A stretch of DNA of 57,592 nt from Neptunicoccus cionae (GTDB taxonomy: Bacteria > Pseudomonadota > Alphaproteobacteria > Rhodobacterales > Rhodobacteraceae): assembly GCF_014643735.1 (NCBI RefSeq), contig NZ_BMKA01000011.1, forward strand, positions 1 through 57,592, in the 5' to 3' direction. Positions within the stretch are counted from its first letter, which is position 1, and every line of letters starts with the position of its first letter. The notes below the pieces were generated by a model, which saw nothing but the letters and a program-made list of their open reading frames with translations, was not told the origin of the DNA and searched no databases. Positions 1-57,592 of this stretch are shown one piece after another. The position numbers were made by a program, and so were the translations under genes.

Positions 1-104
1 AGTATCCTAATTAAAGGTACAATGCCACAAATAGAGGTACAAGCAGCCATTGAAAAGTCAGGGAAAAATTAGCCTCTATTCTCTTTAATTAGGGCACAAC
101 GACA
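1..104. mobile_element. Right end of a second TniABQ-type transposon (partial)
   Basis: Read on the minus strand from 104, the sequence starts TGTCGTTGTGCCCTAATTAA. This closely resembles the right terminus of the transposon at 2530-6035 (TGTCGCGTAGCCCTTAATTG). Inside it, related short repeats recur: CCTAATTAAAG at 6-16, its inverse CTTTAATTAGG at 83-93, and AGGTACAA at 15-22 and 36-43. Multiple short repeats behind a TGT terminus are usual for TnsB/TniA-bound ends. The rest of the element would lie outside the window. Another similar repeat (AAAATTAGACCTCTAC, about 157-172) lies beyond the proposed end, so the exact boundary is uncertain. Confidence 0.45.
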
Positions 105-238
105 CGAATTGTGGAAAAGGCGTTGATGTTACTCAAATTTGAACTTGACACCCATAAAATTAGACCTCTACGTTTATGGTGGAACGGCAGGAACAGAGGA
201 GGCTCCCGTCATCCATGAACACAATCTGGAGGAACACC

Positions 239-1678
239 ATGTCACGAATTTCATATCCGACCGACCTGCGCACGCAGGCCAGAACTTGGGCGCTCTGCCT
301 AGCCCTGGTGGCTGGCCTTGCCGCCCCCGCCATGGCGCAGGACAAGACGTCGTTCAGAGAGCACAGCGGTGTATTGCCCGATGGTACGTCCTGGCTTATC
401 CGTGTCCCCGCAAACTGGAACGGACGGCTGCTACGCGACCTTGATTTCGCTAGCTTCATCCATGTTCCTGGCTTCGCCCCGCGTTACGACGATCTGTTGG
501 CGCGCGGCTATGCCTTCGCCGGTCTGGCCCGCCATCCACTGCGGCTCTGGCAGTACGATCCGCAGCGCGAGATCCTGAACCTCGAAACCGTGCAAGACAC
601 GTTCACCAAACTCGAGCGCGAGCCGGACATGGTCCTTCAGTACGGATGTTCCGGCGGCGGTCTCGACAGTCTCGCCTCTGCGGAAGTCTACCCCGACAAG
701 ATCGACGGTTCTGTCGTGCTTGCCGCCCATACGCCGGTCTGGATCATGAGCAGTTTCCTGGATGGCTGGTTCGCCATGCAGACCCTGCTGGGCGAAAGCT
801 ATGAGGCCGCTGGGCACGGTCCGGCCAGCGATCTCGCCATCGTCGGCCTGCCCAATGCCGGAGCGGGTGGCGAGCGCAGCCTTGACGCGATCCGTGCGTC
901 CTGGATGGCCGCCATCGAAACGGCGGGCGAAAGCCCGGAGGGCCGCGCGCGGCTGGCGCTTGCCTTCGCCATCGGACAGTGGTCGCCGTGGATGGTCGAG
1001 GGGACCGAACTACCCGACACCGCGGATGCCGGCGCCATGGCCGACATGATCGTGGCCTCGGCGCTGCGCATCGGCGGTAATGTTGGCGGGTCCTCGCGGC
1101 TTCTGTTCGAAAACGCCGCATCGGGGCAGCAACTTTCCGGGAACGAGGGGGTCGACTATGCCGCCTTCTACCAGAATGCCGCACCCGCGATGGCGCGGAC
1201 GGTTGAGGCGCTCTACGAACAGGCCGGTTTGGACCTTCAGGCCGACATTGCCAGGATCGACGCCGCCCCCCGCATCGCGGCCTCGGATTATGCGCGCGAT
1301 TTCTGGGCCGCAGACGGGCGCACGACGACCGGCGATCTGCAGGTTCCGGCGATCCGCATCCACATGCTGGGCGACTGGGCCATTCCCTACACGCTGATGG
1401 AAGGCTACGGCGCGCTGGTGCAGGAGCAGGGTACCGGCGATCTGTATCGGCAGTCGCTGGTCCAGGGCACGGGCCATTGCGAGTTCACGGCTGCCGAAAG
1501 CACGGCCATCGTCGAGACCCTGGTCGAACGGATCGAAACGGGCGCCTGGCCCGAGACATCGCCCGAGGCGCTGAACGCCGCAGCCGAGGCGCTGGAAACC
1601 GGGAGCGCCCCCCGGTTCATCGAACACGGTGATTGGCGCGTGGCAGCCTATAACCGGCCCTGGGTTCCGGCAGAATGA
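239..1678 (+). CDS. Secreted alpha/beta hydrolase
   Basis: This 479-residue protein starts at the ATG at 239, which has TGGAGGAA just upstream; an in-frame upstream start at 176 lacks this. Residues 1-33 form a signal peptide ending AMA before Gln34, so the enzyme is probably periplasmic or secreted. The nucleophile elbow is G-C-S-G-G with Ser138. Asp379 (in LGDWAIP) and His413 (in GTGHCEF) would complete a Ser-Asp-His triad. The family is a broad esterase/hydrolase group and the substrate cannot be read from sequence. Its presence on a phthalate-catabolic plasmid makes an ester hydrolase for aromatic esters conceivable, but a transposon separates it from that cluster. A hairpin follows the stop codon. 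Confidence 0.75.
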   Translation: MSRISYPTDLRTQARTWALCLALVAGLAAPAMAQDKTSFREHSGVLPDGTSWLIRVPANWNGRLLRDLDFASFIHVPGFAPRYDDLLARGYAFAGLARHPLRLWQYDPQREILNLETVQDTFTKLEREPDMVLQYGCSGGGLDSLASAEVYPDKIDGSVVLAAHTPVWIMSSFLDGWFAMQTLLGESYEAAGHGPASDLAIVGLPNAGAGGERSLDAIRASWMAAIETAGESPEGRARLALAFAIGQWSPWMVEGTELPDTADAGAMADMIVASALRIGGNVGGSSRLLFENAASGQQLSGNEGVDYAAFYQNAAPAMARTVEALYEQAGLDLQADIARIDAAPRIAASDYARDFWAADGRTTTGDLQVPAIRIHMLGDWAIPYTLMEGYGALVQEQGTGDLYRQSLVQGTGHCEFTAAESTAIVETLVERIETGAWPETSPEALNAAAEALETGSAPRFIEHGDWRVAAYNRPWVPAE

Positions 1679-1684
1679 GCCGAT

Positions 1685-1711
1685 GGGGAACTGGCGCTGC
1701 GCCGGTTCCCC
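1685..1711 (+). terminator. Hairpin after hydrolase gene
   Basis: GGGGAACTGGCG and CGCCGGTTCCCC form a 12-bp stem (one G-T wobble) with a 3-base loop, starting 6 bases after the hydrolase stop codon. No clear T-run follows, so termination efficiency is uncertain. Confidence 0.5.
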
Positions 1712-2024
1712 CACAGGTCCGGTGGCGCAAGTCATTGGTGGACCGTCGCCAACGCGCAGTGGGCATCTCTGGCGAGGGCAAGTGTTCCCATGTCTGGACG
1801 ACCCCTGCTGCGCAAGCTGGGAATTGACGCGCCTATGCCGAAAGCAGTCATGTCTACGGCCTTTGTGGTGCGGTCTAGCCGCTGGCCCAGATGAAGTCCG
1901 CGGATCGGGTCCCAATCAAAATTGCGCGCTTTCTGCGCCTTGACCCCCTGGGGTGTCCCGATCCCCGGTTCGACCGGTTTGTCATCTCTTCTCAGCTTCA
2001 CGCATTCCGTCAGCGGTTCCGCGC
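1712..2024. other. Non-coding stretch downstream of the IS110 fragment
   Basis: No convincing gene is visible here. It lies immediately 3' of the truncated IS110-type transposase and may be the non-coding 3' part of that insertion sequence. IS110 elements lack terminal inverted repeats, so the edge cannot be placed. Confidence 0.35.
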
Positions 2025-2529
2025 TCAGGAGACAGGGGCCGCGTAGATCTCGTTGCGGCGCAGGAGCGCCCAAGCGATCCGGGCAGTCTTGTTGGCGAGC
2101 GCGACCGCAACGACTTTCGGTCGCTTGCGTGCTTTAAGCCCAAGCATCCAAGCCTTGCCGGCATCGCCCTGCCTTGCAAAGCGAAGCACCGCAGTCGCGC
2201 CGGAAACGAGCAGTCGCCGGATATATCCATCACCCTGCTTGCTGATCCCGGTCTGTCGATCCTTGCCACTGCTTGAGTTCGCCCGTGGCGTCAGGCCTAG
2301 CCAGGCCGCGAACTGTCGTGCCGAGCGGAACAGGCTCGGATCCGGAACATTTGCAGCAATTGCGCTGGCGGTGATCGGTCCGATACCGGGAATGGTCGCC
2401 AGTCGCCGGCTCGTCTCGTGCGTCCGGTGCCACTCGAGGATCCGTTTCTCCAGGGCCTCAGCCTGATCGGCAATCGCCTCCGCTTGGCAGATCAACGCAT
2501 GGATGGCAGCCGCAGCATGGTCAGGCAAC
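2025..2529 (-). pseudogene. IS110-family transposase, C-terminal fragment
   Basis: The readable frame gives about 167 residues that match the C-terminal Transposase_20 half of IS110-family enzymes, with the helix-hairpin-helix stretch PGIGPITASAIAA and the block FAAWLGLTPRANSSSGKDRQ. The N-terminal DEDD (RuvC-like) catalytic half is missing. The frame is cut exactly where the TniABQ transposon terminus begins at 2530. No usable ATG remains, only a TTG at the junction, so this is a dead remnant. Confidence 0.85.
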
Positions 2530-2600
2530 TGTCGCGTTGCCCTTAAATCTGAGACACGACGCGTTCGGGGATATTTTTTGCCCTTAATTATGAGATTCCA
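2530..2600. repeat. Left-end repeats of the TniABQ transposon
   Basis: Two copies of the motif GCCCTTAAWTNTGAGA are present, starting at 2539 (terminal copy) and about 2580. The second overlaps the 3' end of tniQ. They are the expected type of TniA-binding sites. Confidence 0.7.
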
Positions 2601-3435
2601 CTGCCATCGCGCCTATGCTTTTCGCGCGCTGCCGGGCGATGTAATCGACCGCGGCAAGCAGACGTGGCTCCTTATCGAAGGCGCGCAATAGAGCAACCCT
2701 TGCATAGTCGTCGATGCCGGAGCTTGAGATGGCCGCTTTGACCAGTGGACGGGATTGGGCTGCATCAATTGCAGCAAGGCAAAACAGCCTTACTTCCAGC
2801 CTGTGGCCCTGAAGAGCGTATAACGGATCTCCGCGGAAGGCCTTTAATGATATGGCAAAGGTGACCGCGCGCATTGCGCGCCGAAATTGCTTGGAGCTGC
2901 GTAATCGCGCGGCGTATTCAAGCCGCGCGGCGCCGTTGCGCGCACGATTTATCAGCTTTTCGGGCATCTGTTCGCCACTGGCCTTGCCGAGCGTCGGCAC
3001 AAGTCTCGTCCCACAAACCTGGCAGTCGAATGCCCAGGCTCGCCTCCAATGCTTGAGCGAAAGGCCCTCTCTGGAACATTGCAGGCAATGCTGGAATGGT
3101 ATCTGGGCCGTCAGCGAGGCTTCTCGTGTCGTCATTGCTGGGAAGGTCAAAGATCGCACAACATCTGGGTCAATCCGTGCGGCGTTGGCAATCTTCGCCG
3201 CCGCAGCCGCGTCGACGTTGAAGTTCAAGGCGGTGCCATGCGCGGTATCGATTCTGAGATGAGCCAGTAGTTCCGCATCATCACAGTAGTTGGCCGCCGC
3301 CAGCCTAGACAACCAACCTGACAACAACTCGTCGGGCAGCGGCGCGACAGTCTTGGGCAGCGGGTGCGGCTTCACACCCCGGACTTCTCGAGCCGCCGAT
3401 GGGGGTTCGCATGGCGCGACCAAACCGGCGTCCAT
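2584..3435 (-). CDS. tniQ: TniQ family transposition protein
   Basis: TniQ is the target-site adaptor of TniABQ/Tn7-like transposition (TnsD/TniQ family). The protein shows the N-terminal LPDELLSGWLSRLAAANYC block (residues 34-51) and a zinc-finger pair, Cys117/Cys120 and Cys138/Cys141. The long frame begins at 3435 and overlaps tniB by 64 bases. A GTG at 3375, which overlaps the tniB stop as GTGA, is an equally good start and would shorten the protein by 20 residues while keeping all conserved parts. At 263-283 residues it is a short TniQ. It is the last gene of the element and its stop lies next to the left-end repeats. Confidence 0.85.
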   Translation of the reverse strand: MDAGLVAPCEPPSAAREVRGVKPHPLPKTVAPLPDELLSGWLSRLAAANYCDDAELLAHLRIDTAHGTALNFNVDAAAAAKIANAARIDPDVVRSLTFPAMTTREASLTAQIPFQHCLQCSREGLSLKHWRRAWAFDCQVCGTRLVPTLGKASGEQMPEKLINRARNGAARLEYAARLRSSKQFRRAMRAVTFAISLKAFRGDPLYALQGHRLEVRLFCLAAIDAAQSRPLVKAAISSSGIDDYARVALLRAFDKEPRLLAAVDYIARQRAKSIGAMAVESHN

Positions 3436-4253
3436 TTTGCGATTGCGTCATCGGTGATGCATTCATCACCTGTGACAATGGCGTCGATGGAAAGATCCTT
3501 GATCAGGGCGAAGATGCGCGAGGTCACCCCGCCGGTCAGCGCAAGTATCTGCTTTAGTGACTTGACCTTCAGATTGGATTTCTTCTCGAGGGGCATTGCC
3601 GCGATGAGTGTCTGGATCATGTCCGAGAACTCGGCGTCGTCGCGCCAGTTTGGAAGGTGATGTTCGTCCAGCCGCCTGGCAAGCTGGATATCACCACGGA
3701 TGGCATCGACGGCCTCGCTGACCCCCAGGCAGACCAGCGACACTTCGAGTTCATTGCTGAGATACCGCAGAACATTGAGAAAGCGGCGCTGTTCGCGGTG
3801 GGTCCCGGCCAAGAGGTTGTGGACTTCGTCGATCATGATCATCCGCAGGCCAAGGTCGCGCAAGAGCGCGACGACACGGACTTCGAGGGAGGCCACATTT
3901 TGAGCGCGCGCGCTCAGTGCCGTGGCCGGTGCCCCGACGGTCGCCAGGATGTGCAGATAGAACCGTCGTTCGTCGGGAGCTGGTGGTGCTTGTAACAGTA
4001 ACAGCGGCGTTCGCGTAATTCCCGATGTTGGGTCATATTCCGGTGCATATCTGCGCGAAAGATTGCGGGCGATCATCGTCTTTCCGATCCCGGACGCGCC
4101 ATGCACAAGAAGGCCAGGCATACGGGTTTGCCTTGGCGCTTCGATCATACACTGCAAACGGTCCAGAACTTGTTCGGCCCGCGGAAAGCCAATCCAGATA
4201 TCCGATTGAATGAGGGTGATCCGACCGTCTTCCTCTGTTTTTCCTGCCCTCAA
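3372..4253 (-). CDS. tniB: TniB, AAA+ transposition ATPase
   Basis: This is a TnsC/TniB-type AAA+ ATPase that links target selection to the transposase. Walker A GASGIGKT is at residues 52-59 and Walker B MIMIDE ends at 142-143, both numbered from the chosen start. That start is the TTG at 4253, one base after the tniA stop, which gives a 293-residue protein of normal family length and coupled translation with tniA. The frame is open upstream to 4370, but that extension lies in another frame of tniA and looks spurious. It acts with TniA and TniQ encoded on either side. Confidence 0.85.
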   Translation of the reverse strand: MRAGKTEEDGRITLIQSDIWIGFPRAEQVLDRLQCMIEAPRQTRMPGLLVHGASGIGKTMIARNLSRRYAPEYDPTSGITRTPLLLLQAPPAPDERRFYLHILATVGAPATALSARAQNVASLEVRVVALLRDLGLRMIMIDEVHNLLAGTHREQRRFLNVLRYLSNELEVSLVCLGVSEAVDAIRGDIQLARRLDEHHLPNWRDDAEFSDMIQTLIAAMPLEKKSNLKVKSLKQILALTGGVTSRIFALIKDLSIDAIVTGDECITDDAIAKWTPVWSRHANPHRRLEKSGV

Positions 4254-4254
4254 T

Positions 4255-5904
4255 TCACCATCTCTCCACCTTGAACAATGGGCGCGATGTATCACCCGTA
4301 TCGATCGCGCGCAGCCCTTCGGTTGTTGAGACGGCCGAGTTGGCGCCCTCCAATGTCCCTTTTCTTTCACGGGATCGGCGTTCGGCCCTCGTCAGGCTCC
4401 GGCTTTCAGACTCGATTTGGCGTTGCTGTCGGATCAGCTCAGCCAGGACCAGCTCATTGGACCCGGACTTGCCAAGGGCACGGGCATTCCTCATGGCTTC
4501 GCGATATTCCCAGAGCGACACAGGCGGAATTTCCAGGTTTCGGTACCGAGCTTCGACGTATCGGTCATTATCCAGTTCGACCCAGATCACCGAGAGGTCG
4601 CGAGGGTCGTAGCGGACGACCACCTTTCCATCCCCGCGCCCGATGTGGCCTGCAAGCGCATCGGACCAGTACCGTATCTGGAACAGATGGATGCCGTCAC
4701 GCCTGACCTTGCGCAGTTCACTTGGCAGAAAGCTCACCCGAAAGGCTTCAATCTCGAAGGGGATATCGCCCATCATTTGCTCTGAGAGCGCCTCCCATTT
4801 GGCAACGGGCGTGCAGCCAAGACTTGAATGAATGCTGTTGTTGTAGCGGCAGATTTCCAGAGCAAACCAGCGATCGAAGTCGCTTAAGGTCATCGTGGCC
4901 ATGCCCTCGGCGTCATAGTCGCCCTTGGCCACGACCGAGGATTGCGTTGTTCCAGGCAACAGGTGCACGGCCCCCATCATCGTGCCGATCAATCGTTCGA
5001 TGTGCCCTCCGAAATGAGGACTGCCTGGCGGCCGATAGACCAGATCGATCCCCCATTCTGCACATGCCGACCGAAAGGCATGCGACCGGAAATCGCGCCC
5101 GTTATCGACGTGGATGCTATGCGGTTTACCCTGCGCGGGCCAAGGAACATTGCGCACCAATTCCGCCAGAAGTTCCGCCTTGGGGGCCACAGCCTGTGTC
5201 AGGCAAAGCGCCACCGACAGACGCGAAGGTGCCTCGAGAGAGGTGTAATATCCGGTCACCATCCGCGTTGCGACGTCGATCGCCAGCGTGACCCAAGGCC
5301 GCCCAATTGGTTTGCGTTCAAAACTGTCGACGAGAATGATGTCCGCAGACGTATGGTCGATTTGCACGACCTCCAGTGGCCGGTTTGCCTTGTTGTCGCC
5401 TACGACCGGCGCAAATTTCTGGCGGGCCGCCTTTGCGCCTTCGCGTGCCTTGGCAATTTCACGGGCATCCATTGCATCCAGCCTGCGCTGAACCGTCCGA
5501 CGTGTCGGCGGTTGCAAGCCCTGCTGCCAGCACGCGCTTCGGATTTCTGTCACGATGCGCGACAGGCTTGGGCGTTCCCGCCGTAAGAAATAACGGCGAA
5601 GATGTTCTTCGATCACCGCTTCCACCTTGCCGGATATCAAGGTTGTACCAGTCGGGCGGCCCCGTTTCCGAGAAGCCAGCGCGCTGGTGCGCCCACCCTC
5701 TTCGGCCAGACGCTTTATCCAGCGCCAGACAGTCGCCCTGCTGACACCAAGCTCCCAAACGGCGTCATTGATGCCTCTTTCCAGACTGCCAGTTCCTTTG
5801 AGATATGCCTGAACAAGCGGACGCAGAACGGCCGCCCTGCGCGCCTCCTCAGCACCAGCGGCAACGAAGTCTTCGCGATCATCATCCATCAATATTTGCC
5901 ACAC
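4255..5904 (-). CDS. tniA: TniA, DDE transposase (TnsB-like)
   Basis: This is the DDE-family transposase that cuts and joins transposon ends. The 549-residue frame has an N-terminal helix-turn-helix (about residues 45-70), an rve integrase core with Asp183 (QIDHTSAD), Asp267 (HVDNGRDF) and Glu303 (GGHIERL), and a C-terminal Mu-type beta barrel. The first start is GTG at 5904; an ATG five codons in (5889) is also possible, and neither has a strong ribosome site. The gene begins directly inside the right-end repeats, so TniA binding there could repress its own expression. Confidence 0.9.
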   Translation of the reverse strand: MWQILMDDDREDFVAAGAEEARRAAVLRPLVQAYLKGTGSLERGINDAVWELGVSRATVWRWIKRLAEEGGRTSALASRKRGRPTGTTLISGKVEAVIEEHLRRYFLRRERPSLSRIVTEIRSACWQQGLQPPTRRTVQRRLDAMDAREIAKAREGAKAARQKFAPVVGDNKANRPLEVVQIDHTSADIILVDSFERKPIGRPWVTLAIDVATRMVTGYYTSLEAPSRLSVALCLTQAVAPKAELLAELVRNVPWPAQGKPHSIHVDNGRDFRSHAFRSACAEWGIDLVYRPPGSPHFGGHIERLIGTMMGAVHLLPGTTQSSVVAKGDYDAEGMATMTLSDFDRWFALEICRYNNSIHSSLGCTPVAKWEALSEQMMGDIPFEIEAFRVSFLPSELRKVRRDGIHLFQIRYWSDALAGHIGRGDGKVVVRYDPRDLSVIWVELDNDRYVEARYRNLEIPPVSLWEYREAMRNARALGKSGSNELVLAELIRQQRQIESESRSLTRAERRSRERKGTLEGANSAVSTTEGLRAIDTGDTSRPLFKVERW

Positions 5905-5919
5905 GAAGCTGCGAACCCT

Positions 5920-6035
5920 GTCTCAGGTTTAAGGGCAAAAATATCGGATTTAAAGGCAAAATATCATATTTAAGGGCAAAGCAAGGCCGTTGATTTCGTT
6001 GGATTTCTCATCTCACAATTAAGGGCTACGCGACA
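5920..6035. repeat. Right-end repeats of the TniABQ transposon
   Basis: On the plus strand there are four TTTAAGGGCAAA-like copies, near 5927, 5949, 5970 and 6018 (terminal). Three are followed by an AT-rich ATATC/ATATT stretch. Having more repeats at the right end than the left is usual for Tn7-like and Tn5053-like elements and would load TniA asymmetrically. Confidence 0.7.
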
Positions 6036-6681
6036 CCAGGCCTTCGTCCATCAGACGATAGATCTCGGTCAGCATGGCGAACTGGATCCGGTTCACAAGA
6101 AAGCCTGGACGTTCGAGGATCGCGACACCGACATGTTCGATGTTCTGCACCAGCATGCGGCTCCATGCCACCAACTCCGCTGGCGTATCGGCCGCATGGA
6201 TCAACTCGATTACGGGAACGATATGACCCGGAGTAACATAGTGAATGCCCATCATCCGCTCTTTGCGTGTCATTTGAGCGGCGATGTCGGAGATTAGGAA
6301 GGACGAGGTATTGGTCGCCAGCACCACGTTTTCCGGACAGATCCTTTCGAGTTCCGCGAACAGGGCCTGTTTGACTTCCAGGGATTCCTGCACTGCTTCA
6401 TGCACGAGGAAGACCCCTTCGATCGCGCTCGCAAGATCCGGCTCAAGTGTCACTCCGGCTAGCATGGCCTCCGATGCATCCGAATCCTCGACCAGTCCTG
6501 CCGCGATCGGGCGGGCCCGCTCTACGTAAGTGTCAAGCATGGTCTGATTGCTGTCGCAGATCACCGCATCATAGCCGTGATGCGCATAGAGTGTCGCGAT
6601 GACACATCCCATGAATCCGGCCCCGACGACGCAAATCCTACCGGACCCGGGCGGCTCCGTACCGAACGCAAATTCCTTCAA
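6019..6681 (-). pseudogene. 3-hydroxyacyl-CoA dehydrogenase, truncated by transposon
   Basis: About 215 native residues remain of an NAD-dependent 3-hydroxyacyl-CoA dehydrogenase (3HCDH_N domain), with the Rossmann motif GAGFMG near residue 20 and the ATNTSSF block. Family members are about 300-320 residues, so the C-terminal dimerisation domain is missing. The frame runs through the transposon terminus at 6035 and stops inside it (last codons R-S-P). The start is TTG at 6681, supported by GGAGGAGGAAAG immediately upstream. It is divergent from the LysR gene at 6959, its probable regulator. The product is probably inactive. Confidence 0.8.
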
Positions 6682-6882
6682 ACTTTCCTCCTCCCTTCAA
6701 ATGGTATGAACCTTCGACTCTTCTGGACGACAGGCTTCTAGCCGACTGTATCACTCGAGCCGCTGCGATAGCCGCGCAAGGATCAGGAATGTTCCGATTG
6801 TGCGATGCCGAGCGGTCTCGGGTCCAATACGCAAACGTCGACAATATATATGGCTATGGTTATGATTTAATGCCGGGCACTC

Positions 6883-6899
6883 AATCAATAGAGTTGATT
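6883..6899. promoter_or_regulatory. Inverted repeat, possible LysR operator
   Basis: AATCAA, 5-base spacer, TTGATT: a perfect 6-bp inverted repeat lying between the divergent dehydrogenase remnant and the LysR gene. This is the usual place for a LysR-family box. Confidence 0.5.
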
Positions 6900-6958
6900 C
6901 CTGAACTTGCCCGACTGATTTATTGTGGTTTTGGTATGCTTCCGAGCCATCAAACCGG

Positions 6959-7948
6959 ATGCCTGACACGGGAGAACAGGAATTGCGCAAAGATCGGCCA
7001 GAAGAACCGAACGACACGCCGTCGAAAGACTTGCTTCGGTCGCGCAATCTCACGCTGCACAAGCTGCACGTCTTTTGCACGATCGCCAAATTCAACAGTG
7101 TAACCCGCGCGGCGGAGTATTTGAATATTGCGCAACCCGCAGTAACCGCCCACCTGCGCAGTCTTGAGAAGAGCCTTGGTGTCAAGTTGGTGCGCAAGGC
7201 CGGGCGCAACATCGAACTGACACATGCCGGGCGTCGCACTCTTGCCTGGGCGAAGGAAACTATTCAGCGCAGCTCAGATATGTTTCTTGACCTCGCAGAC
7301 ATCAAGAAAGGTCTGATTGGCCGAACGCGGATCGCCTCGTCGATGGTGGCCGGCACCTACAAGTTGTCTGAAACTATAATTGCGTTCAAAAAGGAATTCC
7401 CATCGGCCAGGATTTCGGTGTCGATGGCCAGCCCCTACCTGGCCACGGAATCAGTTCTGCTTGGGGATTGCGACTTCGGTATCACTTTGGTTGATCACAA
7501 TCGCGACACCTCACGGTTGGAAATCGAATTGCTCTGGCGCGAGCCGCTTTATCTGGTGGCCGCGATAGAGAGCCGACTGGTCGGCGATGTCGCTTACATC
7601 GATGAGCTAGGGACATTGCCGCTGATCACCCCGCCGAAGGGGCAAATGGCTCGAGAACTCATCGATGAGGTGCTGCGCGCCGCTGGGGTCGTGAGAACCA
7701 ACAGCGTACTGGCCTTCGGGCATCCCGAGCCGATCTTAAATGCGATCCGCGCCGATGTCGGGGCCGGTTTCGTCTTCAAGAGCGCATTGCCGAGGGACCC
7801 AGAGGTGTCAGGGCTTCGCCTTGTGCATACACCAGAGCTGGAAATTGCGATGCCGCTGTTCCTGGTCTACGACAAGAAGACGGTGTTCTCCGCGCCGCAA
7901 ATTCAGCTCATGGACCGAATCCGTCAATCCTTCGCCGAGCCTGCATGA
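6959..7948 (+). CDS. LysR-family transcriptional regulator
   Basis: This is a 329-residue LysR protein. The winged helix-turn-helix occupies about residues 30-90 (HKLHVFCTIAKFNSVTRAAEYLN...QPAVTAHLRSLE), followed by a LysR substrate-binding domain. The ATG at 6959 is preferred to an in-frame TTG at 6923 because it leaves an ordinary N-terminus. It is transcribed divergently from the truncated 3-hydroxyacyl-CoA dehydrogenase gene, with a 17-bp palindromic site between them. That suggests it once controlled that gene and whatever followed it before the transposon arrived. The effector is unknown. Confidence 0.85.
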   Translation: MPDTGEQELRKDRPEEPNDTPSKDLLRSRNLTLHKLHVFCTIAKFNSVTRAAEYLNIAQPAVTAHLRSLEKSLGVKLVRKAGRNIELTHAGRRTLAWAKETIQRSSDMFLDLADIKKGLIGRTRIASSMVAGTYKLSETIIAFKKEFPSARISVSMASPYLATESVLLGDCDFGITLVDHNRDTSRLEIELLWREPLYLVAAIESRLVGDVAYIDELGTLPLITPPKGQMARELIDEVLRAAGVVRTNSVLAFGHPEPILNAIRADVGAGFVFKSALPRDPEVSGLRLVHTPELEIAMPLFLVYDKKTVFSAPQIQLMDRIRQSFAEPA

Positions 7949-8027
7949 TCATGGACAGAAGGCTCCGCGCGGGGGACGACACTGCTAGCCACGCAAAGGA
8001 CGCCCTCCGAAAGGCGCGACGATGCGG

Positions 8028-8852
8028 TCAGTGGGACATGAACACCGGCACTTGGCTGTTCCTGATGACTTCGTGGGTAACGCCACCGAACAGGTCTTGT
8101 GAGAATTTGCTGTGTTCGTAAGCCCCCATCACGATCAACTTTGCCCCCAACTCGGCAGCGGTCCGTTGAATAACGTCGGCTATGCCGTTCTTGCCTTTGG
8201 GGCGCTCGACCTGTTCCACGTCAACACCATGGCGTTGGAGGTGGGTGACAATGTCTGTTCCTTCGGGCATTTTCGGCAGGCTCGCGCCAACGCTCAAGAT
8301 CGTGACCTTGCGCGGTCTCTCCTCCAAGATCGTCATTGCGTCGTTGAGCGCTCGGGCTGCCGAGCGCTTTCCGTCCCAGGCGACGAGAGCATGTGAACCG
8401 AGTTTGTCAGTAGAGTATCCATTGGGTACAACAAGGACTGGGCGGCCGCTTTGTAGTGCCATAAGATCTGGGTTCACAGCGCGAAATTCATCGGTAGGAA
8501 GGTTCGATTGGTAGCCTGTCACCACAAAATCAAAATTACGTGCGATTTCGGGCAAACTTAACTTTCCGATCTCGCTTGGCATAACAAAACGCGACCGTTC
8601 GGCCACTCCTGCCGAAGAAGCTTGCTCCTCAAAAAAGGCTCGAGCAGCTTCGATTTTCTCATTTCGCACATTTCCGAGCTTGTCGAGAAGTTCCTCGGTC
8701 AGGCCGAGAACATGTTCGAAGTAGGAAGAAGTGCTGCCATAAACCGCCGTCAGCCATGCATCGTGCTTGGCCGCAATTTTTGTCGCATGACCTACGCCAC
8801 TCGGGAATCCAGCACTCCCGGAATGCGTAATAAGGATATTCTTGATGCTCAT
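8028..8852 (-). CDS. Universal stress protein (UspA family)
   Basis: This 274-residue protein has a C-terminal UspA domain with the nucleotide-binding signature GAYEHSKFSQDLFGGVTHEVI followed by SQVPVFMSH, and a degenerate N-terminal UspA-like half. Universal stress proteins are cytosolic nucleotide-binding proteins, some of which modulate TRAP transporters. The ATG at 8852 has GAGGCGAAG before it. The shared operator palindrome (TTAGATGTCTAT at 8899) lies 47 bases upstream, which ties this gene to the phthalate genes and the TRAP system elsewhere in the window. Its role there is inferred only from this site. Confidence 0.85.
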   Translation of the reverse strand: MSIKNILITHSGSAGFPSGVGHATKIAAKHDAWLTAVYGSTSSYFEHVLGLTEELLDKLGNVRNEKIEAARAFFEEQASSAGVAERSRFVMPSEIGKLSLPEIARNFDFVVTGYQSNLPTDEFRAVNPDLMALQSGRPVLVVPNGYSTDKLGSHALVAWDGKRSAARALNDAMTILEERPRKVTILSVGASLPKMPEGTDIVTHLQRHGVDVEQVERPKGKNGIADVIQRTAAELGAKLIVMGAYEHSKFSQDLFGGVTHEVIRNSQVPVFMSH

Positions 8853-8898
8853 CTTCGCCTCACTGATCGAACGCTAAGACATGCTATCATTTGACTAC

Positions 8899-8910
8899 TT
8901 AGATGTCTAT
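8899..8910. promoter_or_regulatory. Operator copy upstream of usp (TTAGATGTCTAT)
   Basis: One copy of the palindrome TTAGATNNCTAA found upstream of several catabolic operons here. It lies 47 bases before the usp ATG. Confidence 0.6.
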
Positions 8911-8985
8911 GTTTTTTGCCGCGCTTCAAGAGATAGCTAGGTCGCGATAACCGCCAGACATACTGCGTGCCGTTCAAGCATGAAA

Positions 8986-9016
8986 GAGGCCACCCGGATG
9001 TTCTCCGGGCAGCCTC
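8986..9016 (-). terminator. Terminator after amidohydrolase operon
   Basis: Stem arms GAGGC and GCCTC, then CCCGGA and TCCGGG with a 5-base loop, form a long interrupted hairpin. It is followed on the minus strand by CTTTC. It lies about 50 bases past the amidohydrolase stop. Confidence 0.6.
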
Positions 9017-9067
9017 GCAGTGATCCGTATATGCGTGTCCTGTTGAAGACGGACGACGAGAACGGCG

Positions 9068-10306
9068 TCAACCTTTGGCGTTTGCCTCCAGTTTCCACTC
9101 GGACATAACTGGGTCAAGATTGAACAGTTTCTGCGCGTTTCCACCTAGAATGCTCCGCTTGGCCTTCTCGTCCAAGAACGGAAGGTCATAGATCGTGCTC
9201 GGAAGATCCATATCCCAATGCGGATAGTCGGACGAATAGAGCAACTGCGATTCTGCGTTTATCATCTTGAAGGTGACTTCCAAGGCTTCGCGGTTGTCCA
9301 CCAGCTCCATCGGCTGCGTAGAGTAGTACATCTCACGCATGTAATCGCTGGGTTTTTTCTTCAAGAGCGGAGCATCGGACGTACGCATCATGTACTCGTT
9401 GTCCAGCCGTTGCATCAGGAAAGGAACCCAAGCCAGACCACTTTCGATCCACATGGTTTTCAGCTTTGGAAAACGCTCGGGCATGCCGTTCATAACCCAG
9501 TTGGTCATGTGGATGATGTTACAGAAGCTGAAACCAAGCGCGTGAACTGAGATAAACTTGTTCAGCTGTGCCAACGAGGTGTCGGCCCAGTGATAAGCCG
9601 CGTGGAAGCCAAGAGGCATTCCATGCTCTTCCAGTTTGGCATAAATACGCATGTTTGCGCTGTCATGCACTGGCCGCTTGAGATACCCAGTCGAAAGGAA
9701 CCCAACGACGCCTTTCTTTTCGGCGAACTCGTCAATCATCTTCTCGGCTTCGTGCGGCTCGTTCATGGGCAGATAGACCATGGATACGAGGCGATTGTCT
9801 TCTTCAAGAATGCGCTCGCTCAGCCAACGGTTATAGGCGCGGGCCATTGCCACCTCGACCTCGACTTGGGGGTGCGTTGCCAACAACAGCATTGGGGTTG
9901 GGAAAAGGCACGCCATATCCGTACCCATCGCGTCCATCCAGCGCCGTGCCAAAGTGATGTCGCGGTGTGGTTCTTCGGGGACAATTTCCTTGTTCCGACC
10001 CGCATAGCGCGTCACGCGCCCAGCCATGTCCTGCGAACCGATCGCCTGCGGAATAAGGCCGGCGCGGCCAACGTTACCGGCTGACAAGCCAAGATGGCGC
10101 ATCACCGGGTCGTCCATGTATTGCAGGATTTCCGGCAAGGCCTCAGTCTCATAGTGGTGGCTGTCCACATCGCAAATGAAGAAGTCTTTGTAATTACGGT
10201 CTTCCGCTTGCTTACGTGCGTTCTTCAGCAGCTTGCTGGTGTTAAATTCCTGTATCGCCGGATCGTTATCCGAGCTGTAGTTCATCGTGTTGCCCGTCAA
10301 AGACAT
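9068..10306 (-). CDS. Amidohydrolase-superfamily protein (PF04909 type)
   Basis: This 412-residue TIM-barrel metalloenzyme of the Amidohydrolase_2 group carries a metal-site motif DVDSHHYE near the N-terminus and SDYPHWDMD near the C-terminus. Relatives include aromatic-acid decarboxylases, hydrolases and, in at least one natural-product pathway, an oxygen-activating hydroxylase. The ATG at 10306 has GGGGAGAG upstream; an earlier in-frame start at 10348 does not. It is the third gene of an operon with a Rieske ferredoxin and a 99-residue protein, under a MarR-type divergent promoter. That partnership is unusual for a hydrolase. The substrate is unknown, probably an aromatic acid connected with phthalate. 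Confidence 0.8.
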   Translation of the reverse strand: MSLTGNTMNYSSDNDPAIQEFNTSKLLKNARKQAEDRNYKDFFICDVDSHHYETEALPEILQYMDDPVMRHLGLSAGNVGRAGLIPQAIGSQDMAGRVTRYAGRNKEIVPEEPHRDITLARRWMDAMGTDMACLFPTPMLLLATHPQVEVEVAMARAYNRWLSERILEEDNRLVSMVYLPMNEPHEAEKMIDEFAEKKGVVGFLSTGYLKRPVHDSANMRIYAKLEEHGMPLGFHAAYHWADTSLAQLNKFISVHALGFSFCNIIHMTNWVMNGMPERFPKLKTMWIESGLAWVPFLMQRLDNEYMMRTSDAPLLKKKPSDYMREMYYSTQPMELVDNREALEVTFKMINAESQLLYSSDYPHWDMDLPSTIYDLPFLDEKAKRSILGGNAQKLFNLDPVMSEWKLEANAKG

Positions 10307-10326
10307 TTTATCTCTCTCCCCTCGTG

Positions 10327-10626
10327 TTACGGATTCAGCGTCTGCCACATGCCCAACTCGAACACCGCCATATCGGCGGCATCGAGAATGCCGGTCGCGG
10401 CGATGGCGACAGCTGTCGCCGAGACATCGTTGTCTCGTGGGAATGCGGGCAAGCCGTCATTGGTTTCGCGAAGTTTCGCATATGCGGTCACAGCGTGTGA
10501 AAGCAGCGCCTGAAGTTGCTCGGCGCGCAGGCCACTGCTTTCGGGGTTGCGCAGTGCATTCAGGACAGCATCGACCGATGCCTCCAGAGCAGGAGCTTCA
10601 GCGGCTATCTGGTCAAACTTCGACAT
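10327..10626 (-). CDS. Small conserved-looking protein, 99 residues, unknown
   Basis: I do not recognise this protein. It is 99 residues, acidic and alanine-rich, predicted mostly helical, with no signal peptide or cysteine motif. The ATG at 10626 has GAGGAGGTGAGG just upstream and overlaps the end of the Rieske ferredoxin gene by 14 bases. The amidohydrolase start lies 21 bases after its stop. The tight packing between an iron-sulfur protein and a metalloenzyme suggests a subunit or assembly factor of that pair. This is inference from position only. Confidence 0.75.
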   Translation of the reverse strand: MSKFDQIAAEAPALEASVDAVLNALRNPESSGLRAEQLQALLSHAVTAYAKLRETNDGLPAFPRDNDVSATAVAIAATGILDAADMAVFELGMWQTLNP

Positions 10627-10978
10627 AGACCTCACCTCCTCTTTCCACCACGTTGTAACGTTTCATTTTGTACTTTGGATCGCCAACGGCTTCGCCCGTC
10701 GCAATCTTGAATTCCCAGCCATGCCACGGGCAAACGAAATGCAGTTCGTCTTCGTTGAAGGTCTGCCGGAGCGCGCGCTGCTGGTCGTCGAGTTCGACGC
10801 AGACCTGCGGCATCTTTAGGCCTTCGCATACCGGGCCACCTTGGTGCGGACACACGTTCTTATATGCAACGATGTCTCCTTTGTGCCGAATGACCCCGAT
10901 CTCGACCCCGTCGACCTCGCAAATCTTTGCCGTCTTGTCGCTCAAGTCCGACACCGCACATAGCAATCTTTCTGGCAT
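10613..10978 (-). CDS. Rieske-type [2Fe-2S] ferredoxin
   Basis: This 121-residue soluble Rieske protein has the cluster ligands CPH and CPWH (CPHQGGP...CPWHGWEF), with a longer than usual insert of about 45 residues between them. The ATG at 10978 follows GGAGGAG; an upstream in-frame start is less likely. As the first gene of the amidohydrolase operon it probably donates electrons to the neighbouring enzyme or to a ring hydroxylase. The phthalate dioxygenase in this window is of the two-component type, whose reductase has its own ferredoxin domain, so it should not need this protein. Confidence 0.85.
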   Translation of the reverse strand: MPERLLCAVSDLSDKTAKICEVDGVEIGVIRHKGDIVAYKNVCPHQGGPVCEGLKMPQVCVELDDQQRALRQTFNEDELHFVCPWHGWEFKIATGEAVGDPKYKMKRYNVVERGGEVYVEV

Positions 10979-11016
10979 CTTAGCTCCTCCGTCTGTTGCC
11001 CAGTCTTGCTTCAAGT

Positions 11017-11035
11017 TAGTAAGATTGCCTTACTA
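11017..11035. promoter_or_regulatory. 19-bp palindrome in the Rieske/marR divergent promoter
   Basis: TAGTAAG, 5-base spacer ATTGC, CTTACTA: a perfect 7-bp inverted repeat 39 bases before the ferredoxin start. It is typical of a MarR operator. Confidence 0.65.
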
Positions 11036-11063
11036 TAAGAGTGGCTTTAGAATTGTCAAGAAA

Positions 11064-11075
11064 TAAGACATCTAA
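11064..11075. promoter_or_regulatory. Operator copy between Rieske operon and marR
   Basis: TAAGACATCTAA (reverse complement TTAGATGTCTTA) belongs to the shared TTAGATNNCTAA motif set. It lies 19 bases before the marR GTG and 86 bases before the ferredoxin ATG. Confidence 0.6.
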
Positions 11076-11093
11076 ATTAGGGGGGCGCAAATC

Positions 11094-11546
11094 GTGCCGC
11101 AATCACCTTCTAGGAAACGTGGTCTTGGGGCGTCGCTCCGCCTGGCGCATCATCTTTATGGTAAGCTGCTGCAGGAGCAGTTGCGCGAAACCGGGCTCAG
11201 CATGGCGCAGTACATTCATCTCCGGTGCCTGAGAGAGGAAGGCAAACTAAAACAATCCGAGCTTTCCGGGTTGCTGGGCATCGAAAAGGCGTCATCTACA
11301 CGCGTACTGGACGAGCTCGAAAAGCGAGATCTTATCACGCGTAACCGCAGCCAGTCCGACCGGCGCGTGGTTCATGTCGACCTGACTGACACAGGCCTTC
11401 GAAGGATCGATGGCGCAATGAAATCTGCGCGTCTCGCGGCAGATCACGCCTCGGCGGGATTTGAACCCGACGAGTTGGGTCGCCTTTTCGCTGCGATGGA
11501 CAAGCTTCTGGATAATCTCGCAAGCGTGTGTTGCCAGTCCCGCTAA
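11094..11546 (+). CDS. MarR-family transcriptional regulator
   Basis: This 150-residue winged-helix protein matches the MarR pattern: LKQSELSGLLGIEKASSTRVLDELEKRDLITR for the recognition helix and RNRSQSDRRVVHVDLTDTG for the wing. The start is GTG at 11094, preceded by a GGGGGG purine run. It is divergent from the Rieske-amidohydrolase operon, with two palindromic sites between them. It is a candidate for the repressor that reads the TTAGATNNCTAA motif found before several catabolic operons; the other candidate is the MarR protein at 23221-23736. The ligand is unknown. Confidence 0.85.
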   Translation: MPQSPSRKRGLGASLRLAHHLYGKLLQEQLRETGLSMAQYIHLRCLREEGKLKQSELSGLLGIEKASSTRVLDELEKRDLITRNRSQSDRRVVHVDLTDTGLRRIDGAMKSARLAADHASAGFEPDELGRLFAAMDKLLDNLASVCCQSR

Positions 11547-12478
11547 CCAAACCTTGGCGCAAGGGCGAGAAGTGTCACACCGGTCGCGGCCAGTGCAGAC
11601 GCCAGGTAGAATCTGGGACCTGGGCGCCGTTCGGTTTTGAAGATATGGCCTGCGAGCCAGGCGGCAAAGAACATCTCGATCGATGACATGATCGCGACGA
11701 CGGTCACATCAGTAAATATAAGCGAAAAGAACAGCGCCACTTGTCCAACGGTCATCGAACCGCCAGCCAGAAGTTGCCACCCGCTCGGCCGCTGAATTCG
11801 CCAGGACAGCGCGTTGCGCGATTTGAACCGGAACACCCAGGAGACCGCGAACCACATTAGACCCGTCATCGCACCGATGAACACGCCGGCCAGAGGGTCT
11901 GGCAAAGTCTGCATCGCGAGTTTTCGGGAGACGAAAGAGCCACCATATCCGGCGGCCGACGCTACGGCCATCGCGCGGCCCTTGTTCCTCTCTAGAGGGG
12001 CGGGCTCTCCGACCGCTAAGTCAGAAGCCGATTTGACAGAAGCGCGTGACATCATGACCACCACGCCGCTGGTAACCAGAAAGAAGGCGATGACCACAGG
12101 TGTGGTGATGACCTCACCCAGCAGAAAGAACGCCAACAGCGCCGCAAACACCGGTATCAGGCGTCGGATGAAACCGGTCTCGATGGCTCCGGCAAGCTCT
12201 ACGGAGCGAAACAGCGTAAGACGGCCGACAACGTTGCCAAGCACCCCGGCTGCAACGAAATAGGCCACACCAATGAGTACACCGCGTCCAAGTTCCGGCA
12301 TCGTTGGACCCAGGAGCAGCCAAAGCGCCCCGGAGACAACGGCGGTCATCAGCACAGAGATAAGAACGTCGTTGCCGCGGCCCTGAACCGATTGGGAGCT
12401 CTTGGCAATGGAAACCGAACTCAAGGCGTAGCAGAACGCTCCGAACGCGGCCAAGAGGCCACCGAACCCCGCGGTCAT
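11543..12478 (-). CDS. EamA/DMT-family membrane transporter
   Basis: This 311-residue integral membrane protein has about ten hydrophobic segments arranged as two EamA repeats, the pattern of drug/metabolite transporters. It is the last gene of the pht2-pht4-pht5 operon, 27 bases after the small protein gene, and converges on marR with a 4-base overlap of stop codons. The position suggests import or export of phthalate or a dihydroxyphthalate intermediate. The substrate cannot be read from sequence. Confidence 0.85.
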   Translation of the reverse strand: MTAGFGGLLAAFGAFCYALSSVSIAKSSQSVQGRGNDVLISVLMTAVVSGALWLLLGPTMPELGRGVLIGVAYFVAAGVLGNVVGRLTLFRSVELAGAIETGFIRRLIPVFAALLAFFLLGEVITTPVVIAFFLVTSGVVVMMSRASVKSASDLAVGEPAPLERNKGRAMAVASAAGYGGSFVSRKLAMQTLPDPLAGVFIGAMTGLMWFAVSWVFRFKSRNALSWRIQRPSGWQLLAGGSMTVGQVALFFSLIFTDVTVVAIMSSIEMFFAAWLAGHIFKTERRPGPRFYLASALAATGVTLLALAPRFG

Positions 12479-12505
12479 CGCGCCTGTCGGCGCGGATTGT
12501 TCCTG

Positions 12506-12949
12506 CTACTCGTCATGGGCCAGCAACTGATCCAGGAAGTGGCCTGAAGACATAACCTCGCGCATTGGCAGCGTCTCCTGCTGCTCCATCAGCTCGGTAG
12601 AATAGGTCAACCCTTGGCCGTCCCAGAACCACCAATAGATGATCTTGCCTTGCTTGTCGCGAATCGGCATCCGGAAAATCGGGAAGCTTCTTTCCGAATG
12701 CGGAATGTCCGACCTTCCGGCAAGCGCGTGCTTCAACCCTAACCGATTCAATACCCCCGTTAGGGGGACCATGGCTATCGGTGCGGGTTTTTCGGCCAAT
12801 ACAGTCACATTGTCGGGCCGGTGTTCGTAAGACCCCGGGAGGAACTTGACCACGGGAGGATAGCTCGGGTGGGTATGTGTGAGCTGTACGTAAGCCAGCC
12901 CCTTCGTTGTTTCGACCTCGACGATATCTCCGGGTGCGTACTTTTCCAT
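12506..12949 (-). CDS. Uncharacterised 147-residue protein in the phthalate operon
   Basis: I do not recognise a family. The protein begins MEKYAPGDIVEVET, a start reminiscent of small beta-barrel (SH3-like) proteins, and contains the aromatic stretch IIYWWFWDGQGL. No signal peptide or membrane segment is visible. The ATG at 12949 has GAGGAG upstream and is only 13 bases after the 4,5-dihydroxyphthalate decarboxylase stop, so the two are almost certainly co-transcribed. A structural or regulatory role in decarboxylation or ring hydroxylation is possible but unsupported. Confidence 0.75.
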   Translation of the reverse strand: MEKYAPGDIVEVETTKGLAYVQLTHTHPSYPPVVKFLPGSYEHRPDNVTVLAEKPAPIAMVPLTGVLNRLGLKHALAGRSDIPHSERSFPIFRMPIRDKQGKIIYWWFWDGQGLTYSTELMEQQETLPMREVMSSGHFLDQLLAHDE

Positions 12950-12962
12950 TGTGGCGCTCCTC

Positions 12963-13955
12963 TTAAAGGCTGTAGGCTTCTAGGGTCGAGGGATGGAACA
13001 GTTCTTCGATCTCCACCCGGCGCGGCGACAGTCCCTGACTCGCGTGGTAATCCAAAAACTTGTTCAGGACATGGGCGTTGCCGCCGACGCCATAGCTCCA
13101 GGGGTCGTCACCCATTAGCGCATGCACGCGGTTGAGATTATCCTCGACGAAGGGCATCGTTACTTTCGTTGCAGAGGTGTCCGACAGGGCCTCTTCTGCT
13201 ATTAGCTTCGATTGCGTGAACGCCTTGAGCAGGGCGGCGGGTAGGAACGGGTATTCCTCGGCGAGGCTGCGGCGCACCCCAAGAACATGCATGATCGGAA
13301 AGATCCGGGTCTTTTCGAAATAGGCTTCGGCCGTAGCGATGCTGTCTGCAAAAAGCCGACCTACGTGCGGATGCCGCTCGGCGAAACAACGCGGCCAACG
13401 CGGGCCGACGAAGCCGTCGATCTCACCGGCTTCGAGCATGCCATTCAACGTGCTGCCGACCGGCGCCTCTTCCATGCGGATATCGCCGGGTAACTGAACC
13501 TTGATCTTTTCGGGCCGGCCCGGCGTATCCATACCGCCGCGCACCCAGATGATGTCGGAGGGTTTGACACCGTATTCCTCTTCGAGAATGCCGCGCACCC
13601 AGACATTGGCGGACAGCTGGTATTCGGCGATCCCAATGCGCTTGCCCCTCAGATCCTGAGGCGTTTCGATTCCTTTGTCGGTTCGAATGTAGACAGAAGT
13701 GTGACGGAACGCCCGGCTCAGAAAGACCGGGATCGCGACATAGTGCGGATTTCCGCGGGCGACCGAGATCGAATAGGAGGACAACGAAATTTCGCTGATA
13801 TCGAAAGCTTCGTGGCGGAACGCCCGGAAGAACATTTCCTCTGGGGACAGTAGCATGGGCACGGGATCGACACCGTCTATCTGCACTCTTCCATCCACAA
13901 TGGCACGCGTCCGGTCATAATTTCCCATGGCAAGGGATAGTTTGAGATTGCTCAT
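12963..13955 (-). CDS. pht5: 4,5-dihydroxyphthalate decarboxylase
   Basis: This 330-residue protein resembles 4,5-dihydroxyphthalate decarboxylases, which have a periplasmic-binding-protein-like fold. Supporting blocks are the N-terminal LSLAMGNYDRTRAIVDGRVQ, a DISEISLSSY region and the DLRGKRIGIAEYQLSANVWVRG stretch. It would convert 4,5-dihydroxyphthalate to protocatechuate and CO2 in the cytosol, joining the pht and pca pathways. The start overlaps the end of pht4 as ATGA and has GAGGAGGAAC upstream. The assignment is strengthened by pht4 and pht2 directly before it in the same operon. Confidence 0.85.
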   Translation of the reverse strand: MSNLKLSLAMGNYDRTRAIVDGRVQIDGVDPVPMLLSPEEMFFRAFRHEAFDISEISLSSYSISVARGNPHYVAIPVFLSRAFRHTSVYIRTDKGIETPQDLRGKRIGIAEYQLSANVWVRGILEEEYGVKPSDIIWVRGGMDTPGRPEKIKVQLPGDIRMEEAPVGSTLNGMLEAGEIDGFVGPRWPRCFAERHPHVGRLFADSIATAEAYFEKTRIFPIMHVLGVRRSLAEEYPFLPAALLKAFTQSKLIAEEALSDTSATKVTMPFVEDNLNRVHALMGDDPWSYGVGGNAHVLNKFLDYHASQGLSPRRVEIEELFHPSTLEAYSL

Positions 13956-15139
13956 CCAGTTTGTTCCTCCTCATTTGTTTTGCATTGTTGCCGCAGGTCG
14001 ACAGGTTGGCCGGTCGAGGCGGACTGCAGGATCGCATGGCAAACCTCCAGGCTTGCCAGACCCCACGCGCCCGTCTGGACGGGGGCCTTGTTCTGGCGGA
14101 CAGCGGCTACCAGTGCATCGTTCACGGTTCTACGTGGCGCGGGCCCGAATGTCACTTCGATGAAGCCACGCTCGGTGTCACCAAATACTTCAACTCCGTC
14201 CGGAGTCAGCTTTAGGTCGGCACGGTCGCAAAGCGCGATGACTGGGCCAAAATGCTCGTTGTGCTTTGCGTCGACCGTCTTACCGCTGCCGAATGTGCGC
14301 GTCGTCTTGAGGCGCGCCTCGTCATCGGGATCGAGGTCCATCAGCGCCCGCCTTGCATCGCCATAGGCGCCGGCGAGTTTTCGCTGCCCCAGCTCTCCGA
14401 CGTCGTTCATCCAAATGTCGCTATCGAAATGGGCATAGCCCGAATAGGTGAGATTGGCGACGCATCCACCCTCAAAGTTCATCAGCGCCGTAAAGGCGCC
14501 TTCTGTTGGACGCTTTGGATCCCATGCCCCGGTCATGGCATAAATCTTCTCTCCCATGCCGCCCGCAAGCCGTCGGACCACGTCGATCTGGTGGATGGCC
14601 TGGCTGAACAGCACCCCTCCTCCTTCTTCGGTGCGCAGCTCCTCCGGGCGTCGGGGACGATACAGGAAGTCAGTGTAGTTAAGGGCCTGGATCATTCTCA
14701 GCTGGCCGAACTTGCCGCTCGCGATCAACTGCGCGGCCAGCTCGACCGGCGGATCGAAACTGTGGCTGGGCCCAACGATCAGGTGAACCCCCGCCTCGTT
14801 CGCGGCGGCGACCATGGTCTCGGCGTCTTCCATCGAGATCGCGAGCGGCTTTTCCACGAGAATGTGCTTTCCAGCGCGCGCCGCGGCCAGAACGTGATCT
14901 ACATGCATTTGGTGCGGGGTGGCGATGTAGATCGCTTCCACAGATGGATCGGCGCATAGTTCCTCGACAGTCGGATAGGCGACACCGCCGTATTGCTCTT
15001 CGAATGCGGCCCGGCTTTCCGCCCTCGGCGCGGCCGCGGCCGTGAGCTTGACGCGTGCGTCGGCATCAAAGGTGGGGACCATCAGCATGAAAGCCCGCCC
15101 CAATCCCGCAACTCCGAGGCGGACGGGATCAGAGGTCAA
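13952..15139 (-). CDS. pht4: cis-4,5-dihydrodiol phthalate dehydrogenase (Gfo/Idh family)
   Basis: This Gfo/Idh/MocA oxidoreductase has an N-terminal Rossmann fold (GVAGLGRAF) and the family signature EKPLAIS. In this operon it most likely oxidises the cis-dihydrodiol made by phthalate dioxygenase to 4,5-dihydroxyphthalate, using NAD(P)+. There is no ATG at the N-terminus. The best start is the TTG at 15139, seven bases after GGGGAGG and overlapping the pht2 stop by 11 bases, which gives 395 residues. The long frame starting at 15172 would add 11 residues read from within pht2. Its end overlaps pht5 by 4 bases. Confidence 0.8.
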   Translation of the reverse strand: MTSDPVRLGVAGLGRAFMLMVPTFDADARVKLTAAAAPRAESRAAFEEQYGGVAYPTVEELCADPSVEAIYIATPHQMHVDHVLAAARAGKHILVEKPLAISMEDAETMVAAANEAGVHLIVGPSHSFDPPVELAAQLIASGKFGQLRMIQALNYTDFLYRPRRPEELRTEEGGGVLFSQAIHQIDVVRRLAGGMGEKIYAMTGAWDPKRPTEGAFTALMNFEGGCVANLTYSGYAHFDSDIWMNDVGELGQRKLAGAYGDARRALMDLDPDDEARLKTTRTFGSGKTVDAKHNEHFGPVIALCDRADLKLTPDGVEVFGDTERGFIEVTFGPAPRRTVNDALVAAVRQNKAPVQTGAWGLASLEVCHAILQSASTGQPVDLRQQCKTNEEEQTG

Positions 15140-16067
15140 GAACCAGCCTCCCCGATAGCGCGCGCGATACACAAATCATGATATGGTCGCTCTTTTCCTC
15201 TTCCATAAGCACCATGTCGCGATGGTCAGCTTCCCCTTCGAGGAGGCGGGTCTTGCAGGTGCCGCATGTGCCACTTTCACACGAACTGGATGTTGCGAAT
15301 CCGGCGTCACGCAATGCTTCCAAGATCGAACGATCTTCGGGCACCGTGACGGTTTCGCCACTTTTTTTCAGCTCCACTTCGAAAGAGATATCGTCTTGGC
15401 GCACCACATCGACGGGCTTGAAATCCTCGAAGTGAATTCGCCCCTCCGGCCAGTGCCCGGAAACGGCCTTGATTTCATCCATCAGCGGTTTCGGGCCACA
15501 ACAGAACACATGAGTGGCACGGGGTGTGACCAGATCGTCCCAGAAATCGTAGACCGCATCCGGAGCGCCGCCGTCATGGTGCACAATGATCCGGCCATCG
15601 AAATCTCTCATCAGTTCATCCAGATAGGCCGATTCCTCCGGACTGCGGCTGACGTAGATGATTCTGAGCATCTTGCCCTTCTTGTCGAGATACCGCGCCA
15701 TCGACAGAATTGGCGTGATCCCGATACCGCCGGCGATGAGCAGGTACTTCTGAACATCGGTTAGCGGGAAATCGTTTTCCGGGAACTCGACTGTCAACTC
15801 GGAGCCGACGGTCGCCTGTTCGTGCATCGACGCGGAGCCCCCGCGCGAATTCGGCTCTTTCTTGATCGCGACAACAAACTCCTTCGGGTCGCTGCCATCG
15901 TTGATCAGTGAATAGCGGCGCATTGCGCCGGACGGAGTTTCCAAGGTGATGTGAGCACCAGGATCGAAACTAGGGAGTACATCGTCTCCAACCGGCACCA
16001 GGGTGAATTCGGTGATGCTCGGGGTCAAGTCACGCCGTTTCTCGACGCGCATCTTGATATTCTCCAT
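15129..16067 (-). CDS. pht2: Phthalate dioxygenase reductase (PDR/VanB type)
   Basis: This 312-residue reductase has three domains in order: an FMN-binding barrel with RRYSL (about residue 50), an NAD(H) domain with GGIGITP (about 113) and CCGP, and a C-terminal plant-type [2Fe-2S] domain with Cys263, Cys268, Cys271 and Cys299. That is the arrangement of phthalate dioxygenase reductase and vanillate demethylase reductase. It passes electrons from NADH to the oxygenase encoded at 17482-18762. The start has GGGAGGACC directly upstream, and the shared operator (TTAGATAGCTAA) lies 36 bases before it. First gene of the pht2-pht4-pht5 operon. Confidence 0.88.
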   Translation of the reverse strand: MENIKMRVEKRRDLTPSITEFTLVPVGDDVLPSFDPGAHITLETPSGAMRRYSLINDGSDPKEFVVAIKKEPNSRGGSASMHEQATVGSELTVEFPENDFPLTDVQKYLLIAGGIGITPILSMARYLDKKGKMLRIIYVSRSPEESAYLDELMRDFDGRIIVHHDGGAPDAVYDFWDDLVTPRATHVFCCGPKPLMDEIKAVSGHWPEGRIHFEDFKPVDVVRQDDISFEVELKKSGETVTVPEDRSILEALRDAGFATSSSCESGTCGTCKTRLLEGEADHRDMVLMEEEKSDHIMICVSRALSGRLVLDL

Positions 16068-16102
16068 GAGGTCCTCCCATTTGGTCGTGATTGTGAAATT
16101 GT

Positions 16103-16114
16103 TTAGATAGCTAA
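16103..16114. promoter_or_regulatory. Operator copy upstream of pht2 (TTAGATAGCTAA)
   Basis: Perfect TTAG-N4-CTAA match to the shared motif, 36 bases before the pht2 ATG. Confidence 0.65.
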
Positions 16115-16207
16115 GTTGTGTGTGTCAACCGACCATGTGCTGCGCAGTCATCCTGAACGTTGGGCGAGCCATCGAGAACGTGCAGGTGCTACTGGTGGAG
16201 GAACCTA

Positions 16208-17353
16208 TTATGGCCGTCGCGTTTCGACGTTGACACCTGAGACAGCGGACACGGATCGTGCACCCACAAAGGTCATGGTTCTCGTCATCTCTTCTTCAAG
16301 GATGGAAAGCGCCTGTGAAACGCCCGCCTCGCCTTGCGCCGCCAAGCCATAGAGTGGCGCGCGACCCAGCAGAACGCCCTTCGCACCCAGGGTGAGAGCT
16401 TTCACGATGTCACTGCCGCGACGAATGCCGCCGTCCAGCAGTACCGGGAACTTCCGATCCAGTGCCGCGATGATATCGGCGAGAACGTCGATCGTGGCCG
16501 GGGCGCCATCAAGCTGCCGGCCACCATGGTTCGAGACCACAATCCCATCCACGCCGGCGCGTTGCGCGTCAATCGCATCTTCTGGGCACATGATTCCCTT
16601 GATCAGCAGCGGACCTTTCCATTTCTCCCGAATCCGGCGAACATCTTCCCACGAAAACTCCGGGTTCCGCTGAGATCGTGTATACTCGGCCAGCTCGCTG
16701 TCGCTAGCGCTGTTTCCGACAAAGTCCAGGAGGTTCTCAAGTCTGGGACGGTGCGGCCCGAGCCAAACGGAGGTCAGCCAAGCAGGATGCAGAAGCCCAT
16801 CGAGAACAGTCCGAGTGCCAATGCGGATTTCGTGGGCGAAGCCGTGCCGCAGATCACGTTCGCGCTTGCCGCCCACGAGTGAATCGACAGTCAGTACCAG
16901 AGCCGAGTAACCGGCCGCCTGCGCCCGGTCGATCAGCGCTTCAGCGAATTCGCCCTTCCCCCAAGGATAAAACTGGAACCAGAGGGGACCCTTGCTCCTC
17001 CGCGCGATCTCTTCCAGCGTCGTGTTCGAGGCGGTCGAAACCGTGAACCCGACCCCGGATCGTTCGGCCGCAGCGGCGAGGTGCAGATCTCCCTGGGGCC
17101 AATAGAGGCCGTTCAGCCCTGTTGGCCCTATGAAAAACGGCTTGGAGTATGTTTCCCCGAACAGCTCCAAGGTGAGATCGACGCTCCCCCCTTTGAGGAT
17201 TCGCGGCGTGAGAACGATATCCGTGAAGGAACTGCGGTTCCGCCGCAGCGTCACCTCTGCTTCCGCGCCCCCATCCAAATAGTCGAACACCACCCGTGGC
17301 AGGCGGCGCCGTGCCTGCTCCCGCAAGTCTTCGATATTGATTGCTGTCGTCAT
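16208..17353 (-). CDS. FMN-dependent 2-hydroxyacid dehydrogenase/oxidase (lactate/mandelate type)
   Basis: This 381-residue alpha-hydroxyacid oxidase family protein carries the FMN and substrate motifs SNHGGRQLDGAP (catalytic His followed by Arg) and DGGIRRGSDIVKAL near the C-terminus. Such enzymes oxidise (S)-2-hydroxyacids such as lactate or mandelate to 2-oxoacids. The ATG at 17353 directly follows an in-frame GTG. It sits between pht3 and pht2 on the same strand, with a terminator between pht3 and this gene, and no shared operator is visible before it. With the D-2-hydroxyacid dehydrogenase and the decarboxylase at 24-27 kb it may form a route from a 2-hydroxyacid to an aldehyde. Confidence 0.8.
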   Translation of the reverse strand: MTTAINIEDLREQARRRLPRVVFDYLDGGAEAEVTLRRNRSSFTDIVLTPRILKGGSVDLTLELFGETYSKPFFIGPTGLNGLYWPQGDLHLAAAAERSGVGFTVSTASNTTLEEIARRSKGPLWFQFYPWGKGEFAEALIDRAQAAGYSALVLTVDSLVGGKRERDLRHGFAHEIRIGTRTVLDGLLHPAWLTSVWLGPHRPRLENLLDFVGNSASDSELAEYTRSQRNPEFSWEDVRRIREKWKGPLLIKGIMCPEDAIDAQRAGVDGIVVSNHGGRQLDGAPATIDVLADIIAALDRKFPVLLDGGIRRGSDIVKALTLGAKGVLLGRAPLYGLAAQGEAGVSQALSILEEEMTRTMTFVGARSVSAVSGVNVETRRP

Positions 17354-17416
17354 CACGCCTGTCGCCCGTCGAGCAGAATCCGTCGAGGCAAGCTATGAAA
17401 GTCCGACGGCACCATG

Positions 17417-17449
17417 AAAAAAGAGCCGCCCAAAACCCCTTGAGGCTCT
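17417..17449 (-). terminator. Rho-independent terminator after pht3
   Basis: On the minus strand AGAGCC and GGCTCT flank a 16-base loop and are followed by TTTTT. It lies 33 bases after the pht3 stop. Confidence 0.7.
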
Positions 17450-17481
17450 GGACGGTTCAGGGAAGGAAACATGTAGGCGGG

Positions 17482-18762
17482 TTACTCCGCCGCTTCCGTC
17501 TTGCTCGACGTGTCCACCAGTGTCCGCCAATCGACGTCCTTAGGATACACACCCTCGTGAGAGGCGATTACCCTTTGCGGAATCTTCGAGTCGGTGCCGA
17601 TCGCCTGGCCGCCTTCGGCGACTTTCTTTGCCGCATCAGCCATGAGCCGGCGGAACTCGACAATCGCTAAGTCAGAGGCCCCAAGAATATCCGTGTGACG
17701 CTGCACGCGGCTACCCATCGAAACCCACATCACAATATCTTCGTTCGGAATGCCGTCCACGCCGGTAAAGTGGCCTTCTTTCATCCTTTCGCGGTCCTGC
17801 TTGAAGTCGTTCTCCAACGTCCGGAGAGAGCGCCATTTGTGGTCCACGTCCTCACCCGGTACGGCATGGGCAAACTTGCGCCACTCTTCGGTGGAGGGAA
17901 CGTTCGGTCCGTCGAAGGCTATGAAGTGAAATGCTGTCTCATCGTCATTGATCGGCACGATGACGCTGGCGACCCGGTAGTTGTTGTTCGGCGGAATCAG
18001 CGAATAATAAGGCGCGATAAATTCGGTGATACGCAGGTAGTTGTGCGTCTGAGCGTTTTTGATTGGCTTTCGGATCGCCGCGTAGTGGAAACCGTAGCTC
18101 GTGGTCTCAGTCTGCATACGTGGGGATTTGTCGGTCGACGGGCGGTACCATGATTTGTCGTCTGCCGCGGCGCCCTCGACCCGTGCCGGAACCATATTCG
18201 ACGAATGGAGCGACGACGAGTGCGCGCTGTCGATCTGACCCTCGTGGATCTGCGCCCAGTTTGCAGGAACGCGAATTTTCAGGATCGAAACCGGGGTGTC
18301 TTCGGTTGGCGCAAAGGCCGGCGGCTGGAACTCGGGCATGTCGTCTTTCTCGCCGAGCCAAGCCCAGACGAAACCGCCCCACTCCCGCACGGGGTAGGAA
18401 CGATGTTTGACCTTGTCCATCAATGGACTGCCTTCCGGCTCCGAAGACATGGCGACGACATTGCCTTCGACGTCCATCTTCCAGCCGTGATAAAGGCAGC
18501 GCAGCCCACATTCCTCGTTTCGGCCATATACCAGAGAGGCCTTTCTGTGCGGGCAAAGCTCATCCAGCATTCCCAGACGACCCTTGGTATCCCGGAACGC
18601 GACATAGCTTTCGCCGAGAACTTCGACTCGAAGCGGTTTGCCGTCCGACTCTTCAACCTCTTCGATCAGGCATACGGGCGTCCAGTGTTGACGCATGAGT
18701 TGCGCCATCGGGGCATCCCCCGTTACGCGTGTAAGCAGTTCATTCTCTTCGGGTGTAAGCAT
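17482..18762 (-). CDS. pht3: Phthalate 4,5-dioxygenase, oxygenase subunit (Rieske)
   Basis: This 426-residue Rieske non-heme iron oxygenase has Rieske ligands Cys70/His72 and Cys89/His92 (CPHRKA...CLYHGW) and mononuclear iron ligands His181 and His186, with the bridging Asp178 in GQIDSAHSSSLH. It matches the phthalate dioxygenase group, which adds both atoms of O2 to phthalate. The start is supported by GGAGGAG. The operator TTAGCTCTCTAA lies 66 bases upstream and a terminator follows, so this is a single-gene unit separate from the reductase operon. No small beta subunit gene is present, as expected for this group. Confidence 0.88.
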   Translation of the reverse strand: MLTPEENELLTRVTGDAPMAQLMRQHWTPVCLIEEVEESDGKPLRVEVLGESYVAFRDTKGRLGMLDELCPHRKASLVYGRNEECGLRCLYHGWKMDVEGNVVAMSSEPEGSPLMDKVKHRSYPVREWGGFVWAWLGEKDDMPEFQPPAFAPTEDTPVSILKIRVPANWAQIHEGQIDSAHSSSLHSSNMVPARVEGAAADDKSWYRPSTDKSPRMQTETTSYGFHYAAIRKPIKNAQTHNYLRITEFIAPYYSLIPPNNNYRVASVIVPINDDETAFHFIAFDGPNVPSTEEWRKFAHAVPGEDVDHKWRSLRTLENDFKQDRERMKEGHFTGVDGIPNEDIVMWVSMGSRVQRHTDILGASDLAIVEFRRLMADAAKKVAEGGQAIGTDSKIPQRVIASHEGVYPKDVDWRTLVDTSSKTEAAE

Positions 18763-18827
18763 CTGGGCTCCTCCAAGGGCATCCGACTCTTTCAGTGGAT
18801 GAGTGGTTCTCTACCGCTCAACTATTC

Positions 18828-18839
18828 TTAGCTCTCTAA
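18828..18839. promoter_or_regulatory. Operator copy upstream of pht3 (TTAGCTCTCTAA)
   Basis: Perfect TTAG-N4-CTAA match, extended to CTTAG-N4-CTAAG, 66 bases before the pht3 ATG. Confidence 0.65.
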
Positions 18840-19073
18840 GTTTTGTCTGTCAACGTAACCTGCCACTTTTTTTGCCTGCGTTGTAGGACATGACCTCACT
18901 TGTTGCCCGAAATAGCGGGTTCTGAACTAGACCAATCTGACGAGATCGCCTGACCGAGATACTTTCGCGCAATTGTGCTCCGGAACCTCCCCGACAGCGG
19001 CTTGCCGGGCCCGTTACTGAGGTGCCATGGCAGCCAGCCTGCGCATGAGTCGCGGCAAGCGCGCCATCTCGCT
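18840..19073. other. Intergenic stretch, no gene seen
   Basis: Apart from the operator at 18828 I see no convincing gene. A short minus-strand frame here is low-complexity and has no ribosome site. Confidence 0.4.
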
Positions 19074-19649
19074 TCACCGTGTGAGCCATAAACGCAATCT
19101 ATTGCCCAGAAACGGCGCAACGTAGACACCGTTCACTCCGGTGAGCACCAGCGCAACAAGGAACAGAGACACCGGACCTGGAAGGTTTTGCGTGAGCGGT
19201 TGCAGCGCGTAGTAGATAAGGATCAGCAAGGGATAGACACCCAGCATGCTGGCCACCCAGGCCTTCCAAAAACGTGGCGCGGTCGATGGGTTCGGGTCCG
19301 TACCGCTGGCTGGCACCTGGTGTCCTACAGTCACCGAAGCGAAGCTCAGCCTCTCTTCGAGATCATGGCCCAAGGCGGCCATTCCGTCTCGGAGCGAATC
19401 GGATGCTTCTTCCCCATGCAAGGTCACCGAGAAGATGATCTGGTCAATGCCAGTCTGATTCTGTAGGGACATGTGCGCGTCAAATCGGTTCCAATCTAGG
19501 TGATCAAGAGCGGCATCGTTGATCGCCTTCGCGACGACCGCGGCCTGTACAAGGGGTGCTCTGATGGAAACCGACAGCTCGGAGATCGCGTCGGTGCCAA
19601 TACAAAGCTGTTTTGGCCCAAGTTCTTCCGGCCCCCGTGTTTCATTCAT
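19074..19649 (-). CDS. Membrane-anchored protein, possibly ABM-like
   Basis: This protein of about 191 residues has a soluble N-terminal alpha/beta part and two C-terminal membrane segments (MLGVYPLLILIYYAL and VSLFLVALVLTGVNGVYVA). The pattern resembles membrane-linked antibiotic-biosynthesis-monooxygenase (ABM) domain proteins, but the N-terminal match is weak. The ATG at 19649 follows GAGGTTCAGGAA; a GTG at 19700 is an alternative. It lies downstream of the TRAP permease on the same strand, about 200 bases away. The function is unknown. Confidence 0.6.
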   Translation of the reverse strand: MNETRGPEELGPKQLCIGTDAISELSVSIRAPLVQAAVVAKAINDAALDHLDWNRFDAHMSLQNQTGIDQIIFSVTLHGEEASDSLRDGMAALGHDLEERLSFASVTVGHQVPASGTDPNPSTAPRFWKAWVASMLGVYPLLILIYYALQPLTQNLPGPVSLFLVALVLTGVNGVYVAPFLGNRLRLWLTR

Positions 19650-19849
19650 TTCCTGAACCTCGACATACTTTGCGCCGGTTGCGAAGTGATCAGTTCCCAC
19701 CTATGGAAGTAGCCGCCTGTGTTCCGCGTCATAGGCCGACCGGCCCGGACCAACCTTAAAAATTGGCCCAGGCCACATGCCGTCTCTGGGTTGAATCCCT
19801 CGATGACTAGACTGCGCTTCAATCGGGTCAACCTGCTGAGACGCCACAG

Positions 19850-21754
19850 CTAGGCACTGTCGACGTGGGCGCTTTCTGTCGTGAAAGCGATCTGCCGGAT
19901 TAGCATTGCGACAATCACCAAAATACAGATCGCGGATACCGCCAAATATGGGCTTACGGCGCCAATCGCAGCGATGGGAAGTATGCCCCTTTCGATTGCA
20001 GTGAGTTGCGTCTTGACCAAGCCTTCCAGAGAGGCTGCGACCGCGAGGGCTCCGGCAAAAGCACCCACGACGGCCAAGGTGTTTGCCAGGGGGCCAAGTT
20101 CTAGGAGGATACCTGGGTTCCACACGAAGGCGAAGGGCAGCAGGAAGCCGACGATGGCCAGCCGGACTGCAGAGAACGCGATCTTGAAGGGGTCTTCGTC
20201 GGCAATCGCTGAGGCCGCGATTGCAGCCACGGCAATCGGTGGCGTCAGTGCCGAGAGAATCGCGTAGTAGAGCAGAAACATCTGGCTGGGCAACGTTGGG
20301 AAACCAAGTTTCGAAAGCGCCGGACCTACTAGCACGGCTGCCAGGATATACGCACTGGGCGTTGGCATCCCGAGACCGAGAACAATCGTGACGAGCGCGG
20401 CGATAACGAGCGTCAGCAATGGTTGCATGTTGCTGACAGTCAAAATGACGTTCGCGGATTTCATTCCAAGGCCGGTCATCGACAGGCCGCCGATCACAAG
20501 ACCAGCTGCGGCACAAGCGCCTGCGACCGGCAGGATTTGGAGCGTAGTTGCCCCCAGCCCTTCCACCAACTGCCACAGTGACAGCCGTGTGTCCTTCAGG
20601 ATCATCGCGGCCAGGATGGTTACCAGAACGCCGACACCGGCTGTGAAGGTCGGGGAATACCCCAGAATGAGGGCGACGATGATGCCGATGATCGGCAGCA
20701 GGAAAACCCATCCGGTCTTAAACGTTTCCTTTGCTGAAGGAATTTCGTCCGCGGACGGTCGCAGGTTGTGCTTTACTGACCGGAAGTGAACCTGAGCGAA
20801 GACACCAGTGTAGTAAAGAAGCGCCGGCACCAGAGCGGCAAGCACGATGGTGTTATAAGAGATGCCGGAATACTCGGCCATGATGAAGGCAGCCGATCCC
20901 ATGATCGGAGGCATCGCGCTACCACCTGTCGACGCCGCAACTTCAACCGCCCCCGCGAACCGCGCCCGGTATCCGAGACGCTTCATAACCGGTATCGTGA
21001 TCGACCCAGTCGCAACAACGTCGGATGTCGGGCTCCCGGACATCGTGCCGTAGAGGCCCGACGAAATGATCGCGATTTTGGCCGGGCCGCCGCGCGCATT
21101 GCCGGTCACAAGCGCTGCAAGGTTGAAAAAGAAGTCCCCACCGCCCGCTTTCGCTAGGAAAGTTCCGAACATTACGAACAGAAAGACATAGCTCGCAACA
21201 ACCTGCAGCGGCACACCAAAGAGCCCATCGGTGGTGAAAACCAGAATATCCAAGAGATAGCTAAACTCGCTGACGCGATGCCCGAACGGCGGCGGCAGAA
21301 GGTAGCCAAACAGGTTATAAATCAGGAAGAGGACGACAACGCCGGTCAGGCCTAGGCCGGTGGTCCGGCGCGTCGCTTCGATGGTCAGAAACAACAAGGC
21401 TGAGCCAAAGAAGAACTGATCGGTGGTGAATTCGTCGAGAAGACTGATCCGGTCCGCAATCGCTCCCGAGGTCACGTAGAAGTACACCCCTGTGGCCAGG
21501 CTCAGCGCAGAGAGAAACCAATCATAGATCGGAATGCTGTCCGGCGCGCGCGAGGTCGCGCCGATCGCAAGGAAGAGAATCGTGAAAATGCCCGATACGA
21601 ACAGAATGCCCTGAATGAGCGGATCGGAGATGATGAAGAGGTTCGAGTGGATTACCCAAACCGCGAATGCCGCCGCCAGAACCATGACGATGGTTCTCAT
21701 CGGCGAGCCTAAATTTCTACGACGACCGGTTTCTGTAAGCGAAGGAAAATTCAT
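19850..21754 (-). CDS. TAXI-type TRAP transporter fused permease (DctQM)
   Basis: This 634-residue polytopic membrane protein has a DctQ-like N-terminal four-helix part fused to a DctM-like large permease of about 12 helices. That fusion is typical of TAXI TRAP systems, which use ion gradients. Recognisable blocks include SGLYGTMSGSPTSDVVATGSITIP and GLGMPTPSAYI. It is transcribed after the solute receptor gene at 21921, with a strong hairpin between them. The probable substrate is phthalate or another aromatic acid, inferred from the pht neighbours and from the shared operator before the receptor. Confidence 0.88.
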   Translation of the reverse strand: MNFPSLTETGRRRNLGSPMRTIVMVLAAAFAVWVIHSNLFIISDPLIQGILFVSGIFTILFLAIGATSRAPDSIPIYDWFLSALSLATGVYFYVTSGAIADRISLLDEFTTDQFFFGSALLFLTIEATRRTTGLGLTGVVVLFLIYNLFGYLLPPPFGHRVSEFSYLLDILVFTTDGLFGVPLQVVASYVFLFVMFGTFLAKAGGGDFFFNLAALVTGNARGGPAKIAIISSGLYGTMSGSPTSDVVATGSITIPVMKRLGYRARFAGAVEVAASTGGSAMPPIMGSAAFIMAEYSGISYNTIVLAALVPALLYYTGVFAQVHFRSVKHNLRPSADEIPSAKETFKTGWVFLLPIIGIIVALILGYSPTFTAGVGVLVTILAAMILKDTRLSLWQLVEGLGATTLQILPVAGACAAAGLVIGGLSMTGLGMKSANVILTVSNMQPLLTLVIAALVTIVLGLGMPTPSAYILAAVLVGPALSKLGFPTLPSQMFLLYYAILSALTPPIAVAAIAASAIADEDPFKIAFSAVRLAIVGFLLPFAFVWNPGILLELGPLANTLAVVGAFAGALAVAASLEGLVKTQLTAIERGILPIAAIGAVSPYLAVSAICILVIVAMLIRQIAFTTESAHVDSA

Positions 21755-21870
21755 GTAGACCCCGTATAAGGCAGAGAAGAGAAAGAACCGCGATGTATGG
21801 GCCGCGCGATGACATGACGTGACATCTCACGTAGCCACCGCGGGGCATTGCTCTGTGCAGTCGATGAGTG

Positions 21871-21903
21871 GGCCGGCGCGTGTCGTTGCAGCGCGCGCCG
21901 GCC
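21871..21903 (-). terminator. Strong hairpin between TAXI receptor and permease
   Basis: GGCCGGCGCG and CGCGCCGGCC form a perfect 10-bp GC stem with a 13-base loop, 18 bases past the receptor stop. There is no T-run. It could be a partial terminator or an mRNA-stabilising hairpin giving more receptor than permease. Confidence 0.6.
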
Positions 21904-21920
21904 GGATCGCGGGATCGACC

Positions 21921-22910
21921 TTAATTGAGCAGACCCAGTTCTTTGTAGGCACGCTCCGCACCAGGATGGAACGGCAGCGTGGTCTGCGACGTCAGAAGTT
22001 CCGGTGTGAGCGCCTGCATCGCCTTATGCACGCCGCGGATCTCGTCGATATTGGACGCGATGCTCTTTGCGAGCATGTAGCCAGTTTCTTCTGGCAGTAC
22101 GTCGGAAGTGATCACCATCGCACCCAGTGCGAGCGTGACGACATCTTCGGTCTGGTTCTTGTAGCTGTTGGCTGGAATTGTGAACGTGCCGGTTCCGAAA
22201 CGCTCGTTGGTCGCAGCGATGATGTTTTCGGGAACGCTGAGCAACACGACGTCATTGCCCTCGTCAACTTTACGGAACGACGAATGTCCGATGAAAATGC
22301 CGTTGATCACCATATCGGTGCGGCCGTCTGCAATCAGATCTGCTTGCTGTGACGAACCACCGCGGACAAGCACGCCGCCATTGGACTCGATCGTGGCTTC
22401 GTCGTAGCCCGCCTCTTCGAGCATGAAGGTCGTGATGTTGGCGACGATGTTCCCGGCATTGTTGTTCGCAACACGGATCGCCGCGCCGGACGTCGCGAGG
22501 TCGTCAATGCTGTCGATGCCATATTCTTCGGCAAGAGACTTCTTGATGAAGAAGTGCATCGGCGCCCAGTTGTACATGTAGCCGATGGCTTGAAGGTTCT
22601 CGATCGGCGCGTCAAACGGTTCGTCCCCTGCGAGGGCCAGCTTGATCTCGGCATCATGTGCCATCCCCAGGTCGGTCCGTTCACGGCCCAGAAGGCCGAT
22701 GTTCGCAAAGCCACCCCCGGTGGCCTGATAGGTCACCACGCCGCTCGGGTCATCCGCCTTGACGGCACGGTCAATACCAGCGCCCAGAAGCGACCAAAGC
22801 CCCGAGGGATTGCCGCCTGAAAGGGTCACATTAACGCTTTCTGCGGAAGCAGCGCTCGCAAGAACCGCAAGGCCGATCGATGCGGCAACGGCTTTGATTG
22901 GAAATTTCAT
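21921..22910 (-). CDS. TAXI-family TRAP transporter solute receptor
   Basis: This 329-residue periplasmic binding protein starts MKFPIKAVAASIGLAVLASAASA, a signal peptide cut after ASA. The TAXI/NMT1-type domain follows, with the GGNPSGLWSLLGAGIDRAVK block. The ATG at 22910 has GGGAGGAAG upstream; a frame opening at 22937 adds nine unlikely residues. Two adjacent copies of the shared operator lie 21-45 bases upstream, the strongest operator arrangement in the window. It delivers the substrate, probably phthalate, to the permease encoded next. Confidence 0.88.
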   Translation of the reverse strand: MKFPIKAVAASIGLAVLASAASAESVNVTLSGGNPSGLWSLLGAGIDRAVKADDPSGVVTYQATGGGFANIGLLGRERTDLGMAHDAEIKLALAGDEPFDAPIENLQAIGYMYNWAPMHFFIKKSLAEEYGIDSIDDLATSGAAIRVANNNAGNIVANITTFMLEEAGYDEATIESNGGVLVRGGSSQQADLIADGRTDMVINGIFIGHSSFRKVDEGNDVVLLSVPENIIAATNERFGTGTFTIPANSYKNQTEDVVTLALGAMVITSDVLPEETGYMLAKSIASNIDEIRGVHKAMQALTPELLTSQTTLPFHPGAERAYKELGLLN

Positions 22911-22930
22911 GTCTTCCTCCCTGTTTTCAG

Positions 22931-22955
22931 TAGACATCTAATATTAGATATCTAT
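22931..22955. promoter_or_regulatory. Double operator upstream of the TAXI receptor
   Basis: TAGACATCTAA at 22931-22941 (inverse TTAGATGTCTA) and TTAGATATCTAT at 22944-22955 lie side by side, two copies of the shared motif 21 bases before the start codon. Confidence 0.65.
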
Positions 22956-23220
22956 CTTTAATGCCAATAGTCTATCCACTCGCACCCGTCAACCCTGATT
23001 GAAGTCGAGATTATTGTTCAGCGAAAGCCACTCAGGTCATAGTTCCTGACGCGGAACACGCCGAAGCCGTGTGTCCGGCGTAGGTGCTTTGTCGTGACGC
23101 ACTATCAACCCGTGGAGCCCCGGAGCAGCAGGCCTCAAACCCCCGCCCCCATAGGCTCTCTATGTCCGCCACCGCCATTGAATGGCCCGCGCCGGACCCT
23201 CGGCACGCATGGCTCGCGAT

Positions 23221-23736
23221 TCAGTTTGCTGTGTTGCCCTTGGTCGGGGGAACACGGACCCCTCTGGCGGCCGCATCCTGTTCGTCATTTTCGAGGTTCC
23301 GGATCATCACGGCAAGTGCGTGTCGCAAGTCTTCCTGAGCTTTCTTGGACAGTCCCGCCATCGCTGCATCGTTCACTTCGAGCGCCAGAGGTTCGAGAAC
23401 GTCGCGCAGCTCCAAGCCCTTCCGCGTCAGAAACGCGTGCTGGCGCCGTTTGTTGCCCTCGACGTTGCGTCGCTCTATGAAACCCAATTCTTCCATTTTG
23501 ATGAGCGCGGTGTGGGCGGTGGGTTCGGTGAGATGCGCCCGGTCGCTCAGTTCGCGTTGCGACAACCCGTCTTCCTGCCAGAGGATGCGCAGGAAAATCC
23601 ACTGACCGAACGTAACATTTTCCGTTTGCAGTCGAAGTTGAAGCGCCCGGTTGAACCCGCGGGCCGCCAGTCGTACCAGCCGGGCCATGCGCTCGTCGGG
23701 TTGGACAGGTACGTGGCTTGATTGCTTTTCTTTCAT
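23221..23736 (-). CDS. MarR-family transcriptional regulator (second)
   Basis: This is a MarR/HpaR-type winged-helix regulator of about 171 residues, with LSQRELSDRAHLTEPTAHTALIKMEELGFIERR for the recognition region and RRQHAFLTRKG for the wing. The ATG at 23736 is chosen; a TTG at 23778 and a GTG at 23763 are in frame upstream, and none has a strong ribosome site. The half-conserved operator TTGATAGCTAAG at 23798 lies just upstream, which would fit autoregulation. It sits next to the TRAP receptor promoter, making it the closest regulator to the pht and transport genes. Confidence 0.82.
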   Translation of the reverse strand: MKEKQSSHVPVQPDERMARLVRLAARGFNRALQLRLQTENVTFGQWIFLRILWQEDGLSQRELSDRAHLTEPTAHTALIKMEELGFIERRNVEGNKRRQHAFLTRKGLELRDVLEPLALEVNDAAMAGLSKKAQEDLRHALAVMIRNLENDEQDAAARGVRVPPTKGNTAN

Positions 23737-23778
23737 CGCATCGCTCACGGCCTGTCTCCACACATGGTTTTTATCCAA

Positions 23779-24134
23779 ACAGCGCGCCCGCCCGGACTTG
23801 ATAGCTAAGAACTCCAGAGTTGTGGCGCGCGCAACATAGGTGCCGAGCCTTGGTACAAAGTCAAGACATGGAAGCCGGGGTGCCTATCGTTGGGCCCGAG
23901 TATGGACTTTCTTCCGGGGTGGTTTTGCCCCTGTGTCGGGATTGTGCGCCGGTTGCTTTCCAGTACGCGACCATCATGCGCCGACACCTGCCTTGCACCA
24001 CTGTGCCGCACAGCGCCGGGCAACCGTTGTGTAACGCCTCCGGCAAACCCGGCGCGGTTCACGGCCATTCAATAGGTGCAAGGAACATAGGCTCTGCAGT
24101 TCGGCTGTGCACACCGTTCGCGCGGAGGGGTTGG
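23779..24134. other. Intergenic stretch upstream of marR2
   Basis: About 350 bases hold the degenerate operator at 23798 and otherwise no gene I can support. Overlapping short frames on both strands lack ribosome sites and recognisable motifs. Confidence 0.4.
23798..23809. promoter_or_regulatory. Degenerate operator copy upstream of marR2
   Basis: TTGATAGCTAAG shares GATAGCTAAG exactly with the pht2 site but lacks one base of the left half. It lies 62 bases before the marR2 ATG. Confidence 0.45.
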
Positions 24135-25169
24135 TCAGTTCAGATCGTTCAACTTTTGTCGCCAGCGTTCCACCACATCGGGGTTCCTGACATATGTCGG
24201 CAGATCACCTTTCATGATGCGTGTTGCGTTTTCGACGAGGACGTCGGGCATGACCGTGTAGAGATCAATGGTGTGGCCCAGGATATGCGGGGTGAGGATC
24301 ACCCGGTCGAGGCCGCGCAGCGGGTGGTCGGCGGGCAGCGGTTCGGTTTCCGTCACGTCCAGCCCCGCACCGGCCAGGTGTCCTGCTGTCATCACCCGCA
24401 CCAGCGCATCCTCGTCAATGAGACCCCCGCGCGAGGTGTTGATCAGAACCGCATTTGTCTTCATCGCGCGCAGTTCCGCCTCGGCAATCATGCCTCGCGT
24501 CTGCGCGTTGAGCGGCACATGCAGGCTGACCACATCGGACGTGGTCAGCAGCGCGTCGCGCTCCACCAACCGTACGCCCGCGGGTGCGGTGTCAGGTGTC
24601 AGGAACGGATCGTGCACCAGGATCTGTGCCGGCTCGAACGCCAGCAGTCGCTCGATCACCCCGGCCCCAATCCGGCCAGACCCGATCAGGCCGATCGTCC
24701 GGCCCCGCACCATCCGCGCATACATCTGCTGCGGCCGGCCCGCATTTTCGCGTAGCAGGCGTTCGGATTCATGCAGCCGGTACAGCAGCACCAGCATCAG
24801 CATCACTGTCGCCTCTGACATCGCCAGAAAGTTCTCGGGCGTTGCACCATTGGCCACGATCAGACCACGCGCGGCACAGGCCTCCAGATCGACCGCATCC
24901 ACCCCGATCGTCGGAAAGACCAGCGCCCGCAGCCGTGGTGAGGCATCCAGATCCGCCTCGCTCAGCCGCGACCGCGAGCTGGCCACGATGATATCAACGT
25001 CCGACAGCAGCGCCTGCCGTTGCTCTTCCGTCAGCCGCAGCGGAACACCCGGGGTGATCTGGGGGCCGCGAACGACCTCCCAGCCTTCGGCCCGCAGCCG
25101 ATCCGTTGCGGTGTCCAACACCTCTTCCAGCACAGGATCCTGCGCAATATAGATCTTCGGGGTCATCAT
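24135..25169 (-). CDS. D-2-hydroxyacid dehydrogenase
   Basis: This 344-residue NAD-dependent D-isomer 2-hydroxyacid dehydrogenase has the Rossmann motif GLIGSGRIGAG, the catalytic Arg in INTSRGGLID, Glu in ETEPLPADHPL and His in TPHILGHT. It interconverts 2-oxoacids and D-2-hydroxyacids in the cytosol. Its start overlaps the stop of the thiamine-diphosphate enzyme gene by one base, so the two are co-translated. Together they suggest metabolism of a 2-hydroxy or 2-oxo acid; the FMN enzyme at 16208 could handle the opposite enantiomer. The real substrate is unknown. Confidence 0.85.
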   Translation of the reverse strand: MMTPKIYIAQDPVLEEVLDTATDRLRAEGWEVVRGPQITPGVPLRLTEEQRQALLSDVDIIVASSRSRLSEADLDASPRLRALVFPTIGVDAVDLEACAARGLIVANGATPENFLAMSEATVMLMLVLLYRLHESERLLRENAGRPQQMYARMVRGRTIGLIGSGRIGAGVIERLLAFEPAQILVHDPFLTPDTAPAGVRLVERDALLTTSDVVSLHVPLNAQTRGMIAEAELRAMKTNAVLINTSRGGLIDEDALVRVMTAGHLAGAGLDVTETEPLPADHPLRGLDRVILTPHILGHTIDLYTVMPDVLVENATRIMKGDLPTYVRNPDVVERWRQKLNDLN

Positions 25170-26938
25170 CAGTCGCTCCGCGTCAGGCCAGCGACCATGT
25201 TGGGGTTATACCCCGGCTGGACACGTGCATCGATCACTACGCTCTTGCCCGCGCGCACCATCTCGACGCCCTGTTTGATCGCCTCGACCAGCTCGCCCGC
25301 GGTAAAGACCGGGCCGATCCCTTCGCAGCCCTGCGCCCGCGCAACTCCGGCAATGTCGATATCCGGATCACCGATACGCTGGCCGATCCACTTGTTCTCG
25401 ACCGGGCGGTTGCGGGCCACTGCCACGCGTTCCTGGTGCACCTCGTCATTGTAGAACGAGCGATTGTTCGACACCACCGCCAGGAACGGAGTGCCATAAT
25501 GCGCCGCCGTCCAAAATGCCGAGGCCGCCATCATGAAGTCGCCGTCCCCAAGAACCGCAACAGGCAGCCGGTCGCTGTCTTTCAGCGCCAGCGCCGCCCC
25601 GATCAGCATCCCAGGACCCGAGCCGATCCCCGCGCCGCCATCCGAACCCAGGAAGTCCAGCGGATGACGGAAGTGCCACGCCTCGCCCGCCCAACCCAAC
25701 GGCCAACGCACAAAGCTGGCACAGACACCTTCCAAACCTTCGCCAAGCGCCCCGGCCAGCGTCATGATATCAAGCTCAACATCTGCATCGGGGGCGTTCA
25801 GCGCGGGTTTGACCGGCAAATCACCGGGCATCTCGCCCGCCCCTACACCCAGGGCATCGGCAATCGCATGCATCGCAACATCCGGGCCACAGGCCAGGTG
25901 CAGATCCAGCGCAGGCAGCGCCTGATGCTCCATCCCCCAGCCATTGTGCAGCTGATAATCCAGCGACGCCTGGATCACCTGCGCCGTCACTTCGCCCGCC
26001 AGTTTCAGCGTACCCGCGACATCCAGCCAGTCCAGACTCAGGATCACATCGGCCTCGCGCAGCACCGCGCCCGCCGCGTCGTCGATGAAGAAGGCTGGTT
26101 TACCCCGATGCCGCGGGTGATCCGTCGGGAAAGACGCCCCGATCCGGATATCCGTCAGAACCTTCGCCCCCAGCCCCTCGACAAAGGCCACACGCCGCGC
26201 CCAATCCGCCGGATCGCGCGACACCCGCCCCGCCAGCACCACAGGCGCCTTGGCGTTCTTCAGCAGGTCCGCCGCACGTGCCACGCCTTCGGCCGAAGGA
26301 GCCGCAGGCAAAGGCGGCTGGTAACGCGCAAAATCCGGCAGCGCCGGGGCCTGCGCGTGCTGCTTTTCCTGGATCGACACATCAAAGTTCACATAGGTCG
26401 GCCCTTTCGGCTCGCTCCGCGCGATCACATCCGCACGCAACATCGATTCCAGCGCCGCCTCCATCGAGCCAGGCTGATCGTCCCATTTCACATAATTCCG
26501 GATCATCGACGCCTGGTCACGGCAGGTATGGAGCCAGTCAATCCAAGGACGCCGCAGCGCCGCATCAACCGGCCCCGTCGCACCATAGATCAGCACAGGA
26601 ACCCGATCACACCATGCGTTGAAGATCGCCATCGTCCCATGCATCAGACCCACGTTGCTGTGCAGAATCACCGCCAATGGCTCCCCCGTCACCTTCGCAT
26701 AGCCATGTGCAATCGCAACCGCATGCTCTTCGTGCAGACACAACAGCATCTGCGGATCTTCATTACCAAGGTGGTTCACAAGGCTGTCATGCAAACCCCG
26801 AAAGCTCGACCCAGGGTTCAGCGCAACATACTTCACCCCCAAACCTCGCAACATATCCGCAAATACATCGCTACCCCAAACTCCCAAACTATCCGACGAT
26901 ACTGGGCGCTCAACCTGATACAGCCTGTGCTCTGTCAT
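25169..26938 (-). CDS. Thiamine-diphosphate-dependent decarboxylase-like enzyme
   Basis: This 589-residue enzyme is of the acetolactate synthase/benzoylformate decarboxylase superfamily. The N-terminal pyrimidine-binding domain contains the catalytic Glu in LHEEHAVAIAHGYAK. The C-terminal domain has the ThDP motif GDGDFMMAASAFW...NNRSF. A central domain lies between them. It would decarboxylate or ligate a 2-oxoacid. It is the first gene of a two-gene operon with the D-2-hydroxyacid dehydrogenase and is insulated from nadC by a terminator. Benzoylformate-type decarboxylation is plausible because an aldehyde dehydrogenase and a mandelate-type dehydrogenase are nearby. Confidence 0.82.
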   Translation of the reverse strand: MTEHRLYQVERPVSSDSLGVWGSDVFADMLRGLGVKYVALNPGSSFRGLHDSLVNHLGNEDPQMLLCLHEEHAVAIAHGYAKVTGEPLAVILHSNVGLMHGTMAIFNAWCDRVPVLIYGATGPVDAALRRPWIDWLHTCRDQASMIRNYVKWDDQPGSMEAALESMLRADVIARSEPKGPTYVNFDVSIQEKQHAQAPALPDFARYQPPLPAAPSAEGVARAADLLKNAKAPVVLAGRVSRDPADWARRVAFVEGLGAKVLTDIRIGASFPTDHPRHRGKPAFFIDDAAGAVLREADVILSLDWLDVAGTLKLAGEVTAQVIQASLDYQLHNGWGMEHQALPALDLHLACGPDVAMHAIADALGVGAGEMPGDLPVKPALNAPDADVELDIMTLAGALGEGLEGVCASFVRWPLGWAGEAWHFRHPLDFLGSDGGAGIGSGPGMLIGAALALKDSDRLPVAVLGDGDFMMAASAFWTAAHYGTPFLAVVSNNRSFYNDEVHQERVAVARNRPVENKWIGQRIGDPDIDIAGVARAQGCEGIGPVFTAGELVEAIKQGVEMVRAGKSVVIDARVQPGYNPNMVAGLTRSD

Positions 26939-27014
26939 GTGTTTTGGCCTTTCCTTATGAAGTGTTGATGCAGCAGCGCCCCATTTTGAAAGGCGTACGC
27001 AATAGGTATTTATT

Positions 27015-27033
27015 GCCCGCCGAAAGGGCGGGC
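27015..27033 (-). terminator. Terminator after nadC
   Basis: GCCCGCC and GGCGGGC form a 7-bp stem with a 5-base loop about 38 bases past the nadC stop, with AT-rich sequence on both sides (AATAAAT on the minus strand). Confidence 0.7.
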
Positions 27034-27070
27034 ATTTTGCATTTCAGACGGTCTGGAGCGGTTCAGAGGA

Positions 27071-27922
27071 TCAGAAATCCAAACCGAAATCGACGGTCCC
27101 CGCCGAATGGGTCAAAGCACCGGAGGAAATATAATCCACATTTGCCGATGCGATTTCGCGCAAACGGCCAAGGGTCACATTCCCGCTGGCTTCTGTCTTC
27201 GCCCGCCCGTCAATGCGCTTTACGGCTTCGGCCATGTCTTCGGTCGACATATTGTCAAACATGATGACATCTGCGCCCCCGGTCTGAAGCACCTCGTCCA
27301 ACTGATGCAAACCGTCGATCTCGATCTCGACCACGACCATGTGACCCACATTTCGCTGAACGGCTTCCAACACCTGTTTGATGCCACCAGCCGCTGCGAT
27401 ATGGTTGTCCTTGATCAGGATTGCATCGGACAGGGAAAACCGGTGATTGTGGCCGCCGCCATGCAAAATCGCGAGTTTCTCGACAAGCTTCAGCCCCGGT
27501 GTGGTTTTGCGTGTACAGGTGATACGTGTCTTGGTACCCGCAAGTTCCTGCACATAGGACGCTGTCAAAGTTGCCGTCCCGGACAACCGCCCGGCAAAGT
27601 TCAGGGCAACACGCTCTGCGGCAAGGATCGACGCCGCCGATCCCTCTATACGCATCAAGGTATCGCCCGTTTTGCAGGCCGTACCATCCGCGACAACAGT
27701 CTCGACAATAAGATCGGGATCAATCAGCCGAAACGCCAGAGAGGCCACCTGCATCCCAGAAACAACCGCGTCCTGCCGTGCACGCATTTGCGCCTTGTAG
27801 CGCGTGCCTTCAGGCAGAACGGAACGGGTTGTCACGTCGCCTGCTGCACCCAGGTCCTCCACAATGGCGTTCCGAACCATAGGTTCGAGGATGATATCGG
27901 GGACGTTCGCAACATTGCTCAT
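27071..27922 (-). CDS. nadC: Quinolinate phosphoribosyltransferase (NadC)
   Basis: This 283-residue nicotinate-nucleotide pyrophosphorylase (carboxylating) makes nicotinate mononucleotide from quinolinate and PRPP in NAD synthesis. The family block CTRKTTPGLKLVEKLA, then GGGHNHRFSLSD and LIKDNH, and the C-terminal YISSGALTHS are all present, so it looks intact. It follows the aldehyde dehydrogenase on the same strand, 126 bases away, without nadA or nadB. Phthalate is a structural analogue of quinolinate and binds this enzyme family, so a second copy in a phthalate cluster may protect NAD synthesis. That role is inference. Confidence 0.9.
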   Translation of the reverse strand: MSNVANVPDIILEPMVRNAIVEDLGAAGDVTTRSVLPEGTRYKAQMRARQDAVVSGMQVASLAFRLIDPDLIVETVVADGTACKTGDTLMRIEGSAASILAAERVALNFAGRLSGTATLTASYVQELAGTKTRITCTRKTTPGLKLVEKLAILHGGGHNHRFSLSDAILIKDNHIAAAGGIKQVLEAVQRNVGHMVVVEIEIDGLHQLDEVLQTGGADVIMFDNMSTEDMAEAVKRIDGRAKTEASGNVTLGRLREIASANVDYISSGALTHSAGTVDFGLDF

Positions 27923-28048
27923 TATTTTTCAGATCCTTGTCGGTTTGCAGAAAGGGTAGGAAGGGATGGTCTCATCCCGGCCAAAGCAATCAATAAAGAA
28001 AAAGCTTTTGGATCCCAGACCCCGTTCGCACATTACCTCTGCACCGGG

Positions 28049-29527
28049 TTACTGACCCGACAGATTGATATGCACATTCTTTTCATGGGTGAAGGAAATC
28101 AGCTCGCCAATACCTTCTTCGCGCCCGATACCCGATTGTTTGACCCCACCGAACGGGGCACCAAGGAAATGCCGGCCAACTTCGTTAACCCAAACAAACC
28201 CGGCCTCGACACGAGCAGCCGTGCGATGAGCCGTAACCAAGTCCCGAGTCCAAATTGCGCAGGTCAGCCCCAGCTCAAGTGCGTTGACCTCGTTCAGCAT
28301 GGAATCTTCGTCCGACCATTTGCGGACCGCCAGAACTGGCCCGAAAATCTCTTCGCGAGCGATACGCATCTGCGGCGTTACATCCGCAAAAATCGTCGGC
28401 GCAACGAAGTTCCCCTGTGCCAGCGCACCTTCGGTCACTGCATGGCCGCCGGTTACGGCCCGCGCGCCTTCGCTCTTGGCGGATTCGATGAAGTCCATGA
28501 TCCGATCGAACTGTGTCCGGCTGACGATCGCCCCCATCGTGGTCTCCGGCTCTGTCGGAATGCCTGGCTTGTACCGTTCGACAGCCGCTTTGAGATGTGA
28601 GATGACCGCATCGTGGATGTCTACATGCAAGAAAGCGCGGCTCGTCGATCCGCAAGATTGCCCGCACCAGCCGAAATTCATGCCGCCGACGATCGCATCG
28701 GCGATCTTCTTCGGATCGCTGTCCGGATAGGCGATCAGCGCGTTCTTGCCGCCGAGTTCGAGCAGCACTGGTTTGACGGTGTCGCTCGCGCTGCGCATCA
28801 CCGCCCGGCCCGCGGGTACGGAGCCGATGAGTGTGACCTTGGCGACGTCGGGATGTTCGGCCAGCCCAGCTCCTGCCTCGACGCCGCCCGGCAGAACATT
28901 GAACGTGCCTTTAGGCAGCAGGCCATCGATGAGCTCCGCCAGCCGCAGCGAAGACAACGGAGCCTGAACCGGCGGCTTGATGATGACGGCATTGCCTGCG
29001 GCCAGAGGCGCTGCCATCTTTCCGCCGCAGAACATGAACGGATGATTAAAGGCAAGAATCCTTGCAACCACGCCCATCGGCTGGCGTAGGGTCATGTTGA
29101 TGCGCTCTGGTCCCATAGGGATCGTATCACCCTTCATTTCGGTCACAAGACCGGCGAAAAACTCCATCTGCGCTGCCGCAATCGCGGCGTCGCCGCGCAT
29201 TTCAGTATAGGGGTTGCCACAGTTTGCAGCGTCCATCATCGCCAGTTCATCGCCATGCTTTCGCAAGAGATTTGCGATTTCCTTCAGGATACGTGCGCGT
29301 TCCAGCGGCACAACATCCCGCCATACCTCGAACCCTTCTTTCGCTGCCGCAACCGCCGCATCGACATCGGCGCGACTTGCCGTCGCAACCGACCCGATCC
29401 GCTCGCCGGTTCCTGGGTTGAAAGTGTCTTCGTACTTTCCCTCTAGTGGCGGCACCCATGCGCCGCCGTAGTAGAGATGGGCTGGTTCTTGAAGAGAGAG
29501 CTTCGCGTCTAGTTTCAGATTTTCCAT
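28049..29527 (-). CDS. NAD(P)-dependent aldehyde dehydrogenase
   Basis: This 492-residue aldehyde dehydrogenase has FNHPF (oxyanion Asn), LELGGKN (general-base Glu) and GQSCGSTSR (catalytic Cys). It oxidises an aldehyde to an acid in the cytosol. The ATG at 29527 has GGGAGGAT upstream, and the operator TTAGACTTCTAA lies 35 bases before it, so it belongs to the same regulon as the phthalate genes. A natural guess is an aromatic aldehyde such as 2-carboxybenzaldehyde, whose oxidation gives phthalate. Sequence alone does not prove the substrate. Confidence 0.85.
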   Translation of the reverse strand: MENLKLDAKLSLQEPAHLYYGGAWVPPLEGKYEDTFNPGTGERIGSVATASRADVDAAVAAAKEGFEVWRDVVPLERARILKEIANLLRKHGDELAMMDAANCGNPYTEMRGDAAIAAAQMEFFAGLVTEMKGDTIPMGPERINMTLRQPMGVVARILAFNHPFMFCGGKMAAPLAAGNAVIIKPPVQAPLSSLRLAELIDGLLPKGTFNVLPGGVEAGAGLAEHPDVAKVTLIGSVPAGRAVMRSASDTVKPVLLELGGKNALIAYPDSDPKKIADAIVGGMNFGWCGQSCGSTSRAFLHVDIHDAVISHLKAAVERYKPGIPTEPETTMGAIVSRTQFDRIMDFIESAKSEGARAVTGGHAVTEGALAQGNFVAPTIFADVTPQMRIAREEIFGPVLAVRKWSDEDSMLNEVNALELGLTCAIWTRDLVTAHRTAARVEAGFVWVNEVGRHFLGAPFGGVKQSGIGREEGIGELISFTHEKNVHINLSGQ

Positions 29528-29561
29528 CTAAGGTATCCTCCCGGCTTGAGGCCCTAATAAC

Positions 29562-29573
29562 TTAGACTTCTAA
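29562..29573. promoter_or_regulatory. Operator copy upstream of aldehyde dehydrogenase (TTAGACTTCTAA)
   Basis: TTAG-N4-CTAA match 35 bases before the aldehyde dehydrogenase ATG and 11 bases from the end of pcaR on its other side. Confidence 0.6.
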
Positions 29574-29583
29574 ATAATGTCAA

Positions 29584-30342
29584 TCAGAGAACCCGCCCGA
29601 GGGCCGATTGGACGCCAAGCAAGTGCGGCAAGTATGTTTCAATCGTCTGCTTCGGTGTCCAGCCGGCAGACGACAAACCGATATTGAGAGCAGCGACGGT
29701 CAAACCCTTGCGATCATTCAGCGGAACAGCGATTGACCGTAAACCCGTTTCCACTTCCTGGTCCACAAACGCATATCCGTCCTCTCTCGCAGCATCGATC
29801 CGGCACAAGGTCTGAACTGGGTCGAGTATTGAGAACTTGGTCCGCGGGGTAAGGTCCGAGCGTCTGACAAGCAGGTCAGCCTCTTCGCGAGGCAGCGCAG
29901 CCAACAGAACCCTTCCCATCGAGGTGCAATGGGCGGGGAGTCGTGACCCAGGCATGAGCCCGATGGACATCACACGTTTCTGCGCCGCGCGCGCGATATA
30001 CACGATCTCGGTCTCATCGAGCAGTGCCACGGAACAGCTTTGACCAATTTGCTCGGAGAGTTGGTCAAGCCAAGGTTGGACAATCTGCGAGAGCGGTAGG
30101 GAAGCAAGTGCGGCCACTCCGAGCCGTAGGATGCGCGGGGTAAGAGTAAAAAACTTACCGTCATAGTCGGCGTAACCTTCGCGGTGGAGCGTCAACAGTA
30201 CGCGTCGCGTAGCAGCGCGATCCAAGCCACTGGCGACGGCAGCTTCGGATATCGAAAGACGCGGGGATGTGGGTCCGAAGGCTTCGATCACTTTCAGCCC
30301 CTTGGCGAGGGAGGCGATGTAGTCGGTGGGCTTGTTCAACAT
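29584..30342 (-). CDS. pcaR: IclR-family regulator, PcaR-like
   Basis: This 252-residue IclR regulator has an N-terminal winged helix (ISEAAVASGLDRAATRRVLLTLHREGYADYDG) and a C-terminal effector domain (HCTSMGRVLLAAL, EVETGLRSIAVPL). The opening DYIASLAKGLKVIEAFG is typical of PcaR/PobR proteins. It is divergent from pcaIJF and most likely activates it in response to beta-ketoadipate, as PcaR does elsewhere. The ATG at 30342 is preferred; an in-frame TTG at 30378 would add 12 residues. Confidence 0.85.
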   Translation of the reverse strand: MLNKPTDYIASLAKGLKVIEAFGPTSPRLSISEAAVASGLDRAATRRVLLTLHREGYADYDGKFFTLTPRILRLGVAALASLPLSQIVQPWLDQLSEQIGQSCSVALLDETEIVYIARAAQKRVMSIGLMPGSRLPAHCTSMGRVLLAALPREEADLLVRRSDLTPRTKFSILDPVQTLCRIDAAREDGYAFVDQEVETGLRSIAVPLNDRKGLTVAALNIGLSSAGWTPKQTIETYLPHLLGVQSALGRVL

Positions 30343-30344
30343 GC

Positions 30345-30388
30345 GAACACTGATATTCACAAATTGAACAAAGATCAATATATGAACA
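30345..30388. promoter_or_regulatory. Three GAACA repeats in the pcaR/pcaI promoter
   Basis: GAACA occurs at 30345, 30366 and 30384, spaced 18-21 bases apart. PcaR-type IclR regulators bind repeated half-sites in this location, so these are candidate PcaR contacts. Confidence 0.4.
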
Positions 30389-30447
30389 TTTTGCTCGCTA
30401 CGGCGGTAATCTAGGGATACTTCGAAGGGTATCTAAGGAGGATCCTG

Positions 30448-31167
30448 ATGAACAAAACATCGCCCAGCCTCGCTGACGCGGTTTCGGATATCCCCGATGG
30501 CGTACAGCTTATGATCGGTGGCTTTGGAGGCTCCGGAGCCCCGATCGAACTGATCCACGCTTTGATCGATCGCTTTCGCGCCACCGGCAGCCCCAAGAAT
30601 CTTACAGTGATCAACAATAACGCGGGAAACGGCGCGATCGGAATCGCCGCGATGATCAAAGCGGGGATGGTCAGGAAGATGATCTGCTCTTTCCCGCGCA
30701 GCTCCAACGCCGAGGCATTCAACGAAAAATACCTGGCAGGCGAAATCGAGCTCGAGTTGATCCCGCAGGGTACGTTGGCCGAACGCATTCGCGCGCGCGG
30801 AGCAGGCATTCCCGCTTTTTATACGCCTACGTCTTTTGGTACCGAGCTTGCCGAAGGCAAGCCGACAGAGACGTTTGACGACAAGATGTACGTGCAAGAA
30901 TTGTGGTTGAAGGCCGACTTCGCCCTGATCAAAGGCCATGATGGCGACGAGACCGGCAACCTTACCTATCGTTTGGCTGGCCGGAACTTCAATCCGTTGA
31001 TGGCGATGGCAGCCGATCGCACGATTGCGCAGGTCTCCAACCTCCGCGCACCCGGCTCCATCGATCCTGAGGCGGTAGTCACCCCCGGAATTTTCGTCGA
31101 CAAGATTGTCGAGGTTCCTGCGCCTCAGCAAGAAGAAGTACTCGTGCGTAGGGGGGTGGTCTACTGA
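30448..31167 (+). CDS. pcaI: 3-oxoadipate CoA-transferase subunit A
   Basis: This 239-residue alpha subunit of succinyl-CoA:3-oxoadipate CoA-transferase contains the coenzyme A-binding GGFGGSGAP loop and the family block NNNAGNG. With PcaJ it activates beta-ketoadipate to its CoA thioester. AAGGAGGATCCTG precedes the ATG. It is the first gene of pcaIJF; its stop overlaps the pcaJ start by one base. Confidence 0.92.
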   Translation: MNKTSPSLADAVSDIPDGVQLMIGGFGGSGAPIELIHALIDRFRATGSPKNLTVINNNAGNGAIGIAAMIKAGMVRKMICSFPRSSNAEAFNEKYLAGEIELELIPQGTLAERIRARGAGIPAFYTPTSFGTELAEGKPTETFDDKMYVQELWLKADFALIKGHDGDETGNLTYRLAGRNFNPLMAMAADRTIAQVSNLRAPGSIDPEAVVTPGIFVDKIVEVPAPQQEEVLVRRGVVY

Positions 31168-31862
31168 TGTCCGGTTTCAATTTAATGGAAGACAAACTGA
31201 CGAACGCGCAGATCGCGTGGCGTGCCGCTCAGGATATCGAAGATGGTTCCTATGTGAACCTCGGTATCGGATTTCCCGAGATGATCGCCAAGTTCCAGCC
31301 TGATGGCCGCGATGTAACCTATCATACCGAGAACGGCGTGCTGGGATTCGGAAAAGCCCCTGCGGAGGGACAGGAAGACTGGGATCTTATTAATGCGGGC
31401 AAAAAGGCGATTACATTGAAGCCCGGTGCATCCTTTTTCCATCATGCCGACAGCTTTTCGATGGTGCGCGGTGGCCACCTCGATCTGGCCGTTCTTGGCG
31501 CGTATCAGGTCGCCCAGAACGGCGATCTGGCGAACTGGCGCGTAGGCACCAAAGGCGTGCCGGCCGTGGGTGGAGCAATGGACCTTGTGCATGGGGCCAA
31601 GCGTGTGGCGGTTGTAACTGACCATGTAACCAAGGATGGCGGCCCGAAACTGGTCGAGGCCTGTACTTTCCCGCTGACAGGCGTCGGGTGCGTGACCCGC
31701 GTCTACACCTCTCTGGCCGTGATTGACATCGAAGATAGCAAATTCGTGCTTCGTGAAAAACTGCCGGGCATCACTTTGGACGCCTTGCAGGCGGTGACTG
31801 GCGCGACGTTGCACATTGTTGGCGAAGTTGCCGAACTCAATGTTCCCGAGGGAATCTCATGA
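31167..31862 (+). CDS. pcaJ: 3-oxoadipate CoA-transferase subunit B
   Basis: This 231-residue beta subunit carries the catalytic Glu in HTENGVLG and the GIGFPEMI loop of class I CoA-transferases. Translation is coupled to pcaI (one-base overlap) and to pcaF (four-base ATGA overlap). It forms the active heteromer with PcaI. Confidence 0.92.
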   Translation: MSGFNLMEDKLTNAQIAWRAAQDIEDGSYVNLGIGFPEMIAKFQPDGRDVTYHTENGVLGFGKAPAEGQEDWDLINAGKKAITLKPGASFFHHADSFSMVRGGHLDLAVLGAYQVAQNGDLANWRVGTKGVPAVGGAMDLVHGAKRVAVVTDHVTKDGGPKLVEACTFPLTGVGCVTRVYTSLAVIDIEDSKFVLREKLPGITLDALQAVTGATLHIVGEVAELNVPEGIS

Positions 31863-33058
31863 CTGACGTATACATATGCGACTACATCCGCACACCAATC
31901 GGCCGCTTTGGCGGTGCGCTTTCCTCCGTCCGCGCTGACGACCTTGCCGCGATTCCGCTTCGGGCCATTGCCGCGCGCAATCCGGGCCTCGACCTTGCCG
32001 CGATCGACGAGGTGATCTTCGGCTGCGCCAATCAGGCTGGCGAAGACAACCGCAACGTCGCCCGCATGGCGCTGCTTCTCGCAGGCTATCCCGAGACGGT
32101 GCCGGGTACGACGATGAACCGACTTTGCGGCTCGGGTATGGATGCGGTCATCACTGCAGCTCGGGCGATCAAATCCGGCGAGGCCGAGCTGCTTGTCGCC
32201 GGAGGGGTAGAGAGCATGTCGCGCGCGCCATTCGTGATGCCCAAGGCCACCTCCGCCTTCTCGCGGGCCAATGAGGTCCACGACACCACTATCGGCTGGC
32301 GTTTCGTTAACAAGCTGATGAAGGAACAATATGGCGTCGACAGCATGCCCGAGACGGCAGAGAATGTGGCCGAAGATTTTGGCATCTCGCGCCCCGATCA
32401 GGATGCCTTCGCCTTGCGCTCGCAGCAGAAAGCGGCCAAAGCCCAAGTCAATGGCCGTTTGGCCCAGGAGATCGTGCCGGTTACGATCCCGCAGCGCAAA
32501 GGTGATCCTCTGGTCATCGACACCGACGAGCATCCGCGTTCCACGACTACATACGAAGGCCTGAAAAAACTTCGGCCCTTCGTGAAAGCCGATGGCACTG
32601 TGACAGCGGGCAACGCCTCTGGCGTGAATGACGGGTCTGCCGCTTTGATCCTTTCGACGAAAGAAGCTGCCGAAAAGCATGGGCTTAAGCCGATCGCCAG
32701 AGTGCTCGGCGGGGCAACCGCCGGCGTGGCGCCGCGCATCATGGGCTTCGGCCCGGCTCCGGCCTCGAGAAAGCTTCTGGCGCGTCTTGGCCTGCGCCAA
32801 GAGGAGTTCGCAGTGATTGAGCTTAACGAAGCTTTCGCCTCGCAGGGCCTCGCCACGTTGCGTAATCTTGGGATTGCTGATGATGACGTGCGTGTGAACC
32901 CCAATGGCGGGGCAATCGCGTTGGGTCATCCGCTGGGCATGTCGGGTGCGCGGATTACTGGCACCGCGATGCTTGACCTCAAGCCTGGTGAGAAATCGCT
33001 ATCCACCATGTGTATCGGTGTAGGACAGGGTATTGCTATTGCGCTAGAAGCCGTCTGA
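31859..33058 (+). CDS. pcaF: 3-oxoadipyl-CoA thiolase
   Basis: This 399-residue thiolase has the acyl-enzyme cysteine Cys90 (NRLCGSGMDA), the NEAFASQ block, GGAIALGHPLGMSGAR with the catalytic His, and the C-terminal MCIGVGQG cysteine. It cleaves 3-oxoadipyl-CoA to succinyl-CoA and acetyl-CoA, the final step of the pathway. It ends 5 bases from the convergent pcaQ gene. Confidence 0.92.
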   Translation: MTDVYICDYIRTPIGRFGGALSSVRADDLAAIPLRAIAARNPGLDLAAIDEVIFGCANQAGEDNRNVARMALLLAGYPETVPGTTMNRLCGSGMDAVITAARAIKSGEAELLVAGGVESMSRAPFVMPKATSAFSRANEVHDTTIGWRFVNKLMKEQYGVDSMPETAENVAEDFGISRPDQDAFALRSQQKAAKAQVNGRLAQEIVPVTIPQRKGDPLVIDTDEHPRSTTTYEGLKKLRPFVKADGTVTAGNASGVNDGSAALILSTKEAAEKHGLKPIARVLGGATAGVAPRIMGFGPAPASRKLLARLGLRQEEFAVIELNEAFASQGLATLRNLGIADDDVRVNPNGGAIALGHPLGMSGARITGTAMLDLKPGEKSLSTMCIGVGQGIAIALEAV

Positions 33059-33063
33059 CTGGC

Positions 33064-33981
33064 TCAACGACGGGCGCAATCCTCTTCAACCCGCCGGTGC
33101 AGAAGCCGCGCCAGCAGATCGGCATGGCTGTCTTCGTCGAACGTGAACTTGCGTGTCAGACCAACCGCCCCGGCCATGTAATCCGACTTTAGATCGAGCG
33201 CAGCAAGGCTGCCGCGCGCAATTTCCCGCGCCACGACGCCGCGCGAGATGAACCAGAGCATCTCAGAACCTTCGAGAAGCGTTTGCGCCGCCGGCAGGGC
33301 CACCGTCTCGAACACCGGTGTGAGATCGGATAACCCCATCGCGGCAAGGTATTGATCCACGCTCTGACGAATGATCGCACCGGGGTTGGGCAGGATGAGG
33401 GGATAGCGTAGCAGAGCGTCGGTCACCGGCAGATCCAGCGCTGGATGTCCGGCGCGCGCCACCAGCAAGATCGGCTCGTCATAGAGATACTCGAAAGACA
33501 GGCCTGCCATGTCGGCTGCCCGTGGCATGCGCCCGACCATAAGGTCAATCTTGCCGCCGCGCAGTCGTTCGAGCAGGTAGTGGTTCGGCCCAGTGATTAT
33601 ACCGATCCGCGCATCCGGGCGCGCCTGCGAGAATGCAAGAGCGACCGAGGGGAAGAACCCACCGGCCACGGTCGGCAGCAACCCAACCTTCACCAGCCCC
33701 GCCGCCACCTGCCCCGACAGGTCGCGCACCCCTGCCTCGAGGCTTTGCAGCGCGGCGCGGGCATGAGCACGAAAATTCTCACCTGCCGGGGTTAAGACGG
33801 CCCGCCGCCCTGTACGCTCGAAGAGATGCGCGCCAAGCAGCCCCTCCAGTTCCGAGATCGTTTTTGACAATGCCGGCTGCGACACGTTCCGTTGCCGCGC
33901 CGCAGCAGAGATTGTTCCGGCTTGAGCAACGGTCAGGAAAGCTTCGAGATGGCGCAGTTTCAGACCATTAGGTATATCCAT
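33064..33981 (-). CDS. pcaQ: LysR-family regulator, PcaQ-like
   Basis: This 305-residue LysR protein starts MDIPNGLKLRHLEAFLTVAQAGTIS, with recognition helix QPALSKTISELEGLLG. It is divergent from pcaDCHGB, the usual place for PcaQ, which activates these genes in response to beta-carboxy-cis,cis-muconate. The frame is open far upstream (to 34362), but that part is an antisense reading of pcaD; the ATG at 33981 begins the conserved protein. A PcaQ-box-like sequence overlaps this start. Confidence 0.88.
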   Translation of the reverse strand: MDIPNGLKLRHLEAFLTVAQAGTISAAARQRNVSQPALSKTISELEGLLGAHLFERTGRRAVLTPAGENFRAHARAALQSLEAGVRDLSGQVAAGLVKVGLLPTVAGGFFPSVALAFSQARPDARIGIITGPNHYLLERLRGGKIDLMVGRMPRAADMAGLSFEYLYDEPILLVARAGHPALDLPVTDALLRYPLILPNPGAIIRQSVDQYLAAMGLSDLTPVFETVALPAAQTLLEGSEMLWFISRGVVAREIARGSLAALDLKSDYMAGAVGLTRKFTFDEDSHADLLARLLHRRVEEDCARR

Positions 33982-34002
33982 TTGGTTATAGCTTTTGGCC
34001 AA
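33974..34002. promoter_or_regulatory. PcaQ-box-like site and LysR inverted repeat
   Basis: ATATCC, 4-base spacer, GGTTAT at 33974-33989 differs by one base from the ATAACC-N4-GGTTAW pattern reported for PcaQ. TTGG-N13-CCAA at 33982-34002 overlaps it. Both lie between pcaQ and pcaD and touch the pcaQ start codon. Confidence 0.5.
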
Positions 34003-34056
34003 GATCATATTTTTGTAAAGGGAAAAGTTATGCCAAATTATCGGCAGGAGGATACC

Positions 34057-34839
34057 ATGCAGGCATTGAAACGCGATTGGGGCACCACGCATCTGCGCGC
34101 CACTGACGGCGAAGGTGTCGCGCTTGTCTTCATCAATTCGCTCGGCACAGACCTGCGGATGTGGGACGATGTCGTCGCGCTTCTGCCCGCGGGCTGGTCG
34201 AACTTGCGCATGGACAAGCGCGGTCACGGGCTGAGCAGTACCGCGCCCCAGGGATATGGCATTCCAGAGCTGGCCGAGGACGTGCTGGCCGCGATGGACC
34301 ATATCGGTCTCGCTCAGGCGGTGATCGTCGGTTGCTCCATCGGCGGGCTGATCGCGCAGCACATCGCGCTCATGGCGCCGGATAGGGTGATCGGCTTGGT
34401 GCTTTCGAATACCGCCCCAATGTTGGGAAATGCGGATAGCTGGCTGAGTCGGATCGAGGGTGTACGCACTAATGGCATGGCGGCAATGGCAGACGGCATC
34501 CTACAGCGGTGGTTCGGCCCCGATATGCTTGCGACTCTTGAAACCGATCTGTGGCGGGCGCTGCTCACCCGGACAGATACGGAAGGCTATATAGCCACTT
34601 GCGCGGCGATCGCCGGCACCGACATCACCGACCGCCTTCGCGAAATCACCCAGCCCGCGCTGGTGATCGGCGGCTATCACGATCAGGCGACGCCGCCGGA
34701 CGTGGTCGAAAAGCTCGCCGCCGCCCTGCCCCGCTCCGATTTAGTCATGTTCGACCGCTCCGGCCATCTTCCTGCGGTAGAGCAGCCAAAGGTATTTGCC
34801 CACACCCTGATGAATTTCGTGGAAAGGATCATCCCATGA
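34057..34839 (+). CDS. pcaD: 3-oxoadipate enol-lactonase
   Basis: This 260-residue alpha/beta hydrolase has the nucleophile elbow GCSIGG with Ser94, a catalytic Asp near GGYHDQAT and His in RSGHLPA. It hydrolyses beta-ketoadipate enol-lactone. The ATG at 34057 follows GGCAGGAGG; an ATG at 34030 is in frame but has no ribosome site. It is the first gene of the pcaDCHGB operon and overlaps pcaC by four bases. Confidence 0.9.
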   Translation: MQALKRDWGTTHLRATDGEGVALVFINSLGTDLRMWDDVVALLPAGWSNLRMDKRGHGLSSTAPQGYGIPELAEDVLAAMDHIGLAQAVIVGCSIGGLIAQHIALMAPDRVIGLVLSNTAPMLGNADSWLSRIEGVRTNGMAAMADGILQRWFGPDMLATLETDLWRALLTRTDTEGYIATCAAIAGTDITDRLREITQPALVIGGYHDQATPPDVVEKLAAALPRSDLVMFDRSGHLPAVEQPKVFAHTLMNFVERIIP

Positions 34840-35216
34840 CAGAGACGTTCGACAAAGGCATGCAAGTGCGCCGCGAGGTGCTGGGCGAGGCCCATGTGGA
34901 CCGGGCAGAGGCAGGCAAGACCGAATTCGACTTGCCGTTTCAGTCGTTGATCACCGAAAGCGCATGGGGAACTGTTTGGGCGTCGGAGCGGATCACCCGA
35001 CGCGAACGCTCGATGTTGACCCTCGCACTGCTGGCCGCGACAGGAAATTTCGAGGAAATTCCAATGCATATCCGGGCTACCGCCAATACCGGTGCCTCGA
35101 AAGCGGATGTCGCCGAGGCGCTGCAACACGTCGCGATCTATGCTGGCGTGCCGAAAGCCAACCACGCGCTGAAGCTGGCCAAGCAGACTTATGCGGAAAT
35201 GGAGGAAAGTATCTAA
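34836..35216 (+). CDS. pcaC: 4-carboxymuconolactone decarboxylase
   Basis: This 126-residue carboxymuconolactone decarboxylase family protein (AhpD-like fold) contains the GTVWASERITRRERSMLTLAL and HIRATANTGASKADVAEALQH blocks. It converts gamma-carboxymuconolactone to beta-ketoadipate enol-lactone. The start overlaps the pcaD stop (ATGA) and the end overlaps pcaH by one base (TAATG). Here pcaC and pcaD are separate genes, not the pcaL fusion. Confidence 0.9.
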   Translation: MTETFDKGMQVRREVLGEAHVDRAEAGKTEFDLPFQSLITESAWGTVWASERITRRERSMLTLALLAATGNFEEIPMHIRATANTGASKADVAEALQHVAIYAGVPKANHALKLAKQTYAEMEESI

Positions 35217-35944
35217 TGACTGACCATGGACCACTGATTCCGCGCAACCGCGCGATCCACCCCGAGCCCTATGATCCTGGCTACAAAACGAGCGTCGCGC
35301 GCTCGCCCTTCCTGCCGTTGCTTTCGATGGAGAGCACTCCCTCGGAAGAGACTGGTCCGAGATTCGGCCACACGAAGCTCGGCGCGCTCGACAACAACCT
35401 GATCTTGAACTGGACAAAGGGTGCTGCTCCCGCCGTGGGCGAAAGAATCCTGGTGCATGGCCGCTTGCTGGACGAGATGAACCGCCCGATACCGAACGCG
35501 CTAATAGAGATCTGGCAGGCTAATGCGGGTGGGCGCTACCGGCACAAGAAAGACACCTATTTCGCACCGCTCGACCCAAATTTCGGCGGCTGCGGTCGGA
35601 CCATCACGGATGAAAACGGATACTACGAATTCTTGACCATTCGTCCAGGGGCTTACCCCTGGCCTAACCGTGCCAATGACTGGCGTCCGATGCACATCCA
35701 CTTTTCGATATTTGGCCACAGCTTCGGCCAAAGGTTAATCTCGCAGATGTATTTCGAGGGCGATCCGCTCATCAATCACTGCCCGATCGCCGCGACCATC
35801 AAGGATCGCAGCCAGCTCGACCGGCTGGTCGCGCCGCTCGATTTCTCGAAATCGCGCCCACTCGATTTTCTCGCCTATAAATTTGACATTGTTTTGCGGG
35901 GTCGCCGTCAGACCATGTTTGAAAACAAGCTGGAGGGCATGTGA
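35216..35944 (+). CDS. pcaH: Protocatechuate 3,4-dioxygenase beta subunit
   Basis: This 242-residue intradiol dioxygenase beta subunit carries the iron ligands Tyr108, Tyr147 (PGAYPW), His160 and His162 (PMHIHFS), which match the order and spacing of the known Fe(III) site. With PcaG it opens the ring of protocatechuate to beta-carboxy-cis,cis-muconate. It is followed after one base by pcaG. Confidence 0.93.
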   Translation: MTDHGPLIPRNRAIHPEPYDPGYKTSVARSPFLPLLSMESTPSEETGPRFGHTKLGALDNNLILNWTKGAAPAVGERILVHGRLLDEMNRPIPNALIEIWQANAGGRYRHKKDTYFAPLDPNFGGCGRTITDENGYYEFLTIRPGAYPWPNRANDWRPMHIHFSIFGHSFGQRLISQMYFEGDPLINHCPIAATIKDRSQLDRLVAPLDFSKSRPLDFLAYKFDIVLRGRRQTMFENKLEGM

Positions 35945-35945
35945 A

Positions 35946-36551
35946 ATGGTTCAGAAACTTGAAACACTGATCGAAAGCGCCTCGCAAACGGCGGGTCCTT
36001 ATGTCCATATCGGCCTGATGCCTACCTATGCGGGAAACGCAGGATACTATGACGAAGAGATTGGCACCACGCCCTTTCTGGATGAAAGCAAGGCCAAGGG
36101 TGAGATCGTTGAGATCGTTGGCTCCGTATTTGACGGCACCGGCTGGGCGATGCGAGATGCGTTGATCGAGAGCTGGCAATGCGATGCTGGGGGCGTGTTT
36201 CCGGGCGATAAAAGCGCCGATCCGGCCTTTACAGGCCATTGCCGCTTTGCGGCCGACGCGGAAAGCGGCGAGTTTACCTTGCGCACAGTCAAACCTGGCT
36301 CTTACCAGGGGCGCGGTGGAGTCGAGAGCGCGCCTCATATTTCCCTTTGGGTCGTCGCACGTGGGATTAACGTAGGTCTCAATACCCGGATCTATTTCGA
36401 AGACGAGGACAACGCCAATGACCCGTTGCTGATCCGAATCGAACAGCGACCACGGGTGAATACCCTGATCGCCAAGAAAACCGGCGACGGCAAGTACCGC
36501 TTCGACATTCGACTACAGGGCGAGGGCGAGACGGTTTTCCTCGACATCTGA
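35946..36551 (+). CDS. pcaG: Protocatechuate 3,4-dioxygenase alpha subunit
   Basis: This 201-residue alpha subunit is homologous to PcaH but lacks the metal ligands, as usual. SQTAGPYVHIGL and the SAPHISLWVVARGIN block are typical. It partners with PcaH and shapes the active site. The frame is open upstream to 35883; the ATG at 35946 directly after pcaH is the real start. Confidence 0.92.
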   Translation: MVQKLETLIESASQTAGPYVHIGLMPTYAGNAGYYDEEIGTTPFLDESKAKGEIVEIVGSVFDGTGWAMRDALIESWQCDAGGVFPGDKSADPAFTGHCRFAADAESGEFTLRTVKPGSYQGRGGVESAPHISLWVVARGINVGLNTRIYFEDEDNANDPLLIRIEQRPRVNTLIAKKTGDGKYRFDIRLQGEGETVFLDI

Positions 36552-36621
36552 CCAGATCGGGGAAAGCGGCATCATATAGATTGGTCATCCCGCGCTTTCG
36601 GCGCACCATAAGGAGCTCGCT

Positions 36622-37686
36622 ATGAGCGCTTCAGTGTTTGAGAGTCCGTGGCTATCCGGTCTGTTCGGCGATGACGCTATGGCAGCGATCCTCTCTCCGG
36701 AACGGCATCTTCAGCACATGCTCGCCTTCGAGGCGGCATGGTCGCGGGCCTGTGGCCGGGCAGGACTGATTGACGCAACTCTGGCCGAGACAGCTGCACA
36801 AGCAATCGAAGTTGCCAAACCCGATCTAACCGATCTTACCAAAGGTACGGCGCAGGATGGTCTGCCGGTGCCGAGTCTGGTCAAACAGCTTAAGGCTATC
36901 GCACCTGAAGAAGCCGTCCACATGGGCGCTACTTCTCAGGATGTGGTCGACACCACGACAGTCCTGGTTCTGCGAGAGGCTTCATTGCTCATCACCAACA
37001 GATTGATTGAATTGGAGAAATTCCTCAAGGAGCTAGAAGAGCGGTTCGGGGATGAACCGTTAATGGGGCGCACAAGAATGCAGGCCGCCACGGTGATCAA
37101 GGTACGTGATCGGGTTCTACCCTGGCGCCTGCCTTTGGCCGAGCATCGGGTGCGGCTGGATCAAATCCGTCCCCGTATCGAGCGGGTACAGATTGGCGGG
37201 GCCTCCGGCGACCGCAAGGCTCTCCGAAATAAGGCGGATGAAGTTGTCGCCGATGTCGCCAACCAGCTCGATCTTGCGCCGACTAAAAAGGCCTGGCACA
37301 CGATGCGTGACGGGATTGTGGAATATGCGTCTCTGCTTTCAATGATTTCTGGCACTCTAGGCAAGATTGGGCAGGACATCGCCCTCATGGCGCAGCAAGG
37401 CATCGGTGTGATCGCGATTTCAGGAGGTGGTACCTCGTCCGCCATGCCTCACAAGAACAACCCGATTGCTGCCGAGCTCTTGGTGACGTTGGCACGGTTC
37501 AATTCGGTACAGGTCTCGGCTATGCATCATGCCTTGATCCATGAACAGGAACGGTCGGGTGCAGCCTGGGCTTTGGAGTGGATGGTCCTCCCCCAAATGC
37601 TGATGGCAACCGCGAGGGGGTTGGGTGCATGCTGCTCGCTCAGTCAATCAATAACAAGAATTGGTGAAGCGGATACAAAAATTTAA
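36622..37686 (+). CDS. pcaB: 3-carboxy-cis,cis-muconate cycloisomerase
   Basis: This 354-residue member of the fumarase/aspartase superfamily has the signature GGGTSSAMPHKNNPIAAE and the N-terminal MGATSQDVVDTT block. It cyclises beta-carboxymuconate to gamma-carboxymuconolactone. At 354 residues it is the short alphaproteobacterial form rather than the about 450-residue pseudomonad form. AAGGAGCTCGCT precedes the ATG. Last gene of the pcaDCHGB operon, converging on the HAD gene. Confidence 0.9.
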   Translation: MSASVFESPWLSGLFGDDAMAAILSPERHLQHMLAFEAAWSRACGRAGLIDATLAETAAQAIEVAKPDLTDLTKGTAQDGLPVPSLVKQLKAIAPEEAVHMGATSQDVVDTTTVLVLREASLLITNRLIELEKFLKELEERFGDEPLMGRTRMQAATVIKVRDRVLPWRLPLAEHRVRLDQIRPRIERVQIGGASGDRKALRNKADEVVADVANQLDLAPTKKAWHTMRDGIVEYASLLSMISGTLGKIGQDIALMAQQGIGVIAISGGGTSSAMPHKNNPIAAELLVTLARFNSVQVSAMHHALIHEQERSGAAWALEWMVLPQMLMATARGLGACCSLSQSITRIGEADTKI

Positions 37687-37813
37687 CAACTATCTTGTTT
37701 GATGGCCGTGTTCCTTCGCAGGTCACAAACTTTGTTTGTTCCGATGGAGATTTGCAGCCGGGTATACGTCGTCCGGTCCATGCGAAGCTGGTTGCCGTCT
37801 ATGGATTGACCAC

Positions 37814-38473
37814 TCAAAGCCCCAACAGTTTCGGCAGGTCAGCCATATCGGTTAGCCGTCGCGCACCGAAGACGTTCTCTGGATTCAAAGCTGTCTTCGG
37901 GAGGTAGGCAAAACAGGTCATCGCAGCGTTGGAGGCCGCCTCGAATCCGCTCATGCTATCTTCGACTACCACGCAATCCTCTGGCGCAACGCCATTCATT
38001 TCGGCCGCATGCAAAAACACATCGGGCGCGGGTTTGCTGGCGCCGACATCATAAGCCGAAAACATATTTCCTTCGAACCAGGGAAGCAGCCCCGACCGTT
38101 CCAGTGTGACACGCATCTTTGCCAGAAGCCCATTTGAGGCTACGCAGAGCGGAATGCCAGCCGACGAAATCAACGTCACCGCCTCACGGGCGCCCGGGAT
38201 CGGCTCGACCTCTTTTCCGAGGGCTTCGAGAACTCTGTCGTAGAAGTCGTGTGGCCATTTCGCAGGAAGGCGCAATCCCCTTTCGCTCACATAACGTTCG
38301 ACATCATGTCTGCTCTTGCCGACGAACAAGCCGTGGCATTCAACGAGTGACAAGCTTGCGCCAGTCGAAAGCAAATAAGCGTGCAGCACGCGATTGAAGG
38401 TCGGCTCGGAGTCTACGAGCACACCGTCACAGTCAAAAATCACGAGTTTCGGTGCGCGTCGCGAAATTGGCAA
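37814..38473 (-). CDS. HAD-superfamily phosphatase
   Basis: This 219-residue HAD hydrolase has motif I DCDGVLVDSE, motif II ASNG and motif IV VVVEDSMSG, similar to sugar-phosphate phosphatases and beta-phosphoglucomutase-like proteins. The start is a TTG at 38473, with AAGGAGGAC 13 bases upstream. It is monocistronic and convergent with pcaB. Its substrate and any link to catabolism are unknown. Confidence 0.82.
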   Translation of the reverse strand: MPISRRAPKLVIFDCDGVLVDSEPTFNRVLHAYLLSTGASLSLVECHGLFVGKSRHDVERYVSERGLRLPAKWPHDFYDRVLEALGKEVEPIPGAREAVTLISSAGIPLCVASNGLLAKMRVTLERSGLLPWFEGNMFSAYDVGASKPAPDVFLHAAEMNGVAPEDCVVVEDSMSGFEAASNAAMTCFAYLPKTALNPENVFGARRLTDMADLPKLLGL

Positions 38474-38831
38474 ATCCAGTTCCCGTCCTCCTTGTTTGAG
38501 AATAATCGCCCAAACTGCTTGGACGATTTCATGCTATAAGCCGCGCTACACCCGGTGTCACCCACCTCCAAACGTTCTGCCATGCGCCGTCGCTAGGTCA
38601 CTAATTGGTGACTCTCCTTCGCTTGAGCCGGCTGTCCCCAGGCCTTTTTTTGAGGAAGGCAACTGAAGGAGGCCCTACATAAGTCTGACGTGAGATCCGA
38701 GAAGAGTATTCACTTGGTCTTCTCTTGAGTTTGAGATCAAGAAATGGCCGATACGCATCGAATTGTCGAGCCGACTCGGAACGCAGAAAGCCTGTTTCAA
38801 ACTGGGCCCCGACGCCGAGACCGACTCGCGT
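38474..38831. other. Intergenic stretch between HAD and sod genes
   Basis: About 360 bases contain the 3' region of sodB and the upstream region of the HAD gene. I see no gene and no strong structure. Confidence 0.4.
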
Positions 38832-39434
38832 TCAGGCGAGGTTGGCTTCGGCAAATTCGTAATTCGCCAGGTTGTCGAGGAAGTTGGTCACATAGTCGGG
38901 CCGCCGGTTGCGGAAGTCGACGTAGTAGCTGTGTTCCCAGACATCGAGGCCCAGCAGCGTCGTGCCCTCTCCTGTAGCCAGCGGGTTCACGCCGTTCGGT
39001 GTTTTGGTGACGGCCAATGTGCCATCAGATTTCTGGATCAGCCACGCCCAGCCGGAGCCGAACTGACCGTTGGCTGCGGTCTTGAAATCGGCCTTGAATT
39101 GCTCGACCGAACCGAAGGCATCGACAATCTTGCCTTCGAGTTTACCCGGGATGCCGCCACCCGCAGGCGAAAGTGCGTTCCAGAAATGAATGTGGTTCCA
39201 GTGTTGGCCCGCATTGTTGAACACGGGCGCACGATCGGCATCGCCATAGGTGAGCGCGATGATTTCTTCCAGTGTCTTGCCTTGCAGGTCGGCGTTCGCG
39301 TCCACAAAGCCGTTGAGCGCGGTTACGTAGGCCTGATGGTGCTTGTCGTGATGCAATTCCAACGTTTCCTGGCTCATCCCCCGCGCGGCAAGGGCTGCGT
39401 GGTCGTAGGTTAGGGCGGGCAATTCAAAGGCCAT
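38832..39434 (-). CDS. sodB: Superoxide dismutase, Fe/Mn type
   Basis: This 200-residue cytosolic Fe/Mn superoxide dismutase shows metal-ligand blocks LHHDKHHQAYV, GQHWNHIHFW and LDVWEHSYY. It removes superoxide. Two ATGs are adjacent; the second (39434) is better spaced from AGGAGAG. It is divergent from the iron-sulfur-type regulator at 39524, which may control it. Ring-hydroxylating oxygenases leak reactive oxygen, so its presence near the catabolic genes is reasonable. Confidence 0.92.
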   Translation of the reverse strand: MAFELPALTYDHAALAARGMSQETLELHHDKHHQAYVTALNGFVDANADLQGKTLEEIIALTYGDADRAPVFNNAGQHWNHIHFWNALSPAGGGIPGKLEGKIVDAFGSVEQFKADFKTAANGQFGSGWAWLIQKSDGTLAVTKTPNGVNPLATGEGTTLLGLDVWEHSYYVDFRNRRPDYVTNFLDNLANYEFAEANLA

Positions 39435-39523
39435 CATGTCTCTCCTTATCGGGTCCGGCTTGCGTCATGGTACGTGAGCGGGTAATTAAACAAGTGAAGA
39501 CTTTGAAAAACAATCCGGCCAAT

Positions 39524-40198
39524 ATGTCAAGCGATCACTTGGAAAAATACCCGGATGCACCACGTGCGCCGTCGGATCGCATCCTGATGACCCTGAAGAT
39601 GCAGGGCGCGTTGACCTCGTCGCAGATCGGCGAACGGCTTGGGATCACCGGTGAGGGCGCGCGCCAGCAGCTCATGAAGCTCTCGAATGACGGGCTGGTC
39701 CGCGAAGAGCGGCGCAGTGCGAGCCGAGGCCGTCCATCGACCTACTGGCACCTGTCCGAAAAGGGGCAGGCACGGTTTCCGAATACCCACGCCGGGCTAA
39801 CCGTTGAAATCCTGAGCAGCATTCAGGATGAGTTGGGTGCGGAGGCCCTGGATCGGGTTATCTCGGCCAGAGAGACTAGGACACGGGCACAATACGAAGC
39901 CGCGATGGTGGGATGCGGCAGCCTGAAGGAGCGCGTCGCCAGACTGGCTGAACTGCGCTCTGACGAAGGCTATATGGCGAGTTTCGAGGATGCCGGTGAC
40001 GGGACGTTCCTATTTGTCGAAAACCACTGCCCGATCTGCGCTGCCGCGCGTTTCTGTCAAGGTTTCTGCCGGTCCGAACAGGCGGTTTTTGAGCAGGTTC
40101 TGGGCCCTGGTACCGCCATCGAGAGGGTCGAGCATATTGTGAGAGGTGGCCGCCGTTGCACCTACCGGATCGGGAAGGTGGCCGCAGGCGCAGCCTGA
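39524..40198 (+). CDS. Winged-helix regulator with Cys cluster (SufR-like)
   Basis: This regulator of about 224 residues has an N-terminal ArsR/DeoR-type winged helix (LTSSQIGERLGITGEGARQQLMKLSNDGLV) and a C-terminal cysteine cluster, CPICAAARFCQGFC, of the kind that holds an iron-sulfur cluster in SufR-type repressors. The ATG at 39524 is chosen; ATG 39467 and GTG 39494 are in frame upstream and no ribosome site decides. It is divergent from sodB, so it probably senses iron-sulfur damage or oxidative stress and controls sodB. Confidence 0.78.
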   Translation: MSSDHLEKYPDAPRAPSDRILMTLKMQGALTSSQIGERLGITGEGARQQLMKLSNDGLVREERRSASRGRPSTYWHLSEKGQARFPNTHAGLTVEILSSIQDELGAEALDRVISARETRTRAQYEAAMVGCGSLKERVARLAELRSDEGYMASFEDAGDGTFLFVENHCPICAAARFCQGFCRSEQAVFEQVLGPGTAIERVEHIVRGGRRCTYRIGKVAAGAA

Positions 40199-40212
40199 CC
40201 GGCGCCGACACC

Positions 40213-41409
40213 CTATTCAGCGGGGATCTGCGCCTCCTTTCGAGGTACAGAAAGCATCGCCAGAGCAAAAGCGATCACGGAACAGGCTGCGATGGCCACG
40301 ATCATCGGAATGGGCGTGCCGTCAAAGAATGCGCCCGCAATCCCGATCATGACCGTCGCCGTCATGAATTGCAGTGCACCCATCAGCGCTGACGCCGTTC
40401 CGGCTTTTTCTCCATGATCTTCCAGAGCGAGCACCGCCGTGCCCGGCACGACGAGACCCAGAAACGCATAGCCGCATAGAAGCAGAACAATCATCACCGG
40501 CAGCGTTGCGATCCCGACCAGTTCCGTGATCAGCAGCAGCAGCATGACAGCCACATTCGCCGCCGTCGCAAACCGGATCATCGGCCCTAGCCCGAAGCGT
40601 CGGCTCAGATACCCGTTGAGTTGGGCGACGCCGATAAACCCTGCGGCGTTGATCGAAAAGGCGAGGCTGTATTGCGTCGGGCTCAGTCCATAGTACTCGA
40701 TCAGGATGAAGGACGAGTTCGCCACATAGGCCATGAAGCTGGCCAACCCGAATGCACCAACAAAGACGATGCCGAGAAACCTCGGTTCGCGCAGAAGGCT
40801 TGCGTAGTCCCGGAGCGAGCGTGCAAGGCTGCTGTCGCCGCGCTGTTCGGGGGGGCGGGTTTCCTTGAGCGCGGTGGTCAGAAGCACAAGCGCCGCGATG
40901 GCCGCCGCCGCCATCGACCAGAAGATCGTGCGCCAACCACCTGCGGCGAGCGCAGCGCTTCCCGCCAGCGGAGCGAGGACCGGCGCAATACTGACCACCA
41001 GCATTAGCGTGGCCATGAGCTGCGCGGCCTGAGGGCCGGTATAGAGATCTCGAATGACGGCACGCGCGATCACCATTCCCGCTGCTGCGCCCAGCCCCTG
41101 AAGCGCACGCGCGGCGATCAGCCATTGAATGTCCGGGGCCAGCGCGGAACCGACCGCCCCCAGCAGATAGAGTGTCAGACCGATGAATAGCGGCAGCCTG
41201 CGGCCGAACATGTCCGAAAGCGGGCCATAGATGAGCTGAGCCAGTGACATGGAGACAAAGAACGAAAGAAGGCTTAGCTGAACGGTCACCGTGTCGGTGT
41301 CAAAGACATCCTCGATGACTGGAAGCGCGGGCAGATACATGTTGATCGCCAGCGGGCCGACCGCAGTCAGCAGGCCCAGGACGAGGGCTGTGAGATAGAA
41401 ACTGCGCAT
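40213..41409 (-). CDS. MFS multidrug efflux transporter, Bcr/CflA type
   Basis: This protein of about 398 residues has 12 hydrophobic segments and the Bcr/CflA features NMYLPALPVIEDVF in helix 1 and GPLSDMFGRRLPLFIG at loop 2-3. It exports drugs or toxic metabolites with proton exchange. The ATG at 41409 follows AAAGG; a frame from 41436 adds nine residues. It is transcribed in the same direction as the HxlR gene, 128 bases away. Confidence 0.87.
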   Translation of the reverse strand: MRSFYLTALVLGLLTAVGPLAINMYLPALPVIEDVFDTDTVTVQLSLLSFFVSMSLAQLIYGPLSDMFGRRLPLFIGLTLYLLGAVGSALAPDIQWLIAARALQGLGAAAGMVIARAVIRDLYTGPQAAQLMATLMLVVSIAPVLAPLAGSAALAAGGWRTIFWSMAAAAIAALVLLTTALKETRPPEQRGDSSLARSLRDYASLLREPRFLGIVFVGAFGLASFMAYVANSSFILIEYYGLSPTQYSLAFSINAAGFIGVAQLNGYLSRRFGLGPMIRFATAANVAVMLLLLITELVGIATLPVMIVLLLCGYAFLGLVVPGTAVLALEDHGEKAGTASALMGALQFMTATVMIGIAGAFFDGTPIPMIVAIAACSVIAFALAMLSVPRKEAQIPAE

Positions 41410-41537
41410 GAAAGGAACCTTTCCAAGGCTGCCCATTCGTTTGGGCCGATCGACATATGTGTTGACCCGAGGACTGGCTCATCCGGCGTGTCGACCGTGA
41501 CAAACCTGACAGGTCATTGAAGGCAGGGGCCCGGACC

Positions 41538-41984
41538 CTAGGAAACCAGGGGCATATCCTCTCCCTTATGGTCAAACGCCTCACGCGCCTGGCGGATCTG
41601 GTCATGGCTTCGGTCGGCCCAGACAATCAGCCCGGCCAGAGGTTCGAGCGCGGACCGGCCAAGATCCGTCAGACGATAATCGACCATCGGCGGTGTCGTC
41701 GGGTAGACGGTCCGCTCAACCAGCCCATCGCGCTGCAGCGAGCGCAGCGTCTGGGTCAGCATCCTCTTGGAGATGTCACCGACAACCCTGTTCAATGCGC
41801 TGAACCTCTTTGGCTCACGAGCGAGCAGCGTCAGGATCAGAACCGACCATTTGTCTCCGATACGGTCCAGCACATCGCGGACCGGACAACTTGCCGTATC
41901 AATGCCGCCTTCCGGACTGGTCTCGAAATGCTTGATGAGGTCACCGAGCACATCAGCAGGGTTACTTTGGTGTTCCCTGGTCAT
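41538..41984 (-). CDS. HxlR-family regulator, QorR-like
   Basis: This 148-residue HxlR winged-helix protein contains [23 protein letters not shown], with a conserved N-terminal cysteine used for redox or quinone sensing in QorR/YodB-type proteins. The ATG at 41984 follows GAAGAAGG; a further start at 42038 is in frame. It is divergent from the NmrA-type quinone oxidoreductase gene, the same pairing as qorR/qorB, so it probably represses that gene until quinones appear. Confidence 0.85.
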
Positions 41985-42078
41985 TTGCAACTGCCTTCTT
42001 CCAATGCTGAGCAATAGTAGGTAACTGAAAGAGACCATACCTCATATGTATACCAGAATCAAAGTAAAGGACATGTTC

Positions 42079-42957
42079 ATGGCGGATCAGACGGCAAAAT
42101 ACCTCGTCACAGGTGCATCGGGCCAACTCGGCGCGCTTGTCGTTGCCGAACTGGTCGGCAAGGTTCCGGCCAAGAACGTCGTGGCCCTTGTGCGTAGACC
42201 CGACGCGGCTGCCGCTCTGGAAGGGCACGGCGTTGAAGTGCGCATCGGCGACTACGACGACCGCGCATCGCTCGAGCAGGCCTTTCAGGGCATCGACCGG
42301 CTGCTCCTGATCTCTGCTTCCGAAATGGGCAGACGTGCCGAGCAACACAAGAATGCGGTTGATGCCGCTGTGGCGGCCGGTGTTGGCTTTCTTGCCTATA
42401 CCTCGGTTCTCAGGGCCGAGACGAACAGCATCGGACTTGCCGCCGACCATCGCGAAACCGAAGCGGCGATCAGGGCCTCCGGCCTGCCTCACGCCTTCCT
42501 GCGCCATGGCTGGTATACCGAGAACCAGACGGCTTCGATCCCGCCCGCGCTCGAACATGGGGCCTATCTCGGCGCGGCTGGCGACGGGCTGTTCTCTAGC
42601 GCGACCCGTCAGGACTATGCAGAAGGCGACGTTGCCGTTTTGGCCGCCGATACCATTCAGTCCGGGGCGATCTACGAGTTGGCCGGGGACGAAAGCTACA
42701 CGATGGCCGAGTTTGTCGAGGTGATCTCTGCGGCGGCCGGAAAGCCCGTCGCCTATGTCAACATGAGCGAGGCGGAATTTGCTGGCGCTTTGGAAGGCGC
42801 CGGCCTGCCCGCCCCGATTGCCGCGCTGCTTGCCGACAGCGACGCCAATGCAGCCAAGGGTGCGCTGATGGATGAAAGCCACACGCTTCAAAAGTTGATC
42901 GGGCGCCCGACAACCCCCTGGGCCGAAACGGTCCGCGCCACTGAGAAGGCACTTTGA
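42079..42957 (+). CDS. NAD(P)H:quinone oxidoreductase, QorB/NmrA type
   Basis: This 292-residue atypical SDR of the NmrA/QOR2 type has the nucleotide motif VTGASGQLG near the N-terminus and the AYTSVLRA block. It reduces quinones at the expense of NADPH. Three ATGs lie in frame; 42079 has AAAGGA at a good distance. It is divergent from the HxlR regulator. Quinones form when catechol-type intermediates such as protocatechuate oxidise, so this is plausibly a protective function for the pathway. Confidence 0.85.
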   Translation: MADQTAKYLVTGASGQLGALVVAELVGKVPAKNVVALVRRPDAAAALEGHGVEVRIGDYDDRASLEQAFQGIDRLLLISASEMGRRAEQHKNAVDAAVAAGVGFLAYTSVLRAETNSIGLAADHRETEAAIRASGLPHAFLRHGWYTENQTASIPPALEHGAYLGAAGDGLFSSATRQDYAEGDVAVLAADTIQSGAIYELAGDESYTMAEFVEVISAAAGKPVAYVNMSEAEFAGALEGAGLPAPIAALLADSDANAAKGALMDESHTLQKLIGRPTTPWAETVRATEKAL

Positions 42958-43019
42958 ACGAATAACTCGAACAAGCATCGGGCCTTGCCTGACTGCTACA
43001 AACAACAGGAGCGCTCAAT

Positions 43020-43787
43020 TTGGCTGAGATTATTGATTTGGCAAAAGCCCGTTATCCAGATTTAGGTCACCGCCGTGTGGTCATTGCCGGAGGAACCGGA
43101 GATGTTGGCGAGGGGATTATTCGCGCATGGGTGAAATCTGGTGCACATGTCGTCGTTCCGTCCAGAACCGATCGCAAGATCGATGAGCTGCGAGGAATCC
43201 TTTCGGATCTCGAAGGTCCGGGAAGGGTGGATTTTGTATCCGGCGACTCCGCCAGCTTCGAAGACGCTGAGGAGATGGCCAAGCGCGTCATTAGCGAATT
43301 CGGCCCGGTTACGGATATCGTTGCTTCGATCGGCGGATGGTGGCAGAAAAACCCCCTGTGGGAAATCTCGGACGAAGACTGGCAGAGCTTCTTTGTCAGC
43401 GTAAGTAGCGCCCATGTCGCGACGGTTCGCGCTTGGGTTCCCCATCTGCCGCAATCTGGAACCTACCAGTTGATCCTCGGGGGAAGCGCCCAGATGCCGG
43501 TGCCCGGCGCGTCGATTATCAACATGCAGCAGGCGGCGCTTTTAATGATGCGCAAGGTGCTGACCGCTGAACTTGGTGACCGGCTTCGCGTCGCGTCGCA
43601 GGTCCTTGGCCCAGTGGTTACACGTGCACGCGAACACGTTGATCCGAACTGGGTTGCGAATGGGGAAGTTGGGCTGGTTTCCGCCGCAATCGCTGCCGAT
43701 CCGGCAGTGACCGGCGTCGATTTCGTTTCCTACGACAAGAGCCAGATGTTGGAGACCCTGGTCGCGCTGAAAGTCTACCCCGGGTGA
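43020..43787 (+). CDS. SDR-family protein lacking the usual catalytic residues
   Basis: This 255-residue Rossmann-fold protein has the cofactor motif AGGTGDVGEG and SDR-like helices. In the active-site region the expected Tyr-x-x-x-Lys reads as INMQQAA, so the catalytic Tyr and Lys appear to be absent. It may bind NAD(P) without catalysing a normal SDR reaction, or be a divergent family. The start is TTG at 43020 with AGGAG upstream. It follows the quinone oxidoreductase gene in the same direction. Confidence 0.75.
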   Translation: MAEIIDLAKARYPDLGHRRVVIAGGTGDVGEGIIRAWVKSGAHVVVPSRTDRKIDELRGILSDLEGPGRVDFVSGDSASFEDAEEMAKRVISEFGPVTDIVASIGGWWQKNPLWEISDEDWQSFFVSVSSAHVATVRAWVPHLPQSGTYQLILGGSAQMPVPGASIINMQQAALLMMRKVLTAELGDRLRVASQVLGPVVTRAREHVDPNWVANGEVGLVSAAIAADPAVTGVDFVSYDKSQMLETLVALKVYPG

Positions 43788-43879
43788 AAGGCCTACGGAT
43801 CAAAGTTGACAAAATGCCGACCTGGCAAACCACATAGAAATTGATAGTCCCGCTCGCGAGTAAATTAAGGAAGACGGCA

Positions 43880-44785
43880 ATGAAAGCAATCAAATTCAAT
43901 GAGTTCGGCGGACCTGAAGTCCTTGAACTGGTCGAAGTTGACGAACCCCATGCCGGGCCCGGCCAGGTGCGGATTGCGGTCCGCGCAGCCGGGGTAAATC
44001 CGGCGGAGTGGAAGATCCGGGCCGGGTATTTCAAGGATTTCATGCCCGTTGAGTTTCCCGCTGGCGTGGGGTTCGAAGCCTCCGGAATGGTCGATGAGGT
44101 TGGTGAAGGCGTGAGCGGCGTGGCCGTGGGCGATGCCGTTTTTGGTGCAGGTATCGGCACATTCGCGGACTATGCAGTGCTGAACTACTGGACGGCCAAA
44201 CCTGATGCGATGCCCTTTGACGTGGCTGGAGGGATGACAGTCGCTTCGGAGACCGCCATTCGCAGCCTCGACTATGTCGGAGCCAAGGCGGGCGAGACGA
44301 TCCTGATTTCCGGCGCGGCTGGCGGCGTCGGTTCGGTCGCGGTCCAGGTCGCTAAGGCGCGCGGGATCACCGTCATCGGCACAGCCAGCGCAGCCAAGCA
44401 TGACTATCTGAGCGGTCTCGGAGCAACGCCGACCACCTACGAACCCGGGCTCGCCGACCGGTTGAAGACCCTTGCGCCAGAAGGGATCGACGCGACCCTC
44501 GACCTGGTCGGCGCGGGCAACATTCCCGAACTGATCCAAATCACCGGCGAGGCGTCGCGGGTTATCTCAATCGTCGATTTCTCCGCCCCCGAATATGGTG
44601 CCCAATTCTCGCCCACCCCGCAGGCACAGCCGGAACAGGCGCTACAGGAGGCAGCGCGGCTCTACTCCGAGGGCGCGTTGGATCTACGCATCGAAAGAAC
44701 CTTCTCCCTGGATCAGGTCGGCCCAGCCCATGAACTCAGCGCTGAGGGCCGTGTAACCGGCAAGCTCATTATTGCGATAAGCTGA
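43880..44785 (+). CDS. Zinc-free quinone oxidoreductase (MDR family)
   Basis: This 301-residue medium-chain reductase starts MKAIKFNEFGGPEVLELVEV and has the NADPH motif AAGGVGSVAVQVA. It lacks structural zinc cysteines, as in quinone oxidoreductases and related enone reductases. The ATG at 43880 follows AGGAAG. It is part of a run of plus-strand oxidoreductase genes, with the luciferase-like gene 31 bases downstream, and probably detoxifies quinones or unsaturated carbonyls. Confidence 0.85.
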   Translation: MKAIKFNEFGGPEVLELVEVDEPHAGPGQVRIAVRAAGVNPAEWKIRAGYFKDFMPVEFPAGVGFEASGMVDEVGEGVSGVAVGDAVFGAGIGTFADYAVLNYWTAKPDAMPFDVAGGMTVASETAIRSLDYVGAKAGETILISGAAGGVGSVAVQVAKARGITVIGTASAAKHDYLSGLGATPTTYEPGLADRLKTLAPEGIDATLDLVGAGNIPELIQITGEASRVISIVDFSAPEYGAQFSPTPQAQPEQALQEAARLYSEGALDLRIERTFSLDQVGPAHELSAEGRVTGKLIIAIS

Positions 44786-44816
44786 GCCGGACCCTGGAAC
44801 AATCGAGCGAACCGCA

Positions 44817-45866
44817 ATGGAAATCGGGCTTTTTACCTTTGGCGATATAGGTCCCAACCCGGTTACCGGGCAGGTCGTTGGCGCGCCCGAACGCCTGCGC
44901 AACATCGTCGAAGAGATCACTCTGGCCGATCAGGTCGGGGTTGATGTCTACGGACTCGGCGAACATCACCGGGACGATTACGCCGTCTCCTCTATCGCGG
45001 TTGCCCTCGCCGCCGCGGCGACACAGACAAAGCGCATCCGCTTTACCAGCACGGTCTCGGTGCTCAGTTCCGATGACCCGGTGCGGGTGTTTCAGCAATT
45101 CGCCACGCTGGATGGTCTGAGCGATGGTCGCGCCGAAATCATCGCCGGGCGGGGGGCGTTCTCTGAATCCTTCCCACTCTTTGGCTATGACATGTACGAC
45201 TACGATGATCTGTTCATCGAAAAGCTGCACATGCTGTTGGAGATCAACAAGGCCGAGCACGCAAACTGGCCGGGGAGCGCCCACACCCAGCCTCTCGATG
45301 GGCTCGGTGTTTATCCGCGGCCGGTTCAGCTGCAACTGCCGATCTGGCTGGGGGTTGGCGGCACGCCGCAATCGGCCATGCGGGCCGGCACCATGGGACT
45401 GCCGATGGCGATGGCATTGATTCTGGGCGGCGAATGGAAGCGTGTCGCGCCGATGTTCCAGCTTTATCACCAGGCCGGGCATGAGGCGGGCCATAGGGCA
45501 CTGCGCCTGATGACATCGCTGACAGCCCATGGTTTTGTGCATAACAGCATGAAATCCGCGCTGGACATCTACTATCCAGCGCATTCGGCGAAGATGGGCA
45601 AACTCGGCCGCGAACGCGGCATGCCCATGCAGAGCCGCGAGATGTTCGAGAAGTTTTCCGGTCCCAATGGCGGCTATTTTGCCGGTGGCCCCTCGCAATT
45701 GGCCGAAAAGATTCTCGCCGCCCATGAGGTTTTGCGTTTTGATCGGATCCTGCTGCAATTCGGGGTGGGCGTTATCGATCACCGATCCATGCTGGAGGCC
45801 ATCGAGATTCTCGGCGCAAACGTCATTCCAGAAATACGCCGGGGGCTCGCGAAGGCGGCCGGTTAG
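44817..45866 (+). CDS. LLM-class flavin-dependent oxidoreductase
   Basis: This 349-residue luciferase-like monooxygenase family protein has a TIM-barrel fold with the YGLGEHHRDDYAVSS and DGRAEIIAGRGAFSESFPLFG blocks. Members use FMNH2 or F420-type cofactors for monooxygenation or reduction; the substrate is unknown. It closely follows the quinone oxidoreductase gene and is likely in the same operon. It converges on the DUF1612 gene, which marks the border with the plasmid backbone. Confidence 0.85.
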   Translation: MEIGLFTFGDIGPNPVTGQVVGAPERLRNIVEEITLADQVGVDVYGLGEHHRDDYAVSSIAVALAAAATQTKRIRFTSTVSVLSSDDPVRVFQQFATLDGLSDGRAEIIAGRGAFSESFPLFGYDMYDYDDLFIEKLHMLLEINKAEHANWPGSAHTQPLDGLGVYPRPVQLQLPIWLGVGGTPQSAMRAGTMGLPMAMALILGGEWKRVAPMFQLYHQAGHEAGHRALRLMTSLTAHGFVHNSMKSALDIYYPAHSAKMGKLGRERGMPMQSREMFEKFSGPNGGYFAGGPSQLAEKILAAHEVLRFDRILLQFGVGVIDHRSMLEAIEILGANVIPEIRRGLAKAAG

Positions 45867-45916
45867 GCCTTCGGATTTGGCAGTCAGGCCCGGGGTTCGT
45901 TCCAGGGAACACCTTT

Positions 45917-47020
45917 TTATACAAGTGCGCACCACACTCTGTATCGGCCCTGCCCGGTGATTTCGCGGATGAGTCCCATCTGAGCCATATCATTGAGATT
46001 GCGTTGAAGGGCCGCCCGGCTGGCCCCGGTTATTTCTTCTGCCATCGGCGCGGAAACCAGCGGCCATTCGGAGAGAACTTCAACCATTCGCTTCGGCGTG
46101 CGTCCCGATCGGCCTTTCAGCGCGTGCGACGCCCTGCCTTGCCACGCCTCAAGCTGATCGAGATGTCGCAGCGTAGCCAGTATCGCCGCCTCTGCCCCCT
46201 TCAAAAACCGCCGAAGCCGCTCCGCCGGATTTCCGACGCGACGGAGCCCAGACAGCCCGCCACCCGCCAGCGGCAGGAACACCGCCCCGCCCGTCAACCC
46301 GTCGGTGGCGATCCTCGCAGAAAGTACTGCTGCCTCCATCTCTGCGCCTGGCACATGAGCCAGCAGGCCGGTTGGCCCCCACAGGTATTGCCCAAATGCG
46401 GCACGACTGATCGGATGCAGGTCCCCGGCCCGGTTCATTTCTTCGCACCATGCGGCCAACTGGTCGCTGATCGGCTCACCGGAAGGATGAAGAATATGAT
46501 CCACCTCAGCGGGTTCCTGGCGACCCAGGAAGTCCATGACACTCTCAGCCGACGTCACGTCGGGCATTGGCCCGGCCGTCAGTCGGCGGCAGGCCCAATC
46601 GGCCCGCGCGAGTGCCTGGTTGTCTTCCTGGACGCCACTGAGCCGCACGGCCCGCCAAAGTGACAGGCGCTCCGCCGAGATCCGTTCGGTCCCGAGCCAG
46701 CTCACGCCAGATGCTTCGATCAGCGCGAGCCGGTGCCGCCAGCCCTCTGGGGCCCGGCGCAATCTTTCGTCGAGGGCCCCAAGCTTCGCCGCGACCTTAG
46801 CCAATGATACGGCAAGACTGGCCTCCGCCTCACGCCATGCGTCAACATCAATGAGCCTGGAGTGATCTGCCCGGGGGAGCGGAGGCGCGAGGTCGTCAGC
46901 TTCCCCACTAAAACTGGCAGGCATGAACCAGAGGTCGTCATCTTGAATTGGCTCCGGATCGTAGATTCCGCGCTCGGACTCTTCGCTACCGGCTTCTAAA
47001 ATATAGGGATGACGCTGCAT
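45917..47020 (-). CDS. DUF1612/helix-turn-helix plasmid protein (RHE_PE00001-like)
   Basis: This protein of about 367 residues resembles the RHE_PE00001 family seen on alphaproteobacterial plasmids, with a long DUF1612 region (HRLALIEASGVSWLGTERIS, GQYLWGPTGLLAHVPGAEME) and a C-terminal helix-turn-helix (APMAEEITGASRAALQRNLNDMAQMGLI). It probably binds DNA. The ATG at 47020 is chosen with no clear ribosome site; 47074 is an alternative. It is divergent from the tyrosine recombinase, with an inverted repeat between them. The function is not known. Confidence 0.75.
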   Translation of the reverse strand: MQRHPYILEAGSEESERGIYDPEPIQDDDLWFMPASFSGEADDLAPPLPRADHSRLIDVDAWREAEASLAVSLAKVAAKLGALDERLRRAPEGWRHRLALIEASGVSWLGTERISAERLSLWRAVRLSGVQEDNQALARADWACRRLTAGPMPDVTSAESVMDFLGRQEPAEVDHILHPSGEPISDQLAAWCEEMNRAGDLHPISRAAFGQYLWGPTGLLAHVPGAEMEAAVLSARIATDGLTGGAVFLPLAGGGLSGLRRVGNPAERLRRFLKGAEAAILATLRHLDQLEAWQGRASHALKGRSGRTPKRMVEVLSEWPLVSAPMAEEITGASRAALQRNLNDMAQMGLIREITGQGRYRVWCALV

Positions 47021-47080
47021 AATGAGCAAAATAGGGACATATTGATATCTACTCAAGAGTTTTGCAGAATGCAATGTAAG

Positions 47081-47105
47081 ATACGATAAGATACAATTAT
47101 CGTAT
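47081..47105. repeat. Inverted repeat beside the tyrosine recombinase gene
   Basis: ATACGATAA, 7-base spacer, TTATCGTAT: a perfect 9-bp inverted repeat 36 bases before the recombinase ATG, overlapped by a direct repeat TAAGATAC (about 47078 and 47088). The size and spacer fit a tyrosine-recombinase core site, or an operator for the DUF1612 protein. Confidence 0.55.
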
Positions 47106-47141
47106 GTTGACAGAAACGACCATTCTCGTCACCCTCAGCGC

Positions 47142-48221
47142 ATGAAACCACGGTCAAAATTACTCAGCGCGACGAGGGAGAGCCCCCTGCCCTATCGGGC
47201 TCCGCGTCTCGATGCCGAGGACCGCGAGGCGCTCAACGATCTTTACGCGCGCGGCACACCCGAAAACACAAGGAGGGCCTATGAGCGGGATCTGATCTAT
47301 CTCTCGGCCTGGAAGAAAATGCGCTTTGCTGATGAACCGGCGTTGGCATGGCCCGAAAGCGAAGATGTCGCGCTGCGCTTCATCCTCGATCACAGTCGCG
47401 ATCTGAGCAACGATGCACGGAAGGCCGGTGAGGTTGCGCGAGCGCTGATTGCCATAGGACTGCGCAAGAGCCTCGCCTGCCCCGCTCCCTCGACGCTGGA
47501 TAGACGCATCGCGTCTTGGCGGGCGTTTCACCGGATGCGAAATCTCGCATCACCCTTTGAAGCGCCGCTGGTGCGACAGGCTCGCGCGAAGGCGCGCAAA
47601 GCCGCGGCAAGGCCCCCTGCCCCGAAATCGGCTCATCCGATCACGAGAGATTTGTTGTTGCAACTCGCCGAGGCAGCAGGTCCCGGACTTCGCGGCATTC
47701 GTGATCGCGCAATTCTGTTGCTGGGTTGGGCGTCGGGCGGCCGCCGCCGTTCTGAGATCGTCAGTCTCAATCGCCGCGACATTGATCTGGAAACCTTTGA
47801 CGCCACGGGTGTCGTCTGGATCCAGCTGCCCGGGACCAAGACGACAGATGCAGGAAGCACCCCGAAACTCGTGCTCAAGGGCCGCGCTGCCCGGGCGCTC
47901 GTCGCCTGGATTGATGCGGCCGAGATCGAAAAAGGACCATTGTTTCGACGGATCACCCGGACTGGAGCCCTGGGGCAGAAGCGGTTGTCGGACGCATCGG
48001 TAAATCAGATCGTCAAACGGTTGTTGGAGACCGCCGGAATCGACAGGGATTTTGCATCCCCACACGGGCTCCGCTCTGGCTTCCTGACCCAGGCAGCCCT
48101 TGCCGGTACTCCCCTGCCCGCCGCGATGCGGCTTTCTCTACATCGCTCGCCGGCACAGGCGCAGAAGTATTACGACGATGTCGACGTCGCTGAGAACCCG
48201 GCGAGCGAGCTTCTCGACTAA
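47142..48221 (+). CDS. Tyrosine recombinase (phage-integrase family)
   Basis: This 359-residue tyrosine recombinase has an N-terminal core-binding domain and a C-terminal catalytic domain. The Arg is near ASGGRRRSEIVSL, the H-x-x-R box is SPHGLRSGF, then LHRS, and the nucleophile Tyr is in QKYYDD close to the C-terminus. It probably resolves plasmid multimers or mediates integration. An inverted repeat suited to such an enzyme lies just upstream. A serine recombinase gene follows 47 bases later. Confidence 0.88.
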   Translation: MKPRSKLLSATRESPLPYRAPRLDAEDREALNDLYARGTPENTRRAYERDLIYLSAWKKMRFADEPALAWPESEDVALRFILDHSRDLSNDARKAGEVARALIAIGLRKSLACPAPSTLDRRIASWRAFHRMRNLASPFEAPLVRQARAKARKAAARPPAPKSAHPITRDLLLQLAEAAGPGLRGIRDRAILLLGWASGGRRRSEIVSLNRRDIDLETFDATGVVWIQLPGTKTTDAGSTPKLVLKGRAARALVAWIDAAEIEKGPLFRRITRTGALGQKRLSDASVNQIVKRLLETAGIDRDFASPHGLRSGFLTQAALAGTPLPAAMRLSLHRSPAQAQKYYDDVDVAENPASELLD

Positions 48222-48268
48222 ATGGTCGTTTAGTAACGGCATATGAAATTGCAATCGGCCCCGTTTTC

Positions 48269-49162
48269 ATGCCCCTGATAGGCTATGCCCGCGTTTCCAC
48301 GGAGGATCAGACCCCCCTGCCCCAGTCTGAGGCGCTGCAATCTGCGGGCTGTGCCGAGATCTTTGAAGAGCACGCCTCAGGCGGCAATCGCGCGCGTCCT
48401 GTACTCGCGCGTTTGCTCGAACGCGTCCAGAGCGGCGATACGCTGGTCGTTGTGCGGATCGACCGGCTTGCGCGATCCCTGTCGCATCTGCTGGAGGTGA
48501 TCGAACGTCTGGAGGCCAAGGGAGCTTTCTTCCGCTCGCTGCAGGATCCAATCGACACCGCCTCCCCTCAAGGAAAATTCACATTGCAGGTTCTGGGCGC
48601 CGCGGCCGAGTTCGAGCGCGCGCTGATACGTGAGCGCACAAAGGCCGGGCTTGCCTCTGCGCGCGCCAAAGGGCGCGTTGGTGGCAATCCTGGGCTTCGC
48701 ACCAAAGACCCCGCCGCGCTGCGCAAGGTGCGGCTGGCACGACAGGACGGCTACATGGAGCGCCTGAGCGAAACCGCGCAGGATTGGGTGCCCCACGTGC
48801 GACGCCTACGGCCGGATATGGCCTGGGAAGATGTTTTGCGAATCATTAATGGCCCCCTGCCCCACGACCGGCACTGGACCCAAAGCCGCCTACTCCGTGC
48901 TGTGAAAGCCTATGTCCGCGACGGGTTTCTACCAGATGAAGTGCTTGGCCGCGCCGGACGCCGCGAAACCGATGACCGCCTGCCAGCTATCGTGGCTGCC
49001 ATCAAAGGCTCGGACCCCGAAATCACACTGCAGGCGATCTGCGACCGGCTAGAATCGATGCGTGAGCGCACCCCTCGAGGCCGTACTAGCTGGCAGCCTT
49101 CCTCTGTGAAGATGCTGCTGGAGCGTGCTGAAAAGCTGGGGTTGCTGAGGTCCGCGCACTAA
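48269..49162 (+). CDS. Serine recombinase/resolvase
   Basis: This 297-residue protein has an N-terminal resolvase domain with nucleophile Ser10 (YARVSTEDQ), the VVRIDRLARS block and the GAAAEFERALIRERTKAGLASARAKGR helix. A long C-terminal extension (after about residue 150) is unlike short Tn3 resolvases. It is likely a plasmid resolvase or invertase. Having two different recombinases back to back suggests multimer resolution or past element capture. Confidence 0.88.
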   Translation: MPLIGYARVSTEDQTPLPQSEALQSAGCAEIFEEHASGGNRARPVLARLLERVQSGDTLVVVRIDRLARSLSHLLEVIERLEAKGAFFRSLQDPIDTASPQGKFTLQVLGAAAEFERALIRERTKAGLASARAKGRVGGNPGLRTKDPAALRKVRLARQDGYMERLSETAQDWVPHVRRLRPDMAWEDVLRIINGPLPHDRHWTQSRLLRAVKAYVRDGFLPDEVLGRAGRRETDDRLPAIVAAIKGSDPEITLQAICDRLESMRERTPRGRTSWQPSSVKMLLERAEKLGLLRSAH

Positions 49163-50228
49163 TCGCAACCTTGTAAATCTTCCACGCCATGGAACGATTG
49201 CATTGTTGCAGCGCACTTTGCGGGCAGGTGAATGGGTTCACGAAGCGCAACAGATGTTCCACGCGCAATCCGTCGTGCATTTCCCCGCTCCAAAATGCTG
49301 GCACCCGGCGATCAGTGGGCCAGACACAAACGCCGTACTATAGACAGATAGATGATATGTCTCTGCCGGGGCGCAACCTACCTAATGCGTTTTGACCTGC
49401 AAACCCTCGACCGGGCACGAACCTGTGGTGGCGTCGAGTAAAGGTACGGTGCGCTCCCAACGGTTTCGACTTGTCTCCAGTAGCTGACAATCGATTTAGC
49501 CAAGACCGGGACAATGATCGAGGTCCCTGCCCTAGTATTTCTCGACGACGGTTCCTGAACCTGGATCTTCGGAAAGTATCAGCCATCGATCATTCTACGC
49601 GGATCATCTGAACAACAAAACTGGGCGCAATTTGCCCTCAGAGAATCGGTGACGGGAGCCATAGGTTGTGCTGAAGCAAAAACGTGGTCCGCGGTTGCTT
49701 TCCAGTGGTCTTCGAAGCCGTCGAGTGAGCGCATCGGCTTCTTTGAGTGCTGAACTTATGATCCCTGAACAATCTCTTGAACCCAGAATGTCACGGATCG
49801 CACCTCCTCCTTCTATGATTTGGTCTCATCGGATAGGTCTCGCGGTTAGGTGAGGCGTGGTTGAATTGGTCCTGTCTACGCTGTGCTTTGTGCCGGATAC
49901 TGTTCCCGCGACGCGAGAAGCCGCGATGCCCCCTACCCTGCTGGGGATCATTGACGCCTCAGACAACAGGGCCTTGTGCATCCATGCGCATGAAGTGCGT
50001 TTGATCTGATCGTTTGGGCCCGGCACCCAAGTATCAATGTAGCTTTGAATGTCGATCCAATTGGGCCTTGGGTTTGCCGTAAGTCTGTCGGTGCGTTGTC
50101 CGATCCGGCCTGAGTTCGCTGTATCTCTCGCTAATCGGATTTTCGGTCAAGACACCATTGAGAAACCGTGCGCTAGCGACACCCAGTCTGCGCCAGATGC
50201 ACTCGTGAACCACAATTTTGTGAGTGCT

Positions 50229-50244
50229 GTTAACAGCTGTTAAC
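50229..50244. promoter_or_regulatory. parS site 1
   Basis: GTTAACAGCTGTTAAC, a perfect 16-bp palindrome of the RepB-bound parS type of repABC plasmids, 143 bases before repA. Confidence 0.85.
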
Positions 50245-50295
50245 TCTAGAGGGTGCGTGGCTTCCCTAGTAGACCTTTGGTCCGACAGCACAATT

Positions 50296-50304
50296 TGTGG
50301 ATAA
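50296..50304. promoter_or_regulatory. DnaA box
   Basis: TGTGGATAA is the exact complement of the DnaA box TTATCCACA, located 83 bases before repA and next to a TTGACT element. Confidence 0.5.
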
Positions 50305-50386
50305 AATCCTTGACTTAACATGGTGAATCACGGCCATTAGAGTCAAGTTGCGCAAATAAGCGCGTTCGAGCAGAGAAATAGCAACC

Positions 50387-51568
50387 ATGTTTCAGACGGC
50401 ACCAATCGAAGCGGCGTCTCAATCCGAGCTTACAAGCCAGATGGCGGCGCGTCTACACACCGCGCTCACGACGCATCTTCAACAAGCCTACGCGCCCGAT
50501 CAACGCAAGAATTTGAGACTATTCAGCGCTACAGAGACTGCTGATCTTCTAGGGGTGACCGGGCAATTCTTGCGCAAGTGCCATAGCGACGGGTCCTTGC
50601 CGGAGCCTGAAGTAATCAAGAACGGACGGCGCTTCTATTCCGGTGATGAGATCCTGCAAGCGCGCCATTTCCTGGAGGCAAGCTCTCGAAAGCCGGGTAA
50701 GTATCTTCCTGGGCGTCGCGAGGGTGACAAGCTTCAGGTTATTCAGCTGATGAACTTCAAAGGTGGATCTGCAAAGTCCACCTCTGCGATCCATCTGTGT
50801 CACTACCTTGCTTTGAGTGGTTACCGGGTGCTGGCGATTGACTTGGACCCACAAGGGAGCCTCACTGGCTTTTGCGGGATTCAAACTGAACTGGAGTTTG
50901 AAGGCGCTTCGATTTACGACGCACTTCGTTATGACGATCCAGTACCGATGTCGGAAGCTGTTGTGGAAACCTATTTCCCTGGATTGCACTTGGCACCTGC
51001 CCGCCTTGTGCTGAGCGAATTTGAGACTGAAACAGCGGTCAATGCAGGGCGCGGTGTTGCGTTCTTTGAGAAGCTCAGTCTGGCGATCCAGTCCGTTGAG
51101 AGCGACTACGATGTAGTGGTGATCGACAGCCCGCCAGCTCTCGGATTCTTGACTTTGACCGGCCTCTACGCTGCGACCTCGGTCATCGTGCCGATGACGC
51201 CGAGCATGCTCGACCTTGCTTCCACCCAGCAGTTTGTCGAAATGACTTCTGCTTATCTTGGTGTGATCGAGGACACGGGCGTCAAACTCGATCATGATTT
51301 TTTCTCCTTCCTCATCACGCGGGACGATCCGAGCGATATCCCAAGTCAGCAGATCGTGAGCCTAATGCGCGCTCTGTTCCAGGATCGTGTCGTTGGGGCG
51401 ACCGGACTACGTAGTACGGCTATCGGCGACGCATCGATGCTCAAGATGTCGATCTACGAGGTTGCGCGCTCCGAGATGACAAGGTCGACCTATGATCGCG
51501 CAAAGAACAGCATGGATGCGGTTGGTTCGGAGATTGCGGGAATGCTTCAAAAGGCTTGGGGGCGGTAA
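50387..51568 (+). CDS. repA: RepA, ParA-type partition ATPase
   Basis: This 393-residue ParA-family ATPase of repABC plasmids has an N-terminal helix-turn-helix (FSATETADLLGVTGQFLRKCHSDG), a deviant Walker A (KGGSAKS, about residues 125-131), Walker A' DLDPQGS and Walker B VVIDSPPALGF. It drives plasmid partition and represses the operon. It is first in repA-repB-repC, and a parS site and DnaA box lie in its upstream region. Two bases separate its stop from repB. Confidence 0.93.
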   Translation: MFQTAPIEAASQSELTSQMAARLHTALTTHLQQAYAPDQRKNLRLFSATETADLLGVTGQFLRKCHSDGSLPEPEVIKNGRRFYSGDEILQARHFLEASSRKPGKYLPGRREGDKLQVIQLMNFKGGSAKSTSAIHLCHYLALSGYRVLAIDLDPQGSLTGFCGIQTELEFEGASIYDALRYDDPVPMSEAVVETYFPGLHLAPARLVLSEFETETAVNAGRGVAFFEKLSLAIQSVESDYDVVVIDSPPALGFLTLTGLYAATSVIVPMTPSMLDLASTQQFVEMTSAYLGVIEDTGVKLDHDFFSFLITRDDPSDIPSQQIVSLMRALFQDRVVGATGLRSTAIGDASMLKMSIYEVARSEMTRSTYDRAKNSMDAVGSEIAGMLQKAWGR

Positions 51569-51570
51569 TC

Positions 51571-52542
51571 ATGGCAATGGGTAAAAACAAAACCGGCATC
51601 ATGGCTGCGATAACTGCGGCGACTGAGGGGTCGAAAGACGGGGCTTCTGATAGAGCTCATCGAACATTGCCGAAAGGAACTATCGGCTCTGTTCGTGCGG
51701 GTCTCGGCGGCATTCAGGAAATCGACGCCAACTTGATCCTTGCTTGGGGTCCGAAAGACCGACTGGATATTGAGTTAACAGCTGTTAACAGCGCCGCACC
51801 GAATGAATCGATCAAGGATCTCGCAACCAGCATCGCTGATGCCGGGCAGCAAGTCCCGGTGCTTCTACGTCCTTCGAAGGATCGTGACGGGCATTTTGAG
51901 ATCATCTACGGCCAGAGACGAATACTTGCGTGCCGCTATCTGGGGATACCAGTGCGGGCTCTGATACGGACGCTCGATGATACCGATGCATTGATGGCGA
52001 AAGGCCTCGAAAATGCCGGCCGCGCGGAGCTGAGCTACTATGAACGTGTCCGGTTCGCGCACGCGATCCTGGAGCAGGGCTACTCGCGTGCGGAGGCGTG
52101 TCAGGCTTTGGCTATCAGCAAGAACACTCTTTCGCAGCTTGAGCGTATCAATCGGCTAGTGCCCTTGGCTGTCGGTGAAGCCATCGGCGCAGCTCCAGGG
52201 GCAGGGCGCCCGAAATGGACCACACTCGCAACGGCGTTTGAGAAAGTACAACTCTCGGAGGAGGGTGTTCTGGGTGTTCTTGGTCAATCTGGTGATCTCG
52301 ACTCCGACGGACGGCTGGACCTCGTTCTCAAGGAAATTGGCAAGCGAGGTAAGCAAGAACGATCTGTCGAGGAGCGCTCGCCCGTTCCCGGTGTGCAGAT
52401 CAAAAGTGGTAAATCGGGGCTCTCAGTCACCGTCAAGCGGGCAGGGGAAAACACGAGATTCGCGAATTGGCTGGATCAGAATCTGGACCAGCTCATTCAG
52501 GATTCCTTCGATCGGTTCCAATCAGAGAGCCACGAAGGATAG
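51571..52542 (+). CDS. repB: RepB, ParB-type partition protein
   Basis: This 323-residue ParB-family protein has the nuclease-like domain motif YGQRRILACRYLGI and a helix-turn-helix (QALAISKNTLSQLERINRLV). It binds the parS palindromes and works with RepA in partition. The ATG at 51571 follows GGGGGCGG; an earlier frame opening at 51556 adds five residues. A parS copy lies inside its own coding sequence (51774) and another just after its stop (52544). Confidence 0.92.
   Translation: MAMGKNKTGIMAAITAATEGSKDGASDRAHRTLPKGTIGSVRAGLGGIQEIDANLILAWGPKDRLDIELTAVNSAAPNESIKDLATSIADAGQQVPVLLRPSKDRDGHFEIIYGQRRILACRYLGIPVRALIRTLDDTDALMAKGLENAGRAELSYYERVRFAHAILEQGYSRAEACQALAISKNTLSQLERINRLVPLAVGEAIGAAPGAGRPKWTTLATAFEKVQLSEEGVLGVLGQSGDLDSDGRLDLVLKEIGKRGKQERSVEERSPVPGVQIKSGKSGLSVTVKRAGENTRFANWLDQNLDQLIQDSFDRFQSESHEG
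51774..51789. promoter_or_regulatory. parS site 2 (inside repB)
   Basis: A second exact GTTAACAGCTGTTAAC, within the repB coding sequence, where it encodes Leu-Thr-Ala-Val-Asn. Confidence 0.85.
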
Positions 52543-52543
52543 C

Positions 52544-52567
52544 GGCGGTTAACAGCTGTTAACCGCC
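52544..52567. promoter_or_regulatory. parS site 3, extended 24-bp palindrome
   Basis: The 16-bp core GTTAACAGCTGTTAAC at 52548-52563 is extended to a 24-bp perfect palindrome by GGCG and CGCC on the two sides. It lies directly after the repB stop, at the start of the repB-repC intergenic region. Confidence 0.88.
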
Positions 52568-52603
52568 AAAACAGAGGCAACGAGCAAAAAGGAGAACGGC
52601 ACC

Positions 52604-52668
52604 AAAAAGAAAACCCTCGAAACCGAAGTCCCGAGGGCTGCTGCGCACAAGGCGCGATTTGTTTTCAC
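52604..52668 (-). ncRNA. Antisense ctRNA controlling repC
   Basis: On the minus strand, a -35 element TTGTTT (52703-52698) and -10 element TAGGAT (52680-52675) are separated by 17 bases. About 30 bases after the predicted start, CCCTCG and CGAGGG form a hairpin followed by TTTTCTTTTT, a strong Rho-independent terminator. The product would be about 65 nt. This is the location, size and structure of the small counter-transcribed RNA of repABC plasmids, which represses repC expression and sets incompatibility. The ends are estimates. Confidence 0.8.
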
Positions 52669-52749
52669 ACCACAATCCTAGCAGCCCGCGAATCGCTAAA
52701 CAACGAAAAACGTCTTCGGGCGAACAGGTTTTCTGTGCCTAGCTAAAAA

Positions 52750-54111
52750 ATGAAAAAATTCAATGATGCTCCGCATGGAGCGACTGGGACAGTCATGCCT
52801 CAGAACGGTGGAGGTATGTCCAATATCAACCAACCCTCGGGGTGGCGCAAAGCGACGGCCGGACTCGCGGTCGCTGAACAGCACGCACAAGCTGGTGAAA
52901 GAGCAGCCGTGCCCAAGACACGGGCCTTTGTTGCCGTGAAACGCGTTGGTGCGCATATTGGCCTCAAGGCTGGCGACGTACTGCTTCTCGACACGCTTGG
53001 GGCCTTCACTCGGGCCCAGGACTGGGAAGAGGGGCAGCGTCCGATCGTCTGGGCGTCCAACTCTTACCTGATGGAGCAAACAGGCTTCTCGCTCTCGGCG
53101 CTCAAGCGCCATGCACGGCGCCTGGCTGAGATCGGCGTGATAGCCTTCAAGGACAGCCCCAATGGCAAGCGTTGGGGCAACAGGGACGCAGAAGGCCGTA
53201 TCATCGAGGCCTATGGCTTCGACTTGTCGCCGCTCTCGGCTCGAGCCGAAGAGTTTGAGCAGCTACACGCAGAACTGCAGGCCGAGCGCGAACTCTGCCA
53301 GCGCCTGAAGCGCCAGATCACGGTTGCGCGCCGAATGATCCGCGCCAGGATCGAAGCGGCCCTCAGCGGCGCTCTGAGAGGCCCCTGGACACAGCTCTCA
53401 AGCCTCTTTGAGGATCTTTTGGACCGCCTCCCACGCCGGAACACGGCCTCTGAGACGCTTGCGCGGCTTCTGGAATGGTTCAGGGAGCTCCAGGAGCGTG
53501 TCGATGCGACCTATCTCAAGGCAGCTCGAGCGGATGAAGTTGTGGAAAACACGCCGGCAACCACTGAACAAGGGCTTCAAAAGACTCAAGAAATGGACCC
53601 CAGGGAGGTCATTTCTGATCCTCATATACTAATTACAAATCAACTTAATCCTGTAACCTGTAATTCCTCAGAAAAAGAGGAAGCGGCGAGCGTGGTGCCA
53701 AATGCGCCACCGGAAGAGCGAGTTGATAGGGAGTTGGAAGATTGGGTGGCCGAAACGCGCAAGAAGCGCGGGGCAGCTCTTGATCTGCCGACAGTCATGC
53801 AAGCCTGTCCTGAATTTGCGTCGTGGGCGCGCAATATGGGCGGATATCTGAAGGATTGGGGCGATCTGCACCGTGTTGTGGGGCAGTTGAGGCCGATGAT
53901 CGGCGTTTCTGAACACGCCTGGAACCTCGCGCAGGACCGACTTGGGCCACAAATCGCGACTGCGGCGCTGGTTCTCACGTTCGACAAGCATTGCGCCGGC
54001 GAAGTGGCGTCACCGGGCGGATATCTGCGTGGGATGGTCGAGAAAGCCGGGGCAGGGGAGCTGCATCTCGAGCGCAGCTTCTATGGTCGATTGAGCGGGC
54101 AGGCTGCATAA
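52750..54111 (+). CDS. repC: RepC replication initiator
   Basis: This replication initiator of repABC plasmids (up to 453 residues) has the conserved N-terminal block GWRKATAGLAVAEQ, then an initiator winged-helix region (YLMEQTGFSLSALKRHARRLAEIGVIAFKDSPNGKRWG) and a C-terminal ACPEFASWARNMGGYLKDWGDL block. The conserved part begins at the ATG at 52816, and ATGs at 52750 and 52795 are possible starts; none has a well-placed ribosome site, which is common where an antisense RNA controls translation. A local AT-rich stretch in mid-gene is the likely origin. Confidence 0.88.
   Translation: MKKFNDAPHGATGTVMPQNGGGMSNINQPSGWRKATAGLAVAEQHAQAGERAAVPKTRAFVAVKRVGAHIGLKAGDVLLLDTLGAFTRAQDWEEGQRPIVWASNSYLMEQTGFSLSALKRHARRLAEIGVIAFKDSPNGKRWGNRDAEGRIIEAYGFDLSPLSARAEEFEQLHAELQAERELCQRLKRQITVARRMIRARIEAALSGALRGPWTQLSSLFEDLLDRLPRRNTASETLARLLEWFRELQERVDATYLKAARADEVVENTPATTEQGLQKTQEMDPREVISDPHILITNQLNPVTCNSSEKEEAASVVPNAPPEERVDRELEDWVAETRKKRGAALDLPTVMQACPEFASWARNMGGYLKDWGDLHRVVGQLRPMIGVSEHAWNLAQDRLGPQIATAALVLTFDKHCAGEVASPGGYLRGMVEKAGAGELHLERSFYGRLSGQAA
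53620..53670. other. AT-rich stretch within repC, candidate oriV
   Basis: A clearly AT-rich segment interrupts the otherwise GC-rich repC gene and contains the inverted pair AATTACA (53631) and TGTAATT (53659). repABC plasmids carry their replication origin inside repC in such a segment. Confidence 0.55.
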
Positions 54112-54206
54112 TGGGATGGGGACGCAGTTTTTGCACGTTGAGAGTTCCAGGTGGGGCATGCGGAGATTGCCGCCTGTATTCTCCGCAGATTTTGCGGCAG
54201 TTATTG

Positions 54207-54237
54207 TTGTCTTGACGAGATTATGCGGTATAATCTC
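54207..54237 (+). promoter_or_regulatory. fic promoter with overlapping operator
   Basis: TTGTCT (54207) and TATAAT (54229) are 16 bases apart. A perfect palindrome GAGATTAT, 5-base spacer, ATAATCTC (54217-54237) covers the -10 region. This fits a repressor site 20 bases before the Fic ATG. Confidence 0.6.
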
Positions 54238-54256
54238 CGCAAGGAATGCGCAAAAT

Positions 54257-55351
54257 ATGACCTACATTCACGAAATCACTGACTGGCCGCAGTTTTCTTG
54301 GGACAAGGCCAAGCTGTCTTCACAACTTGCCGCTGTCCGCCACCGACAAGGCAAGCTCTTGGGACGCATGGAAGGCCTTGGCTTTGATCTTCGAAACGAA
54401 GCGATGTTGCGAACTCTCACCAGTGATGTCGTCAAGAGCAGCGAGATCGAAGGCGAGACGCTCGACAAAGATCAGGTTCGGTCGTCTATCGCAAAACGGC
54501 TGGGGCTCGAAATCGGCGGGCTGATCCCGTCTGATCGCCATGTCGATGGGGTCGTCGAGATGATGCTGGACGCGACGCAAGCGTATGACCAACCACTGGA
54601 CGCAGAGCGATTGTTCGGCTGGCATGCCGCCCTTTTCCCAACCGGGCGAAGCGGAATGACCCGGATCACCGTGGGGCAGTGGCGTGAAGGCCCTATGGAA
54701 GTTGTTTCAGGACCTATGGGTCGTGAACGCGTGCATTTTGAGGCGCCGGGAGCGGCACGGCTTGATACAGAGATGGGGCGGTTTCTGACCTGGTTCAATC
54801 AGGTCCCTGACACGGATCCTGTTATTCATGCCGCAATTGCACATCTGTGGTTCGTCACGATCCACCCCTTCGACGATGGCAACGGGCGCATTGCGCGTGC
54901 GATCGCGGATATGGCGTTGGCGCGATCCGAACGCAGTTCACAGCGGTTTTACAGCATGTCGACCCAAATCCGGCAGGAGCGGAGCGCCTATTATGATATG
55001 CTCGAGACGACGCAGAAGGGCGGGCTTGATGTCACCGCCTGGCTCAATTGGTTCCTCAATTGCCTCGACCGTGCTTTTGATGGCGCAGAGATCATTCTGG
55101 AGGCCGTGTTTCAAAAGGCGCGGTTCTGGGAGAAATACGGAACGGCCAACATAAACGACCGCCAACGGGACATGCTTAACCGCCTCCTCGATGGGTTCGA
55201 AGGAAAACTCACGACGTCGAAATATGCGAAGATCGAGAAGTGCTCACAAGACACCGCATATCGCGACATCCTCGACCTGATCGATTTGGGAGCACTTGAG
55301 AAAGATGACGCTGGTGGACGTAGTACCAGCTATTCCCTGGCAGCGAAGTGA
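54257..55351 (+). CDS. Fic-domain protein with C-terminal winged helix
   Basis: This 364-residue Fic protein has the catalytic motif HPFDDGNGR at residues 203-211 for AMP transfer to target hydroxyls. An N-terminal inhibitory-type motif SSEIEGE is present near residue 60 (class II arrangement), and a C-terminal winged-helix region (KYAKIEKCSQDTAYRDILDLIDLGAL) could bind DNA. The ATG at 54257 follows AAGGAA; the frame opens further upstream without support. A palindrome over its promoter suggests autoregulation. The target is unknown; it may act in plasmid maintenance, although no small antitoxin gene is visible. Confidence 0.88.
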   Translation: MTYIHEITDWPQFSWDKAKLSSQLAAVRHRQGKLLGRMEGLGFDLRNEAMLRTLTSDVVKSSEIEGETLDKDQVRSSIAKRLGLEIGGLIPSDRHVDGVVEMMLDATQAYDQPLDAERLFGWHAALFPTGRSGMTRITVGQWREGPMEVVSGPMGRERVHFEAPGAARLDTEMGRFLTWFNQVPDTDPVIHAAIAHLWFVTIHPFDDGNGRIARAIADMALARSERSSQRFYSMSTQIRQERSAYYDMLETTQKGGLDVTAWLNWFLNCLDRAFDGAEIILEAVFQKARFWEKYGTANINDRQRDMLNRLLDGFEGKLTTSKYAKIEKCSQDTAYRDILDLIDLGALEKDDAGGRSTSYSLAAK

Positions 55352-55408
55352 AGAGGCTTGTCGCATCCGGTGCTCAGGACATGCACCGCATGGATTTACC
55401 AGAGAAAA

Positions 55409-55504
55409 TTGCCGATCTGAGTTTTGCTATAATATATTGATATTATTAAAAAATTAGAAATCGTAGGTAAGACCTTGCCGATGTTCGTTGCCGATCTGGA
55501 GTTT
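55409..55504. repeat. TTGCCGATCT(G)GAGTTT direct repeats
   Basis: TTGCCGATCTGAGTTT at 55409-55424 and TTGCCGATCTGGAGTTT at 55488-55504, with a shorter TTGCCGAT at 55475. They bracket the AT-rich core. Confidence 0.5.
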
Positions 55505-55550
55505 CTGCGTGCAATGAAGAAAACTGGGGCTGTGCCGGCCCCTGAAGTTC

Positions 55551-55578
55551 TTTTCCCGGGCTGGTGGGGCCGGGAAAA
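55551..55578. terminator. Hairpin in the leader of the ArdC region
   Basis: TTTTCCCGG and CCGGGAAAA form a perfect 9-bp stem with a 10-base loop. Being flanked by A and T runs on each side it could terminate in either direction, or be a leader structure. Confidence 0.5.
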
Positions 55579-55685
55579 GTGAAAGTGTCCTTCGGGTTTT
55601 GTGACTGACGGATGAGGGCCTTTGGGGTCCCTCGGACGGGTCCGGGCCGGGTTCCGGTCTGTCTTTCCTGATGAAGGGCATTCCC

Positions 55686-56156
55686 ATGCAAACAGGTATC
55701 TTGCGCGTGCTGCGCGCGACCGCTGCCTCGTGGTGGCGACACAAGGAACTGCGCCGAACCGGCCAGTCGGCGCGGGCGCGGCAGCTCGAACGCGAGACCG
55801 TCCTGCGTGATCTCGGCTATCTCCGGCAGGCAGCGACATTGCCGAATGCCCATGTAATCTGCGGCGAGGGCGGGACGTTCATCTATCTCGGTTGGACGAC
55901 TGTGTCGACCTTCGCGCCGATCGAACGCTTTCCCTTGGCCACTCTTGCGGTTGCAGGTGGCACGCCGTTCATCGATATCCGACCCGTCAACAATGTCATC
56001 GCCTTCGCGAACCTGCCCCGCGTGAAACGGGGCGGATCGGTCGACCCTGAACCTTGCGGTCCTGGCAGGTCCGTCTCGCTGACCACCTACATCGACATGG
56101 CTGAGGAGCTCGGCGCCAGGATCGTCAACGATCCACGCGCCAGTCGGCCAACCTGA
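55686..56156 (+). CDS. Hypothetical plasmid protein, 156 residues
   Basis: I do not recognise the family. The protein starts MQTGILRVLRATAASWWRHKELRRTGQSARARQLERE, a basic helical region, followed by an alpha/beta part with IYLGWTTVSTFAPIE and no signal peptide. The ATG at 55686 follows GAAGGGC; an ATG at 55671 is in frame. It precedes the ArdC gene by 40 bases and is probably co-transcribed, which suggests a plasmid transfer or establishment role. Confidence 0.7.
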   Translation: MQTGILRVLRATAASWWRHKELRRTGQSARARQLERETVLRDLGYLRQAATLPNAHVICGEGGTFIYLGWTTVSTFAPIERFPLATLAVAGGTPFIDIRPVNNVIAFANLPRVKRGGSVDPEPCGPGRSVSLTTYIDMAEELGARIVNDPRASRPT

Positions 56157-56196
56157 TCACTATCCCCTCACACCAACACTCGAAAGGAAGCCAGCC

Positions 56197-57129
56197 ATGG
56201 CCAGATCCCGCACGCCCAAATCTGATGCCTCCGAGGTCATCACAAACGAAATCATCCGTATCATTGAGCGCGGCGTCCTGCCGTGGCGCAAGCCCTGGAC
56301 GGCTGGTGGCAGTACACGTCCCCTGCGCGTGGGCGGCGAGGCATATCAAGGCGTCAACAACTTCCTGCTGACCATGCGGACCGTGATGGCGGGCTACAGC
56401 TCGCCCTACTGGATGACCATCCCACAGGCCAATGCCCTGGGTGCCAAGGTCCGCAAGGGCGAGAAGTCCTCCGTGGTGGTCTATTACGGCCAGAGCCGGA
56501 AACAGGACGAGGCGTCTGGAGACGCCGACGAGGCAGATGGTGACGAGGCCCGCGTCTTCCGTTTCCAGAAATCCTATCGCGTGTTCAACGCCTGCCAGAT
56601 CGAGGGGTTGCCGGATAGCTTCCATCCCGAGCCGGACCCGGTGCCTGAGCATCCGCCCGCTGAACCCATTCCCCATATGCAGGCTTTTTTTGATGCCATC
56701 GATATCACCACCGTCTTCACGGGTAGCGATGCCTACTATCTGCCGCCGGTAGACAAGGTCTACATGCCGCCGATTACGCGGTTCCAGAACCCGCCAAATT
56801 TTTATGGGGTTTGGGCCCATGAACTGGGCCATGCCACAAAGGCGCGCCATCGCTTGAACCGCGACTACGGTCTTTCGCGGTTTGGCAACACAGCCTATGC
56901 GCGCGAGGAGATCGTGGCCGAGCTCACGTCCTGCTTTCTGGGGCAGGAACTTGGGTTCACGTCGCATACGCTCGAGATGAATGCCGCTTACCTCTACAAC
57001 TGGCTGCGGGTGCTGCGCTCGGACAAGCGGGCGATTTTCAAGCACGCGGCCGATGCGCAGCGCGCCTGTGATTACCTTATCGCGCGATCGGAGGCGGGCA
57101 GGGCAGGGGAGGTCGACCAGGCCGCTTGA
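56197..57129 (+). CDS. ardC: ArdC-type antirestriction/ssDNA-binding protein
   Basis: This 310-residue protein has an N-terminal ArdcN domain (LPWRKPWTAGG, YQGVNNFLL, ANALGAKVRKGEKSSVVVYYG) and a C-terminal metallopeptidase-like domain with the zinc motif AHELGHATKARHR. ArdC proteins bind single-stranded DNA and protect incoming conjugative plasmids from restriction. AAAGGAAG precedes the ATG. An acidic insert (DEASGDADEADGDE) lies between strands. It marks the plasmid as likely mobile between strains. Confidence 0.88.
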   Translation: MARSRTPKSDASEVITNEIIRIIERGVLPWRKPWTAGGSTRPLRVGGEAYQGVNNFLLTMRTVMAGYSSPYWMTIPQANALGAKVRKGEKSSVVVYYGQSRKQDEASGDADEADGDEARVFRFQKSYRVFNACQIEGLPDSFHPEPDPVPEHPPAEPIPHMQAFFDAIDITTVFTGSDAYYLPPVDKVYMPPITRFQNPPNFYGVWAHELGHATKARHRLNRDYGLSRFGNTAYAREEIVAELTSCFLGQELGFTSHTLEMNAAYLYNWLRVLRSDKRAIFKHAADAQRACDYLIARSEAGRAGEVDQAA

Positions 57130-57199
57130 GGGGATGTGTGTCGGCAAAGGGAAAGCAGGCTTTGGGAAGGGTGTTTCAAACTTCTCAAAGGACAGACCC

Positions 57200-57592
57200 A
57201 TGACCAACGCAGCACAGCCTCCGACAGACCGCCCAGACCCCGCCGTAATCGCCGCTCAGAATGACGCTTTCCGCAAGCTCGCCTGCCTCGGGATAGCACC
57301 AGAGGCGCCCATCCAAGGCCGGATGCATGTTACCCGTTCGCTTATGGAGGCCGGGGACGGTTTCATGGCCGAGGCGGTGAATGTCACGGGGGCGTTCGAC
57401 ACATTCGAACCCGAGAATGACCCGGAGGGCTGGCATGATTTCGGGGCGGTCGAGATCCAGGGTGAAACCGTATTCTGGAAAATTGATCTGCATGAGGAAA
57501 TTACATTTTCAAGTCCTTTTCTTTCTGTGCAACGCTGGTTTGGCTCCTCGATTATGCTCACTCCAGTGGCATCGACTTGCATACGGTGGGCG
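57200..57592 (+). pseudogene. DUF3768 protein, interrupted near 57500 and cut by the window edge
   Basis: From the ATG at 57200 the first about 100 residues match the DUF3768 pattern common on alphaproteobacterial plasmids: QNDAFRK, then TFEPENDPEGWHDFGAVEI and ETVFWKIDLHEE. After about 57500 the sequence becomes AT-richer and the expected YGSPDPAD and TRVLTIML ending is absent, replaced by unrelated residues. This looks like the insertion point of a mobile element or a junction. The frame stays open to the end of the window. Confidence 0.65.

Follow-up and report, generated by a model that had tools for sequence, protein, structure and literature searches.

Phthalate and terephthalate genes are controlled by OphR, TphR and other regulators, which belong to other protein families than MarR2, the MarR-type protein considered here. 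HpaR, PcaV, HcaR and CouR share the MarR fold with it and, to judge from their names, control aromatic pathways; MarR2 differs in having phthalate genes as its predicted targets, and its HpaR score of 42.0 bits lies below the cut-off of 121.2. The SlyA consensus TTAGCAAGCTAA, as given in PMC5797941, has the same 12-bp palindromic core, TTAG-N4-CTAA, as the predicted MarR2 sites, and the predicted structure of MarR2 finds its best PDB match in a SlyA structure, 1lj9. The two nevertheless differ, since MarR2 reaches 27.3 bits where the curated SlyA cut-off is 120, and its predicted sites, which would govern phthalate genes, show a preference for A at base 5. In a literature search that left most subscription papers outside, no earlier report of the motif or of a MarR regulator for phthalate genes was found.

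We analysed a window of 57,592 nucleotides from Neptunicoccus cionae, in which a first-pass annotation had described a palindrome shared by the phthalate operons. With a probability of roughly 0.83, we consider these palindromes to be operators of one MarR-family repressor, MarR2, over seven promoter regions, with MarR1 as a second, narrower regulator. The palindromes, for which no strand is given, and the genes, arranged in presumptive operons, are the following.

160..171, predicted operator TTAGACCTCTAC before the exported hydrolase gene, one mismatch; TTGACA at 145-150
239..1678, + strand, predicted exported hydrolase with a signal-peptide-like start; homologue annotated as o-phthalyl amidase
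8028..8852, - strand, universal stress protein gene usp (PF00582)
8899..8910, predicted operator TTAGATGTCTAT before usp
9068..10945, - strand, amidohydrolase (9068-10306), 99-aa protein (10327-10626) and Rieske ferredoxin (10613-10945)
11017..11035, palindrome TAGTAAG-N5-CTTACTA, proposed MarR1 operator, different from TTAG-N4-CTAA
11064..11075, predicted operator TAAGACATCTAA between ferredoxin and marR1
11094..11546, + strand, marR1 (PF01047)
11543..16067, - strand, pht2 reductase, pht4 dehydrogenase, pht5-like protein, 147-aa protein and EamA transporter (pht names in part our assumption)
16103..16114, predicted operator TTAGATAGCTAA before pht2; -35 TTGACA on the - strand, 16128-16123
16208..18762, - strand, FMN-dependent hydroxyacid dehydrogenase (16208-17350) and pht3 oxygenase (17482-18762)
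18828..18839, predicted operator TTAGCTCTCTAA before pht3; -35 TTGACA on the - strand, 18853-18848
19074..22910, - strand, 191-aa protein (19074-19649), fused TRAP permease (19850-21700) and TAXI-TRAP receptor (21921-22910)
22930..22955, two predicted operators, GTAGACATCTAA (22930) and TTAGATATCTAT (22944), before the TRAP receptor
23221-23748, - strand, marR2, proposed operator reader from PF01047, co-occurrence and predicted structure
23797..23808, CTTGATAGCTAA, claimed as a degenerate marR2 site, not supported
24135..29527, - strand, 2-hydroxyacid dehydrogenase (24135-25169), TPP enzyme (25169-26938), nadC (27071-27922) and aldehyde dehydrogenase (28049-29527)
29562..29573, predicted operator TTAGACTTCTAA before aldehyde dehydrogenase; -35 TTGACA on the - strand, 29583-29578

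The form in which the palindrome was first written, TTAGATNNCTAA, matches exactly only once, at 16103. The working consensus TTAGANNTCTAA, with the core TTAG-N4-CTAA, fits seven sites of the original list with at most one mismatch (8899, 11064, 16103, 18828, 22930, 22944 and 29562), the fifth of which had been placed at 22931; the site at 160, preceding the + strand gene 239-1678, had been missed. Gaps between site and start codon are 18 bases for marR1, 19 and 33 for the TRAP receptor, 34 for aldehyde dehydrogenase and 35 for pht2, and larger for usp (46), pht3 (65), the exported hydrolase (67) and the Rieske ferredoxin (118). As previously described, the pca region carries no site: from 29574 to the end of the window, no match to TTAGANNTCTAA with one mismatch or fewer was found. 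A further site at 11047 with two mismatches was dropped, being altered in L010, L018, L027 and L029.

Between positions 6000 and 38473, counted by coding and intergenic DNA as the first-pass annotation had suggested (gene map transferred from L006), seven matches with at most one mismatch were found, seven of them intergenic and none coding. When the intergenic DNA was put through dinucleotide shuffling, a refuting control of the kind named there, the mean was 0.065 matches and the maximum 2, and none of 2000 shuffles reached seven; among 30 half-site orderings, the observed one alone exceeded a single intergenic match. The window test is partly circular because the consensus was picked after viewing these same sites, a circularity of which the tests on other loci are free. 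Among 80 related loci, TTAGANNTCTAA was found with at most one mismatch in 68, compared with 4 for the best other ordering. The exact core lay within 300 bp upstream of pht3, the phthalate dioxygenase gene, in 72 of the 80 loci and permuted cores in at most one, and once similar upstream regions were removed a site remained in 46 of 52. Most loci in which the site is missing are among the more divergent, a point against the operator reading. In the comparison of the window with L008, five paired sites kept 9-12 of 12 bases and their flanks 11-23 of 40. After the corrections above, which leave the list as first given confirmed in part, the palindrome observation is real, far above chance and stronger than first claimed.

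In related loci, sites are again present at usp (in all 12 loci holding the gene), at the Rieske ferredoxin/amidohydrolase genes and at the TRAP receptor gene, which supports a tie of these genes to the phthalate set. Sites were assigned to genes solely by similarity to 22 genes of the window; within this limit, 1 of the 255 sites in the 80 loci fell inside a gene of that kind, and for 17 sites there was none within 260 bp, 4 of these 17 preceding hydrolase homologues. Genome-wide, 7 of 10 sites fell inside the phthalate island of the nearest genome compared (G001). The concentration was weaker in some other genomes, counted with at most one mismatch: 7 of 14 sites in G348, where one of the seven adjoins a nadC end on a different contig, 8 of 28 on the pht3 contig in G415, and 3 of 8 in G417.

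That one of the two MarR proteins reads the motif, as proposed earlier, is supported, and the evidence points to MarR2 as the likely reader, chosen because it occurs together with the site and with pht3 in different genera. Among 394 genomes of the family, MarR2 was present in 22, pht3 in 20 and both in 19 (Fisher 2.8e-28), although co-inheritance in one gene cluster may account for part of this association. MarR2 was found in 63 of the 80 loci, in 47 at 50% identity or more. Of the 17 cases with pht3 but without MarR2 nearby, 8 have a strong MarR2 elsewhere in the genome and were counted as positive where presence in the genome was scored. At base 5, an A stands in 49 of the 50 sites that go with a close MarR2 and in 14 of the 28 that go with a distant one. 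L058, with a stop in its translation, was excluded from the MarR2 alignments, and L007 and L009 are absent from one of the gene tables used for the association of MarR2 with the site and pht3. PF01047 was recognised in the 185-aa frame of MarR2 with 39.6 bits (cut-off 24.6), and the structure model (pLDDT 87.9) shows a winged-helix MarR fold. L015 and L047 hold MarR2 with no site upstream of pht3, and four short contigs hold the site with MarR2 not found. Autoregulation of marR2 was rejected together with the degenerate site formerly given at 23798: it lies at 23797 with three mismatches to TTAGATATCTAA, a site precedes MarR2 in only 4 of the 63 loci holding it, and the best upstream match has at least three mismatches in 57 of 66 cases. 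The lack of a site before its own gene is unusual for a MarR family member.

MarR1 is likewise a MarR protein (PF01047), and the TTAG site adjoins it in 10 of the 11 loci that hold it, so that it might read TTAG-N4-CTAA by itself or with MarR2. We consider this unlikely, as MarR1 occurs in only 11 of 80 loci, compared with 72 that have the core before pht3, and its intergenic region contains another palindrome, which all 14 regions compared (8 distinct sequences) retain, even those of L010 and L018, where the TTAG site is missing. The outer A of this palindrome is G in L016 and L017. MarR1 as sole reader was rejected on these grounds; the gene is accessory, and the palindrome next to it differs from TTAG-N4-CTAA.

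The predicted MarR2 sites commonly lie between the -35 and -10 boxes. Of 70 nonredundant sites, 46 have a TTGACA-like box that begins 13-14 bases ahead of the palindrome; at other offsets the mean was 0.66 and the maximum 3. In the usp promoter no clear -35 was found in register. Promoter occlusion, that is repression, is therefore the best mechanism. Both activation and repression are possible for MarR-family members, as stated in PMC5797941, but a protein bound between the two boxes would hinder polymerase, and activation by MarR2 seems to us improbable, slightly more so than reading by MarR1.

The IclR (29584-30342) and LysR (6983-7948) regulator genes flank the island, and an IclR relative with at least 65% identity occurs in 8 of 20 pht3 genomes vs none of 20 genomes without pht3. 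Nevertheless, MarR2 is present in 19 of the same 20 genomes and a close LysR relative in 4, and both regulators are rare within the 80 loci, though flanks of 10 kb would often miss them; either as reader was rejected as very improbable. Finally, chance or AT-rich promoter composition is next to inconceivable as an explanation, for while the sites are AT-rich and in promoters, and a reversed control pattern is commoner genome-wide than the motif in eight of eight genomes tested, it is already contradicted by the shuffles, the permuted palindromes and the L008 comparison.

A MarR-read regulon for phthalate use, as first suggested, is hence the best account, with the comparative tests strongly in its favour; it builds on the observed sites, their statistics and conservation, the promoter register and co-occurrence. 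The palindrome in phthalate promoters here and in many related bacteria is most likely the landing site of one repressor and as such would show which genes act together on phthalate. From this we infer binding, repression, the ligand and the limits of the operons. A MarR2 dimer would bind TTAG-N4-CTAA and block RNA polymerase at the promoter regions of the exported hydrolase, usp, marR1/ferredoxin, the pht2 operon, the pht3 operon, TRAP uptake, and the aldehyde dehydrogenase-nadC-TPP enzyme-hydroxyacid dehydrogenase operon. The repressor would let go of the DNA in response to phthalate or one of its early products, and we propose that phthalate release, uptake and ring attack would thereby switch on together. 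The pca genes would stay under their own regulators, and MarR1 would act on the ferredoxin/amidohydrolase promoter via the palindrome at 11017-11035. The set appears to be a new, well-supported MarR/SlyA-type regulon. It puts a name to the probable regulator of o-phthalate catabolism in many alphaproteobacteria, including plasmid-borne islands, and provides an operator that can be tested; the operator serves as a tracer that brings the exported hydrolase, the nadC operon and the stress protein into the phthalate set, and operator and regulator together might find trial as a component for phthalate sensing.

The gene for NadC (quinolinate phosphoribosyltransferase) sits in the aldehyde dehydrogenase operon, and phthalate inhibits this enzyme class. 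The product of gene 239-1678 matches at 93.7% that of a CP031591 gene annotated as o-phthalyl amidase, the Xanthobacter agilis sequence being outside the comparison; its structure model is poor (mean pLDDT 51.5). We tentatively suggest, at somewhat less than even odds, that the regulon shields the host from its own substrate: phthalate, which resembles quinolinate, would block the NadC step on the way to NAD, and nadC would be expressed along with phthalate catabolism for that reason. In this reading the same repressor would also control the exported hydrolase, which would free phthalate from amides or esters, and a single switch would cover the way from an outside conjugate to protocatechuate. 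The odds are lowered by G348, where two pieces of nadC, both at the ends of contigs, might belong to a single gene. An earlier link of nadC with phthalate catabolism was not found in the literature searched, most subscription papers lying outside it.

The palindrome proposed in the first-pass annotation, TTAGATNNCTAA, has a single match in the window as written; palindromes are nevertheless present there and are captured by a working consensus, TTAGANNTCTAA, with the core TTAG-N4-CTAA.

Palindromes in the window
160, 8899, 11064, 16103, 18828, 22930, 22944, 29562: sites of TTAGANNTCTAA with at most one mismatch (whole window, n = 8)
11017-11035: another palindrome, unlike the first, located in the promoter region of marR1 and ferredoxin; kept in 14 of 14 such regions

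The check proposed in that annotation, a count of coding against intergenic matches with a shuffle control, supported the motif, with some circularity because the consensus had been chosen with these sites in view: in 6000-38473, which is 90% coding by the lifted gene map, all seven sites (at most one mismatch) are intergenic, and dinucleotide shuffles gave a mean of 0.065 matches, with none of 2000 reaching seven. Among 30 half-site orderings, TTAGA alone gave more than one intergenic match in this segment.

Subsequently, conservation was assessed in the best 80 of 386 loci from a search with four proteins of pht3, the phthalate dioxygenase oxygenase gene (17482-18762, minus strand). Judged by record titles, the loci are nearly all alphaproteobacterial, of Roseobacter-, Rhizobium- and Thalassospira-type genera, three (L016, L041 and L086) being metagenome bins labelled gammaproteobacterial. 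In the 300 bp upstream of pht3, 68 of 80 loci had TTAGANNTCTAA when up to one mismatch was allowed (best other ordering, 4), and 72 had the exact core (11 other orderings, at most 1 each; other spacings from 0 to 12, at most 3). The core was kept in 46 of 52 loci once similar upstream regions were removed, leaving those below 75% identity. Altogether 255 sites were found in the 80 loci (1,465,181 bases), of which one falls within a gene resembling one of the window's and 17 have no gene of this sort nearby.

Loci with a site within 260 bp upstream of the gene (pht names other than pht3 are our presumptive assignments from pathway knowledge)
pht3 73/80; pht2 (reductase) 60/66; TRAP receptor 40/57
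usp (universal stress protein) 12/12; ferredoxin 10/12; MarR1 10/11
aldh (aldehyde dehydrogenase) 11/37; EamA 5/42; TPP enzyme 4/41
hyp208 2/30; IclR 1/2

A site had also been placed before marR2, which was not borne out, since MarR2 is preceded by one within 260 bp in just 4 of 63 loci.

In the whole genomes searched, the motif is concentrated rather than frequent. G001 (5.4 Mb), in which contig C8 holds the island at the coordinates of plasmid pTPRO7, has ten sites with at most one mismatch, seven in the island and three outside it (two inside genes, one intergenic). Among the matches listed for seven further genomes, 14 of 19 sites in G230 lie on contig C3, home of two phthalate islands; 7 of 14 in G348 lie at island genes (six on C22 and one on C5, adjoining a nadC end); the pht3 contig of G415 has 8 of 28 sites, including all four exact matches, and that of G417 has 3 of 8 (at most one mismatch). 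Reversed, the pattern served as a control and matched 38 times in G001 and 23-138 times in each of the other seven, outnumbering the motif in every genome.

Among 70 nonredundant sites upstream of pht3, 46 have, on one strand or both, a TTGACA-like box (at least five of six bases) whose start lies 13 or 14 bases ahead of the palindrome; other offsets have a mean of 0.66 and a maximum of 3. Assuming a spacer of 17, the start of the -10 box falls at the palindrome's last three bases, which is the case for pht2 and pht3 in the window. There aldh has an offset of 10 and TRAP one of 12, and a clear -35 box in register was not found in the usp promoter; for the exported hydrolase gene, TTGACA precedes the site by 15 bases in the window and by 13 in locus L006. 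Many divergent pht2/pht3 promoters of other genera have a pair of palindromes separated by about 60 bp, one per direction. Because a protein at the site would cover the promoter, occlusion would be the simplest reading of its position.

Of the candidate readers, close relatives of the LysR protein occur in 4 of 20 pht3 genomes and relatives of the IclR protein (at least 65% identity) in 8. MarR1, 28% identical to MarR2, was found at 50% identity or more in 11 of 80 loci and in 5 of 394 family genomes, four of them with pht3. MarR2 reaches at least 50% identity in 47 of the 80 loci and 30-50% in 16; for 8 of 17 loci without it nearby, a strong MarR2 is encoded elsewhere in the genome, and the Thioclava plasmid of L010 likewise has one, just beyond the stretch compared. 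Site and MarR2 occur together in 69 loci, MarR2 only in two (L015 and L047, both with sites elsewhere in the locus), site only in four (contigs of 3.9-12.6 kb) and neither in five (Fisher 1e-4, confounded by kinship). Among the 394 genomes, MarR2 (E ≤1e-30) occurs in 22 and pht3 (E ≤1e-150) in 20, both together in 19, which, with the core before pht3 in 72 loci, supports the earlier proposal of a MarR-type regulon for phthalate use. Furthermore, the inner bases of the palindrome track MarR2: position 5 carries A in 49 of 50 sites accompanied by a close MarR2, compared with 14 of 28 accompanied by a distant MarR2. This association is support for MarR2 rather than proof, because co-inheritance can give part of the signal. 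The predicted structure of MarR2 has a MarR fold (pLDDT 87.9) with SlyA (1lj9) as best PDB match; PcaV, HcaR and salicylate-bound Rv2887 are also among the matches.

MarR1 may have a palindrome of its own, a candidate resting on conservation. GTAAG-N5-CTTAC is present in 14 of 14 marR1-ferredoxin regions (eight distinct sequences), its outer A kept in 12 and replaced by G in L016 and L017; L010 and L018 retain it and have lost the TTAG site from this region. AGTAAG-N5-CTTACT has one exact match, adjoining marR1, in each of four MarR1 genomes and one further, mismatched one in two of them (reversed control, 1-5); with at most two mismatches it has a sole match in the window, but one or more such matches also arose in 29 of 100 shuffles. 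Part of the conservation may come from the ferredoxin promoter itself.

MarR regulators that use a SlyA-type palindrome are already known. The proposed MarR2 operator shares the palindrome type of SlyA, whereas MarR2 itself falls outside both SlyA and HpaR by curated cut-off. Our literature search found no prior report of the operator or of a MarR regulator for these phthalate genes; the predicted MarR2 regulon is new and well supported by comparison.

The island's gene families, namely a Rieske oxygenase with a LigXa_C domain, a reductase, a Gfo/Idh dehydrogenase, an NMT1-like protein and TAXI-TRAP uptake, fit use of o-phthalate; the CP031591 annotation names an oxygenase of this type pht3, and in the annotation of L006 the pca genes for protocatechuate come after the o-phthalate-type genes. 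FMN hydroxyacid dehydrogenase (16208-17350), TPP enzyme (25169-26938) and aldehyde dehydrogenase (28049-29527) resemble a mandelate-type chain, which might turn 2-carboxymandelate or phthalonate into phthalate by way of 2-formylbenzoate. The segment 8000-30400 of the window is 98.7% identical to part of plasmid pTPRO7 of Salipiger profundus, and eight Phaeobacter plasmids carry near-copies (96.8-97.0%). Two further Phaeobacter plasmids (about 81% across 52% of the query) and one Thioclava plasmid (76% across 28%) have more distant copies. Mobility is suggested by the adjoining TniQ/TniB/Mu-type transposase genes (2584-5889). The two islands on C3 of G230 lie about 50 kb apart, each with MarR2 and pht3.

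The site at 160 lies upstream of an exported-protein gene (239-1678). Its homologues have a core site upstream in 12 of 14 rows, four exact (L055, L058, L059 and L066) and eight with one mismatch; as L006 and L185 represent a single stretch of DNA, this comes to 11 of 13 places, and the eight one-mismatch cases are close relatives. No core site was found upstream of the homologues in L190 and L191. The product is suggested to be a serine hydrolase because GCSG, GD and H are invariant in five sequences; the only Pfam match, Tannase, is sub-threshold. One homologue is annotated as o-phthalyl amidase, an activity known from Xanthobacter agilis (PMC1940265). Many marine plasmids carry a near-identical relative of the gene.

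The operon behind the 29562 site includes nadC (27071-27922), a gene that 17 of 80 loci have close to pht3, in three arrangements (ten in the aldh group, five just after pht3, two beside pht5). Phthalate inhibits enzymes of this class: for human quinolinate phosphoribosyltransferase, PMC4726147 gives a Kd of 5.2 uM for phthalate and 4.8 uM for quinolinate and calls phthalate inhibitory. Among seven genomes searched, a second full nadC is present in three (G001, G230 and G412), the island copy is the only one in two (G413, and G348, where it is split into two pieces located at ends of contigs) and nadC was not found in two (G264 and G414); a spare copy therefore suits some hosts, and in others the island copy would be the sole one. 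In L008 (14585-26173), operators and nadC remain, and the genes for FMN dehydrogenase, hydroxyacid dehydrogenase, TPP enzyme and aldehyde dehydrogenase are seemingly in pieces. A short stretch at the start of the L010 plasmid record (1-213) is predicted by PLSDB to be BKC-1 beta-lactamase sequence.
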